This document shows positions 1-64,000 of a stretch of 64,000 nucleotides of DNA, piece after piece; within the stretch, counting starts at the first letter, position 1; each line of letters starts with the position of its first letter. The notes beneath the pieces were generated by a model that worked only from the letters and a program-made list of their open reading frames with translations, did not search any database and had not been told where the DNA came from. Source of the DNA: Tubulanus polymorphus (lineage: Eukaryota; Nemertea; Palaeonemertea; Tubulaniformes; Tubulanidae); NCBI RefSeq assembly GCF_964204645.1, contig NC_134030.1:372001-436000 (forward strand), in the 5' to 3' direction. A program made the translations under genes and the position numbers.

Positions 1-599
1 AGGAATACATGATAGTAGATGATTTGATTGCTCCGACTGCGGGTGGGTTACAAGCCACTGAAATATACAGAATGACCTTCACTATTTATAATCGCCGACA
101 ATTTCCCTTCAAAATTAAGATTTATAAAACGAACTATTCTCATAAAATCAAAGAAAACGATATAATAAATCTTATCACAGATATTCACCTACAGATGATT
201 AGTAGAAATGTGTTATTTGAACGGATTAGAGGAGTAATTTGAAAGCGACTGCCGGCTTACCTAAAATATCACCGATAGAGAGTCGAGATGCGCATGCGTC
301 GTTACGAGCTGGTAATTACTGGTAGAGGGGTCGAGCAATAGGAGACACCCCTAAAACAAACCCTACAATTAGAAAATACATCCATATACCTACTTATAGA
401 CAGTAGGCATTAGGAACGGTAATTTACTCATTTCAAAAATTCTCATTAAAAAAAGAGAGATAATTAAACCGATCGGTAATTTCCGGTAGAGTTCGGAAAG
501 CGCCCGAGGAAACCCGGAAGTAAAGATTTGGGGAGCCCCAGCCTCAGCCTCAGCAGCATCAGCAGCATCAAGAGAGGGCTGGATGACGACCCGAGGAGC
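1..599. other. 5' flank of JAZF1, no gene seen
   Basis: I see no recognisable coding or RNA gene here. The end of the stretch (about 480-599) is more GC-rich and directly precedes the JAZF1 start codon, so it probably holds the 5' UTR and core promoter. No TATA box is obvious. Confidence 0.4.
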
Positions 600-2768
600 A
601 TGGCTGTGTTTTTAATGAACACATGCAAGTTCAATAGTTGTGGGATGAATTTCTCGACTCTGGGTGACCTCATTCAGCATATTGAGGACACTCATATCGG
701 TAAATATCAACACTCTCAGTTTGACAGGTGTCACTGTCAAAACTTTTAGATTTTGACAGTTGTTCAAATGTTCTAATTTTGTTGTTTGTTATTTAAGAGT
801 CGGATCCACGAGTTATAGAGAAACAGGAATTACAGCAGCCTCCATCTCTTCCATTAAGTTATATACTCAGGTTATTTTGTGAGGCTGGTGGTACAAAACG
901 CGTTGAGGCCGCCGCTGCCGTCAGTAATGAGTTGAAGAAACGACCACGAGGTGGCGCTGTCTCACCGGCTCGTAGCGTTACCCCGACCGGGAGCGAGCTG
1001 GACGACGATGATGTCGTTGCCGCCAGCGACGACGAGGATAGCGATGATTCTTGGACGACGCAAGAAGAATTTTCATCGGAAGTTATTCTCAGGTGGGTGT
1101 TTTAACCCTTGGCTCCGGACAAATGGCGTCAGTAAAATGCGAGGGTTTTTACAACTCCTCGATTCCTTTAACTCCTCGAGCTGCAGTTGCTCTAAAGTTG
1201 GTTAGAGTTTCTCAGTTGATAGCTGACATTGTGACAATTAGAAGTTCATTGTTGCTATTGGCCGGTTATCTTTAACCAACTTTTGAGCAACTGCAGCCCT
1301 TTAATGGAAAATGTTTTAAATGTGCTTGAAACTCCTTCAATTTGAGCAAAATGTCAGAATTCCTTCAATTTTTTAGAAATATACAATCAGACATGTTTGT
1401 AGTTGTATAGTAAACCACCTAAATCAGTACAGTTGAAACAAGGATCTTTTTGTTAGCCAATTAGGAGGTTACAGAATTAGAAACAGAGTTTAGTATAGTG
1501 GATAGAAATGTGCTCACAAAATCACCCAATAACCTACTGAGATAAACACTACCGATTAGGAGGAGTTTACTGACGTAATTCTGGGATATGATTAATTATT
1601 AATTATAGTATGATTATTATTATTATTAATCATAATAAGATCATTATTTTTATGATTATAATGAATTATAGTATGATTATTATAATTATTAATCATAATA
1701 AGATTATTATCATTTTTATGATTATTATAATTATCATGAATTATAGTTTGATTATCATTATCAATTGTAGTATAGTATCCTGATGATGATTATGATTATT
1801 ATAATTAATTATAGTATGATTATTATTATTATTAATCATAATAAGATTATTATCATTTTTATGATTATTATAATTATCATGAATTATAGTTTGATTATCA
1901 TTATCAATTGTAGTATAGTATCCTGATGATGATTATTATGATTATAATTAATTATAGTATGATGGCGAATATAAAAGATGTGAGCGATAAACCGTTTGCG
2001 TGTCCAGTTCCCGGTTGTAAGAAACGATATAAAAATGTGAATGGAATCAAATATCACGCGAGACACGGTCATCGTAAAGACGCACGATTCGTGTAAATAT
2101 TCATAACCGTCATTCGTTCATTGTTTCGTCGTTTACCTCGTCGTTTCCATGGTGATTTATTTTACGTTTTCAGAGTGAAAAAAGCGTTCAAATGCAAATG
2201 CGGTAAAAGTTACCGGTCGGCTCAAGGTTTACGCAATCATCAACTGCTTTATCACCCGGTAACAACGCTTCTTAAAACAGCGACGACGCAACAATCAAAT
2301 ACAGCTACAACAACGCAAGCCGTTATCGCTACGGCAACCGTTTCTCAATTAGTAACGCAGCCGACGCTGGCGTTATCGATACCAGCCGTTTCCTGTATCA
2401 CTCCGCTTCCTATTCCTCCGCAACCGCAAACACTCGTCACAACAATGGCAGCACCGCTTAGCGTAACCATGACTACCGACAATCACCCGTCGAATACGAA
2501 GAATACGACGACGACGATTAATCCGGGATTAGGGATTAATCCTGGATTAGGGATTAATCCGGTGGGGGGAGGAGTAGGAAACGTGAATAATATACAAGCT
2601 CACGTTCAGGCAGCACACGCACTAGCTCACGCACAGGCTCAGGCTAAACAGGTCGTACAGGCCATTCAAAACGCTACAAATAACGCTTTAACTACTACAG
2701 CGCCACCTACAATAACAAACCTCGTACAGTCAGTATCATCAGCTATAGAACAAATAGTAGCCGAATAG
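600..2768 (+). CDS. JAZF1: JAZF1-like zinc-finger protein (4 exons)
   Basis: Exons by splice consensus and reading frame: 600-699, 798-1092, 1958-2092, 2174-2768 (about 374 aa). JAZF1 is a nuclear transcriptional cofactor associated with NuA4/TIP60 chromatin complexes in vertebrates. The protein starts MAVFLMNTCKFNSCGMNF, a first C2H2 finger (C9, C14, H27, H32). Next come a conserved DPRVIEKQELQQP stretch, an acidic SDDSWTT block, and two more fingers: 147-170 (FACPVPGCKKRYKNVNGIKY) and 184-204 (CKCGKSYRSAQGL). Finger spacing and the acidic block match vertebrate JAZF1 closely. The vertebrate protein is about 243 aa; here a Thr/Ala/Gln-rich tail of about 165 residues follows the last finger. 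The ATG at 600 was chosen because it opens the first finger and the frame upstream has no better Met. The acceptor of exon 3 and the stop codon both lie in tandem repeats (see findings). Confidence 0.93.
1573..1957. repeat. AT-rich imperfect repeats in JAZF1 intron 2
   Basis: This is a stretch of ATT/ATG microsatellite-like sequence with a roughly 145-bp segment present twice (about 1740-1880 and 1885-1957). The motif ATTATAG followed by TATGAT, which is the real exon 3 acceptor at 1957/1958, occurs earlier with its G at 1608, 1671 and 1814. Confidence 0.75.
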
Positions 2769-3062
2769 AGGGGGGTCTTACAGCGCCACCTACAATAACA
2801 AACCTAGTACAATCAGTATCATCAGCTATAGAACAAATAGTAGCCGAATAGAGGGGGGTATCGCAGCGCCCCCTACAATAATAAACCTAGTACAATCAGT
2901 ATCATCAGCTATAGAACAAATAGTGGCCGAATAGAGGGGGGTCTTACAGCGCCCCCTACAATAACAAACCTAGTACAATCAGTATCATCAGCTATAGAAC
3001 AAATTGTAGCCGAATAGAGTGGGGTCTCGCAGCGCCCCCTACAATAACAAACCTAGCACAAT
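2698..3062 (+). repeat. 83-bp tandem repeat spanning the JAZF1 stop codon
   Basis: A unit beginning CAGCGCC restarts at 2698, 2781, 2864, 2947 and 3030, exactly 83 bp each time. The first copy encodes the last residues of JAZF1 and its stop codon; the others lie in the 3' UTR. Copies differ by a few substitutions only, so the expansion looks recent. Confidence 0.9.
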
Positions 3063-3289
3063 AGACACTGAGAGGAATCTGAGTAGAAAGGGTCCCGGGC
3101 CTTCCTGTGGAGTGTGCTGCCCCCTGTGAGCTAAATGAATAAGGTACAGACCTGTTTGTATTGTATGAACAGTTACAATGAGCTGATCAAACAGGGAACA
3201 ATATTCACCAATAGGTGTCTCTGTCTAAGTGTTTATTACATGTTGTGTGTAAATTATTGATAGTCGCTGAAATATTACATTCATTGTTC

Positions 3290-4045
3290 TCACTTTCTGT
3301 TCTTACTGCTCCTTATTCAGCTGCTCCTACCCTTACTGCTCCTTATTCAGCTGCTCCTACCCTTACTGCACCTTATTCAGCTGCTCCTACCCTCACTGCA
3401 CCTCTACCCTTACTGCTCCTTATTCAGCTGCTCCTACCCTTACTGCTCCTTATTCAGCTGCTCCTACCCTCACTGCTCCTTATTCAGCTGCTCCTACCCT
3501 TACTGCTCCTTATTCAGCTGCTCCTACCCTCACTGCTCCTTATTCAGCTGCTCCTACCCTTACTGCTCCTTATTCAGCTGCTCCTACCCTCACTGCTCCT
3601 TATTCAGCTGCTCCTACCCTCACTGCTCCTTATTCAGCTGCTCCTACCCTCACTGCACCTCTACCCTCACTGCTCCTTATTCAGCTGCTCCTACCCTCAC
3701 TGCTCCTTATTCAGCTGCTCCTACCCTCACTGCACCTCTACCCTTACTGCACCTCTACCCTTACTGCACCTTATTCAGCTGCTCCTACCCTCACTGCACC
3801 TCTACCCTCACTGCACCTCTACCCTTACTGCACCTCTACCCTTACTGCACCTCTACCCTTACGCTCCTACCCTCACTGCTCCTTATTCAGCTGCTCCTAC
3901 CCTCACTGCTCCTTATTCAGCTGCTCCTACCCTTACTGCTCCTTATTCAGCTGCTCCTACCCTCACTGCACCTCTACCCTTACTGCTCCTTATTCAGCTG
4001 CTCCTACCCTTACTGCACCTCTTCTCCTGTTGCTTGCTGCACCTC
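3290..4045 (+). repeat. 30-bp/15-bp minisatellite
   Basis: Repeats of a 30-bp unit (CTTACTGCTCCTTATTCAGC plus TGCTCCTACC) are mixed with 15-bp half units (CTCACTGCACCTCTA). All unit lengths are multiples of three, so a long frame stays open by construction. I do not think it is a gene. Confidence 0.9.
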
Positions 4046-4374
4046 TACGCTTATTGCTCTACTTTTGTCTCAAGCTACACTTAGTTCCTGCTCCTCTCAA
4101 GCTAGACTTGCTCTTATTGAGCTGCTTCTGCTCCTGTGATTAGTGTTAATTTATTATCTATTGTGTCCTGTATTTATTGTATTGTAAATATTGCCTTATT
4201 TAATTGTTCAGTATTATTGTGTGTACACACCATGTATAAAACCAGAGTCAATGTGTCCCTTCCAGTCAACGCCACCTCTAGCCTGCTGCTGGTGGAACAC
4301 TCAACTCAATTTGTCCGGCATGCAATATCGTGAGTTAGTATTAGTTCATACATTTTAAGGGTTTGAAAAAGTAT

Positions 4375-4476
4375 TCCCACAAAACTGTTATCTCTGAGTT
4401 AAACAGTTATCTCTGAGTTAAACAGTTATCTCTGAGTTAAACATTTTTTTTAGTTAAACAGTGATCTCTGAGTTAA
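4375..4476 (+). repeat. Short TATCTCTGAGTTAAACAG tandem repeat
   Basis: Four to five degenerate copies of an 18-19 bp unit lie just left of the candidate MITE at 4473. Confidence 0.7.
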
Positions 4477-4706
4477 CCCTTTCAGTGTGTCTACACTGCA
4501 GTGCGGTGTATTGATGTAATTAGTAATTATCTCTCTTGAAAAATGGCAGCACCTGTCAAACATTGTGAAATACTAGTAACTAACGATACACCGCGCCGTG
4601 GTGTAGACGCATTATAGTGATATTCCTGTCATTCAACACACTGGACTGGAATTTTTCAGAATTTTCAAATAATCTTCAGCACTATAGGGTATTTATTGAA
4701 AGGGTA
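4473..4706. mobile_element. Candidate piggyBac-like MITE
   Basis: The left end reads TTAACCCTTTCAG and the right end TTGAAAGGGTA, giving short terminal inverted repeats (CCCTTTCA/TGAAAGGG) next to a TTAA on the left. An internal inverted repeat pairs GTCTACAC near 4489 with GTGTAGAC near 4605. TTAA plus CCCTTT-type ends is typical of piggyBac derivatives. The right TTAA is not intact, so the call is tentative. Confidence 0.35.
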
Positions 4707-5099
4707 CAGTTATCTCTGATTTGAGGAGCTGTCTCTGAGATAGACGTCAGATAAATGTCAGGAGTGACTCAGGAGTGTCTCGGCGTGCATTCTCTCTTGT
4801 TTGACATTTTTGTGTTGTGTACATAAAACAAACATCAATTGCATTTATTGAATATAAACCGTTTTCTATGTTGCTTAAAACCAAATTAAGATTGTATATG
4901 TAGTGACGTGAGTGTGTATTATCAACGAGAATGAGGAGGGGGTTGATTTTATTTTTATTCGTGCTGGAGGAGGGGGGAAGGGGGTAAGTGTGCCTGTATT
5001 TGTGATTGTTGATGTTGTACTCAGATGTTGCTTTATATTGCATTATTTAATACACATGCCTAAAACAGTTCATCTATTGATACAGTGTAGAGTATAGTT

Positions 5100-7060
<1,961 letters not shown>

Positions 7061-7235
7061 TTGGAAGATCTACGTCTTGCCCCACTGCAAGGGATCAAGA
7101 GATGGCCAAAGCCTTTTACAGGTCCTTATAGCTCACAACCCATTGTTATGAGTCTTGACAGCCAACGCCAGAGCTAGTTTCGAACCCGGGACCTCTTGGT
7201 TCCCAGTCCTGCCACTCAACCCCGCTGGACCCAAC
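7061..7235 (-). mobile_element. tRNA-derived SINE-like element
   Basis: Read on the minus strand, the segment begins GTCCAGCGGGGTTGAGTGGC and about 35 bases later has CCCGGGTTCGAAACTAG. That is an A-box-like and B-box-like pair at tRNA spacing, followed by unrelated sequence. This is the layout of a pol III SINE head. It does not fold as a real tRNA. I saw no poly(A) tail or target-site duplication. Confidence 0.45.
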
Positions 7236-8128
7236 AATCGGGAGATCAAATAATCTAGATCCAAGGTCACGGCTTGGCAGTTAACTTCTCATAGTACATG
7301 AGTGACATAAGTAAAATTAATTGGTCCCGTGGAATACGAGTAGTACAATTAATGATTTAATTCGTGGTCAGAAATCTTTGGAAATATAATTTAATTTGCT
7401 TTAAATTCCTTCTGTGGCATGTGGTTCTACCGCTTCACCGGATGCTAATACATTCGCTGAGCAAAATAGTTCTATTAAAAGTGGCTCGAACTTCGTTTAT
7501 AAAAGCAAATTCCCCTTAGATAAAGCTTTTGCACTGATAAAAATATTTATTCAAAACAAACAAGTGTTGAGTGATCGATGAAATTTGACTGAGAAAAATA
7601 TCAGTATTCCTCGCATGCCACAGTCGAATAACTAGCTGTGCTAGATCTTAACCGTTTGGTGCTGCCACTATGAATAACGATAGCGGGATTTCGGTAAACT
7701 AAAGTAAAAACAACAAACCAATGCCGGAACATAATATTTCTTTATTACGTACAATATAACGAACCAGCACCTAATTCTAATAAACAATGATACTTGAATT
7801 GTAAATGATATTCTAATATTTATTTAGGTAACCCCTGTATATCCCCTATAGAGCATCAGGACCACTCTGAATCAGTGTCAGTAATTACTGGGTTCGAACC
7901 TGGGACATCCCTGTACATCCTCTATTCAGTATCAGGACCACTCTGAATCATTTCAATAAGTCTATCAACTCTTATTCTCGAAATGGATATCATAGAATAA
8001 ATGGAATTGTTGCTAGTCCAAATGATTCTATTTTTTTTAATGAGGCTTTCGTTTATTGACTCGTTTTGAAAATCAATTTAACTAAATCGTGTTAACGGAT
8101 TCTGAATCCGTGGTTTATGGTGACAACT
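7236..8128. other. Gene-less stretch with partial 14.2-kb satellite
   Basis: No gene is seen. About 7835-7950 holds one and a half copies of the B-box-containing satellite that is tandem at 14172-14712 (shared GTACATCCTCTATTCAG and CAGTAATTACTGGGTTCGAA). Confidence 0.6.
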
Positions 8129-8715
8129 TTTGGTCGGGTATATTTGATACTGGTCAGGTATATTTGATATTGGTCAGGTATATTTGATACTGATCAGGTA
8201 TATTTGATACTGGTCAGGTATATTTGATACTGGTCAGGTATATTTGATATTGGTCAGGTATATTTGATACTGGTCGGGTATATTTGATACTGGTCGGGTA
8301 TATTTGATACTGGTCAGGTATATTTGATACTGGTCGGGTATATTTGATACTGGTCGGGTATATTTGATACTGGTCGGGTATATTTGATATTGGTCAGGTA
8401 TATTTGATACTGGTCGGGTATATTTGATATTGGTCAGGTATATTTGATACTGGTCAGGTATATTTGATACTGGTCAGGTATATTTGATACTGGTCGGGTA
8501 TATTTGATACTGGTCGGGTATATTTGATACTGGTCGGGTATATTTGATACTGGTCGGGTATATTTGATACTGGTCGGGTATATTTGATACTGGTCAGGTA
8601 TATTTGATACTGGTCAGGTATATTTGATACTGGTCAGGTATATTTGATACTGGTCGGGTATATTTGATACTGGTCAGGTATATTTGATACTGGTCAGGTA
8701 TATTTGATTCTGGTA
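8129..8715 (+). repeat. 20-bp minisatellite upstream of GPCR 1
   Basis: About 29 copies of ACTGGTCAGGTATATTTGAT, varying mainly at one A/G position (GTCAGG or GTCGGG). It ends where the sequence shared with the second GPCR copy begins. At the matching place upstream of GPCR 2 (about 11395) only a remnant is present. Confidence 0.95.
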
Positions 8716-8796
8716 TATATTAGTTTTTACACCTCGCGTGTTACCACAGAGACCTGTATTCACGAAATTCAAACTTTGTGGTTCTACAGTTGTCTG

Positions 8797-8804
8797 TATA
8801 TAAA
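8797..8804 (+). promoter_or_regulatory. TATA box candidate, GPCR 1
   Basis: TATATAAA lies 254 bases before the GPCR 1 start codon and is conserved in position and context before GPCR 2 (11498-11505). Confidence 0.45.
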
Positions 8805-9057
8805 CTCTAGTCTAAAACTGCTGCGAATTTTCATATGAAACTTAGATTATTTCAGATGGATTTTTAGTAAACTCTCAGAGCGAATCGTGTGAGTAGTAAT
8901 TTCAACAGAGCGCGTGAAATCTTCAGATGATTGTAGTGTGTTCTGTAGCAGGAGTTTGATGGAAGTATTTTGAAATCGTGGTTCCGCGGCTGTAACCCAC
9001 AATTTGAGGGAAGCAGTCACTACACTGATTGTCGCGTCAAACTGTTCTGTTCTTGTC

Positions 9058-10281
9058 ATGGACAATTTTACCGCTATCGTCACCACAACTCGAATATACC
9101 GCACCACTGTGAAGACACCGGGATATATCATAGCTTACAAGGGGTTTGCAAAGTTCAGTTTTTTATTTAGCAACACAATCAATTATCTCTTCTTACTTCC
9201 ACCTGGAAGTGTGTTTAACTTTCTGACAATAATTCTACTGATAAAGTGTCGCAGATATCAGTCAGTTCGTTACACGTTCCCTTATCTCATAACTATCGCG
9301 TTTTCAGATCAACTTGTCGTCTTGTTTGAGTTACAGAAATTCCCTTTCCATTTGAGAGAGTTCGTTGTTTATCGTCTAGGATTTTATAGAGGATGTGGCA
9401 GTTATTTTCTATTAGCTAAAAACAGGAAACTATGTCCATCACTTTATTATTTCAACTACTACTTCCGTCATCTGCCCAATAAACTGTTTCCTTTGTGTTT
9501 GCTACGGAGACTATTTTACGACCAGGCAATATCTGTATCAAACTACATAGTTATAGTGATCGCTATCGAGAGATTTGTTTCTATTCGTTTTCCTTTCTTT
9601 CACATGAAACATTTCACCGTCACTCAGCGTAAAATTGTAGTAGTTTTTATCATCTTCTGGGCGTATTTTATGAACTTGGATTCAGCAATCATGCGCAGTC
9701 GTGTTAAATTCGTTAAAATTCATAGATACAACGAAACATACGACTCTTTTGTGTGTCGTCAGTCAATCGCTATAAGCCAGCCCCAGACACGAGCAATAGC
9801 AGTTGCGAAAACAATTTTACAAGATATATTTCCATCTGTAATGATTGTAATATTATCAGTGTTAACTGCTTCATTACGCAATAAGAGATCTGAGATGAGA
9901 GCGAAGAGAACAGATCGTCATCAATCTGCAGCCAGTAAAACTCTTGTAGTTATAGTTATGCTGTATATTTTACTAGTTTTACCGCATGCTGTAGTTAAAA
10001 GCATCTACTATCTACTACTGGCTTTAAACCAAGTGATTAAAAAAAATGATAAAAACATCACTGACCCTCATTTACGATACTTACTTTATGAAATTTGGAT
10101 CGACTTACGATGGTTCCTGATACCATTTCGACAATTTGTGTACTGCGTGAATTTCTTTATCTACATCGGAACATTGAAAGTTTTCCGGAAAGAATTTATC
10201 AAACTATTTACTGATTGTTTTTGTTGTAAAATAAGGAACATAATCTGTCGTATAAACTTCAAAGAACCCGAATCTGTGTGA
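9058..10281 (+). CDS. Class A GPCR, tandem copy 1
   Basis: Single-exon frame of 407 aa starting MDNFTAIVTTTRIYRT, with an N-glycosylation site NFT. Seven hydrophobic segments are visible. TM1 contains GSVFNFLTIILLIK. TM2 carries the conserved Asp in the context AFSDQ. TM3 ends VIAIERFVSIRFPFF, so the DRY motif is replaced by ERF. TM7 has NFFIYIGTLKVF in place of NPxxY, followed by a Cys-rich tail (CFCCK) that could be palmitoylated. These traits fit a rhodopsin-family peptide-type receptor at the plasma membrane; the ligand cannot be named. The frame is open upstream but only through non-ATG codons, so the ATG at 9058 was chosen; copy 2 has the same Met. Its twin lies 2.7 kb downstream on the same strand. 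Confidence 0.85.
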   Translation: MDNFTAIVTTTRIYRTTVKTPGYIIAYKGFAKFSFLFSNTINYLFLLPPGSVFNFLTIILLIKCRRYQSVRYTFPYLITIAFSDQLVVLFELQKFPFHLREFVVYRLGFYRGCGSYFLLAKNRKLCPSLYYFNYYFRHLPNKLFPLCLLRRLFYDQAISVSNYIVIVIAIERFVSIRFPFFHMKHFTVTQRKIVVVFIIFWAYFMNLDSAIMRSRVKFVKIHRYNETYDSFVCRQSIAISQPQTRAIAVAKTILQDIFPSVMIVILSVLTASLRNKRSEMRAKRTDRHQSAASKTLVVIVMLYILLVLPHAVVKSIYYLLLALNQVIKKNDKNITDPHLRYLLYEIWIDLRWFLIPFRQFVYCVNFFIYIGTLKVFRKEFIKLFTDCFCCKIRNIICRINFKEPESV

Positions 10282-11137
10282 TTCATTTTCATTTTCGAAA
10301 TTCCTGAACCTGAATTTCATCAGTGAACTATTTATACAGGGGACTGAAATATTGATCACTCCACGTGACTCCTTTAAAGTTGGATTAAATTGTAGTCCAT
10401 TAATTTCTACGGAAATTCAATGCTTTCGAAACTATAAATAGAATTAATGTTTATGTAGGTGATTTAATCTCCACAAATGTTTATTCCAACAATAGCCGTA
10501 AGGAGCTAAGCTGTGACGTCACTTCCCTGATATAAATACTCCACCGATTCCACTAACAGAAATCACTATCCGTGTATGATTTCCACCCATAGCCCCGATC
10601 ACACGAGAGCATTTTTGGCCCGTGCCAAATTTGGCCCTGTTCAGACATGTGCCGAATGGGCCCGAGCCTATTTGGGCCAACCAAAAACGTCGGTCTAGGC
10701 CTTAAGTCATATTCTGCAGGAGAACAAGGAAATTGTATTTATAGTAAATACTCAGTAAATACTCAGTAAATGCTCAGTCCACAGAGACACAGTTCGTATT
10801 CGACTCGGAGGGGAGTGTAAGGGGGGGGGGCGCTGGGGTGTAAAATCTAGTCATTGCAGAGATGCAATTGAATCATTCAAATATGTTGTAAAACATTTTT
10901 ACAAAAACAAATTCGTTCAAAGAAAGTAAAGTTATAAACATTTATGTACGGAGAGATAACGGTGAATTGTTGAGTTTTTTGTTGAGACGCAGAAACTCCT
11001 GCTATCCCATCAGCATTGTGGTATACAAGCACCACTTCAAGGACGGTGGGGGTAACGATTGTAGATCGGGCGCGATGTATGTCGTATGGTCGTTAAATAT
11101 GTCTCATCGATCTAATAGTACTGACAGTAACTTCCTA
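10282..11137. other. Spacer between tandem GPCRs
   Basis: No gene is seen. About 10595-10680 has TTTGGCCC/GGGCCAA-rich inverted sequence, and a related patch lies at about 13120-13200 behind GPCR 2, so the duplicated unit extends beyond the coding region. Confidence 0.5.
10514..10538 (+). promoter_or_regulatory. CRE plus TATA box candidate
   Basis: A perfect TGACGTCA (10514-10521) is followed nine bases later by TATAAATA (10531-10538). The pair has core-promoter spacing, but I found no gene starting just downstream. It could serve a distal 5' exon of GPCR 2 or be a relic. Confidence 0.3.
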
Positions 11138-11278
11138 CAGGGCCCAGTTTCACAAACAAATTTAACCCAAATTTTAGGTGTAATTGCCGCCATTGGTTAC
11201 TTCATGTTTTCAATGAGGACAACAATTCAAACTTAACCGTTTTTTTGGCTTAAACTATTTGGTGAAACTGCTCCCTGT
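11138..11278. mobile_element. Palindromic MITE, GGCCCAGTTTCAC type
   Basis: The left end CAGGGCCCAGTTTCACAAAC and right end GGTGAAACTGCTCCCTG form imperfect terminal inverted repeats around about 100 bp. It belongs to the same style of element as those at 18327, 20323, 31485, 49234 and 59517. Confidence 0.6.
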
Positions 11279-11497
11279 TGTCTATGTACAGAAGGTTGAA
11301 TCAATAAATACATAATCGGAAATAAGTAAATTTTCCAAATGCTGTTTGTTGCATTTCGCCTCTTGTGTCTCAATGGAACTTGAAGTGTATCAGTGCTGGT
11401 ATATGTAATACTAGTATATATTAGTTTTCACGCCTCACATGTTACCACAGAGACCTGTATTCACGAAATTCAAACTTTATGGTTCTACAGTTGTCTG

Positions 11498-11505
11498 TAT
11501 ATAAA
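11498..11505 (+). promoter_or_regulatory. TATA box candidate, GPCR 2
   Basis: TATATAAA lies 254 bases before the start codon, conserved with GPCR 1. Confidence 0.45.
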
Positions 11506-11758
11506 CTCGAGTCTAAAACTGCTGCGAATTTTCATATGAAACTTAGATTATTTCAGATGGATTTTTAGTAAACTCTCAGAGCGAATCGTGTGAGTAGTAA
11601 TTTCAACAGAGCGCGTAAAATGTTCAAATGATTATAGTGTGTTCTGTAGCAGGAGTTTGATGGAAGTATTTTGAAATCGTGGTACCACGGCTGTAACCCA
11701 CAATGTGAGGGACGCAGTCACTACACAGATTGTCGCGTCAAACTGTTCTGTTCTTGTC

Positions 11759-12970
11759 ATGGACAATTTTACCGCTATCGTCACTACAACTCGAATATAC
11801 CGCACCACTGTGAAGACACCGGGATATATCTTAGCTTTCATAAGGTTTTCAGCCTTCAGTATTGTGTTTAGCCGAGACTTCAATTATCTCTTCTTACTTC
11901 CACCGGGAAGTGTGTTTAACTTTCTGACAATAATTTTACTGATTAAGTGTCGCAGATATCAGTCAGTTCGTTACACGTTCCCTTATCTGATAACTATCGC
12001 GTTTTCAGATCAATTTTTCGTCTTGTTTGAGTTACTGGCTTTCCCTTGGTATTTGAAAGACTTTGTAGTTTCTCGTCTAGGATTTTATAGAGCATGTCGC
12101 AGTAGATATCTGACATTCACTAAACACAGTAAACTATGTCCATCACTTTACTATTTCAATTACTATTTCAATTATCTGCCCAATAAACTGTTTCCTATGT
12201 GTTTGCTACGGAACCTATTTTACGACCAGGCAATATCTGTATCAAACTACACAGTTATAGTGATCGCTATCGAGAGATTTGTTTCTATTCGTTTTCCTTT
12301 CTTTCACATGAAACATTTCACCGTCACTCGCCGTAAAATTGCAGTAGTTTTTATCATCTTCTGGGCGTATTTTATGAACTTGGATTCAGCAATCATGCGC
12401 AGTCGTGTTGCTTTAGTTAAATTTCTTAGACTCAACGAAACATACGTCTATTTTTCGTGTTATCCGACAATCGCTTCAAGCCTGGCCCAGAGAGAAGCAA
12501 TGACACTTGCAAAAAGAATTTTACGAGAGAAAGTTCCTTCTATAATGATTGTAATATTATCAGTGTTAACTGCTTCATTTCGCAATAAGAGATCTGAGAT
12601 AAGAGCGAATCGTCATCAATCTTCAGCCAGTAAAACTCTTCTAGTTATAGTTATGGTGTATATTTTACTAGTTTTACCGCATGCTGTAGTTAAAACCATT
12701 CATGACGTAATAAACACCTTACAGCGGTCGTCTAAAGGAAGTAAAGGAAGATATATCTTTGCCCATTTAATAAACCCTTATTTACGATACCTTCTTAGTG
12801 GTATATGGATGCACTTAACATGGTTCCTGCAAACATTTCGACACTTTGTGTTCTGCGTGAATTTCTTTATCTACATTGGAACATTGAAAGTTTTCCGGAA
12901 AGAATTTATTAAACTATTTACTGATTGTTTTTGTTGTAAAATAAAATCTGTAATAAATAAAAAAATCTGA
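11759..12970 (+). CDS. Class A GPCR, tandem copy 2
   Basis: Single-exon frame of 403 aa, a duplicate of the receptor at 9058. It has the same start MDNFTAIVTTTRIYRT, the same AIERFVSIRFPFF motif after TM3, and the same TM7 and tail (NFFIYIGTLKVFRKEF). About 300 bp of 5' flank, including the TATA-like box, is also duplicated. Transmembrane and intracellular parts are almost identical, whereas the loops around the TM2/TM3 region, extracellular loop 2 (after VALVKFLRLNETY) and extracellular loop 3 (a stretch with SSKGSKGRY) differ strongly from copy 1. Role: cell-surface receptor of unknown ligand. Both copies look intact. Confidence 0.85.
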   Translation: MDNFTAIVTTTRIYRTTVKTPGYILAFIRFSAFSIVFSRDFNYLFLLPPGSVFNFLTIILLIKCRRYQSVRYTFPYLITIAFSDQFFVLFELLAFPWYLKDFVVSRLGFYRACRSRYLTFTKHSKLCPSLYYFNYYFNYLPNKLFPMCLLRNLFYDQAISVSNYTVIVIAIERFVSIRFPFFHMKHFTVTRRKIAVVFIIFWAYFMNLDSAIMRSRVALVKFLRLNETYVYFSCYPTIASSLAQREAMTLAKRILREKVPSIMIVILSVLTASFRNKRSEIRANRHQSSASKTLLVIVMVYILLVLPHAVVKTIHDVINTLQRSSKGSKGRYIFAHLINPYLRYLLSGIWMHLTWFLQTFRHFVFCVNFFIYIGTLKVFRKEFIKLFTDCFCCKIKSVINKKI

Positions 12971-13445
12971 CGGATAAAACGTCCCTTTTAAAGAACCCGG
13001 ATTAAATTGTGGTCCGTACTTTTTTATTTGTTATTCCTCGAGGGGTTCCGAATTAAGGGCGCGAGTTCGATATTGCGGGTCTCATATCGGTCATATCGCT
13101 ATTTATATCGTGAGTGGTTTACGTGTGAACGTGCTCTCTAATTCGGCACGGACCATAATTTGGCTCGAGTCTGATCCGCGCCAATTTGGCCCGGGCCCAA
13201 TCGTGTCCGTTTGATCTTCGTTCATGATGACCGTAGATTTATTTGTAATATTTATATCACCATGACTGTATATATGCAGTATGAATAATATATAATTACA
13301 ACATAAGTTACAAACATAAGCGTCTGAATGCTTGTAAAGCGGTGTACGGATTCGAGCACCCAGAATCTAACTACGTTAATGAAAACTAGATAAACTAGTC
13401 CTGTGATGACATATCAATGAAAATGAACTTGTTTTGACAATACAT

Positions 13446-13503
13446 GGATTAGGATTAGGATTAGGATTAGGATTAGGATGAGGATTAGGATTAGGATTAG
13501 GAT
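13446..13503 (-). repeat. (TAATCC)n tail
   Basis: About nine hexamers of GGATTA (TAATCC on the minus strand). They lie directly at the 3' side of the minus-strand LINE remnant. Confidence 0.9.
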
Positions 13504-14140
13504 TTTACTTAAACTCCAACCATTTCTATGGTACATGGAGGGAGACTTATATGAAGTATACAATATTTACAATTAACAGAAAGTTTAAACTTGTTTTGAT
13601 AAAATATAACAAAGTTATTAACAATATATACATACACTATTTACAACATACTAATTATTGAAGGGATCTATATACATCTAAGCCTTTTTTAATGAATTAT
13701 ACAAGGTGGATTGTAGGATTTTTTAGAATAACAAGATTGCCAAAAGAATTCAGATTCAAAATATTTTCACGGATTACATTCAGTAGGTTGCAGTTAAAAA
13801 TAAAATGCAATTCATCACCTAAAACATTAAGCCGAACATAATCTATCATTTCTATCTAACGGAAGATTTGATAATTTATTTACAGGCAAAAGATAAGATC
13901 CAATTCTAAATTCGAATAAACTTATTACTAAATCTTCATCAAGTTCACTAATATATCTTTCTAATTTAATATCATTTTTGTATTGCCTGTAATTAATGTA
14001 TGTCGGGCTAGCATCTATTGTGGAAATTGTATTTTGAAGGTGTTGATCACAAAGAATCCGTTTTATTCGCCTTGAGAAGGTCCTACTGTTCCCCATAAAT
14101 TGTTGTGTCCAAATATGAGATAAACCGCAATCATCAAAGG
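13504..14140 (-). pseudogene. 3' end of a non-LTR retrotransposon (LINE)
   Basis: The minus strand encodes the C-terminal part of a LINE reverse-transcriptase polyprotein. It runs GLSHIWTQQFMGN, then FEFRIGSYLLPVNK, then NDRLCSA, and after a frameshift near 13830 LGDELHFIFNCNLL. The sequence (R/L)C followed by GDE(L/F)H and a late Cys is the usual terminal zinc-knuckle-like region of many invertebrate LINEs. The element is 5'-truncated (no RT core or endonuclease nearby), frameshifted and carries a stop, so it is dead. A TAATCC hexamer array follows its 3' end. Confidence 0.75.
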
Positions 14141-14171
14141 TTTCTTAATGAATAATAACCAAGGACTCTTA

Positions 14172-14712
14172 TGTCAGTAATTACTGGGTTCGAACCCGGG
14201 ACACCCCTGTACATCCTCTATTCAGCATCAGTACCGCACTCTGAACCAGTATCAGTAATTACTGGGTTCGAACCCGGGACACCCCTGTACATCCTCTATT
14301 CAAAATAAGGACCACTCTGAATGAGTATCAGTAATTAATGGGATCGAACCCGGGCCATCCCTGTACATCCTCTATTCAGCATCAGGACCACTCTGAATCA
14401 GTGTCAGTAATTACTGGGTTCAAACCCGGGACACCCCTGTACATCCTCTATTCAGCATCAGGGCCACTCTGAATCAGTATCAGTAATTACTGTGTTCGAA
14501 CCCGGGACACCCCTGTACATCCTCTATTCAACATCAGTACCACTCTGAATCAGTGTCAGTAATTACTGTGTTCGAACCCGGGACACCCCTGTACATCCTC
14601 TATTCAACATCAGTACCACTCTGAATCAGTGTCAGTAATTACTGTGTTCGAACCCGGGACACCCCTGTACATCCTCTATTCAGCATCAGTACCACTCTGA
14701 ATCAGTGTCAGT
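14172..14712. repeat. ~77-bp satellite with tRNA-like B box
   Basis: About seven tandem copies of a unit holding CAGTAATTACTGGGTTCGAA, then CCCGGGACACCCCTGTACAT and CCTCTATTCAGCATCAG. GGGTTCGAACCCGGGA contains a pol III B-box-like core that is also palindromic. Further copies lie at about 7835-7950. No A box at tRNA spacing was found, so a functional tRNA is unlikely. Confidence 0.85.
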
Positions 14713-15296
14713 TGCCTGACCTCTGAATGATTTAACTGATATTCTATTATCAGACAAAGCGAAGTTCTACAAGGCGATGTTTCGACTCATGAAATTCAAT
14801 TTTGGAAATTTCTTTAAAAAAGAGAGGAAAAATCTGGACCATCAATATTCATCCGATATACGATTAGAGATTATCCGACTTACGACTTTACTGTATATTC
14901 CATTTAAACCAATCATTATCGTGGGATTCAAATCGATATTTACATCTGAGTCTGTGCTATATCACACTCTCAGCACATGTACTACTTATGAAACTTCGCG
15001 TTACTAAGGTGAACAATGATACATAGTTTCACCTACCCCCCCCCCCCTGTTTGAATACGTAAAACTATCCGGAGCCGAACCCCCGATAGAAAGAGGCATG
15101 AACTATTCCATCAAAACATGTCTGACCAAATAACGTGTAGACTGTGGATCGATTAGATATATTAACCGCACGGACTGCGCGCGTGACCCGTCATTTGAAA
15201 AAAATTTTACCATCTTGAAGTTTAATACGTTAATTTTCGAATTCATGTGGACTTCAAAACAATATTGAAACTAATCGTAAACGGTTTTGGCGCTCA
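14713..15296. other. Gene-less stretch
   Basis: Nothing recognisable apart from a short poly-C tract near 15038. A 76-codon plus-strand frame here has no motifs. Confidence 0.4.
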
Positions 15297-16379
15297 CTAA
15301 TCCTCGACTGATGACCGAGCCTGTAATAGTTTCCAACCAGCTCGCCTGAAATTGGAATTTGTTATGCTGTAAAGGAGAAAGTTAGCGCACGAATCTACCA
15401 CAGTCAGTCCGATACCCGTTTTCCCTACAACCAATCCGTATTTATATTTGTAGTTCACTTTTATGTAACCCCTACCAATGAATCGGTGAACAAGGAACAC
15501 CGACTCACAAACGATGTAAACAGTCACAACAGTTATAACCATTCTCAACACTCTTTTCTCTATCGAACTCGATTCCGTTTGTTTTTCAGTTTTTTGCGCC
15601 GATTGCAGCATCTTACCACGTGACTTACGTTTGATAAGGAGATTCACGATTAAGGCCGTGTTTGTTATACAAAGGAATACCATCGGAATCAAAACCCCGA
15701 ATATGAAATCCGGCCCGTTAACGGTCGTCTCGATCCATTCCAGAAGCACTGAGAGTAATTCCTGGAAATGCCAGAGTGGAATATTTTTGTGCATACTTAT
15801 TGTCGGTCCCGATTCACCGCATGGTTTTGCAAAAAAGAAAGGCGATCTGGGGACGAGTTGAGGAAAGTACATGGCTACTGAACCGAGGTGTATAATCACT
15901 AACCACGAGTTGACGACTTTGCTCGTCCAAAAAACACGTGATTTCAAAGGAAACAATACAATAACACACCTCTCAAAACTCAACAAGAAAACACACCAGT
16001 TGCGAGTGAGCAAGAATATGTAATAACATCCGTGAGAAACTTTAACAAATGCTCTCCCGAAATGCCAGTCATCCACACGAAAAACAATATCTCCCAGAAG
16101 TCGGTAAACATGAATAGTCCTCAGCGGGTACATGACAAATACAGACAACGAGTACAGAACATCATTGACCGCTACCGCTTTTACTAAGTAATAAGAACGA
16201 CTTTTCATCGTGTTCAAAATTACGAAGGTAAAGCTGTTGAATATTATACTGAAAATCGTTGCCGGTCCGAAGAAATAGATGTACACAAATACGCTGAACT
16301 TAAAATCCCATCTGATCTCTCTCTGTTTCCACTTTTCGCAATCAGTCAACTCAACGACTGCACCGGTCGTGTTTAACAT
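15297..16379 (-). CDS. Class A GPCR (360 aa)
   Basis: Single-exon minus-strand frame starting MLNTTGAVVELTD, with an N-glycosylation site NTT at residue 3. TM1 contains the conserved Asn in IIFNSFTFVIL, TM2 the Asp in VAVNDVLYSLS, and TM3 ends LLSFERCVIVLFPL with ERC in place of DRY. ECL2 has a Cys (AKPCGE) able to pair with the TM3-top Cys (SHGCYY). IC3 is basic (NLLIKRKSRGKM) and TM7 reads DSCANFLLYSITN in place of NPxxY. It resembles neuropeptide-type receptors; no ligand can be assigned. It is not a close copy of the GPCRs on either side. The start is the first Met, followed by a plausible extracellular N-terminus. Confidence 0.82.
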   Translation of the reverse strand: MLNTTGAVVELTDCEKWKQREIRWDFKFSVFVYIYFFGPATIFSIIFNSFTFVILNTMKSRSYYLVKAVAVNDVLYSLSVFVMYPLRTIHVYRLLGDIVFRVDDWHFGRAFVKVSHGCYYIFLLTRNWCVFLLSFERCVIVLFPLKSRVFWTSKVVNSWLVIIHLGSVAMYFPQLVPRSPFFFAKPCGESGPTISMHKNIPLWHFQELLSVLLEWIETTVNGPDFIFGVLIPMVFLCITNTALIVNLLIKRKSRGKMLQSAQKTEKQTESSSIEKRVLRMVITVVTVYIVCESVFLVHRFIGRGYIKVNYKYKYGLVVGKTGIGLTVVDSCANFLLYSITNSNFRRAGWKLLQARSSVED

Positions 16380-16861
16380 TGTGTGTTCAGCGATCCTCTA
16401 CGAGTTGAAGAGGGAGAGAGAGAATGGCTGTTATATCAACGTTTTGACGCCATCCACAGTACGTACCAATTACCATATACAACGAGTCGCGAACTGCGAA
16501 CAGCCTATAGCAAAAATATATTCAACGAATATCCCTGGCGTTTTGTAGCAACCGATGTGTTATAGATACCTCGAGATCATCAGTAAAATCTGCCAGTGTT
16601 TACCACACAATCTTTAAAATTACATTTCAAAATTCTAGCGTTGTTTACTCGACACAAAATGAAAGACACAATTAGTATGATTTTTTTTCAGGGGAATTTT
16701 AAGCCCCTCCTCCGCCTCTGAAAGTATTGCGGATATTGTGTATTATCCTTATCGTTCAAATACGAGGAGTGACTGGTGCGCATGTGCGAGGAGGTCCTTT
16801 CATAGCCCGGCCCGTGTGGTCTACACCGGGACTATTCATGATTAATGAACAATTTGGTATC

Positions 16862-17067
16862 ATAAGATACAAACCCACTATCTACAGATTAAAATAATTT
16901 AAAAACAAGAATTCATTTATTCAATCTAAAATATATAGAATACACGACATCTGGCGATGATCTCTAGGGTGAGATCGAAACGTCGTGTATTTTATATATT
17001 TTAGATTGAATAAATAAATTCTTGATTTTAAATTCTTTTAATCTGTAAATAGTGGGGTTTTATCTTA
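16862..17067. mobile_element. Palindromic MITE with hammerhead-core-like centre
   Basis: Two arms of about 80-85 bp are inverted copies (left ATTCAATCTAAAATATATAG, right TATATTTTAGATTGAATAAA). They close at ATACACGAC/GTCGTGTAT. The centre, 16949-16986, reads CTGGCGATGA, then a TCTC/GAGA hairpin, then TCGAAACG. No transposase is present. Confidence 0.7.
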
Positions 17068-17887
17068 TTATCCGTTCACCACGTTTGACAGGTTATCGTT
17101 CTGTTATCCGTATCGTTTACATACATATTAAAAACAAACAGAGATATTCATTCCTCCTCCCTGTCTTTCCCTTATATAGATTATACTTGGAAAATCTGCG
17201 CGTCAAAATGCAGATTCCGAAGCGCCTGCGGGAAGCGAGTTCACGTATTCGGAGCGCTCCTTTTGAATATCCATTGGTCACTGCCGGCTGAGAAACAGTA
17301 CTGACCAAGATACGCTTGCTAGAGTTGGAATTTTCGTAGCGATCGGTTTCGAATCCGTAATAATACAGACAATTAATTACGTAATAAACAAGATTAATCT
17401 TTTTAAATAGTTAAATGTGCTTGAACGGAACCCCGGTTGTAATTGCAAGGCGATTTATTCATAGCCTATCGATTAAAGTGTCGTCTACGTAACCTAGATA
17501 AACACAACATTAATCAGCTGACTGACATACAGTACACAGTACTGTACACAGCTAGGCACTACAGTACGGATCGAAGTGCTGTTTTAACCTGTTGTATGGC
17601 TCTGTTTATATCAGTGCTATTCTGATGACATATATCGAGATCAGGTTTAATTATTGTGGAATCTTTTTAACTACAGCGTCGAAAAATTCTGAAATACCTC
17701 ATTAAGTTCGGGTGCTATTTACAGTGGTGATAATAGAGTGAGTTGCAGGATTTCGATCGCTAACCTGTGGATATCTGTGGATCTGAGTATCGATCTGTGT
17801 TCCAGTCAGTACTGCTCTCCTACCTCACTGCTCATTGAATGTCGTTTTAACTGTTGTTGATTGTTAAATAATTTGAATTGTGTAACG
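17068..17887. other. 5' flank of SLC49A4
   Basis: No gene recognised. It probably contains the promoter and 5' UTR of SLC49A4; no TATA box is evident near the start codon. Confidence 0.4.
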
Positions 17888-20800
17888 ATGGAAACCGAAC
17901 CGTTATTACCGCGGGAATTGCGGGTGGTCCCCGGTGGTCCGGGATCGGATGACCACGACGACGGGACTAGTCGCTCCGTCGATTTTGAAGGCAGTCACAG
18001 AGAAAGGACTAACACTTACGCCGATGTTTTACGGAATAAAGATATCAGAAATCAGACTGAAGTAAAAGTTTACGGACGGCGCTGGTATATTTTATTCATG
18101 TTTTCGCTGTTAGGACTCGGGCAGGGATGTGTTTGGAATTCGTTCGGACCTATCAGTCAGTCGATTAAAGATGTATTCGGCTGGCAGGACTCGACGATAG
18201 CCCTATCCACGAACTGGGCCTGTATTACGTACGTTTTGTCGTCAGTATTCTTTTCGTGGCTTCTAGAAGTAAAAGGTTTGTCGCTAATTTGTATTTAAGA
18301 CCGAATTAGACGAAATAAATTCCCAAGGCCCGGTTTTATAGACTGGTTTTACCTTTGACCCGGGCTAACTCAATTGATAATGAATTAAGTGAGCCCCCGG
18401 GTTAAAGGTTAAACCAGTCTGTAAAACCGGGCCCTAGAAGAATAATTGTTCATAAAGCGATATTATTATATACTCTTGCAACCCTTTAAGGCAGAGGCTC
18501 TAGTCTCAATGAGTTGAGAATATTTTCAAAATTGTCAGATGAAACTTTTTTAACTTTTGTAAGAACTGAAGAAAAAATTATTCGGAGGATTATTTAGGAA
18601 GCGAGAAAATGAATTCGTTAAAATTCCGAATCGGACATGTCTAAGTTTAATAATTCCTGCACTGGAATTATCCAATGAATCAATGAATCATTATCCAATA
18701 CACAACAAAGGAGGCTTAACAGTTTACAATAGAGGCTTATACGAGAACAACATTCAATAATTACTAAATTCATCATAGGTATCTCTGAACATGTATATAT
18801 TTCAATGTTTTATTGAATAGGTTTACGCGTGTCGGTGATATTGACTTCCGCTTTACTGGTTGTTGGATGCGGTATAAAATGTATCTCGAAGTGGGATCCA
18901 TACTTCACCTGGTAATAAATTATCGTCGATTTATTTATTCGTCAATTTTCCCTTCCCCGACCAGGAAATAGATTCACGCCAACACTAATGATGTGACTTT
19001 AGCGGGCGGCAATCAAACCCTGGCAAGCGAGGATGTCATTCATTGGGCCCGTGTCGTCACCTACTTAGCCTTTGAGGGGGGACCTGAAATTCCAACAAGT
19101 GTAGAAATGAAAAGTCAAAGTCCCTCTAATAGGCCTCCTTATACAATAGAAGTATATACACTGAGTTAATACGTGTTTCGTCTGTTTCTGGTCACATTCC
19201 GCCTGATGATTCGCTGTTATACTTAACAGTCAAGGCTTTGGGTTTTTTCCAATAAATACGATCCCATATTCGGATATGCACCAGATTCATTTACTGATGG
19301 GATTGTAACAAATCCCCATTAAAATTTCCAATAAATGCATAATAAAATTGGACACAGAATTTGCATATTAATATTTGCATATTTTAATTTTAAATGATAT
19401 CGGATAGGTTGGCACATCTGGGTTGTATTGTAAGCGGATTTGCTGGACCGGTAGTGATGGCTGGACCTCCGTGCGTTTCGGCGACCTGGTTCCCAGCTAA
19501 CGGTAGAACTACAGCAACGGCCATCATGATCGTATCCAACTATTTAGGAGTAGCATTGTCGTTTATTTTGGGTGAGTTTCACGGCAGAAGTTTACAAAAA
19601 TAAATTGGAAATTCTATTTGATTGATTTTATTGATATAGATATTAAATTTAATCGCTGGATTTGAATATTTCATTACTCCTGAGTTAATTTATTCCAGGT
19701 CCGTTAATCGTGAATACTCATACAACCTATAATAATATTACAACTCCAACTCCTAATATATCTTACATCAGGTGAGTTTTATTTACAGCTACAGGTACCA
19801 GTACCTGATGCAGATTGCTCAATAAACTTCGTTATTTTATATCAAAGACAGGTACCATCAGGTGCTCGTCGAAAATCGGGTCTATGAACTTATTATATAT
19901 TACCTTAAACTTTGTTATCTTTGATTTGTTTCAGTTCCGATATTTTTATTGATTTTTCTAATACTTCCAATGTGACGGTGGCGCCACCAACTTTAGGTGA
20001 GGATTTTATCTTATTGCCCGAGAGATTAGACCGATATAATCTGTTTACATGAAGCTCATCTTCTTAGAAATTGCATCTATTTGAATTCATTTCTTCAGGA
20101 ATAATGTCAAACCCCTAACCGCGCTAAGTGGCCTTCAGCGTGGCTACATTATCCTAGAAATGTCCTTATTTTTCTCCTGGACCTCGACCTTGCGATTCCG
20201 CCCCGGTGTAACCTACGTAGAACAGTTTTCGAGGGGTTGCATCAGTTTGCAATATCGCGTTTCTTCAATAAATTATCTACTATATGATGATGAAACGATT
20301 AATACATTTTCAATGACTATTGAGGACCCAGTTTCACAAAAAGTTTTTATTCTTAAATCGATTTAATTTCTTCATTAATTCAGTTTATCTTGAATCGATT
20401 TAGGGCTTAATCTTTTTTGTGAAACTGGACCCCGGTCTATAAAAATATATGTGGGATTTCGAACGATTTCTACAACTGTTAATAGACAAAATATATACAA
20501 ACCAACATGAACATGGATTGTAGGATTGTATTCGATGTAAATTAGTAAAGTTGTTTTGTTGTTTTTCAGCCCCTTCGAAGGACAACGAATCGATAGAGGC
20601 CCAAAGGGCGGAAATAATGATACTTCTATACATAGGTATATGATCTATATATTATCGATCTTTGTCGGAAATATCACAAGTCAAAATGATAAATAAATGA
20701 TAATTTCGCTGATAACCTCTGATAACCGCCGAACAGAGTTTGTTTTCTTGCATAGTGGTTTTGATACAAAGTTCATTAAGAATTTCAGCGCGTCTTAAGT

Positions 20801-23800
20801 TCAGTACTTCAACCGACAGGGTAAACACTCAGTATCTGTCTGTCTGGCTGTCAATGAAAGGCCTCGAGAATAAGCTTGGGCCTCGAGAATAATCTTGGGC
20901 CTCGATAAAAGGCTTGGGCCTCGAGATAGGCTCGGACCTCGGGAATATGCTTGGGCCTCGAGAATAAGCTTGGGCCTCAGGAATATGCTTGGGCCTCGGG
21001 AATAGGTCTGAGCTCCGTGAACGGGCTTGGACCTCGAGAATAGGCTTGGGCCTCGGGAGATGCTTGGGCTTCGAGCTTCGTGAACGGACAGGCTTCGAGG
21101 CCGAACCTCGGCTTTTTGATTAGGCCTCAGCTTCCATATTGGGCTTGGGTTTGCTTTGCGATTGGGCCTAAATCTTTCTACATTTGACACTGTACAATAT
21201 TTCTACAATTTTGATAGGATAAATAGATGAATAAAAAATAATATGTTATCTATATATTGTAGACGATATTTCTACATTTAATACCAATTTGATAGATATA
21301 TAGTATAATGATGATATGACGTGTATATATTGTAGAGGAGGCGTTCCACGTGATTGTGTTTATTTGTATCCTCATCTATTTCCCTCCACATCCGCCATTA
21401 CCGCCGACAATATCAGCATCTACAGATCGCGTCAGTTTCATACGAGGCCTCGGTCAGGCTTTCTGGTAAGTTATTTTCTTTTCACAAAAAAAGTATATTT
21501 CAGCACAAAATTAGTGTTCGCAACCGTCGTACCATTGACCATGGCCTGCATCCGAGCAGTTAACCAGTCACCAATAACCCTAACCCTAGACTCGAACTTG
21601 CCACCTCCGGCATGCAAGCCGAGCATACTAACCCCTAGACCATAGACCTGTAGCGTCTGACAGAGTTTGTAAATTTCTCTGGTCAGTGTGGTGTCTGGTG
21701 ACCAGTCAGGTGTGATGACTGGTGACCAGTCAGGTGTGGTAACTGGTGACCAGTCAGGTGTGATGACTGGTGACCAGTCAGGTGTGGTAACTGGTGACCA
21801 GTCAGGTGTGATGACTGGTGACCAGTCAGGTGTGGTAACTGGTGACCAGTCAGGTGTGGTAACTGGTCACCAGTCAGGTGTGGTAACTGGTGACCAGTCA
21901 GGTGTGGTGACTGGTGACCAGTCAGGTGTGGTGACTGGTGACCAGTCAGGTGTGGTGACTGGTGACCAGTCAGGTGTGGTAACTGGTCGTGTGGCCATTC
22001 ACTACATATCACTCTTTTCTTGAAGAATATTAATGACTCTTTGCTCCCCAACTTCCAAACTAACTAATTCAATTGTTTACCAGATGAAAATCTCGGACTC
22101 ATTTTGTTTGTATTTTTAGTCACGCACGATTGTGGGTAATGGCAATACCATACGGATTAGGGTTAGGTGTTTATAACTGTTGGAACGCGATATTAGATGT
22201 GAATTTGAGCCCGTTAGGAATACAGCAGTCTGAAGCAGGCTGGCTCGGGTTTTACGCTGTAATGGCCGGCTGTACCGGAGCCCTTATCGTGTCCTGGTAA
22301 GCTAAATTATCATTATTATTAGTGAATTATTACTATTTAGATGAAAATGATTATCTGAAAATTATTACGGTAAACAAAATTCGGTCTATCATTTGGATAA
22401 GTCGTCACATTACTGAAGTCATCTCTATTTTTGAGTCTCAATTTGTATTTCTAATTCAATTTACTAAGTGTAAGTCATCATTTGTATATAAGTCATCAAC
22501 AAATCAATGAATTTGGTCCCAACTGCAAACGCATTTATCACAAAATGATTATATCTTTGTTTGTGTTTTGTGCTGTAGGATTTCCGATCATTTCCTGGGT
22601 CACATGAAGATATTTTGTATCGTGTTGTTTATTGGTGCTGGTGGCTCCGCCTTGTGGAGCATGTTACTTATTGGTCAATATATACCGTTCAATTCTGGTA
22701 AGATAATAATCACCAGTCTCAATGAGACGATTAATTAGAAAGCAAATATCATTTGAATTCGGAATTTTCTGTTAAGGCTAAACAAAAATGATACCTTGTC
22801 CGCAACGGCCGGGTTATTTTTGTAAAATATGATTAAATTTGTAATCAATTTATTTCTGATGCCGGGTCTGTTATATGATAAAATAAATCACGATTAAAAC
22901 AAAAAGTAATGCACAGGGTAGATAGGCGGCTGGACCGGGTCAACTTTTAAACTCAGCAGAAATGAGAATCATGGTATCGATATTTTTTGCCTAAGATTTA
23001 ATTATATTTTCTCTGACTCTCCTTTCGCAGGTGAACTATATACATCTATAATAGTGGGCGGTTTATTGATATACACGTGTATAGCACTGTTTTTTGAAAT
23101 GGCTTGTGAATCGGCGTATCCGATAGCGGAGTCTGTGATCAGCGGCATGTTTGCTTTACTAAACAATATCTGTGGAGTGACGTTCCTTCTACTCTTCTAT
23201 ATTCCTAATATCGGTAAGTATACGACTAATGAACTCGTGTTCAATATTTATTATGTTCTAGATACGGAATGGATGAACTGGTGTTTTATAATGAACTCGT
23301 GTTCAATATTTATTATGTTCTAGGTACGGAATGGATGAACTGGTGCTTTATAATGAACTCGTGTTCAATATTTATTATGTTCTAGGTACGGAATGGATGA
23401 ACTGGTGCTTTATAATGAACTCGTGTTCAATATTTATTATGTTCTAGGTACGGAATGGATGAACTGGTGTTTTATAATGAACTCGTGTTCAATATTTATT
23501 ATGTTCTAGGTACGGAATGGATGAACTGGTGCTTTATAATGAACTCGTGTTCAATATTTATTATGTTCTAGGTACGGAATGGATGAACTGGTGTTTTATA
23601 ATGAACTCGTGTTCAATATTTATCATGTTCTAGGTGCGGAATGGATGAACTGGTGTTTTATAATGAACTCGTGTTCAATATTTATTATGTTCTAGGTGCG
23701 GAATGGATGAACTGATGTTTTATAATGAACTCGTGTTCAATATTTATTATGTTCTAGGTACGGAATGGATGAACTGGTGTTTAACGGGTGCTCTGTTTAT

Positions 23801-23978
23801 CGCTATACCGATATTAATGTTCGCTAAAGTCACCTATAACCGATTGGAACTGGATGTCCCGGATGCGGATGAAGTACTTCACCATGGTAACGAACATCAC
23901 AATGAGAATCATATACAGTACGATGAATACGGACGCAGTAAATCGATATCTTCAGAATCAGAAATTCACTTTCTTTAA
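17888..23978 (+). CDS. SLC49A4: SLC49A4/DIRC2-like MFS transporter (11 exons)
   Basis: Exons: 17888-18275, 18821-18911, 19408-19571, 19699-19771, 19935-19996, 20570-20635, 21336-21465, 22120-22296, 22579-22697, 23031-23213, 23758-23978; all phases agree and give 557 aa. The N-terminus has a dileucine motif (EPLLP), as expected for lysosomal targeting. The transporter core starts VYGRRWYILFMFSLLGLGQG, then VWNSFGPISQS, and continues with GFAGPVV, WFPANGRTTATAI (the MFS loop 2-3 region), NVTVAPP in a lumenal loop, AGWLGFYAV, FFEMACESAYPIAES and EWMNWCLTG. These segments match vertebrate DIRC2 (about 478 aa), a lysosomal-membrane transporter of the heme/pyridoxine-exporter family. The His/Glu-rich tail is longer than in vertebrates. 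The ATG at 17888 (METEPLLP) is the first real Met; the frame further up has only non-ATG codons. The introns are full of repeats, and the last acceptor is one of nine tandem copies. Confidence 0.93.
18327..18433. mobile_element. 107-bp hairpin MITE in SLC49A4 intron 1
   Basis: GGCCCGGTTTTATAGACTGG at the left is inverted at the right (CCAGTCTGTAAAACCGGGCC). The inner arms, around GACCCGGGCTAA and GAGCCCCCGGG, pair too, so nearly the whole element is one hairpin. It is the same family as 59517-59643. Confidence 0.85.
20323..20434. mobile_element. Hairpin MITE in SLC49A4 intron 5
   Basis: The left end GGACCCAGTTTCACAAAAAG is inverted at the right end (TTTTTTGTGAAACTGGACCC), with a second inner pair AAATCGATTTAA/GAATCGATTTAG. 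Confidence 0.8.
20855..21180. repeat. Degenerate GGGCCTCGAGAATA minisatellite
   Basis: About fifteen diverged copies of a roughly 20-bp unit (GCTTGGGCCTCGAGAATA) in SLC49A4 intron 6. The minus-strand frame over it is a by-product of the repeat. Confidence 0.8.
21676..21992. repeat. 24-bp minisatellite in SLC49A4 intron 7
   Basis: About thirteen copies of GGTGACCAGTCAGGTGTG(G/A)T(A/G)ACT. It is open in frames on both strands because 24 is a multiple of three; there is no other sign of coding. Confidence 0.95.
23227..23778 (+). repeat. 62-bp tandem array carrying the exon 11 acceptor
   Basis: Nine copies at exact 62-bp steps, each containing TATTATGTTCTAG followed by the start of exon 11 (GTACGGAATGGATGAACTGG). 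The AG falls at 23261, 23323, 23385, 23447, 23509, 23571, 23633, 23695 and 23757. Only the last is followed by the full exon. The array makes up almost the whole intron. Confidence 0.95.
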
Positions 23979-24925
23979 ATAGAACCGACGCACCCTCGAC
24001 CCCCTGCCCCATCGAGATCCAGCCCAACGCAGGGAAACAGGGAAACAAACATGTTTGATCGAGGAAAATTTGTTTCCCGAAATCATGGTTTCTGTATGCC
24101 ATAAGGCTGGGAGGTCGGGGAGATCCCAGCAGGGGAGTGAGGGGGAATGGGCGGAGAGGAGGGGGGGGGGGGGGTGCCATGGTATGGTGTGAATAGTAAT
24201 GAAAAAAACTTATCTGGACATGTGATTACAACTAATATACCGTATATAATGTAATGAACGGATATCTAGCTGTTAAAAATCAAATTCAATCCTCGCTTCG
24301 TGCAATAAAAATGAAATTTCACAAATATTTCTTTAAATTTTCTGGGAAATATTTTACACTGAATTCAATCAAATTATTTTGTAAATATGACAGTAATTGT
24401 GAATAATGAATTGTACATAACCAAAAGAATTGAAACTAAACATATTTTTATACCGCGTGTAAATCGAAGAATATATCTGTGATTCTAGTTTGTAAATACG
24501 CCGTAATGTGGCGCTGTTTCCAGAAACAGTTTTTAGAAATTTGTTTGGCTTCAATAAACAGAATTTTTTAATGATATTATTTTTGTTGAGTTCGATCACC
24601 ACATCGGAAGTGGCCCACCAGATATAGACCGGGCGTGCTCCAAAAGTTTCTGGTCGGATGGTTGGTCCGGCCGACTAGAGAAACTCGTAGGACCGATGGT
24701 CACTTAGTGGTCACTTTATACAGATATGATACGGACCGCCGAGACACACCCGGTCGCTACGGGCTAGAGGGCTGCAGTAAGACTACTGAACCCAGTTCCA
24801 CAGTGTTGTGAGTTACAGTAACTCAGAGATGAATCTTAACCCGTAACTGTAGAACTGGACCCTGGAGTGCCTGGTTAGAATAAAATGCTGGGATATTTAA
24901 TTTCATGAAAAAAAAAACTAATTCG
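23979..24925. other. SLC49A4 3' region, no further gene
   Basis: A poly-G tract (about 24155-24175) and AATAAA signals near 24305 and 24554 are present; either could serve SLC49A4. A short hairpin MITE-like element lies at about 24788-24864 (GAACCCAGTTCCACAGT and inverted AACTGTAGAACTGGACC). Confidence 0.45.
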
Positions 24926-24997
24926 TGCGTTCGCCGGGAATCGAACCCGGATCCATTGCTTGGAAGGCAACGATGCTAACCTTTACACCACGAACGC
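24926..24997 (-). tRNA. tRNA-Gly (anticodon TCC)
   Basis: A full cloverleaf is visible on the minus strand. The acceptor stem is GCGTTCG/CGAACGC, the A box TGGTGTAAAGGTTAGCA, the anticodon loop CTTCCAA (anticodon TCC), the B box GGTTCGATTCC, and the discriminator A. A run of T residues follows at its 3' side (plus-strand poly-A at about 24909-24917). It is very close to metazoan tRNA-Gly(TCC). Confidence 0.96.
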
Positions 24998-26398
24998 CGC
25001 TTGCAAACGGTGCATTTCGACTAGTAACCCATTTCTAACACGTGGTTAGGAGATTGAAATAAAATCTCCGACCGTCTGAATGTGGCGTATTGTGTTCAAC
25101 AGATGGTTACATATCTTATACGGGTTTATGTTTATTTCTATCATACGGGTTATGTTCCAGATGTGACCTAAATTCGATGATGTCAAAGGGTTACCCATGA
25201 AGGCAGCCATTATCCAATGTTTTCTAGAAGGGTGTGTTTATATATCCGCATCAATTCAATGACGTCATAGGGGGATTAACGGAAGCAAACATCTTTTCTT
25301 GAAGTGTATCACATGCCTAACCACATCGAGATCATGATGTCATAGGGGAATTTCTTTTCCATATCAATTCCGACGTCATAAGCACATTCTTAGTCACCAC
25401 TTTTTTCATATGACGTCATAAGGAGATTCAAGGGCGCAGACATATTTACGGGAAAGAATGATTTCTGAGATGGCTGTTTTGGGTTAGATTGATGTTTCCT
25501 GTTCTCTATGAGCAGTCGATGTTTGGCTCTTGTAATCGTGAATCATATACGTTACTGGAGGGTCTGGTCACAGGCGTGGATTGAGGGGGTATTGAGGGTA
25601 TTGTAAAGCAACTGCGGGCCCAAAAATAAATTCCTTGAGTATAATACCTGTCATTTAGCAAGGTATAATTGTTGGTTCATGAAATACCAATTTAATTTAA
25701 TAATTATGACTGTAAATTGTTTATGTTGTTGTTGCAACACTTTTTATTGGATGATTAAATCATGTAAAGTTTTTCGGTAAACCTACAGTTTGTTTGTTTG
25801 TATTAAGCATTATCTATACCTCTATTTATGATGATGCGCAGTTTTTACTGGTTTGTTTAAGTCTGTAGTTATCTGTATGTTCCATAAAAATAAATAAATC
25901 TTGTTGTTTGTTGTTTGTTTTGAATCAGTGCTAGTAATGATACTTCTCCGCAGCGGCCCGACTACTTTTGTAAACTACGATAAAATTTGTAATCGGTTCA
26001 TTTTGAATAGGCTGCTGGACCTGGTTATGGTTAGCCTGATCAGATTATCCAGTCGATCTGAATTACTGCTCTTACCCAAGTCTGTGTCCCAACTCGCTTC
26101 GGTCTGTGGCGTCGGGCCGGAGGATCGCCGCGACTGACAAAAGGGTGCCACAAGGATTCAACTATTGTAAACTTCAGATAAAATATGCAAACATCTCAAT
26201 TCACAGAATATATTTCACATATGGTTGATAAAGAAAGCATGTCCCCCTTCGGCCCCATTCGGCCTTCAGAGTGATTCATTAAAGGCCCGCAGCTCCGGCG
26301 CACCAACAGAGAAACCAGTCTAATTGAATGGGAAAGGCTGCCAGTCTGCAAAGGCTTAGTACCAAGTACTCGAGAAGAAAACCATTCTCAAGTCGGTG
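24998..26398. other. Gene-less stretch
   Basis: No gene is supported. Several TGACGTCA-like sites occur (about 25260-25420, e.g. ATGACGTCATA), which may be regulatory or chance. Confidence 0.4.
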
Positions 26399-26501
26399 AT
26401 GTCAAACGCGTTAGAGGTATTTACTGCCCGTTTAGACAACGTTATTCACTTGCCGCAGTTAGTTTCTAGTCACGGGATTGAAAGATTGATTGATTTCAGA
26501 G
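26399..26501 (+). CDS. Possible first coding exon, family not recognised
   Basis: The sequence begins ATG and reads MSNALEVFTARLDNVIHLPQ followed by LVSSHGIERLIDFR. It ends at a strong donor (G then GTAAAT) at phase 1, is GC-richer than its flanks and looks coding. I could not find a convincing continuation. The acceptor at about 27256 (CATTTCAG) gives only a few more residues and then a stop. It is out of phase with PTPMT1, so it is not that gene's first exon. It may be a short gene, a gene fragment or chance. Confidence 0.3.
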
Positions 26502-27294
26502 GTAAATATACGATTTAAATCCTGCTGAGAATCAGGTTTAATTACTCAGTTCAGAGGTGGTATGTGTTCACTGTTTGTCTGTGTGTTTAAGACTGACCCC
26601 CATTTCCGGGATCGATTGAGTAGGAAGCAATTCTTTTGACATTTATTTTGATGGAATATGTTGAATTGAATTGATACTTCGCTTAAAATAAATTATTAAT
26701 CAATTTAATGACCTAAAAGAAATCAAATCGTCGTTTTGGATTATGATGGACGTTTTTTAAGTTAGGAAACGAATTTTGTGGTTTGTGTAAGGTATTAACA
26801 TTGATTGAAACTAGCGGGGGAGGGGTCGGGGGTAAGTTGCTTAGTGTAGGCCTATCCAGAAGCTTGCTACAAACACACAGAGGATTAACAGATTATCAGT
26901 TTACAAAAACTCTGATACTTGGAGCTAGCGCAGGGTCAGTCCATTTACTGACGGCACATAGCACAAGATTTTGTCCCGGTGGTTATTGGACACTCAGTCC
27001 ATGAAATTCAGTCAATGAAATTTCTAATTAAATGTAAGTAATAAATGAACTGAACTTTAATCCCCTGTCTGGCTGTTAATCCCCCTTTGGCTCATAATCC
27101 TGTTACAATTTGCACTGCAGTTTATTTCTTTAATTGCGACATTAATGACATGTTTGTTTAGTGACCCCTGACCCCGACTGTTGAGTTGGCACAGTGCACT
27201 GTGCAGACACCGTTGAACTTGGCTTTATGAACAATTTGGTTGTTTTTCATTTCAGATATAACAAGGTATTCCGCTAGTGTGGGTAGTGACTGAC

Positions 27295-27711
27295 ACTGAG
27301 TGGTCAGCAGCAGTAGTCAGTAGTGGTCAGCAGTGGTCTGTAGCGGTCAGCAGTAGTCATTAGCAGTCAGCATTGGTCAGTAGTGGTCAGCAGCGTTCAG
27401 TAGCAGTCAGCAGCGGTTTGTAGTGGTCAGTAGTGGTCAGCAGTAGTCAGTAGTGGTCAGCAGTAGTCAGTAGTGGTCAGCAGTAGTCAGTAGTGGTCAG
27501 CAGTAGTCAGTAGTGGTCAGCAGTAGTCAGTAGTGGTCAGCAGTAGTCTGTAGCGGTCAGCAGTAGTCATTAGCAGTCAGCAGTGGTCAGTAGCAGTCAG
27601 CAGCGGTTTGTAGTGGTCAGCAGCGGTCAGCAGTAGTCAGCAGTAGTCAGTAGTGGTCAGCAGTAGTCAGTAGTGGTCAGTAGCGGTCAGCAGTAGTCAG
27701 TAGCGGTCAGT
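27295..27711 (+). repeat. 20-bp minisatellite abutting the PTPMT1 start
   Basis: About twenty copies of TAGTGGTCAGCAGTAGTCAG, with many single-base variants. The array stops right at the PTPMT1 start codon. Confidence 0.92.
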
Positions 27712-29571
27712 ATGGTTTTAATGCAGATTGTTCCTCGTATAGCTTTCTACCCGTCGTTGCTGTATAACATCGTTCTAGAGAAATTATCATTCCACAATTG
27801 GTACAACAGAATCGATGAACACATTATACTGGGAGCTCTTCCCTTTAGACATATGACTGAACAGGTATGTATCTTCTAATCCATCCTGTCTCTCTCTCCA
27901 GGTCCCCTCAGGTCTTCTCATTTTCGATAGAATCCTGGAGCTGCAGTTTCTAGAAAATTGGTTGAAATCAACCGGTGGATAGGTTGACATAGTGACTGTT
28001 AAAATTTCATTGTTACTATGGTATTTATCCACCGGTAATCCACTAGCTGCATCCGTTATAATCCATCCTGCCCCCTCCTCCCCAGGTCTCCCCTTCTTCT
28101 CACTTTCAACTCTGTTATTTTGCAGCTGTCTACAGAAGAGAATGTTAAAGGTGTTATAACGATGAATGAAGAATTTGAAACCAGATTTCTGGTCAACACT
28201 CAACAGGTGAATAATCTAAATCCTCTCACAGATTACACCAGTGTAATCTGTGAGGTTACATCGGTGTAATCTGTGAGATTCAGATAACAATGATGTAATC
28301 AGTGAGATTACACCAGTGTATTACACCGAAGTAATCTCACAGATTACAACAATGTGATCTCGCAGATTGCATTGTTGTTATCTCACAGATGAAACCTATG
28401 TAATCAGTGGTGTTAAAAGCAGTTTTTGATCGCTGCGTCACTTGTCGACTTTTGACAGCTTCTAATGTTGCTGCGGTGAAATTACTTCAATTTTGTCAAA
28501 ATCATAGTAAAAAAAAATTCATTCAGTAAATTAATTGGCGCAGCTCTTGCCGCTGCAGTCGCCTCGGTTCCAACGCCACTGGTTATTGAACAGATCATAG
28601 CAATGTAATCTCATAGAGCTGATTGAATCAATCAATAAATGATTGTTTGATTGACAGGAGTGGGAGGAGAATGGAATTAATTGATAAATGATTGTTTGAT
28701 TGACAGGAGTGGGAGGAGAATGGAATTAATTGATAAATGATTGTTTGATTGACAGAAGTGGGAGGAGAATGGAATTCATTGATAAATGATTGTTTGATTG
28801 ACAGGAGTGGGAGGAGAATGGAATTAATTGATAAATGATTGTTTGATTGACAGGAGTAGGAGAATTGAATTAATTGATAAATGATTGTTTGATTGACAGG
28901 AGTAGGAGGAGAATTGAATTAATTGATAAATAATTGTTTGATTGACAGGAGTGGGAGGAGAATGGAATTAAACAGCTCAGATTGGATACCGAAGATTTTA
29001 TCAATTCCCCGACCCTGACGAACATCATCGAAGGGATGAAATTTATCGAACAAATTAAACGTGACAATGGGACAGTGTATGTACATTGTAAAGCAGGTCG
29101 AACGCGTAGCGCTACGATAGTAGCGTGTTACATCATACAGGTACGCCATCTACTGGTCTAAAAAACAACTACCTACGTACCGCCCTCTTCAACACACTAT
29201 AACTAGCTACTCGACTAGAGCCATCTAGTGATTATTCCTGAAACTACGCTACCCGAAACAGTGAATGCATCAGTAGTGCCCTCTAGTATTCAAAGTGTGA
29301 ACTACCCCCTCCTCAGTAGTGCCCTCTAGTATTCATAGTGTGAACTACCCCTCCTCAGTAGTGCCCTCTAGTATTCATAGTGTGAACTACCCTCTCCTCA
29401 GTAGTGCCCTCTATTGTCTATTTTCAGAAGGTCGGCTGCAGTCCGACGGAAGCCGTCGATTTCATACGCGGAAAACGATCGCATATTTTACTCCGTCAAA
29501 AACAAATGGATTCCATCGAAGAATTTTACAATACGATTAAAAATAAACCCGATGTAAACGATACTACGTGA
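27712..29571 (+). CDS. PTPMT1: PTPMT1, mitochondrial PGP phosphatase (4 exons)
   Basis: Exons: 27712-27864, 28126-28206, 28949-29140, 29428-29571, all phase 0, giving 189 aa (vertebrate about 201). PTPMT1 dephosphorylates phosphatidylglycerophosphate on the inner mitochondrial membrane, a step in cardiolipin synthesis. Recognisable segments are [48 protein letters not shown], and the dual-specificity phosphatase P-loop [12 protein letters not shown] with catalytic Cys125 and Arg131. The C-terminus reads [19 protein letters not shown]. In-frame ATGs exist at 27712 and 27721; both leave a short hydrophobic N-terminus that could act in import. Exon 3 starts inside a seven-copy repeat. An AATAAA lies near 29719. 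Confidence 0.94.
28207..28425. repeat. Inverted/direct AATCTGTGAGATTACA repeats
   Basis: PTPMT1 intron 2 contains several direct and inverted copies of CACAGATTACACC/GGTGTAATCTGTG, able to form hairpins. Confidence 0.7.
28623..28977 (+). repeat. 49-bp tandem array carrying the PTPMT1 exon 3 acceptor
   Basis: Seven copies of TTGATAAATGATTGTTTGAT plus TGACAG and the first bases of exon 3 (GAGTGGGAGGAGAATGGAAT). Acceptor AGs end at 28657, 28706, 28755, 28804, 28853, 28899 and 28948; one step is 46 bp, the rest 49. Only the last copy continues into the full exon. Confidence 0.95.
29265..29412 (+). repeat. ~42-bp minisatellite in PTPMT1 intron 3
   Basis: Three to four copies of CTCAGTAGTGCCCTCTAGTA followed by TTCATAGTGTGAACTACCC. 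It ends shortly before, but does not include, the exon 4 acceptor. Confidence 0.85.
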
Positions 29572-30242
29572 CGTCGATTAACTTTACTCCAAGACTATAT
29601 CATCATCATCGTAATCAGGACTAAAAACTACTATAGGATTAAAGGAGTCATCTTGTTTTAAATTGATCTAACACGTTTTTGTTGATTTTATCTCGTTATT
29701 TTCCGATGTCTGTTGAAATAAATTTAACTGTTAGAAAGACAGATTGTTGATTTTAATCAGTGCTGCCCTCTGGTTGGGCTTCTAGTCACTAAGTTTAGTA
29801 GCGGTTCGTCTGTTCTAGTCGCCCTCTCACTACAGAAAGTGCTTCCACTCGCAGAGTTTCTGGTTCCATACACAAAAGATGAAGAACAATGTCTGAAAAT
29901 CTTCTAACAAACTTAATATTTATTTTCACAAAGCTGTTTACTACTAAACGATACACATGTATTACAATATTACGATACACATGTATTACAATATTACGAT
30001 ACACATGTATTACAATATTACAGGTCAGATGATGATGACCAGTTTTTGATAATAGCACATTTTAATCAGTTCCAGCTTTAAATATTTTCACCCCCCACGC
30101 GATGGAGTCAATTAGTCTATTATAACCTTAAACTTTACGGTAATAAATTTAACTAAAAATCCAAGGATTTTTTGCGATGATGTAAAACTTGAAAATGTGC
30201 AAGGATTTTAATGATATATTTATATAATTACAACATGGAAAG
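29572..30242. other. Intergenic tail-to-tail region PTPMT1/SDHD
   Basis: Contains the 3' UTRs of both genes, a 23-bp triplet repeat (ACGATACACATGTATTACAA) at about 29949-30022, and no other gene. Confidence 0.5.
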
Positions 30243-30375
30243 CTGAAGGGTTCCCAGAGTCATAGGCTCACTTTATAAGGGGGTTCCCCGAGTCATAGGC
30301 TCTCTTTATAAGGGGGTTCCCCGAGTCATAGGCTCTCTTTATAAAGGGGTTCCCCGAGTCATAGGCTCTCTAGGG
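30243..30375. repeat. 33-bp tandem repeat
   Basis: Four copies of a unit with GGTTCCCCGAGTCATAGGCT and CTCTTTATAAG; CATAGGC recurs at 30261, 30294, 30327 and 30360. Confidence 0.9.
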
Positions 30376-30654
30376 ACCTTCAATAAAGTACGTATAATTC
30401 TCAACTCACTGCCCTGGTTATTGATCCCCGGAGTGGTGTGCAAGTATACTTTATCAATGACCCCTACTGTACCAATGACCTGGAACCAGTCCGTTATATC
30501 TCTATCGCGTGCAACTGCTGACAACCAGTCTAATAAGCGTTGATAATAAATAAATAATTCTCTTTTTTTAAGTTCATATGTAAAAATTCTGGTCTACAGT
30601 GACTCAGACGTAACTATAGCAACAGTTACTACGGCGATGACGATGGATATTGTT

Positions 30655-32269
30655 TTACTGTTCGATGGCTGGGGTTTTGTTTTTCTTATCGAGAGCCCAG
30701 AAGTATTTGACGGCACCGATGCAGCCGATATCGTTATAGTTAAACACGCAGATACCGGCAAAACCGAGCGCCGCAAATATCAATATCATCCATTCACACA
30801 CCGCAGGGGGCAGCACTTTACGATGGATGTAGTCAACGGCAACAGTGTCTAAACCCCTACAATATAGAATGAAATAAATATCAGTATTGTAACACTAATC
30901 CAGCTGTTAGTATAGTGAGGGGAGGGAGAGGGGAGGAATGGGGAGGGAGGGGGGAGGGGAGGGAGGGGGGAGGGTAGTGAGAGGAGAGGGGTGGGTAGTG
31001 AGAGGAGAGGGGAGGGTAGTGAGGGGGGAGGGGAGGGAGGGAGAGGGGATGAGAGAGAGGAGAGGGAGGGAGAGGGTGTATACATACCAGTAACCATGTA
31101 ACACTAATCCAGCTGCTAGTATAGGGAGGGGAGGAATGGGGAGGGGAGGAATGGGGAGGGGAGGGAGAGGGTGTATACATACCAGTAAGCATGTAACACT
31201 AATCCAGCTGCTAGTATATAATCCATTGCTGGATGCACATATATGAATGATGCTGGTATTAAAGGTATCAAAGCTGTAGCTAAATATCTCTCGACTTTCC
31301 AGTGAACAGATGGTCTCAGGTGTTGTTTAGCGGGATCTCCCCAAACCACTGAAAATACACATCAAACATGTCTATTCATCAGTGGATTCTAGATTTCAGA
31401 ACGACCCACACTCCGTCTATATTCACACTGTCGTAACTTAAGCCCGAAAGTTCGTACAGAAGAACTAACTACATGAATATGCAATCGGCCCCTGGGACCA
31501 GTTGCACAGTCGTGACTTAAGTCCAAAAGTGGTCTTAAATCTAAAAACTGGTCTTAAGTTGTTAGATTGGCTATAGAACTAAGTTGGTCTGAGACTTGTC
31601 TTAAGTCTAAGCCATGACTGTGTAATCGGCCCTTGTTGCCAGGGATTCACAAACAGAAATCAGTTGCCGAGGTCGGAATCGAGGTCGACCTGTTTCACTT
31701 ACTTGGATCAGAAAATCGACTTTTCTCTTTTTTACTTAAAAACACATTTGTCGTATGAATTCTGCGCTGTTGTGATGATTCAGCTGTACCCGCTACTACT
31801 GTTACTAATGGTAACGCCGGTCTACTTGTTACGGATGAGAATTTTGGCCTAAAAAGACCCGCAGTGCCAGTTGTCAGGCCGAACCCTGAAAATAGTGAAA
31901 TATCAACCATATTAATACGTGTCAAGATCGACATCAGATCTGGAGATTGAGAACGTGCAGGCCAGGGATAGAAATTGAGTCTGAGGATAAGGTGCATTCG
32001 GTAGAGAATGCAAGGTTCCAACACTACTGTCAGTGTCACTAGCACCAGTAGAGTAGGCACAGGCAGGAGTAAACGCCAAGGACGCAAGGTCAAATAAAAA
32101 CCTATTTGTTACGCAACAACTTCGCATTGAGGAGTGAGAATAGAAATCGAAATTATAAATATATAGAATATAGAATCAAACAGTGAAATATAGAGTTAAT
32201 TGGTGTTTACGGTAACTAGTTACGGTGATATTTACCTCTAGAACCGAGACGAAATACAAGACCGTTCAT
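30655..32269 (-). CDS. SDHD: SDHD, succinate dehydrogenase anchor subunit (4 exons)
   Basis: Minus-strand exons: 32236-32269, 31703-31885, 31183-31348, 30655-30856; the four-exon layout and phases (1, 1, 2) give 194 aa. This is the small membrane anchor of mitochondrial complex II, binding heme b and ubiquinone. The N-terminus (MNGLVFRLGSRGFGL, then RRIHTTN) looks like a transit peptide. The mature part has SVHWKVERYLATALIPLIPA (TM1), a second helix with AMDYILAAGLVLHAYW, including the expected heme-ligand His, then VDYIHRK with the quinone-site Tyr. The third helix is FAALGFAGICVFNYNDIG. The tail WALDKKNKTPAIEQ is longer than in vertebrates. The 3' end of exon 3, with its donor, is duplicated in intron 3. 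Confidence 0.92.
30893..31216 (-). repeat. G-rich array with duplicated SDHD exon 3 end
   Basis: GGGAGGGGAGG-type simple sequence alternates with copies of the exon 3 end. TAACACTAATCCAGCTG is found at 30895, about 31100 and about 31195. The middle copy (31084-31123) keeps the donor context (minus strand TTACTG then GTATGT); the left copy has lost it. Confidence 0.88.
31485..31634. mobile_element. Palindromic MITE in SDHD intron 2
   Basis: The left end GACCAGTTGCACAGTCGTGA and right end CATGACTGTGTAATCGGCCC are imperfect inverted repeats, with internal repeats of GACTTAAG/CTTAAGTC. Confidence 0.6.
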
Positions 32270-32889
32270 CTTTACCAGTGTACGGATCCGGACTCGTGGA
32301 GCGGACCGGCGCGATAGAAAAATGAAAATGGTTATTCGTACGGATTGCTCCGATGACTCCGTTTCCTTACGGGACCTGTGTGGAGAAAACTCAAGTCATT
32401 GAAGGTCATTCTGGAAGACGAACTACGGCAATCCAATCCATAGCCCGTGGTGTAGTATTACTGCATGTATTTGCCACGTAACGCTCATGCATTCCGAAAA
32501 AACAAGTCCTCTATCATATCATCATATCGTATCATAATTTACCGTCAATTGAAGGCATGTAAGCCTCTCTTGCATTGAAACTAAGTGTACTCGTAAGGTA
32601 GGCACTTAAGGTGTCCTCTTAGTGTTCCTTTTTTATGAGGGTGCTGTCATGAGATTAAAGTCTATATTTTTTCTTAGTGATTTAAAGTTTTCTTTTTTAA
32701 ATTTCGTAGTCAAATTTCATTCTTAGAAGTCCTGATAGCTATTTTTTCTCTCGCTTAGTGTAGCCCTGATTTAGTGTGTTGTTTATTAACATGGCTGATT
32801 CCCACCCATGGCAGTTGATTCAGACCCCTCTAATGAGGAGCCGCTCGATATTTCGCTGATATCAACCCATTCATCTGACACTTGGTCAT

Positions 32890-33435
32890 CCGATGAGTCC
32901 ATTTGAAATCTCACAATATTTCTCAGAAGATTTTTGTAGTCTGGTCGATCCTTTGCACTATTTCTCGGCTAATTTTCTGTAGAGCATGCTTCAGTCTTGT
33001 TGTTTGTTTCAATGGTCTGTTAGAAGTTTTCGATGTTTTTCGCTGTTTGTTTTGTAACCGCTGTTCCTGTGTCCAGTTCGGAGTGATACTAACAGCATTG
33101 AGATTACTATCGTTTGTTTTCCGAAAATTTAAATATGCTTGTAAGATTAGTTGTTTTTCTGAAGTTGTTGAAAGGATAACTCTCATTGGCCTTGGCCTTC
33201 ATCCCGTTTTCCGAGCCGTGTCACGTGTCGAGGTTTGGCAATTTTTCCTCCGAGCCCCAAACATTTCATTAGATTTTCAATTATTGTTGATTCAGAATTT
33301 TCACGGCTTTCAGAGTCAGCTATTTTTGGTTCCTCAATATTATGAATTATAATATGCGTTCGACGCTTATCCATTTCTTCCAGATCTCGCTTGAATTTCT
33401 TGAGTTGATCTAACAGCTGTGTGGAATAGATCGAA
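32890..33435 (-). pseudogene. LINE ORF1 remnant, unit 1
   Basis: Two minus-strand frames join end to end with a frameshift at about 33185. The first reads MDKRRTHIIIHNIEE and ends PRHVTRLGKRDEGQGQ; the second continues MRVILSTTSEKQLIL, then ITPNWTQEQRLQNK. The order IHNI, then RLGK, then (P)RVILS, then ITPN-T-EQR is the RRM-like nucleic-acid-binding region of L1/CR1-type ORF1 proteins. No ORF2 is near. It is broken and probably non-functional. Confidence 0.65.
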
Positions 33436-33545
33436 AATGTCGTTTTTGATTTGTGGAAAGTAGTTTTTCGCCGTATTCGCAGTTTGCTATCATGTGTATA
33501 GTGAAGAGGATGTGCCGTGGAATATCAATTGAATCAATCGACACT

Positions 33546-34565
33546 TTATTTCAGATTGTTTTTTTTTCTTGTACGTCCTTCTCTAGAAATACAACTAGTT
33601 ATTTCTTTTCGAAATTTTCTTAAACTGATGAAATACACGATGAAATTAATTGCATTGTTTGACGTTTCAAGTGTGGATGTTGACAATGTGATGATTTGAA
33701 GCATGTAAGGTTTACGGGGCCACATTAGAATTGACGGTCTCGTATGTAGAACAGTACTGACCATATTATTAGGTAGCGATAGAAATAAATAAACGCATGT
33801 TATCGCAACAAGATTTTTAATACAGGCGCGGTCTTGTTTGGACATATTTTGTACAGTTTTCCGAGAAGATTTCACTGATCGCGACGCCAGTTTTATAGCG
33901 ATTATGATAATACACGAAACGCTTATGAAGTACGGAGCAAAGCAAAGAGTAATCAGTTTGATTACAGTTATAGCTGTCCTGAATACGGCATTCTCTGCAG
34001 ATCGGAAATTAGGAAATATTATACAGTTTTTGGTTCCGTCTGCGGCGTAAGTATGGATGCCATATACGTTGAACATAGCGCCCTCTACCAGTAAAACAAC
34101 GATCCACTGGCAGACGATCACGTATCGACGCCGTGTTTTGGTAAAAGTTGTCGAAGCTTTCAGAGGTATAGAAATAGCAAGCGACCTTTCTACGGCAAAG
34201 ACGCACAACGTCCACGTCGATAGTTTTATCGAAACGTTGACTGTGATGAGTAAAAACTTACAAACAAATTCGGAAATCGTGTAAAAGACATATATACCGA
34301 AGCCGGTATTCGAAGCGTAGCTGATCTTTTCCAACAATTTCAGTGACATCGAGTTCAAGTATATAATATCTGATGTAGCCAATGAGATTAAGTATTGAAC
34401 ACTGGGACCGTCTAGTTCATTACGCAGTCGGACTAGTAAAACTAGTGTCAGAAAGCTGCCGACACTACCGACAATCATCACGAGATATATTAGTAAACTG
34501 TACGTGTACCAGACGGTCGACTGCCAATGCTCCGAAGGCGACTGCAGAAAAAATGAACGATTCAT
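33546..34565 (-). CDS. Class A GPCR, array copy 1
   Basis: Intact single-exon frame of 339 aa. The N-terminus is MNRSFFLQSPSEHW with an N-glycosylation site (NRS). TM1 has MIVGSVGSFLTLVLLV, TM2 SLATSDIIYLNS, and TM3 ends LCVFAVERSLAIS with ERS in place of DRY. ECL2 carries a Cys (TKNCIIFPNF), TM6 FLSLPNNM, and TM7 NNAINFIVYFISLRKF in place of NPxxY. It is a rhodopsin-family receptor, ligand unknown, unrelated at sequence level to the 9-13 kb pair. A TATA-like TATAATTA lies about 100 bases upstream of the start on the minus strand. It differs from copies 2 and 3 at about ten residues. Confidence 0.85.
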   Translation of the reverse strand: MNRSFFLQSPSEHWQSTVWYTYSLLIYLVMIVGSVGSFLTLVLLVRLRNELDGPSVQYLISLATSDIIYLNSMSLKLLEKISYASNTGFGIYVFYTISEFVCKFLLITVNVSIKLSTWTLCVFAVERSLAISIPLKASTTFTKTRRRYVIVCQWIVVLLVEGAMFNVYGIHTYAADGTKNCIIFPNFRSAENAVFRTAITVIKLITLCFAPYFISVSCIIIIAIKLASRSVKSSRKTVQNMSKQDRACIKNLVAITCVYLFLSLPNNMVSTVLHTRPSILMWPRKPYMLQIITLSTSTLETSNNAINFIVYFISLRKFRKEITSCISREGRTRKKNNLK

Positions 34566-34839
34566 GATTCCGTCAAAAAGATTAAATTAATCCAAGCGCG
34601 CCTCTGTAAAAATGAGCTTAATACGTGAATGTTAGTGAGTGATGCGTGCCGGCCGGTCGGTCTAATTATAACCTAATGACGTATCAGTAACGCACATATA
34701 ACGACGTAAATTAATTTGCTCTGAACATCACACATCACACAATTTATATGTGGATTACAAACAGTGTGATGTGCAATGTTTGAACTACAAACAAACAATG
34801 TCGACTAGCCCCATTTGTCGTGGATTGTCATCCCGTTAG

Positions 34840-34975
34840 ATGCGGGCAAAATAGGCAAAATTATCCACGAAAGATTTTATATCATCAAAATGTCTAACAA
34901 ACTCACGGTCATTCGGGACGGTCATTCGGCGGAGTCATGAAAACAGTGCGGGACTTTTTTGTGAGTTCAAAAGAT
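34840..34975 (+). mobile_element. Penelope-like fragment, unit 1
   Basis: The plus strand, in a frame with one stop, reads AKLSTKDFISSKCLTNS. This corresponds to AKLFTKNLISSKCLTNS in the better Penelope-like piece at 52412-52720. The same fragment is present in units 2 (about 37705-37835) and 3 (about 40535-40665). Confidence 0.5.
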
Positions 34976-34989
34976 AACATAAGACACAC

Positions 34990-35200
34990 TAACTATCCGT
35001 GTGGAACGAGAGAAACCCCCACAATAAATTCAGCCTAAACATTTCCCCTGATGATGGCCGAAACGTTGCACAAAAGTACGCCTGATGATGGCTAATAGTC
35101 TTTAGCCGAAACGTTGCGCAAATATATATAACTCTTCTATTCAAGTTTCTCGTTTTGGCTGAACTTATTGCGGGATTTCTCTCGTTGAAACTTTTAATTT
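34990..35200 (+). repeat. Palindrome with hammerhead-core-like motifs, unit 1
   Basis: Outer arms GAGAGAAACCCCCACAATAA and inverted TTATTGCGGGATTTCTCTC enclose two motifs: CCTGATGATGGCCGAAACG (35046-35066) and CTGATGATGGCTAATAG plus TCTTTAGCCGAAACG (35081-35113). In the second, GGCTAA and TTAGCC can pair. Confidence 0.65.
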
Positions 35201-35754
35201 TGGAAACTTTCCTTTTCCCTGAAGTGGCGAGTATATTACCATCTAAAAATCAGTTTGGGTATATAACCACGGACCAAAGAGTCCATGGTTTAACCATTCA
35301 CCAAAATGGTTTTTATGTTCATGTTATATAACCATGGACCACGAAGATAACGCTCATGCATTCCGAAAATCAAGTCCTCTATCATAATTTACCGTCAGTT
35401 GAAGGCCTGTAAAGGCCATGACTAAACAGCTTCTCTTGCTTTGAAACAAGTGTACTCGTAAGGTAGGCACTTAACGTGCCCTCTTAGTGTTCCTTTTTTA
35501 TGAGGGTGCTGTCATGAGATTAAAGTCTATATTTTTTCTTAGTGATTAAAAGTTTTCTTTTTTAATTTCGTAGTCAAATTTCATTGTTAGAAGTCCTGAT
35601 AGCTATTTTTTTCTTTCGCTTAGTGTAGCCCTGATTTAGTGTGTTGTTTATTTACATGGCTGATTCCCACCCATGGCAGTTGATTCAGACCCCTCTAATG
35701 AGGAGCCGCTCGATATTTCGCTGATATCAACCCATTCATCTGACACTTGGTCAT

Positions 35755-36300
35755 CCGATGAGTCCATTTGAAATCTCACAATATTTCTCAGAAGATTTTT
35801 GTAGTCTGGTCGATCCTTTGCACTATTTCTCGGCTAATTTTCTGTAGAGCATGCTTCAGTCTTGTTGTTTATTTCAATGGTTTGTTAGAATTTTTCGATG
35901 TTTTTCGCTGTTTGTTTTGTAACCGCTGTTCCTGTGTCCAGTTCGGAGTGATACTAACAGCATTGAGATTACTATCGTTTGTTTTACGCAAACTTAAATA
36001 TGCTTGTAAGATTAGTTGTTTTTCTGAAGTTGTTGAAAGGATAACTCTCATTGGCCTTGGCCTTCATCCCGTTTTCCGAGCCGTGTCACGTGTCGAGGTT
36101 TGGCAATTTTTCCTCCGAGCCCCAAACATTTCATTAGATTTTCAATTATTGTTGATTCAGAATTTTCACGGCTTTCAGAGTCAGCTATTTTTGGTTCCTC
36201 AATATTATGAATTATAATATGCGTTCGACGCTTATCCATTTCTTCCAGATCTCGCTTGAATTTCTTGAGTTGATCTAACAGCTGTGTGGAATAGATCGAA
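35755..36300 (-). pseudogene. LINE ORF1 remnant, unit 2
   Basis: Copy of the unit 1 remnant with the same frameshift at the GQGQ/MRVIL junction. An additional change shortens the second frame (it begins further right, at 35869), showing decay after or during amplification. Confidence 0.6.
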
Positions 36301-36410
36301 AATGTCGTTTTTGATTTGTGGAAAGTAGTTTTTCGCCGTATTCGCAGTTTGCTATCATGTGTATTGTGTAGAGGATGTGCCGTGGAATATCAATTGAATC
36401 AATCGACACT

Positions 36411-37430
36411 TTATTTCAGATTCTTTTTTTTTCTTGTGCATCCTTCTCTAGAAATACAACTAGTTATTTCTTTTCGAAATTTTCTTAAACTGATGAAATA
36501 CACGATGAAATTAATTGCATTGTTTGACGTTTCAAGTGTGGATGTTGACAATGTGATGATTTGAAGCATGTAAGGTTTACGGGGCCACATTAGAATTGAC
36601 GGTCTCGTATGTAGAACAGTACTGACCATATTATTAGGTAGCGATAGAAATAAATAAACGCATGTTATCGCAACAAGATTTTTAATACAGGCGCGGTCTT
36701 GTTTGGACATATTTTGTACAGTTTTCCGAGAAGATTTCACTGATCGCGACGCCAGTTTTATAGCGATTATGATAATACACGAAACGCTTATGAAATACGG
36801 AGCAAAGCAAAGAGTAATTAGTCTGATTGCAGTTATAGCTTTCCTGAATACGGCTTTCTCTGCAGATCGGAAATTAGGAAATATTATGCAGTTTTTGGTT
36901 CCGTCTGCGGCGTAAGTATGGATGCCATATACGTTGAACATAGCGCCCTCTACCAGTAAAACAACGATCCACTGGCAGACGATCACGTATCGACGCCGTG
37001 TTTTGGTAAAAGTTGTCGAAGCTTTCAGAGGTATAGAAATAGCAAGCGACCTTTCTACGGCAAAGACGCACAACGTCCACGTCGATAGTTTTATCGAAAC
37101 GTTGACTGTGATGAGTAAAAACTTACAAACAAATTCGGAAATCGTGTAAAAGACATATATACCGAAGCCGGTATTCGAAGCGTAGCTGATCTTTTCCAAC
37201 AATTTCAGTGACATCGAGTTCAAGTATATAATATCTGATGTAGCCAATGAGATTAAGTATTGAACACTGGGACCGTCTAGTTCATTACGCAGTCGGACTA
37301 GTAAAACTAGTGTCAGAAAGCTGCCGACACTACCGCCAATCATCACGAGATATATTAGTAAACTGTACGTGTACCAGACGGTCGACTGCCAATGCTCCGA
37401 AGGCGACTGCAGAAAAAATGAACGATTCAT
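36411..37430 (-). CDS. Class A GPCR, array copy 2
   Basis: Intact 339-aa duplicate of the receptor at 33546. Differences from copy 1 include MIGGS for MIVGS in TM1, AEKAVFRKAITAIRL for AENAVFRTAITVIKL entering TM5, and GCTRKKK for GRTRKKN in the tail. All motifs (SDIIYL, VERSLAIS, NFIVYF) are retained. Confidence 0.85.
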   Translation of the reverse strand: MNRSFFLQSPSEHWQSTVWYTYSLLIYLVMIGGSVGSFLTLVLLVRLRNELDGPSVQYLISLATSDIIYLNSMSLKLLEKISYASNTGFGIYVFYTISEFVCKFLLITVNVSIKLSTWTLCVFAVERSLAISIPLKASTTFTKTRRRYVIVCQWIVVLLVEGAMFNVYGIHTYAADGTKNCIIFPNFRSAEKAVFRKAITAIRLITLCFAPYFISVSCIIIIAIKLASRSVKSSRKTVQNMSKQDRACIKNLVAITCVYLFLSLPNNMVSTVLHTRPSILMWPRKPYMLQIITLSTSTLETSNNAINFIVYFISLRKFRKEITSCISREGCTRKKKNLK

Positions 37431-37894
37431 GATTCCGTCAAAAAGATGAAATTAATCCAAGCGCGCCTCTGTAAAAATGAGCTTAATACGTACATGATAG
37501 TGAGTGATGCGTGCCGGCCGGTCGGTCTAATTATAACCTAATGACGTATTAGTCACGCACATATAACGACGTAAATTAATTTGCTCTGAACATCACACAT
37601 CACACAATTTATTTGTGGATTACAAACAGTGTGATGTGTAATGTTTGAACTACAAACAAACAATGTCGACTATCCCCATTTGTCGTGGATTGTCATCCCG
37701 TTAGATGCGGGCAAAATAGGCAAAATTATCCACGAAAGATTTTATATCATCAAAATGTCTAACAAACTCACGGTCATTCGGGACGGGCATTCGGCGGAGT
37801 CATGAAAACAGTGCGGGACTTTTTTGTGAGATGCTCACAAGTTCAAAAGATAACATAAGACACACTAACTATCCGTGTGGAACGAGAGAAATAA

Positions 37895-38040
37895 ATTCAG
37901 CCTAAACATTTCCCCTGATGATGGCTAATAGTCTTTAGCCGAAACGTTGCGCAAATATATATAACTCTTCTATTCAAGTTTTACGTTTTGGCTGAACTTA
38001 TTGTGGGATTACTCTCGTTGAAACTTTTAATTTTGGAAAC
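37895..38040 (+). repeat. Palindrome with hammerhead-core-like motif, unit 2
   Basis: Same element as in unit 1, but only one motif is kept (37914-37951): the short CTGATGATGGCCGAAACG copy and the ACCCCCAC of the left arm are deleted. Confidence 0.65.
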
Positions 38041-38588
38041 TTTCCTTTTCCCTGAAGTGGCGAGTATATTACCATCTAAAAATCAGTTTGGGTATATAAC
38101 CACGGACCAAAGAGTCCATGGTTTAACCATTCACCAAAATGGTTTTTATGTTCATGTTATATAACCATGGACCACGAAGATAACGCTCATGCATTCCGAA
38201 AATCAAGTCCTCTATCATAATTTACCGTCAGTTGAAGGCCTGTAAAGGCCATGACTAAACAGCTTCTCTTGCTTTGAAACAAGTGTACTCGTAAGGTAGG
38301 CACTTAAGGTGCCCTCTTAGTGTTCCTTTTTTATGAGGGTGCTGTCATGAGATTAAAGTCTACATTTTTTTTTAGTGATTAAAAGTTTTTTTTTTTAAAT
38401 TTCGTAGTCAAATTTCATTGTTAGAAGTCCTGATAGCTATTTTTTTCTTTCGCTTAGTGTAGCCCTGATTTAGTGTGTTGTTTATTTACATGGCTGATTC
38501 CCACCCATGGCAGTTGATTCAGACCCCTCTAATGAGGAGCCGCACGATATTTCGCTGATATCAACCCATTCATCTGACACTTGGTCAT

Positions 38589-39134
38589 CCGATGAGTCCA
38601 TTTGAAATCTCACAATATTTCTCAGAAGATTTTTGTAGTCTGGTCGATCCTTTGCACTATTTCTCGGCTAATTTTCTGTAGAGCATGCTTCAGTCTTGTT
38701 GTTTGTTTCAATGGTCTGTTAGAAGTTTTCGATGTTTTTCGCTGTTTGTTTTGTAACCGCTGTTCCTGTGTCCAGTTCGGAGTGATACTAACAGCATTGA
38801 GATTACTATCGTTTGTTTTACGCAAACTTAAATATGCTTGTAAGATTAGTTGTTTTTCTGAAGTTGTTGAAAGGATAACTCTCATTGGCCTTGGCCTTCA
38901 TCCCGTTTTCCGAGCCGTGTCACGTGTCGAGGTTTGGCAATTTTTCCTCCGAGCCCCAAACATTTCATTAGATTTTCAATTATTGTTGATTCAGAATTTT
39001 CACGGCTTTCAGAGTCAGCTATTTTTGGTTCCTCAATATTATGAATTATAATATGCGTTCGACGCTTATCCATTTCTTCCAGATTTCGCTTGAATTTCTT
39101 GAGTTGATCTAACAGCTGTGTGGAATAGATCGAA
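38589..39134 (-). pseudogene. LINE ORF1 remnant, unit 3
   Basis: Copy of the unit 1 remnant, with the same frameshift and an 87-codon second frame (38622-38885). Confidence 0.6.
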
Positions 39135-39244
39135 AATGTCGTTTTTGATTTGTGGAAAGTAGTTTTTCGCCGTATTCGCAGTTTGCTATCACGTGTATAG
39201 GGTAGAGGATGTGCCGTGGAATATCAATTGAATCAATCGACACT

Positions 39245-40264
39245 TTATTTCAGATTCTTTTTTTTTCTTGTACGTCCTTCTCTAGAAATACAACTAGTTA
39301 TTTCTTTTCGAAATTTTCTAAAACTGATGAAATACACGATGAAATTAATTGCATTGTTTGACGTTTCAAGTGTGGATGTTGACAATGTGATGATTTGAAG
39401 CATGTAAGGTTTACGGGGCCACATTAGAATTGACGGTCTCGTATACAGAACAGTACTGACCATATTATTAGGTAGCGATAGAAATAAATAAACGCATGTT
39501 ATCGCAACAAGATTTTTAATACAGGCGCGGTCTTGTTTGGACATATTTTGTACAGTTTTCCGAGAAGATTTCACTGATCGCGACGCCAGTTTTATAGCGA
39601 TTATGGTAATACACGAAACGCTTATGAAATACGGAGCAAAGCAAAGAGTAATTAGTCTGATTGCAGTTATAGCTTTCCTGAATACGGCATTCTCTGCAGA
39701 TCGGAAATTAGGAAATATTATGCAGTTTTTGGTTCCGTCTGCGGCGTAAGTATGGATGCCATATACGTTGAACATAGCGCCCTCTACCAGTAAAACAACG
39801 ATCCACTGGCAGACGATCACGTATCGACGCCGTGTTTTGGTAAAAGTTGTCGAAGCTTTCAGAGGTATAGAAATAGCAAGCGACCTTTCTACGGCAAAGA
39901 CGCACAACGTCCACGTCGATAGTTTTATCGAAACGTTGACTGTGATGAGTAAAAACTTACAAACAAATTCGGAAATCGTGTAAAAGACATATATACCGAA
40001 GCCGGTATTCGAAGCGTAGCTGATCTTTTCCAACAATTTCAGTGACATCGAGTTCAAGTATATAATATCTGATGTAGCCAATGAGATTAAGTATTGAACA
40101 CTGGGACCGTCTAGTTCATTACGCAGTCGGACTAGTAAAACTAGTGTCAGAAAGCTGCCGACACTACCGCCAATCATCACGAGATATATTAGTAAACTGT
40201 ACGTGTACCAGACGGTCGACTGCCAATGCTCCGAAGGCGACTGCAGAAAAAATGAACGATTCAT
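39245..40264 (-). CDS. Class A GPCR, array copy 3
   Basis: Intact 339-aa duplicate. It shares MIGGS and FRKAITAIRL with copy 2, AEN with copy 1, and has private changes (SCITIIAI, VLYTRP, ISFRKF). The mosaic of shared differences suggests unequal crossing over or gene conversion among units. Confidence 0.85.
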   Translation of the reverse strand: MNRSFFLQSPSEHWQSTVWYTYSLLIYLVMIGGSVGSFLTLVLLVRLRNELDGPSVQYLISLATSDIIYLNSMSLKLLEKISYASNTGFGIYVFYTISEFVCKFLLITVNVSIKLSTWTLCVFAVERSLAISIPLKASTTFTKTRRRYVIVCQWIVVLLVEGAMFNVYGIHTYAADGTKNCIIFPNFRSAENAVFRKAITAIRLITLCFAPYFISVSCITIIAIKLASRSVKSSRKTVQNMSKQDRACIKNLVAITCVYLFLSLPNNMVSTVLYTRPSILMWPRKPYMLQIITLSTSTLETSNNAINFIVYFISFRKFRKEITSCISREGRTRKKKNLK

Positions 40265-40724
40265 GATTCCGTCAAAAAGATGAAATTAATCCAAGCGCGC
40301 CTCTGTAAAAATGAGCTTAATACGTGAATGTTAGTGAGTGATGCGTGCCGGCCGGTCGGTCTAATTATAACCTAATGACGTATTAGTAACGCACATATAA
40401 CGACGTAAATTAATTTGCTCTGAACATCACACATCACACAATTTATATGTGGATTACAAACAGTGTGATGTGCAATGTTTGAACTACAAACAAACAATGT
40501 CGACTATCCCCATTTGTCGTGGATTGTCATCCCGTTAGATGCGGGCAAAATAGGCAAAATTATCCACGAAAGATTTTATATCATCAAAATGTCTAACAAA
40601 CTCACGGTCATTCGGGACGGTCATTCGGCGGAGTCATGAAAACAGTGCGGGACTTTTTTGTGAGATGCTCACAAGTTCAAAAGATAACATAAGACACACT
40701 AACTATCCGTGTGGAACGAGAGAA

Positions 40725-40915
40725 ACCCCCACAATAAATTCAGCCTAAACATTTCCCCTGATGATGGCCGAAACGTTGCACAAAAGTACGCCTGATGATG
40801 GCTAATAGTCTTTAGCCGAAACGTTGCGCAAATATATATAACTCTTCTATTCAAGTTTCACGTTTTGGCTGAACTTATTGTGGGATTTCTCTCGTTGAAA
40901 CTTTTAATTTTGGAA
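40725..40915 (+). repeat. Palindrome with hammerhead-core-like motifs, unit 3
   Basis: As in unit 1, with both motifs present (about 40757-40777 and 40791-40828). Confidence 0.65.
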
Positions 40916-41292
40916 ACTTTCCTTTTCCCTGAAGTGGCGAGTATATTACCATCTAAAAATCAGTTTGGGTATATAACCACGGACCAAAGAGTCCATGGTT
41001 TAACCATTCACCAAAATGGTTTTTATGTTCATGTTATATAACCATGGACCACGAAGATAACGCTCATGCATTCCGAAAATCAAGTCCTCTATCATAATTT
41101 ACCGTCAGTTGAAGGCCTGTAAAGGCCATGACTAAACAGCTTCTCTTGCTTTGAAACTAAGTGTACTCGTAAGGTAGGCACTTAACGTGCCCTCTTAGTG
41201 TTCCTTTTTTATGAGGGTGCTGTCATGAGATTAAAGTCTATATTTTTTCTTAGTGATTAAAAGTTTTCTTTACTATGTACGATATTTCTCAC

Positions 41293-42230
41293 TTGGAACG
41301 AATGGAATCCCTATCATATTGCGTTGTATACCGATGATCAATACTTTACCTGATGGGTGATACTTTGCAAGGTACCCTCGCAGGGAATCGAATGATTCTT
41401 TACTTCTCGGTTCAGCCAATTTCCCTCCTAACATTGCGCAATGGTCTCGCGCTGCCGAGAGAACCTTCTTCGGGTTTGTCACTGGTTGATACCACCCGGT
41501 GCCAACACGTACTGTAAATTCGTCTGGGCTCCTGATTCCTTATTACAGAATGGTTAAAAAAAAACGAAAAATAAATGAATAAGAATAAAGCTAAAAGGAA
41601 ATCTAGATATTGGAAGAAATTCATCATCAAAAGGCAGTTTCAAGGAAGATAGACTTTATCTATTATGACTCTGTTATTAATCTCAGAGTTTCAGAGTCAA
41701 TAATGACGACGATATTTCGTGTCTCTGCTGGTGAAGTTTAGTTAGAAATTTAAAATACCTCGGAGAACGTCTGAACAAAAGTCTTGATAATTTCATTTTT
41801 GAAAGTTCGCTAACAAGATGTCTGATATCTGGTGTTTGTGGTGCATTTACGATTGGAAATGTCTCAGGTGAAGAATATGCGAAGTGTGGAGATTAAAAAA
41901 CTTTTTTGCCTTACCTGAGCTATCTTTAATGTAAACCTCTTCGCCACTAGAGGGCGCTATAGCTTTGATCAATAGATCGTAGAGTTGACAATGTTCAGCG
42001 TGAAAACTGATCCCGACACAGAGGATCCCTTCTTGCGAACACAAACCCAAACATTGAAATTCGAACTGGACGTTACTGACATTTTTGTACGCCCCTAGAG
42101 TTGAGCGGACGACTTTTATTCGTTGGTAGATAAACGAAGTCTTCCCAGAAGTCGTAGATTCAATTGGGGTCCGAGCATAAAACAGAACCCACAACGCGAA
42201 GACGGTTTTTCGTATGTTTGTTGCAGCCAT
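41293..42230 (-). CDS. Secreted PAN-like/C-type lectin protein, 3' exons missing
   Basis: Two minus-strand exons are supported: 41915-42230 (ATG at 42230, phase 1 donor) and 41293-41511 (phase 1 donor). Exon 1 gives a signal peptide (MAATNIRKTVFALWVLFYAR) and a Cys-containing region (FECLGLCS-like: FEFQCLGLCSQEGILCVGIS, then HCQLYD) resembling a short PAN/apple domain. Exon 2 reads GTGWYQPVTNP, AARDHCAMLGGKLAEPRS, then KVLIIGIQR, the first half of a C-type lectin fold. The second half, including the EPN/WND calcium-site region, is absent. The GPCR array begins about 20 bp after the exon 2 donor and SDHD lies beyond it. The gene is either truncated by the rearrangement or continues elsewhere. 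Confidence 0.6.
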
Positions 42231-43254
42231 TTTGTCGTGGTGTTAATTCAGTTTTACATAGATCCAGTAATAGATAGACTATGTGAATATCGTCTCATTG
42301 TCTATGCATGTATTTTTAGGGTGAGGAAAAAAGCGATATATTGATTAACGTAGAAAAAATGTAGCTGGTGAATTAGTGGTGAATTAGTGGTGAATTAGTG
42401 GTGAATTAGTGGTGAATTAGAATAAACTGGTGAATTTCTTAATGAAACAGGAACTCTATAAATTTAAAGATTACTATTATCATCGATTATACTCCGACTT
42501 TTGATTTGACAAAGGCGTTTTTACAAGTAATTGAGAATCAGATTCACTTCTCATTCACTGGGAATAGAACGCAATTCTAATCGAGCTGCGAATGGTGTAT
42601 TGGAAATGGTTGAAAATTCTTTCATTTCTTCTCATTTCTTGATAACAGATTATCAATGTTTTATCTAAGTTAACTCTGTAGACGATCATGAAATTTTTAC
42701 TATATTCCCTAATTGTGTTCGCTACGTCCAAAAATCAAGTTCCTCTTGTTTGTCTTATAAGTGGAATAATATTCTACAGGTTTTATAACCGATTCCTGTA
42801 GACGATTCAAGCAATGAATTTATGAGCTCAATTCACGACAATACGCGATCATATTGAGCAAATAATAAGCGATCTGTCGTTTACGCAAGGGTGATATGCA
42901 CCAGTTGCTGTCTATGTTCTTAGCCAAACGCGATGCATCAGCGAAATCATGATTGTGTGTTTATGCAGTTTGCGCAAGTGAATAAATATTCGAAAGAACA
43001 ATAACTGGTCTTACAGCAGTGATAGCAGGAATCACAACTCAAATACGCCAACACGCCAAAGACTGATTATTGGTATCATTTCTGATAGCTTATTCCACGT
43101 CCTACGTGTCATAGATTTTTTTTTAAGATTTTATTTATTATAGTGGCATGAGCAACATGCATAGATATGATGTGTTTCAATTGTTATAACCTGCGTCCGG
43201 CCCAAATGTCGACTTACAAATCGTTCTTCAGAAATTAGTTGGTACAGGATTGCC
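42231..43254. other. Gene-less stretch
   Basis: Upstream region of the lectin-like gene. It has a short GGTGAATTAGT repeat at about 42367-42420 and no other gene. Confidence 0.45.
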
Positions 43255-43851
43255 AACCACAGTAAAATATGTGTTCAGTGCTTCATCTGAGACATTTTTA
43301 ATTGAAAATGAACTACAAACACCAGATATTAGACATTTTATCAGCACACTTTCAAAAACTGATCGTCCACACTTCACATGTGTTCAGTGCTTCATCTGAG
43401 ACATTTTTAATTGAAAATGAACTACAAACACCAGATATTAGACATTTTATCAGCACACTTTCAAAAACTGATCGTCCACACTTCACATGTGTTCAGTGCT
43501 TCACCTGAGACATTTTTAATTGAAAATGAACTAAAAACACCAGATATTAGACATTTTATCAGCACACTTTCAAAAACTGATCGTCCACACTTCACATGTG
43601 TTCAGTGCTTCATCTGAGACATTTTTAATTGAAAATGAACTACAAACACCAGATATTAGACATTTTATCAGCACACTTTCAAAAACTGATCGTCCACACT
43701 TCACATGTGTTCAGTGCTTCACCTGAGACATTTTTAATTGAAAATGAACTACAAACACCAGATATTAGACATTTTATCAGCACACTTTCAAAAACTGATC
43801 GTCCACACTTCACATGTGTTCAGTGCTTCACCTGAGACATTTTCAATTAAA
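43255..43851 (+). repeat. 109-bp satellite array
   Basis: About five and a half copies at 109-bp steps of a unit containing GACATTTTATCAGCACACTT, CGTCCACACTTCACATGTGT and AACTACAAACACCAGATATT. Related single copies or short arrays lie at 41815-41880, 43966-44135, 44685-44780, 48160-48411, 48826-49236 and 50045-50160, in both orientations. Confidence 0.95.
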
Positions 43852-43857
43852 AATAAT

Positions 43858-43955
43858 TAACGAGACGAGTAGTAGTGTATAGGTTCAATATTTATTTGAC
43901 GCACGAGCTTTCGCTTTTAATGAATAGAAGCTTCATCATGTGAATGAGTTGTTAG
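43858..43955 (-). repeat. Hammerhead-core-like hairpin motif
   Basis: On the minus strand TGATGAAGCTTCTATTCATT is followed by AAAAGCGAAAGC, so GCTT and AAGC can pair between TGATGA-A and GAAA. It sits between oppositely oriented 109-bp satellite copies. Confidence 0.5.
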
Positions 43956-44019
43956 TTAAAAATTAACAACAAACACCAGATATTAGATATTTTATCAGCA
44001 CACTTTCAAAAACCGATCG

Positions 44020-44577
44020 TGTGCAGATAAAATGTCTAATATCTGGTGTTCGTAGTACATTTCCAATTAGAAATATCTCAGGTAAACAGGCACTGAACAC
44101 ATGTGAAGTGTGGACGATCAGTTTATGAAAGTATGCTGATAAAATGTCGTCAGACGTCTTCTATCACTTTCACTGAAAATATCTTATGAAATGAAATACA
44201 AGGTGAGGCAAAAACGTCTAAAAGATTGACAATTTCTAGAACGGTGTATCTAAGTCGATTAGATAAACCAGAAAGTGCTCTTTCCAGGCAACGGATCGAT
44301 ATCTACAGAGAAAACTATTTTCAACAACTAATGCGGACCCCGAAACCGTGTGGCAATTGGGTATCACACTTGCGGTAAAATGGGCGTCCAACAGGCGCGT
44401 TTGTAAATAATCTGCGCTTCGAATTTGTCTCGTTTTGTATCGAAAGCGAAGCAAATTGATAATCAACATAAACAACAAAGAGCCCAAGAGGGGGCGCTGA
44501 ATATTGATTGTTATGTTGTTTGAACACATTTGGATTCACGGGTCTAATAAACATGCTGTTGTTCCACGATTTACCAA
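44020..44577 (-). repeat. Left arm of ~550-bp inverted repeat
   Basis: The sequence from the satellite copy at 44020 to AACATGCTGTTGTTCCACG is inverted, at over 95% identity by eye, at 47720-48265. Only a few substitutions are seen (for example AACAGGCGC/GTTCGACGC). Confidence 0.9.
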
Positions 44578-45426
44578 ATAATAATGTGTGTTTTATTCGA
44601 TTCTAAGAAAGTAAACTTTTGCATCATTGTTGACAAACGTTCTCTGTGAGAACGACCTTTCACAATGTCCCTGGAAAACCAAAACACATGTGAAGTGTGG
44701 ACGATCAGTTTTTGAAAGGTCGATGATAAAATGTCTAATGTCTGGTGTCTAATGTCTAATGTCTAATGTTTTATGTCTAGAACAACCTTTCACAATGTCC
44801 CTCGAAAACCAAAACACAAACGAAAAAGAGTAGTTTATGATTCATAGTAAAAGTATTATTGGATTGTCGACTGAATTAAGTCTTCCTTGCTGGGCGTCAA
44901 ATACTTCCGAAGGCCAACGGTGTAAATAAATATCACGAAAACGTCTAAAAAATCCCTGTGATTACTGATGAACCAATGGCATCTTCTACATTGCATGGGG
45001 CGATTGGGTGACGTCACGTCGATTCATTCACGATTAATAAATATTTTCTCTCTACGGCTTCGATAAAGTATCCCTTGAAAGAAAACCTTCCACCTGATTA
45101 TAGCGACCTGAGTCATTATGAAATGTACAAAAAGCAATTACCATCATATCTCACTTTTGTGATTTTATTGAACATGATATGAACGAATGTGCAACAGAAA
45201 TGATTGATTGATTGATTGATCGATTCATTGGTTGATCGATTGATTGATTGATTGATTGATCGACTGACTGCTCATCGGTGGCGTTTCAACCATTCTGGAA
45301 GATATGAAGAAAAGAAGATAATTTCAATAACATTATTAGGACATTACAGTAAGCACACGCGCGCACAGCACGTGATTGGTCGGGCTATAAACTTACCCTG
45401 TCTTTTAAACACGTTTTGTAGTTATA
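44578..45426. other. Spacer inside inverted repeat, with (TGAT)n
   Basis: Holds a duplicated CCTTTCACAATGTCCCT segment (about 44660 and 44790), partial satellite, and a TGAT/TGATCGAT simple repeat at about 45200-45268. No gene. Confidence 0.5.
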
Positions 45427-46140
45427 TCATTTTGTTCTCGGTAATTGCAGTTGGGTTATCTCCTTTTCTAACAACGCTATCTCTTTCATCAGTTCCAATT
45501 TCTCATTTACCAATCTCAAATTAACCACCGAGAGTGGTTCATCTACAACTGTTTCATCTTCAACTGGTTCATCTACAACTGGTTCATCTAATTGCTGTTG
45601 GGTTAGCATTTCTAACAACGCTATATCTTTCATCAGGTCTTCTGCAACTGTTTCTTCTACAACTGGTTCTTCTGCAACTGGTTCTTCTACAACTGGTTCT
45701 TCTGCAACTGTTTCTTCTACAACTGGTTCATCTTCAACTTGTTCTTCTGCAACTGGTTCTTCTGCAACTACCGGTTTTTTATTCTTTCTTCCCCTACGTT
45801 TCTTTGGTTTAGTTTCTTGCCCGTTCAAATCTTTGGTATCTTCACCTTGTTCACCTTCAGTCACCGTTTTCTGGTTGTTTTTTTTAGATTTTTTTACTTT
45901 CTTGGATTTTTTCCTTTTTCTCGTCTTTTCTCCAGTGGCGTCTTGTGGGACTACTGCTAACCCTGTATCACTGTCTCCTGCCGCCGCCGCTGCCGCCGAG
46001 TCGAGAAGCTCTGTCGATGATGACGCCTGCTCGATGAGGTCTACTTGCTCTTTCTTACCCTTGCGTTTGTTTCGTCTTTTCGAATCGACAAAAACCACAA
46101 AAACGATGGCGATAACGAGGAAAACTCTTATAATATTCAT
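45427..46140 (-). CDS. Secreted Lys-rich, Glu/Val-repeat protein with coiled-coil tail
   Basis: Minus-strand frame of 237 aa from ATG at 46140. A signal peptide (MNIIRVFLVIAIVFVVFVDS) is followed by a strongly basic block (SKRRNKRKGKKEQ; KTRKRKKSKKVKKSKK; KPKKRRGRKNKK). A degenerate pentad repeat of VAEEP/VVEET type comes next, then two heptad-like helices (DLMKDIALLEMLTQQQLDE; EKLELMKEIALLEKEITQLQ). Mixed charge blocks plus low complexity recall secreted matrix or adhesive proteins, but no family is recognised. An acceptor (GTTGCTTTCAG) lies 17 bases before the ATG. A plausible non-coding exon ends at donor GTAAGC at 47100, with a TATTTAAG box about 75 bases further up. It lies inside the inverted repeat and resembles the gene at 51093. 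Confidence 0.6.
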   Translation of the reverse strand: MNIIRVFLVIAIVFVVFVDSKRRNKRKGKKEQVDLIEQASSSTELLDSAAAAAAGDSDTGLAVVPQDATGEKTRKRKKSKKVKKSKKNNQKTVTEGEQGEDTKDLNGQETKPKKRRGRKNKKPVVAEEPVAEEQVEDEPVVEETVAEEPVVEEPVAEEPVVEETVAEDLMKDIALLEMLTQQQLDEPVVDEPVEDETVVDEPLSVVNLRLVNEKLELMKEIALLEKEITQLQLPRTK

Positions 46141-46289
46141 GGCCTTCGTCGGTGTTTCTGAAAGCAACGAGAAAACTGGTTTTTATTTTGTGATATCTAG
46201 TTCTAAGATTTGCGTCAGCCTTTGAGACGCCGTCATAGCAACCAACATTTTATAGGCTTCGGTCAACATTTCATAAACGATCGTTCATA

Positions 46290-46640
46290 TTAATAATAAT
46301 AATAATAATAATGATGATAATGATAATGATAATGATAATGATAATGATAATAGCAATAATAATAATAGCAACAGCAACAGCAACAGCAATAGCAATACAA
46401 ATGTAATTACATTACAAAAATATATATTATTATATTATTAGATAATACAATAGTAATGATAAAAATTCACGTATTAATAATAATAATTAATAATAATAAC
46501 TAATAATAATCATTGCCATAATGATATAATATGTCAACATAATATGATAATATATATATCATTATCATATTATCTTAAAAAATATGATAATTAATACGTA
46601 TAATAATAATAATGATAATAATAATAATGATAATTAATAC
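46290..46640. repeat. (AAT)n/(GATAAT)n/(CAACAG)n microsatellites
   Basis: Long simple-sequence runs lie in the presumed 5' intron of the secreted protein gene. Confidence 0.9.
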
Positions 46641-47363
46641 GTATTTTGATTTGTACTGCTCTAGATCAAAAATTTATAAGCGATACCAAATTCGTTTAAA
46701 AGTAAGACGTAATATAAAGTGAATTTATAAATCGGGATAAGATTGTGATAAATAAACCGAGTGAAATTCTACAATAGATTCGACCAATAATTGAAAAAAG
46801 TTTTCCAATGGACGAGAATAAATATTTCCATCAGCGGCAGGCTTACTGAGTGCTAGATTTACAAGATATATTTATACAGAAATCAAACAAAGTGAGCGAT
46901 CAAAAAAGTAATTCCAGTATTAAGCAACTTTACAACTTTTGAAATTGAGATTTATTTTCATTCAAATGTTACATTAATAGACGATATTCCAAATATATGT
47001 TAAAAAGTAAGGAAAATGTAACAGGATAATTGAGCTACACAGAGTACACGGACAGACGGTAACAGATCAACAACAAACAATCAGTGAATTATTGCTTACC
47101 TTCTGTTCGTTAATAAATTGAGAATGTACGAATTATAACAACAGTGTGGAATATCGTTCGTTTTAACCGGTCTTAAATACACGGAATCGATTCATTTTTC
47201 GTTCAACGGCATGATTATCGGCGATTAGCAACAGACGTTTGGCACCTCCGCCTGTGAGCGTAAACACAATTGTGAATAATGCGAAATTTTGAAATCAATC
47301 AACGCACAACAAGTAACATCTAATTCGACACGTGGACAGTAAATAAATCATTCTTGCGCCACT

Positions 47364-47712
47364 GATGATCCACTGAGGATCCACTGGGGATCCACTCGCG
47401 ATCCACTCGTGATCCAATGATGATCCACTGATGATCCGCTGATGATCTACTGATGATCCACTGAGGATCCACTGGGGATCCACTGATGATCCACTCGCGA
47501 TCCACTGATGATCCACTGATGATCCACCGATGATCCGCTGATGATCTACTGATGATCCACTGAGGATCCACTGGGGATCCACTGATGATCCACTCGCGAT
47601 CCACTGATGATCCACTGATGATCCACCGATGATCCGCTGATGATCTACTGATGATCCACTGAGGATCCACTGGGGATCCACTGGGGATCCACTAGAGATC
47701 CACTGGGGATCC
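47364..47712 (-). repeat. GATCCACTGATG minisatellite with higher-order period
   Basis: About 29 copies of a 12-bp unit (GATCCACTGATG and variants such as GAGG, GGGG, CGCG), arranged in a higher-order block of roughly 96-100 bp repeated three times. Open frames over it are by-products. Confidence 0.93.
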
Positions 47713-47719
47713 ACAGCAT

Positions 47720-48265
47720 TTGGTAATCGGTGAAACAACAGCATGTTTATTAGACCCGTGAATCCAAATGTGTTCAAACAACATAACAATCAATATTCAG
47801 CGCCCCCTCTTGGGCTCTTTGTTGTTTATGTTGATTATCAATTTGCTTCGCTTTCGATACAAAACGAGACAAATTCGAAGCGCAGATTATTTACAAACGC
47901 GCCTGTTCGACGCCCATTTTACCGCAAGTGTGATACCCAATTGCCACACGGTTTCGGGGTCCGCATTAGTTGTTGAAAATAGTTTTCTCTGTAGATATCG
48001 ATCCGTTGCCTGGAAAAAGCACTTTCTAGTTTATCTAATTGACTTTGATACACCGTTCTAGAAATTGTCAATCTTTTAGACGTTTTTGCCTCACCTTGTA
48101 TTTCATTTCATAAGATATTTTCATTGAAAGTGATAGAAGACGTCTGACGACATTTTATCAGCATACTTTCATAAACTGATCGTCCACACTTCACATGTGT
48201 TCAGTGCTTCACCTGAGATATTTCTAATTGAAAATGTACTACGAACACCAGATGTTAGACATTTT
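47720..48265 (+). repeat. Right arm of ~550-bp inverted repeat
   Basis: Inverted copy of 44020-44577. Beyond it the sequence runs into 109-bp satellite units. Confidence 0.9.
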
Positions 48266-48411
48266 ATCAGCACACTTTCAGAAACTGATCGTCCACACTT
48301 CACATGTGTTCAGTGCTTCACCTGAGATATTTCTAATTGAAAATGTACTACAAACACCAGATATTAGACATTTTATCTGCACACGATCAGTTTCTGAAAG
48401 TGCGCTGATAA

Positions 48412-48825
48412 ATGTCTACATTGTTCTTGTTTGGAGCGTTTGGAAATTCAGCTACTTTCCTGATAACGATAAGTCGTAGATTCCGCGGTTTATCTTACGC
48501 TAACTATTTGATAGTTTTATCTGTCAGTGATTTTCTGGTTTGTATCCATTATACGTTGATACCTGTTATACAGTTTATTTTATTGCTTCTAAACACTGGT
48601 GCTGTATTCATCATAGATTCACTGATCAGTTGTCAAATCTACGAATTTGTAATGGGGCTCGCAGCCATCAACAGTCCGTGGTTAATCGTGGCTATATCTC
48701 TAGAACGCGCGGCGGTTGTTCTCTTCCCGTTCACATCTCGTTTGATATGCACCCCGAAATTCGCTAGATTTGTTATATTCATAATTATTGCAGTTAATGT
48801 ACTGGTTATTTTCATCAGCCCTTAG
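48412..48825 (+). pseudogene. GPCR fragment, TM1-TM4 only
   Basis: A 137-codon frame reads LFGAFGNSATFLITISRRF (TM1 with the conserved GN), NYLIVLSVSDFLVC (TM2 with the Asp) and LIVAISLERAAVVLFPF (TM3 end with ERA). It ends in TM4 at FISP followed by a stop. Both ends run straight into 109-bp satellite sequence of opposite orientation; the ATG itself lies in satellite sequence (GATAAATGTCTA). Full class A receptors need seven helices, so this is a fragment. It is not a close copy of any other GPCR in the window. Confidence 0.7.
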
Positions 48826-49236
48826 AAATGTCTCAGGTGAAGCACTGAACACATGTGAAGTGTGGACGATCAGTTTTTGAAAGTGTGCTGATAAAATGTC
48901 TAATATCTGGTGTTTGTAGTTCATTTTCAATTAAAAATGTCTCAGGTGAAGCACTGAACACATGTGAAGTGTGGACGATCAGTTTCTGAAAGTGTGCTGA
49001 TAAAATGTCTAATATCTGGTGTTCGTAGTACATTTTCAATTGAAAATGTCTCAGGTGAAGCACTGAACACATGTGAAGTGTGGACGATCAGTTTCTGAAA
49101 GTGTGCTGATAAAATGTCTAATATCTGGTGTTTGTAGTTCATTTTCAATTAAAAATGTCTCAGGTGAAGAAATGAACACATTTGAAGTGTGGACGATCAG
49201 TTTCTGAAAGTGCGCCGATAAAATCTCTAATATCTG
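48826..49236 (-). repeat. 109-bp satellite, inverted array
   Basis: Just under four copies in minus orientation. The last is split by the insertion of the element at 49234-50048 and continues at 50045-50160. Confidence 0.93.
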
Positions 49237-50048
49237 GGACCGGTTTCACAAAGCATAATTAACTTCAATTATGATTAGGACCTAAATCTTGATTAAATTT
49301 CTTCAATTATGATTAGTTAAGTACGATTGAAATTCGGTTTCACAAAAGGGTTTAATTAAAAAATTAACTTATTACATAATTAGGCAACTTAATTACAATT
49401 TAAATGTATCAAAATGGTTGAAGATTGCTCTGAAAGGTCTCAGGAACCAGTGGAAAACTTAGCAAGATGTCTCTAAAGTTTTTGAATAGAAACTCACCTC
49501 CAGTCAGCAAAATAAAATCCTCGTAAATGGGGTTTATTTCCGAGCAGTGATTAGCACTTGTTAACACTATAACTCCATAGATGTGTACTCTACTGACAGA
49601 AATCTATCATATGTATGGACAAAATCAATTAATTCAATACTTCTTTTAAGTATGTGGTGGTCGTGCTGACAAAAACATAGGATGTTTGAAAATAAATCAA
49701 TAGAATAGAGTATTGACATTCCTTTTTTACAAAAGGCAAAAAATCCAGATTATTCAGCCAAACAATCTGAAAAATTGAATAAGTGTAGGAATTGCCGTCG
49801 TCAATTAATAAACACCAAATTCCATGAGAAATATCTGCAGCTTTTTGTTCTTAATAATAAACTAATGATGATTAAATTGTTTAATTACACTCTAGAGGAG
49901 AATCAAATTTTGTGATTAACTTAATTATAATTAAAGTTAATTACGTTTTGTGAAACACCTAACGTGATTTAATCACGATGATTTAATCATGATTAGTGAT
50001 TTAATTATAATTAAGGGTTAATTACGCTTTATGAAACCGGCCCCTGGG
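49234..50048. mobile_element. Nested palindromic MITE in satellite
   Basis: The left end GGGACCGGTTTCACAAAGCA and right end TGCTTTGTGAAACCGG-like sequence (found as CGCTTTATGAAACCGGCCCC) are inverted repeats. Inner ends (GGTTTCACAAAAGGG at 49342 and ACGTTTTGTGAAACACC at about 49945) suggest a second copy nested inside. The interior of about 500 bp has no coding sequence. Confidence 0.75.
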
Positions 50049-50378
50049 GTTTGTAGTTCCTTACAATTAGCAATATCTCAGATGAAGCACTGAACACATG
50101 TGAAGTGTGGACGATCAGTTTCTGAAAGTGCGCTGATAAAATGTCTAATGTCTGATGTTTATAGCTTATTTACGAGATGCGGTTTCAATCCTGAACACGA
50201 ACATTAAAGATGGCCGATTTGTTTGTCATAAAACCGGTGACCACGTGTTAGGTCAAGCTGCGTATCTTCCAACTGCTTCGGCAATTATTGAACGTTTCCA
50301 AACTTCTGTTACCATCACGATACCCACTCGGATGGAAAATTTTATAATTCGGTAGATCGATTTAAAATGTCGTTAGTG

Positions 50379-50387
50379 TATATAAAG
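50379..50387 (+). promoter_or_regulatory. TATA box of small secreted protein gene
   Basis: TATATAAAG is followed about 30 bases later by the likely transcription start. A non-coding first exon ends at the donor ACG/GTAAGC (50463/50464). Confidence 0.55.
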
Positions 50388-51092
50388 AGAATCGACTAAG
50401 CTTCTTCCAAAACGTTCGTTTGCTCCAGTATTCAGCAGTTAACTACGTAACACTACACAAACGGTAAGCATTATATTTACACAAGTTCTAGGAAGTTTTT
50501 GATGTGACGTGATATTGATATATCAAACATCTTTATTAACCGTTGATTTTAAATCAAAGCGATATCATTTACGCTTTATAGATTTGTGACACATTAATCA
50601 TTTTGATGGTTTAAGTTAGTATAAATGAAATTTTCAATAACAATATTTAAGTAAGTTAAAGATATTGAATGTTTTTTGTAGTTTTAAGGCAAATTTTCTT
50701 CCAACTTCGATAGTACGATGAGCGTGGGAAAAATCATCGTTACTAACTGAATCTCGCATGAACCTTTCGATAAAAACAATTCCATAATCAGAAATGAAAA
50801 AATACCGCTATATACTAATGATACATAAGTTATGCGGAAAAGTTCGACTTCAAAACGGCACCGAACTCGCTGAGAATTTTACTCACGTGAATTTCGTATT
50901 AACGTTATTGTTACTAAGCAAACATTTTTTTTTAAGAAAATGCTTTAAGAAAAGCCGCGATCATTAAATTCATCGTATATCAATTGACTGAGGTTTTTTC
51001 GTGTTGCAAGCCGAATCGTACTAACGAGGTTTGACTGTGGCGTAATGTGCATCAATGTTTTATTCTTTCAGTTTATCACCAACTACTTCACT

Positions 51093-51302
51093 ATGAATTT
51101 CTTACGAATTTGCGTCGTTCTTGTCGTCATGGTGGCGATCGTTCATTCGCAACCTGTAACCGAAGAACAACTCAACGAACTCGAAAAAGAGAAACTCGAA
51201 ATTGAAATAGCAAATCTGAAACTTACCAGGGGATACTTGAAAGCCCAGGCGGAGAAAGAAAACCTTTTACTGGATCATCTCAAAAATCCGCAAGATAAAT
51301 AA
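51093..51302 (+). CDS. Small secreted coiled-coil protein (69 aa)
   Basis: The coding exon starts at ATG 51093, just after an acceptor (TTCTTTCAG at 51071). It encodes a signal peptide (MNFLRICVVLVVMVAIVHSQ) and a short helical, Glu/Lys/Leu-rich mature peptide (EEQLNELEKEKLEIEIANLK). No Cys and no known domain. The intron in the 5' UTR, the signal peptide and the terminal helix match the gene at 45427-46140, so the two are probably paralogs, this one lacking the basic and pentad-repeat middle. The TATA box and splice sites make it likely to be a real, highly expressed short gene. Possible AATAAA at about 51986. Confidence 0.65.
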   Translation: MNFLRICVVLVVMVAIVHSQPVTEEQLNELEKEKLEIEIANLKLTRGYLKAQAEKENLLLDHLKNPQDK

Positions 51303-52240
51303 TACCTAACTTGAATAAGATCTTTAGTAAGTGATAATCAATTTTACTTTTACAAATTTTCCGGTACTATTTGTAACCATCGGTGCAACGATATATAGAG
51401 AATCCCGGCCACGCTGATTTAACGAGAAACATCAAATCCGATTAGTTTCCTTAAAGCTAATGATTTATTGATTAGACGTTTCGAATATAACCTAATAACT
51501 CATCTACAGGTATCACTAATCGGACTTCATCGTCCGTTATACCAGTGTGGGATCGTTTTCTATACGACTGTTATATTTGCGTTTATAATGAAATAGAGCT
51601 GGACCCTCGGGTATATAGTTTACCTATCATCTAAGCGAATTACATATTAAACATGTGAAGCCTGATGCATTTACTAGTACGATCTAAAATATTTTAGTAG
51701 ACAGTAATATGGATGAATGAATTCTAACAGAGAGCCAATTGATCTTGCAAAATATTTGTATAGTCCAGTACCGCGGGCTTAGCTAGAAAATCTAACTCAA
51801 TTTTTTGCGCATTATGAGAGAGACTGGCTTTACTGATTCATAGCAAATACTTTGTAAAGTTAATCTGTTTTCACCACTGAAATGATTTTAAAAACTGACA
51901 CTCACTCAATGCTTAAACTGACACTAAGGAATTGTATTTTTTCGTTCCAGTTCGAAGCTCCGTATAGCGAAATATGCATTATCAAATAAAGTTGTTCTTT
52001 TTGAGTTCAATAAAAATCTTCTAAAAGTAAATTTAAAAAAAAACGGAATTTCATTTTTCTTCGTTTTTTGTTTTGCTTTGTGGAGGAATCGATGTGACCT
52101 TGCGCAGGATTTTCCCCAGAGAACCGCCTAACTCGACAATAAATCCCAAATATCAGAAAACTAATCAGAAAATACAATGACGAGGACCCTGTGAGCTAGG
52201 TTCCGGCATCGGGTATCCGGCTCAGAGGAACTAGGATCCA
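51303..52240. other. Gene-less stretch
   Basis: Probable 3' UTR of the small secreted protein gene (AATAAA signals near 51986 and 52009), otherwise nothing recognised. Confidence 0.4.
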
Positions 52241-52259
52241 GCCTTGATATCCGACCAGA

Positions 52260-52720
52260 AACTGTGGCCCAGGCGCGTCCAAGGCTTATTGTAAAATACC
52301 GAAAAGGAAGCACTGCAACCCTGCCACCAACCGGGAAATCATTTAAACATCACATAAAACGAAGGAACTTAAAAATCTATTTTCTGGATTCAAACGTAAT
52401 TGACTTTATCCTCACCGATCGGGTCGGTAATGGATGGGAATTACAAAGTAAACACTTCTACATGCGCTGCTGCCGAGGGTGTTCAAAATAATATATCCTG
52501 TATTCAACATGGGGCAAATACGACAACGGTCATCTCCACATTTATCTGTTCCTTTGGGAGCATCAGCCGTTTCGCGGCTAAAAACATTTGAGTGAACAAA
52601 ATTATCTGTTCGATTCTTAGGCCGTCGGTAAGCAACAATAGGTAGGAGTGAGTTTGTTAGACATTTTGATGATATCAAATTTTTCGTAAATAATTTTGCC
52701 TGTTTCGCCAAAAACTGCAT
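52260..52720 (-). pseudogene. Penelope-like retroelement fragment
   Basis: The minus strand reads AKLFTKNLISSKCLTNSLLP, IVAYRRPKNRTDNFVHSN, then GTDKCGDDRCRICPML and SACRSVYFVIPI. The series (V)AYRRPKN..D..V.S, then CG..RC..CP, then C.S..VYF, is the linker between reverse transcriptase and GIY-YIG nuclease in Penelope-like elements. The reverse-transcriptase core is missing and the downstream nuclease region is decayed with stops. It ends abruptly at 52720 against a GPCR fragment. Confidence 0.7.
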
Positions 52721-52905
52721 ATATAATATTTCCTGATTTCCGATCTGCAGAGAATGCCGTATTCAGGAAAGCTATAACTGTAATCAAACTGATTACTCTT
52801 TGCTTTGCTCCGTACTTCATAAGCGTTTCGTGTATTATCATAATCGCTATAAAACTGGCGTCGCGATCAGTGAAATCTTCTCGGAAAACTGTACAAAATA
52901 TTCCC
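52718..52905 (+). pseudogene. Internal fragment of the array-type GPCR
   Basis: The plus strand encodes IIFPDFRSAENAVFRKAITV, IKLITLCFAPYFISVSCI and IKLASRSVKSSRKTVQN, the ECL2-TM5-IC3 part of the 339-aa receptor of the 32-41 kb array. Then it diverges. It shares FRK with copies 2/3 and ITVIKL with copy 1, so it derives from another, possibly ancestral unit. Confidence 0.88.
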
Positions 52906-53037
52906 TTCGAAGTACTACATTTGACAATGCTCTACGGTGTGAAAACTTTAGGGATTTCAAGTGACAAATAATATCACGTTAAAACTAATGGGGGTGTATA
53001 TGGGTCACATCGCGATAAAAATCATTTTGCGTTAATC

Positions 53038-53110
53038 GGTTTCGTAGTGTAGTGGTTATCACGTCCGCTTCACACGCGGAAGGTCGCGGGTTCGAGCCCC
53101 GCCGAAACCT
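53038..53110 (+). tRNA. tRNA-Val (anticodon CAC)
   Basis: Complete cloverleaf: acceptor GGTTTCG/CGAAACC, A box TAGTGTAGTGGTTATCA, anticodon loop TTCACAC (anticodon CAC), B box GGTTCGAGCCC. A T run at 53110-53115 serves as the pol III terminator. Confidence 0.96.
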
Positions 53111-53307
53111 TTTTTGTCACCGAATTTCCCGAAGCCCATTTCCCCCCCCCACCGCCCCCACCCACAGAAACATTTTTTCCTGTACGTAATGTTTTACGTT
53201 TTCTTCGTTCAGCTTCGAAATAAAATCGAAAACATCGAACAACAAAAAAAAAAACAAACTGACTACAAAATATGATTTTTTTTCAACAAATAATTTAAAA
53301 CATTTTA

Positions 53308-53631
53308 TTATATTACCAGAGGAAAATAACAAATTCGACAATGAGAACTCCTTACAATTGATTCAATAGAGTATCTGAGAATGTTTATATGAAATATCTG
53401 CCCGATTAACAAGGCACTGAACATAGTGTCTAATATCGCCACCAGGGCGCGTGCGCGGCAGAATCCCCGGATGACAGCATATATACAAACATTTATCCGT
53501 CTTTGATTGTCAACTTTCAACGAGTCAACAAACCATCGCCAGGTGGCGTCAAATTTGTCGGTTATGACGTCATCGATGATCTGCCCGTAGATCCGGGGAT
53601 TTTCAACAACAGTTTCTAAAGCAGCCGACAT
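53308..53631 (-). CDS. Hypothetical protein (107 aa)
   Basis: Minus-strand frame beginning MSAALETVVENPRIYG, with amphipathic-looking helices (IIDDVITDKFDATWRWFVDS, then NVCIYAVIRGFCRARALVAI). No domain recognised. GC content is slightly higher than the flanks. It may be a small single-exon gene or chance. Confidence 0.25.
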   Translation of the reverse strand: MSAALETVVENPRIYGQIIDDVITDKFDATWRWFVDSLKVDNQRRINVCIYAVIRGFCRARALVAILDTMFSALLIGQIFHINILRYSIESIVRSSHCRICYFPLVI

Positions 53632-54470
53632 AAGCGACACGTTCTATAAGTGGATCACGTGATGTGTGAATAGTAAATGTACAAGTATAGAAAAATGCGT
53701 AGTCTGTGCGCGATCCGTTTAAATTAAATTCATCCGAATTTATTCGAAATCCAAAAAATCAATTCAAGTAATTTATGTAGCTTTGTCCGTTCGACATAAT
53801 TGCGTACAAATCAAAGCAAATTTTGTCGAATAAGAGTTTCCGTTTTGTTTTCCAGGGGGCGTCAACGTCGACCTGATGACGTCACTTATTATTGTATAAT
53901 CTAAACGGATTTAACTCAGACTACTGCAGTGTAATGTATTGATGCCGGGATGATAGATCTGTGATCGAATTTTTAAGTTTAATTTCTGTTTTCAAAAAAC
54001 GTTTCAATTAAATTCAACTACATTCTCGATATCCGGAATAGAAAGTTACAAAGGTTTCCACGTCATCATCCACACAAGCCTTATATTTATATACACTGCA
54101 CGGTATATCCCAAAATGACGTCATCCGTTACGATGACCTATATATCATCATCCCAGCATGTTACATTTACTGTATAATTGATAATGATAATAATAATAAC
54201 ATATATTGATATTTATATATTTCTGATGTAAACCGTTGTGGAGTTCGCTATAAAACTTTATGTATTTCACAACAGAGCGGTTTCTGTCGAGACTATCTGT
54301 GAATTATCAATAGTACACATGTACGTGAATATGGACAGCCATCGACGCCAAAATACTGTGCGAGTTTTAATTAACATTCATAGATTACATATTTTTGGCA
54401 GAAATTGCGTCCAATACGTAAACAATGATACCTACAAAAAGCCAACAAATAATTTATCTTTTTAGCTTGA
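53632..54470. other. Gene-less stretch
   Basis: Nothing recognisable except a few TGACGTCA-type sites (for example near 53878 and 54117). Confidence 0.4.
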
Positions 54471-54474
54471 TCCA

Positions 54475-54690
54475 GTTCCGGATCCAGTTCCACAGTTAAT
54501 GGACTCAGTTACACAGTTCTGGACTCCAGTTCCACGGTTCTGAATCCAGTTCCACAGATCTGGATTCAGTCCCACAGTTACTGGACCCAGTTCCACAATT
54601 CGGGACATAGTTCCACAGTTCTGGACATAGTTCCACAGTTCTTGTTTCAGTTCCACATTTCCGGAATCAGTTCCACAGTTCTGGATCCAG
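54475..54690 (-). repeat. ~20-bp CCAGTTCCACAGTTCTGGAT minisatellite
   Basis: About eleven degenerate copies. Confidence 0.88.
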
Positions 54691-54940
54691 ATGTTAAGTC
54701 AAGAATTGACTCTTAAAAGTACTCTTAAAAGTAACTGAAAACTAATTCAACTAATTTAAACCGATGAGAATTGTGGAACTAGATTACGCGCACGAGATGT
54801 TTGAATACCGGAAACTGAGTGTAATAAACACAGACTATGAGAACAGGAAGCTTACTCAAAATATACCCTACTTGAATTAACATCGAAATTATGCGACTCT
54901 TAGTAAAAACATCGTTATAATTTTAATAAAAAACTATGTC

Positions 54941-55074
54941 ACATTTCAGCGGCCATTTTGGATCGCGCGTGATTTCGATGAAGTCACGTGCGGCGCGAGA
55001 CTTTGATGTTTCAGTCGTCGAGTAACGATTTTGACCAAGTATCGCGTAATAATCCAAGATGGCCGCTGAAATGT
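54941..55074. mobile_element. 134-bp MITE
   Basis: Terminal inverted repeats ACATTTCAGCGGCCATTTTG and CAAGATGGCCGCTGAAATGT, about 22 bp with one mismatch. No coding capacity. Confidence 0.8.
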
Positions 55075-57576
55075 TAAATAGGTTCATTCTCTAAACGTTC
55101 ATATATTTTTTTAAATAACAAATTTACTTTCTATTTGACGATGATAGTCTGTGTACTTGCCGCAGACATTAAACATCGATCGTCATTCCCGGTTGACATT
55201 ATTCGCTACTTATGATAACATCACTGAGAAACAAGCAGCAATCTCAGAATTAGGAGGAATTAAAAAACAGGTGATATGGATAGACAGGTGCGCGAAAACA
55301 AAATAATAATAAAATCAGAATTTAAAATCATTATTACTATGATTGATATAATTATTGTGATTTTGGTAATTAATTAAATATCGTTTAATTATCTAATAAT
55401 TAATTAATAAAAGAGTATATTATGAATAACATTATATTTTATACAACGAAGTTTTCTAGAGAATTCATGAAAAGAATAATAACAAATATCTAAAAAGGAA
55501 TTTCATAAAATCAAATAAGAATTTGGCTTCTTTTTTTCACTCGGTATCAATTTCTGTCGAATTCACCATTCTAATTTCTGTGAATTCCCGATAAAAACAC
55601 ACAGCGACACCTGACGGCAGTGTCAAGAAAATAATTTACAAAATCCAAAAAGAATTCAAACGGAGAAATGTTCTGTTTTTCTAAATGAACGAGAGAGGGC
55701 GCCTCACACAGACGGAAGACTCTATGCTTCAGTATCTACACACTGTAGTGATCAGCATTTCAATGATTACACAATATTCCAGAAAAGCAATTTAATTATT
55801 TAATTATTTTTGTTTAATCAGCGAGTCCCAGTGCGGTAGCTGTTATATATTCTACCGGTTTTTGCTGCAATATTAAGAAGGAAATATAAATTCCTAAAAG
55901 TCCCCTCCTCGCAGAAGCAGCGGCTGCTGCTGCTGCTGTCTGATTCATCGTTTCATTCATCCGCCATATTAAATCTCGTGTCGTCATGGCAACTGTATTA
56001 TCATTATTTTACAATACATATTATACATAATCTCTCTCACTCTCAACATTATCACCTAACAATATCATCAGGTTGTCATGGTGACGCGCCTTGACCGACC
56101 AATGAATGTACGCCATCGAACCACGTGACGGAAATGTTGATGCAATTTATGTTCTAATAATGTTGATTGGTTTAGAACTAAAAACCGTCAGTCTGCCGAA
56201 GCTAACACAGGGATGCGAGGTTCTGGGATAGTTAGCATAAGAGATATAGATATATATGGATTCATGTCTAGCGCCCGATTGTCACATTCTCCATTACAGC
56301 CAATCAGAGGACGACTCGTCGAGTGACGCTGCGTGACGTCACCGACAACTACTTCCTGTAATGGAGCATGTAACGTGATATTAGTACGCGGCAGAAGGCA
56401 CTGTGTGGTGGCGTGATTCGCCCAGAAATAGGACAAAGATAGTCAAACTCATCAAAATGAAATCTCAATCGAAGCATCTGATACCCTAGAATTTTAGAAT
56501 CTTCAAGATCCTAGAACAATCCTATAATCCTAGAACCTAGGTATTTCTAGAATCCTAGAATATTATCTAAATCAATCAATAAAACAGCAATAAAGAGATC
56601 GTCATTAGTTTGGAGTTGATTCGTGGAATGGATAAATTATTACGTCACTCATATTTTCACAAATCGCGTAAAATGCAGAAACACGACTATGCTGTGCTCA
56701 ATATGGCCGCAATGGCGACCTATTTGTATTTTCTAGTGGTAGGCGCCTATGTTTTGATTTTCGTACATCGTCGTTTTTTTGATTTTTTATTCTATCAGTG
56801 AAGTAAAACTTCAAGTCGAAATGATAATAATAATTTCCACTCGAGTTCGACCGATCGTGGAACAACAAAATATTCGTCTCGGGATGGAAACGCAATATCC
56901 GGTTTTACAACTATACACCGCTAGCTGGCGCCACCGTCGGCTCGTTTTAAAACGTAAACAAAAATATTTACAAGTGGCCTAAAAGTGGTGCGTGTGAAAA
57001 ACGATCTATTCGTAATTAATAATTAAAATAATTAATCAATTAATGGAGTACCGGCACATGTCACCAGGTGGTGCGACTATACGGTCGGGTTTGAACGATA
57101 GTTGAAATCAGTTGATTTCAAATATTCTACGATGAAAACACTTTTTTACTCTATTGTGTTTATTGCAGTCTTCAGCGCAAATTGATCAGAAATAGTTGAA
57201 TCGATGATAGACTACTAGCGACACCTGGTGGATCCTTTCATCGAATCCTCCCTTGCCACAGCTCGTAGCAGGGCCGATATCCCGTCAACAGATACTCAAA
57301 GACTAGAACTGTGAACTTAGAAAACTCGGTGAGCAAAAATTACGCTTTTTTCGTTTCACTGAAACATTTTCCCCGAAACGGAGAAAAAAATCTAAATTGA
57401 ATAAAAAGTGTTCGTAATAGTGTATCGAGTGCGCGTGCGCGCGAGCACTGACGTGTGACGTCATCTCGTGTGGATTTGACGTCACTTTCTGGCAGGATTG
57501 CGAACAAGTCTTCACATTTATATAATCAGTCTCGGTAGTAGATGCCACAACCTGCAATTTGTACGGAAACAATATT
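55075..57576. other. Gene-less stretch downstream of diacylglycerol kinase
   Basis: No gene could be supported. A short (CTG)n lies near 55930. The minus-strand frame behind it (MNETMNQTAAAAAAASARRG to a stop at about 55820) is an uncertain candidate with no homology I recognise. Confidence 0.4.
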
Positions 57577-57720
57577 AATATTCCTGAAGATGACTATTAG
57601 GATATAGTCGAAACGTTGAATAAACTACACTAGCTCAAGAAATACAGTATTCCTGAAGATCACCATTATGATTAAGTCGAAACGTTGAATAAACTACACT
57701 AGCTCAAGGAATACAGCATA
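57577..57720 (+). repeat. Two copies of the 69-bp satellite unit, plus orientation
   Basis: TTCCTGAAGATGACTATTAG, then ATATAGTCGAAACGTTGAA and ACTACACTAGCTCAAG, twice. This is the inverse complement of the large array at 62011-63516. The first copy has a perfect GACTAT/ATAGTC hairpin. Confidence 0.9.
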
Positions 57721-58054
57721 ATTCCATATAAGATATTATATGAGTTTTAGATAGATCTCAAAACTATCTCAGATTATAATATCTCAGTTATAAGATAAAC
57801 TTTGAGATATATCATCGATTATAAGATTGATGAAAATACTCACACAATGCAAATAGAATAATATCGTCTGCGTGAACTGGCGAAATCACCGTTTGAATAA
57901 TTTAAAAAACTTGTTCTTGTTCATAGTGGGAGGTCCCATTAACATCGGCACCTGATTCTTATGAGATATCGATATCTAAAAAATATATATATATCAAAAT
58001 ATCATTAATAAATATATATATATATATATCGAATATAATATAATCGGATATTGG

Positions 58055-61000
58055 CTAATGTATTATACGTACTGTACAGGGAGGCTGTAACCACGGCTCT
58101 CCGTCTATCTGCATCGGGAACGCTTTCCTAGTTCTGAAATATTGTAGCGAACGTGTTTAAGAGCTGGATAAAGGAAACTCGGCTGGAGAAGATGAAGGTT
58201 TAGGTGACCAGAGTTTGCTTGGCGTTTATGTTGTTTTTAAACTGTGATATCTCAGCTCAGTAAACAACCGATTCTTATTCCGATAAACGGATAAAGGGGT
58301 AAGGGTGGGGATTAAAGGGGGTAAGGGTTGGGATTGAAGGGGGTAAGGGTGGGGATTGAAGGGAGTAAGAGGGGTGGATTGAAGGGGGTAAGAGTGGGGG
58401 GATTGAAGGGGGTAAGAGTGGGGGATTGAGGGGGTAAGAATGGGGGATTGAAGGGGTAAGAATGGGGGATTGAGAGGGTAAGAATGGGGGATTGAAGGGG
58501 GTAAGAGTAAGGATATTGAAGGGGGTAAGAGTAGGGGGATTGAGGGGGTAAGAGTGGGGGATTGAAGGGGGTAAGAGTAAGGATATTGAAGGGGGTAAGA
58601 GTAGGGGGATTGAGGGGGTAAGAGTGGGGGATTGAAGGGGGTAAGAGTAAGGATATTGAAGGGGGTAAGAGTAGGGGGATTGAGGGGGTAAGAGTGGGGG
58701 ATTGAGGGGGTAAGAATGGGGGATTGAAGGGGTAAGAATGGGGGATTGAGAGGGTAAGAATGGGGGATTGAAGGGGGTAAGAGTAAGGATATTGAAGGGG
58801 GTAAGAGTAGGGGGATTGAGGGGGTAAGAGTGGGGGATTGAAGGAGGGTAAGAGTAAGGATATTGAAGGGGGTAAGAGTAGGGGGATTGAAGGGGGTAAG
58901 AGTGGGGATTGAAGGGGGTAAGAGTAAGGATATTGAAGGGGGTAAGAGTAGGGGGATTGAGGGGGTAAGAGTGGGGGATTGAAGGGGGTAAGAATGGACT
59001 GCTTACCTAATCACAACCGATGAACACTGCGCTAAACGTTTACCAGTAGCTTTCAGTGTGATCACTTGACCCATATGCATCGTGTTCTCCAGTCCGACCA
59101 CTTCAATTAATCGATCTCCAATATCTATAAAATATCAACATATAAAACACACGCCATTAACTCAAACATTACCAGTTTAGTTTGGTTTGTTCAGGACACA
59201 GATCTCACAATTCCAAATGGTGTAAGAAGAATTGGCGGCTGGTTGATCTTCAGCGAGATCGTTTGGAGTAATGTTGACCGTCAAGTGCTGCCCCTATACA
59301 CGACATTACCGGCGAACAAGTGAACTAACCACTACAACTCAATATTCTTACTGCGGCATGCGAGTAATAAGTTAGTTCTCACATTCGTCGTCAACGATTT
59401 GTATAGCGGCAGCACTAGACGGTTAAGATATTTACGGGTGATAAAATGTAATATTCTTCAAACTTGTTGCAGATATTAATAATGTTTGATATCAATTGAT
59501 TCTGTTCGTTGATTCAAAATACTGGGCCCGGTTTTATAGACTGGTAATACCTCTAACCCGGGGGGTTAATTCAATTGAAAATTAATTGAGATAGCCCCCG
59601 GGTTAAAGGTAATACCCGTCTATAAAACCAGCCCCAGTATTTTGCAAGTGCTGCCTAGTCTTTACCCTAGTCTTTCTAGTCCTTCAATCGATGTGATTTA
59701 ATCTCATCTCAAAACCCATTTAACTAATTTTAGTTTTCTCTGTCCCTTTAATCAAAAACCGATGAGCATATTTCATATGGATTTTAGGCTGAATAAATTA
59801 TCAACATTAGTCAGTCTGTATGTCCACTAATTGCTGTACGTGAACCCGTGTTAGCTTCATACAGGCCCATTTTTACGCTCTAATGGGCCTGTAGTGGGCC
59901 TGTAATGGGCCTGTAGTGGGCCTGTAATGGGCCTGTAGTGGGCCTGTAATGGGCCTGTAGTGGGCCTGTAATGGGCCTGTAATGGGCCTGTAATGGGCCT
60001 GTAGTGGGCCTGTAGTGGGCCTGTAATGGGCCTGTAGTGGGCCTGTAATGGGCCTGTAGTGGGCCTGTAGTGGGCCTGTAATGGGCCTGTAGTGGGCCTG
60101 TAATGGGCCTGTAGTGGGCCTGTAATGGGCCTGTAGTGGGCCTGTAATGGGCCTGTAGTGTATATAATAATAATATAAGTAAGAGTGTGTTGTACATTTC
60201 CTATGCGAATACAGTTTATTATAACGTATTTCTTGATTTTGAGATTACTTCTGTGGCAAGCGAGAGCAGCATCTCGTCGGTCCCTTCTACCCCCCCCCCC
60301 CTCCCTCATCTCACACACCTCTTATTTAAGAGTTTACTAGGAACAGTGGCCAACTAAGGCTAAACTGCACGCTGACTTTATATTTTATTCTTTTAAAAAC
60401 GTTCGAATTTGTCGGTGAAATATTTTCAGAAAACACGTTTTCGAACTGACGGCAACATCGATATAGAATCTATTCTAATTTACATTTAAATCAAAACATA
60501 CACAATATTGAACAAGTCAATAATTTCAACATTGAAAAAAAACACCGAATACAATCATCAGAACGAGGTCAGACAATTAATCAATAAATTCATAACAGAA
60601 AATATTACTTTAATTGATTAATCAATTAGCAAAAATAACACACACAGCAAACTACGAAGCCATATTCGAGATGAGGGATTGATGACGTCACTATAGAGGA
60701 CGTGACGTCACAGTGCACGACGGACTTGGTATTAACCTCAACCCCGTGTGAGGTCGGGGTTTAGGGCACTATGTTTAAAGTCAAATAAACCACAAAACAT
60801 AATAAGTGTAATCATTTAAAATGTCGTGGATCTGTCACGTGACTATCAATATGGCGTTGATGTCACGTGGCAATAACTATGCGACCTCTATTGAGTGATT
60901 TTAAACTATTGTAACATTTTGTCCGTGTAACTTGAAATGTAGGTAACATCACAATTAAAAGTGTTGAAGTACACAGTATACACCAGGAGGCGGGTCAAAT

Positions 61001-64000
61001 AGAGAGTGACCACCAGTTCAAACTCACAGTTTCATATCAACAATTCACTAATTCAAATCGATATATTTTTTTCTATAGTCATGCATTATCAGTACCATAG
61101 AACACTAGTAGCGCCATCTGGCGACGTGACAAATAACATTTTTTCAAAACTATTGCAGCACAACCTACATCACATCATACACACACATAGCTCTCAGAAT
61201 ACACACACAGATTATATCTGAGATATATCTGAGATCTCAGCTTTATCTTGAAATATCAACTTATATCTGAGATATCTGAGATCTCACAGAATCGGATCAC
61301 AATCATGGAGAAAACAATCTATCAACAAATCTTTAAGATTGAAAATATATTTACGTTTTTGATCACTTATGAATTTCGTTTTTTTTATCCCGTGGCGCCC
61401 CCTGTTGCTTAATTACAACATGGAATTTTGGCAACAGCACCAAAACTTCCATACAAGACCCATGGCCCCCAATGTGGCGACATCTGGTGTCTTTTAAATG
61501 ATGGACTGAACCTGAATAAACTATTGGCCAAAATAATAGAAATTTTGAACTCTTATTTATCATTTTTAGTTTAGGACTTTTCTTCATTTTAGAGTCCTAG
61601 TAGTTGTTTCCTACATGATCTGCGCAGGTTCGAGTCCGGGGGAGGGGCTGAGGGGGAGGGGCTGAGGGGGATTGTAGAGATGGTAGATTCTGTGGTTGTA
61701 TTCCGGGAGATGTTTGTACGATGAAAAATATTGTAGTCAAAATTCATACAGACAGAAACGTCCAATGTGAGAACATGTATTTAATAATATACCTTGAGTT
61801 GCATAGTTAAGCGCTTCACCAGTTAACGGTGTATTATTAGGTTCACGCGTTGTACCGCCTTTAAAAACATAAACAGCAGACACTTTATAGAAAAAACCTG
61901 CCCGCAGTGGTCATATAGCAGTGGTGGTACAGTCGATTCATCTGTTCTTCAATTCTTCGGGGTTACATAAAATCCCTGTTCACTAAGAATGGAAAAATAG
62001 TCTGAAATGTTTCCTTGAGCTAGTGTAGTTTATTCAACGTTTCGACTTTATCCTAATAGTCATCTTCAGGAATACTGTATTCCTTGAGCTAGTGTAGTTT
62101 ATTCAACGTTTCCACTATATCCTAATAGTCATCTTCAGGAATATTGTATTCCTTGAGCTAGTGTAGTTTATTCAACGTTTCGACTTTATCCTAATAGTCA
62201 TCTTCAGGAATATTGTATTCCTTGAGCTAGTGTAGTTTCAACGTTTCTACTTTATCCTAATAGTCATCTTCAGGAATACTGTATTCCTTGAGCTAGTGTT
62301 GTTTATTCAACGTTTAGACTTTATCCTAATAGTCATCTTCAGGAATACTGTATTCCTCGAGCTAGTGTAGTTTATTCAACGTTTCGACTATATCCTAATA
62401 GTCATCTTCAGGAATACTGTATTCCTTGAGCTAGTGTAGTTTATTCAACATTTCGACTTTATCCTAATAGTCATCTTCAGGAATACTGTATTCCTTGAGC
62501 TAGTGTAGTTTATTCAACGTTTCGACTTTATCCTAATAGTCATCTTCAGGAATACTGTATTCCTTGAGCTAGTGTAGTTTATTCAACGTTTCGACTTTAT
62601 CCTAATAGTCATCTTCAGGAATACTGTATTCCTTAAGCTAGTGTAGTTTATTCAACGTTTCGACTATATCCTAATAGTCATCTTCAGGAATACTGTATTC
62701 CTTGAGCTAGTGTAGTTTATTCAATGTTTCGACTTTATCCTAATAGTCATCTTCAGGAATACTGTATTCCTTGAGCTAGTGTAGTTTATTCAATGTTTCG
62801 ACTTTATCCTAGTAGTCATCTTCAGGAATACTGTATTCCTTGAGCTAGTGTAGTTTATTCAATGTTTCGACTTTATCCTAATAGTCATCTTCAGGAATAC
62901 TGTATTCCTTGAGCTAGTGTAGTTTATTCAATGTTTCGACTTTATCCTAATAGTCATCTTCAGGAATACTGTATTCCTTGAGCTAGTGTAGTTTATTCAA
63001 CGTTTCGACTATATCCTAATAGTCATCTTCAGGAATACTGTATTCCTTGAGCTAGTGTAGTTTATTCAATGTTTCGACTTTATCCTAATAGTCATCTTCA
63101 GGAATACTGTATTCCTTGAGCTAGTGTAGTTTATTCAATGTTTCGACTTTATCCTAATAGTCATCTTCAGGAATACTGTATTCCTTGAGCTAGTGTAGTT
63201 TATTCAATGTTTCGACTTTATCCTAATAGTCATCTTCAGGAATACTGTATTCCTTGAGCTAGTGTAGTTTATTCAATGTTTCGACTTTATCCTAATAGTC
63301 ATCTTCAGGAATACTGTATTCCTTGAGCTAGTGTAGTTTATTCAACGTTTCGACTATATCCTAATAGTCATCTTCAGGAATACTGTATTCCTTGAGCTAG
63401 TGTAGTTTATTCAACGTTTCGACTTTATCCTAATAGTCATCTTCAGGAATACTGTATTCCTTGAGCTAGTGTAGTTTATTCAACGTTTCGACTTTATCCT
63501 GATAGTCATCTTCAGGCATCCTTTATATCCCTATTCAGTATTCCTGACGATGACTATTAGGAACCGTTGAATAAACTACACTAGCTCAAGGAAACATTTC
63601 AGACTCTTTTTATTCTTAGTGTGCAGGGATTTCACATTATAACACGGACTCCAGTGTTTCACCAGTGGATGACCCCTGGGTTCAGATATCAGAAGTCCAA
63701 CGATTCATTTTTCTTTTTTGATTTGATTAATCTTAAGACTGGTGTTAATTGTCATATTAACTATATAACCAGTTTGACTTGGACCGGTGTTAAACAACTG
63801 TGTAACTGGACCCAGTACCCGCTGACTACAGGCATGTGGCATGTGGATATATTAGGTACATTTGTACAACTATTAAAGCATCTCAAATTCTGATCCGTTA
63901 TTCATATCCTACTATAATGTACTCACTCACCTGACTGAGTATTCTATGAGAATGAATGAATACTCACCTTGTATGGCGTAACTCAGGTCATTAGACGACA
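58055..64000 (-). CDS. Type I diacylglycerol kinase, C-terminal exons (partial)
   Basis: Minus-strand exons, from the window edge: 63968-64000 (partial), 61793-61858, 59007-59124, 58055-58133; phases 1, 1, 2 agree. Translation: [50 protein letters not shown] followed by [16 protein letters not shown]; then [20 protein letters not shown] and a stop soon after. IEVVGLE-MGQ, RLAQCS and PMQ(I/V)DGEPW are hallmarks of the accessory domain of diacylglycerol kinases, closest to alpha/beta/gamma isoforms. These cytosolic or membrane-recruited enzymes convert diacylglycerol to phosphatidic acid. The protein ends about 30 residues earlier than vertebrate forms (stop at 58055-58057). The catalytic domain lies beyond 64000. 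The 66-nt exon is symmetric (phase 1-1), so it may be a cassette. Confidence 0.85.
58285..58995 (+). repeat. G-rich GGGATTGAAGGGGGTAAGAG minisatellite
   Basis: About thirty degenerate copies of a 20-24 bp unit fill the last intron of the kinase gene, ending about 12 bp from the donor of the 59007-59124 exon. Runs of four to five G could form quadruplexes. Confidence 0.93.
59273..59424. mobile_element. MITE in kinase intron
   Basis: The left end ACCGTCAAGTGCTGCCCCTA and right end TGTATAGCGGCAGCACTAGA plus CGGTT are inverted repeats of about 24 bp. Confidence 0.7.
59517..59643. mobile_element. Hairpin MITE, same family as 18327
   Basis: AATACTGGGCCCGGTTTTAT at the left and ATAAAACCAGCCCCAGTATT at the right, with inner CCCGGGGGGTTAA/AGCCCCCGGGTTAA arms. 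Family identity with the element in SLC49A4 intron 1 is clear (GGCCCGGTTTTATAGACTGG). Confidence 0.85.
59880..60160 (-). repeat. 11-bp GGGCCTGTAGT minisatellite
   Basis: About 25 copies alternating GGGCCTGTAAT and GGGCCTGTAGT. Long open frames arise from the 33-nt period only. Confidence 0.95.
60165..61792. other. Kinase intron, no further gene
   Basis: Contains a poly-C run (about 60289-60301), two adjacent TGACGTCA sites (60684 and about 60705) and AGATATCTGAGATCTCA repeats near 61215-61290. No coding exon recognised. Confidence 0.45.
61970..63637 (-). mobile_element. Inverted-repeat element with internal 69-bp satellite
   Basis: The outer arms AATCCCTGTTCACTAAGAAT...TGAAATGTTTCCTTGAGC at the left and GCTCAAGGAAACATTTCA...ATTCTTAGTGTGCAGGGATT at the right are inverted copies. 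Between them lie about 22 copies of a 69-bp unit (62011-63516), read on the minus strand as CCTGAAGATGACTATTAGGA, TAAAGTCGAAACGTTGAATA, AACTACACTAGCTCAAGGAA, TACAGTATT. The rightmost unit is in the opposite orientation. Confidence 0.8.

Follow-up and report, generated by a model that had tools for sequence, protein, structure and literature searches.

Minisatellites spanning exon-intron boundaries in the nemertean Tubulanus polymorphus are of the amphioxus mirage kind and are not in excess at splice sites

Introduction

In human IFI6 (6-16), a minisatellite gives rise to multiple splice donors, and the alternative donors are reportedly used. The closest described relatives of the arrays reported here are the mirages of amphioxus. 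These are tandem repeats that span exon-intron boundaries in Adh3 and in globin genes and that were proposed as a route to new introns (PMC3087553), with further cases in PGBD5 and troponin C (PMC3902484). Their units are 10-160 bp long, and several copies keep the AG or GT (PMC3087553, PMC3902484). They were reported to splice regularly (PMC3087553), and haplotypes differ in copy number with splicing reported to be undisturbed. Under that name, we found mirages only in amphioxus in the literature searched, most subscription journals lying outside the search. Related processes are intron gain through tandem duplication, in Drosophila of segments that contain AG/GT (PMC2891723) and also in potato (PMC4974935), and internal tandem repeats at exon-intron boundaries in human duplicated genes (PMC2812944).

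Here we describe arrays of this kind in Tubulanus polymorphus, and compare their frequency at splice sites with the frequency expected from random placement.

Results

Five multi-exon genes in an array-rich window

The window, meaning the whole stretch of DNA analysed, is 64,000 nucleotides long and comprises bases 372001-436000 of a 23.0-Mb contig, in a genome of 268 Mb and 77 contigs. Tandem arrays, as identified by Tandem Repeats Finder (TRF), make up 17.7% of it. Five multi-exon genes are present: a JAZF1-like zinc-finger gene, an SLC49/FLVCR-like transporter gene, PTPMT1, SDHD and a diacylglycerol kinase gene. A zinc finger was matched in the first of these, which we take to be JAZF1. The spliced transporter protein has an FLVCR-like best match in PDB (E = 2.9e-25); its single exons gave no significant match against Pfam and PDB. 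PTPMT1 was identified by a protein match (E = 1.2e-15), the kinase by its DAGK_acc accessory domain (1.5e-6), and SDHD by a match to the CybS profile, its two exons covering adjacent stretches of the profile (positions 25-75 and 78-133).

Table 1. Tandem arrays at or near exon and gene edges in the window.
Feature	Position	Strand	Unit and copies	Relation to edge	Basis
SLC49/FLVCR-like, last-intron array	23227..23782	+	62 bp x 9		TRF and copy read-out
PTPMT1, exon-3 acceptor array	28622..28971	+	49 bp x 7		TRF and copy read-out
SDHD, intron and exon-end array	30888..31218	-			TRF and copy read-out
JAZF1-like, AT-rich array	1587..1963	+		ends ~6 nt inside exon; marginal	TRF and copy read-out
Diacylglycerol kinase, intron array	58296..58993 (58997 in another TRF row)	-		donor not captured	
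PTPMT1, intron 3 array	29270..29413	+	43 bp	stops 14 bp short of exon 4, leaving the splice site outside	
JAZF1-like, gene-end array	2696..3062	+	83 bp x 4.4		TRF
PTPMT1, 5' array	27308..27716	+	20 bp	ends at first possible ATG	TRF

Arrays that copy splice sites

A preliminary description of the window had claimed that a splice site lies within an array in four of the five genes, as an acceptor in three and a donor in one. Reading the arrays copy by copy bore this out, with the JAZF1-like case marginal. In the transporter gene, each unit consists of 37 nt of intron end with TTCTAG and 25 nt of exon start, and the last intron (23214-23757) is all array apart from its first 13 bases. Nine TTCTAG acceptors stand 62 bp apart, their last intron bases running from 23261 to 23757; roughly 25 nt of exon sequence come next in each case, and the final acceptor adjoins the remaining exon. 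The top acceptor score is common to seven of the nine, the outer one included, and two score slightly lower. If the first acceptor were used, the intron would be 48 nt long. The copies are on average 96.8% identical.

The PTPMT1 array has seven TTGATTGACAG acceptors between 28657 and 28948, spaced 46-49 bp apart, and the rest of the exon adjoins the last acceptor only. The protein match starts at the first residue of the exon after this last acceptor. Six of the seven copies, again including the outer one, have the top acceptor score, and mean copy identity is 89.3% (ungapped comparison, in which one copy has a 3-bp deletion). In SDHD the donor is captured. The intron has its first base at 31182 and its last at 30857, and two 95-bp units, besides purine-rich filler, carry 36 nt of exon end plus an ACTG/GTATGT donor (slash, exon-intron junction), with first intron bases at 31182, adjoining the exon, and at 31087. 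A third copy of the exon end, from 30914 and near the acceptor, lacks the donor. The JAZF1-like array holds the acceptor (last intron base 1957) together with similar TATAG sites.

The splice signal is retained in 9/9 copies in the transporter gene, 7/7 in PTPMT1 and 2/3 in SDHD. Elsewhere in the genome, an array at one myosin locus (L043) lies across a donor and contains three donors. A unit spanning intron and exon at the splice site is found in the transporter gene, PTPMT1, SDHD and L043, and marginally in the JAZF1-like gene. These boundary-spanning arrays are of the known mirage kind: as in amphioxus Adh3, BflGb6, BflGb9, troponin C and PGBD5, the unit takes in the intron side and the exon side of an acceptor or donor. 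They differ in their host, a different animal.

In a search of the 268-Mb genome with very common words skipped, neither the transporter array nor the PTPMT1 array had a match outside its own locus, so both were most likely born there; a dispersed origin of their units was rejected for lack of a match elsewhere. No second haplotype copy of either locus was matched in this whole-genome search.

Other arrays stop at or short of an edge (Table 1). The kinase array ends 12 bp (8 bp with the alternative TRF end) from the donor, which was placed by eye with its first intron base at 59006; this agrees with the distance of about 12 bp given previously. At another myosin locus (L050), an array begins exactly at the donor and takes no exon sequence. 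In the JAZF1-like 83-bp array, the first copy contains the C-terminal codons and the stop codon, and later copies lie behind the stop. Arrays such as this one and that upstream of PTPMT1 could persist at gene edges that need just one working copy.

Most decoy splice sites would lead to premature stops

We translated each alternative splice choice offered by the arrays. A premature stop followed in 21 of the 22 decoys: 8/8 in the transporter gene (in the last exon), 6/6 in PTPMT1, 1/1 in SDHD and 6/7 in the JAZF1-like gene. The sole exception, a JAZF1-like site at 1918, is in frame and would add 13 codons. Because nearly all decoys run into a stop, the functional splice site is most likely the copy adjoining the intact exon, as judged from the translations; the homology at PTPMT1 and SDHD fits use of the outer copy. 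SDHD differs here from IFI6 and the reported use of its alternative donors, in that the inner donor of SDHD would give a stop.

Arrays are depleted toward splice sites

The preliminary description had also proposed that arrays overlap exon edges more often than expected. We compared the 20 introns of the window, excluding the partial kinase intron beside the array at 58296-58993, with an independent sample of 112 introns from myosin heads and four of the matched chaperonin genes of the same genome, chosen regardless of arrays. A further set of kinase exons was left out. Exons in the sample were placed by profile matches, some myosin exons resting on weak ones (E up to 1), and the predicted introns were fixed by in-frame GT-AG pairs. 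From 129 myosin exon pairs, 96 introns were accepted, 25 were skipped because of a profile gap or overlap, and 8 had no convincing GT-AG; from 20 chaperonin pairs, 16 were accepted, 3 were skipped and 1 was bad. One muscle myosin exon had PDB entry 3i5f as its nearest match and the 1dfk/1b7t group next (a single exon, compared without a tree); we take these to be squid and scallop myosins, respectively, which makes a lophotrochozoan host probable.

A junction was counted as captured when both flanking bases lay within one array, which leaves L050 uncounted. The expected number was obtained by rotating the array masks, and a second null placed arrays uniformly. In the window, 4 of 40 junctions were captured, compared to 7.2 ± 3.2 after rotation (P of so few = 0.22) and 13.9 expected from intron array coverage; this shortfall by itself is not significant. 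In the independent sample, 1 of 224 junctions was captured (2 of 224 if L050 is included), compared to 9.8 ± 2.6 (P = 0.0005) and 16.7 from intron coverage. Pooling gave 5 of 264 compared to 17.0 ± 4.1 (P = 0.001). Under uniform placement, 5 of 38 arrays touching an intron crossed its end, with 15.2 expected; for the window alone the numbers were 4 of 13 and 6.7 (P = 0.057).

Coverage by arrays followed the same course. In the window and myosin introns together, it was 2.0% in the 10 exon bases beside the junction and, going into the intron, 2.6% at 0-10 bp, 4.5% at 10-30 bp, 7.3% at 30-60 bp, 10.8% at 60-120 bp and 10.3% at 120-240 bp. In the window only, it was 10% at 0-10 bp and 35% at 120-240 bp. 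For the junction counts and the coverage profile, the transporter exon-7 donor was placed four bases off and three SDHD or kinase edges one base off, with arrays too distant from them to alter any number. Exon edges are avoided by arrays, and there is no excess at splice sites. Since both nulls allow arrays to fall on exons, these comparisons establish the lack of an excess and a net depletion and are neutral as to cause. Both families in the sample are conserved, and constraint on them may be stronger than on genes in general.

Array density in the window

Introns in the window are 35% array, compared to 7.5% in the independent sample, which accounts for the four boundary-crossing arrays; with so many arrays, four that cross exon edges are not above expectation. 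Of the 20 window introns, 3 hold a clear mirage, as does 1 of the other 112 (Fisher P = 0.011, for a window picked for this feature), in line with array density. A contig end is 0.4 Mb away from the window. We analysed 33 loci, apart from the window and omitting L009-L038 except L030, which overlap L039-L056. Array coverage came to 11.4% for the 8 loci no more than 3 Mb away from a contig end, as opposed to 2.0% for the 25 farther loci (Mann-Whitney P = 0.0013, the 3-Mb limit having been set after seeing the data). The rank correlation of coverage with distance gave Spearman P = 0.10 by locus and 0.057 by gene cluster, and two loci run against the trend, L004 with 0% at 0.19 Mb and L006 with 15.7% at 11.7 Mb. 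These results are suggestive of a link between the array richness of the window and its nearness to the contig end.

Boundary-crossing arrays look young

We searched each intron for a copy of its own exon edge, omitting 20 of the 264 edges for which the trimmed intron was shorter than 60 bases. Copies scoring at least 24 were found at 4 of 244 edges, and the same test against the reverse strand gave none in 244. No duplicated edge among the 244 scored between 22 and 31, and the JAZF1-like edge was not picked out by this test. Widespread fossil mirages were rejected on these grounds, with copies at 4/244 edges and none at intermediate score. Either old mirages are quickly lost or homogenised, or else all are recent. 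The boundary-crossing arrays look young and, since no decayed examples appeared among the 244 edges, would seem to be transient features and not a principal source of introns.

Discussion

Our preferred reading, to which we give a probability of about 0.85, is that mirage-type arrays arise by random tandem duplication with no preference for splice sites, and that those crossing an exon edge are mostly removed and sometimes tolerated. A local tandem duplication with breakpoints on either side of a splice site would copy the intron end together with the exon edge, and unequal exchange or slippage would then expand the unit. Such an array would be tolerated when splicing keeps to the copy on the intact exon, which is the last one in an array of acceptors and the first in an array of donors; it is because splicing can use this copy that edge-crossing duplications may survive at all. 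The remaining copies would turn into intron sequence, and the intron would lengthen. A general tendency to duplicate would place arrays in introns without visible preference for splice sites, and the removal of most edge-crossers would leave them under-represented. Two suggestions of the preliminary description, that selection keeps one functional copy and that introns grow in this way, fit the copies that we read.

The arrays also bear comparison with intron gain by tandem duplication. In the transporter gene, eight of the nine copies read TTCTAG/GT, six continuing as GTACGG and two as GTGCGG, so that each such unit could be removed as a GT..AG intron. The fused putative donor scores 3.2, compared to a median of 3.1 for predicted myosin donors. 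The array might therefore act as a self-erasing splice ladder, its 62-nt units being removed stepwise whichever acceptor is used first; we consider this unlikely. Unlike in intron gain, the arrays described here lengthened existing introns.

An alternative is that slippage is favoured by the sequence at splice sites (polypyrimidine tract, AG, AGGT), making exon edges hotspots of array birth. That four of the five window genes are affected, and that the L050 array abuts a myosin donor exactly, would fit such a bias, which was raised in the preliminary description. However, array coverage falls toward junctions and is lowest beside them, in the window as elsewhere, and a single independent junction in 224 was captured, or two with L050. 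Neither the proposed excess at exon edges nor the bias to polypyrimidine/AG sequence finds support in these results, and we regard hotspots as quite improbable; a birth bias at splice sites could be hidden by strong selection.

It is more doubtful still that the arrays are functional, with repeated acceptors or donors making alternative exons or regulating splicing. Most inner copies are as strong as the outer one, and one JAZF1-like decoy is in frame, as a function would lead one to expect, but stops follow the 21 other decoys, and older, decayed examples were not found among the 244 edges. Moreover, with copies on average 97% and 89% alike in the two acceptor arrays, retention of their splice sites needs no selection. 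That the copy numbers are assembly artefacts is extremely improbable, as substitutions and small indels distinguish the copies, and other contigs also have cases with two to three copies (L043, L050).

With these arrays, the known occurrence of mirage minisatellites widens to an animal other than a lancelet. The idea of hotspots gives way to a measurable rule: arrays become sparser toward splice sites, and the number crossing an exon edge is about a third of what uniform placement would give. If the splice ladder were true, array length would be invisible in mRNA, and AG/GT mirages would offer introns a protected way to grow in an animal outside the lancelets.

Repeat units away from exon edges

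Unlike the arrays that span exon edges, the 69-bp unit is dispersed, since it occurs in two arrays that lie 4 kb apart in opposite orientations. The 76-bp unit contains GGTTCGAACCC, which resembles a tRNA promoter box, and a large part of the unit is found again at about 7850-7950. The unit possibly originated from a short interspersed element. Three further arrays share a 109-bp unit, and one segment appears to occur in inverted copies, as the open frames 44236-44602 and 47734-48061.

Tandem arrays and receptor-like open frames in the window
Feature	Position	Copies or length	Strand or orientation	Basis
69-bp unit array	62011-63516	22 copies
69-bp unit array	57579-57716	2 copies	reverse relative to 62011-63516
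76-bp unit array	14172-14712
109-bp unit array	43269-43854
109-bp unit array	48149-48384
109-bp unit array	48822-49237		opposite to the other two
Receptor-like open frame	33546-34586	346 codons	-	by eye
Receptor-like open frame	36411-37451	346 codons	-	by eye
Receptor-like open frame	39245-40285	346 codons	-	by eye
Long single open frame, receptor-like	8974-10281			by eye
Long single open frame, receptor-like	11675-12970			by eye
Long single open frame, receptor-like	15297-16397			by eye

Receptor-like open frames

The 346-codon frames form a tandem trio, almost identical to one another, and look by eye like intronless rhodopsin-type receptors; the open frames adjoining them are likewise repeated. 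The three long single frames also look like receptor genes on inspection, and the first two are similar to each other and in the same orientation.

Observations elsewhere in the genome

Identical kinase scores were obtained on two other contigs (G000, C10:8114542-8115012 and C36:93057-93527), which suggests that C36 either represents a second haplotype or duplicates part of C10. At one myosin locus, a donor's first intron base is exactly where a 95-bp duplication (L050:1316-1507) begins, and the duplication does not include exon sequence. In the muscle myosin gene at another locus (L046, about bases 3983-5810, - strand), one exon is present in four tandem copies, the pattern expected of mutually exclusive exons.
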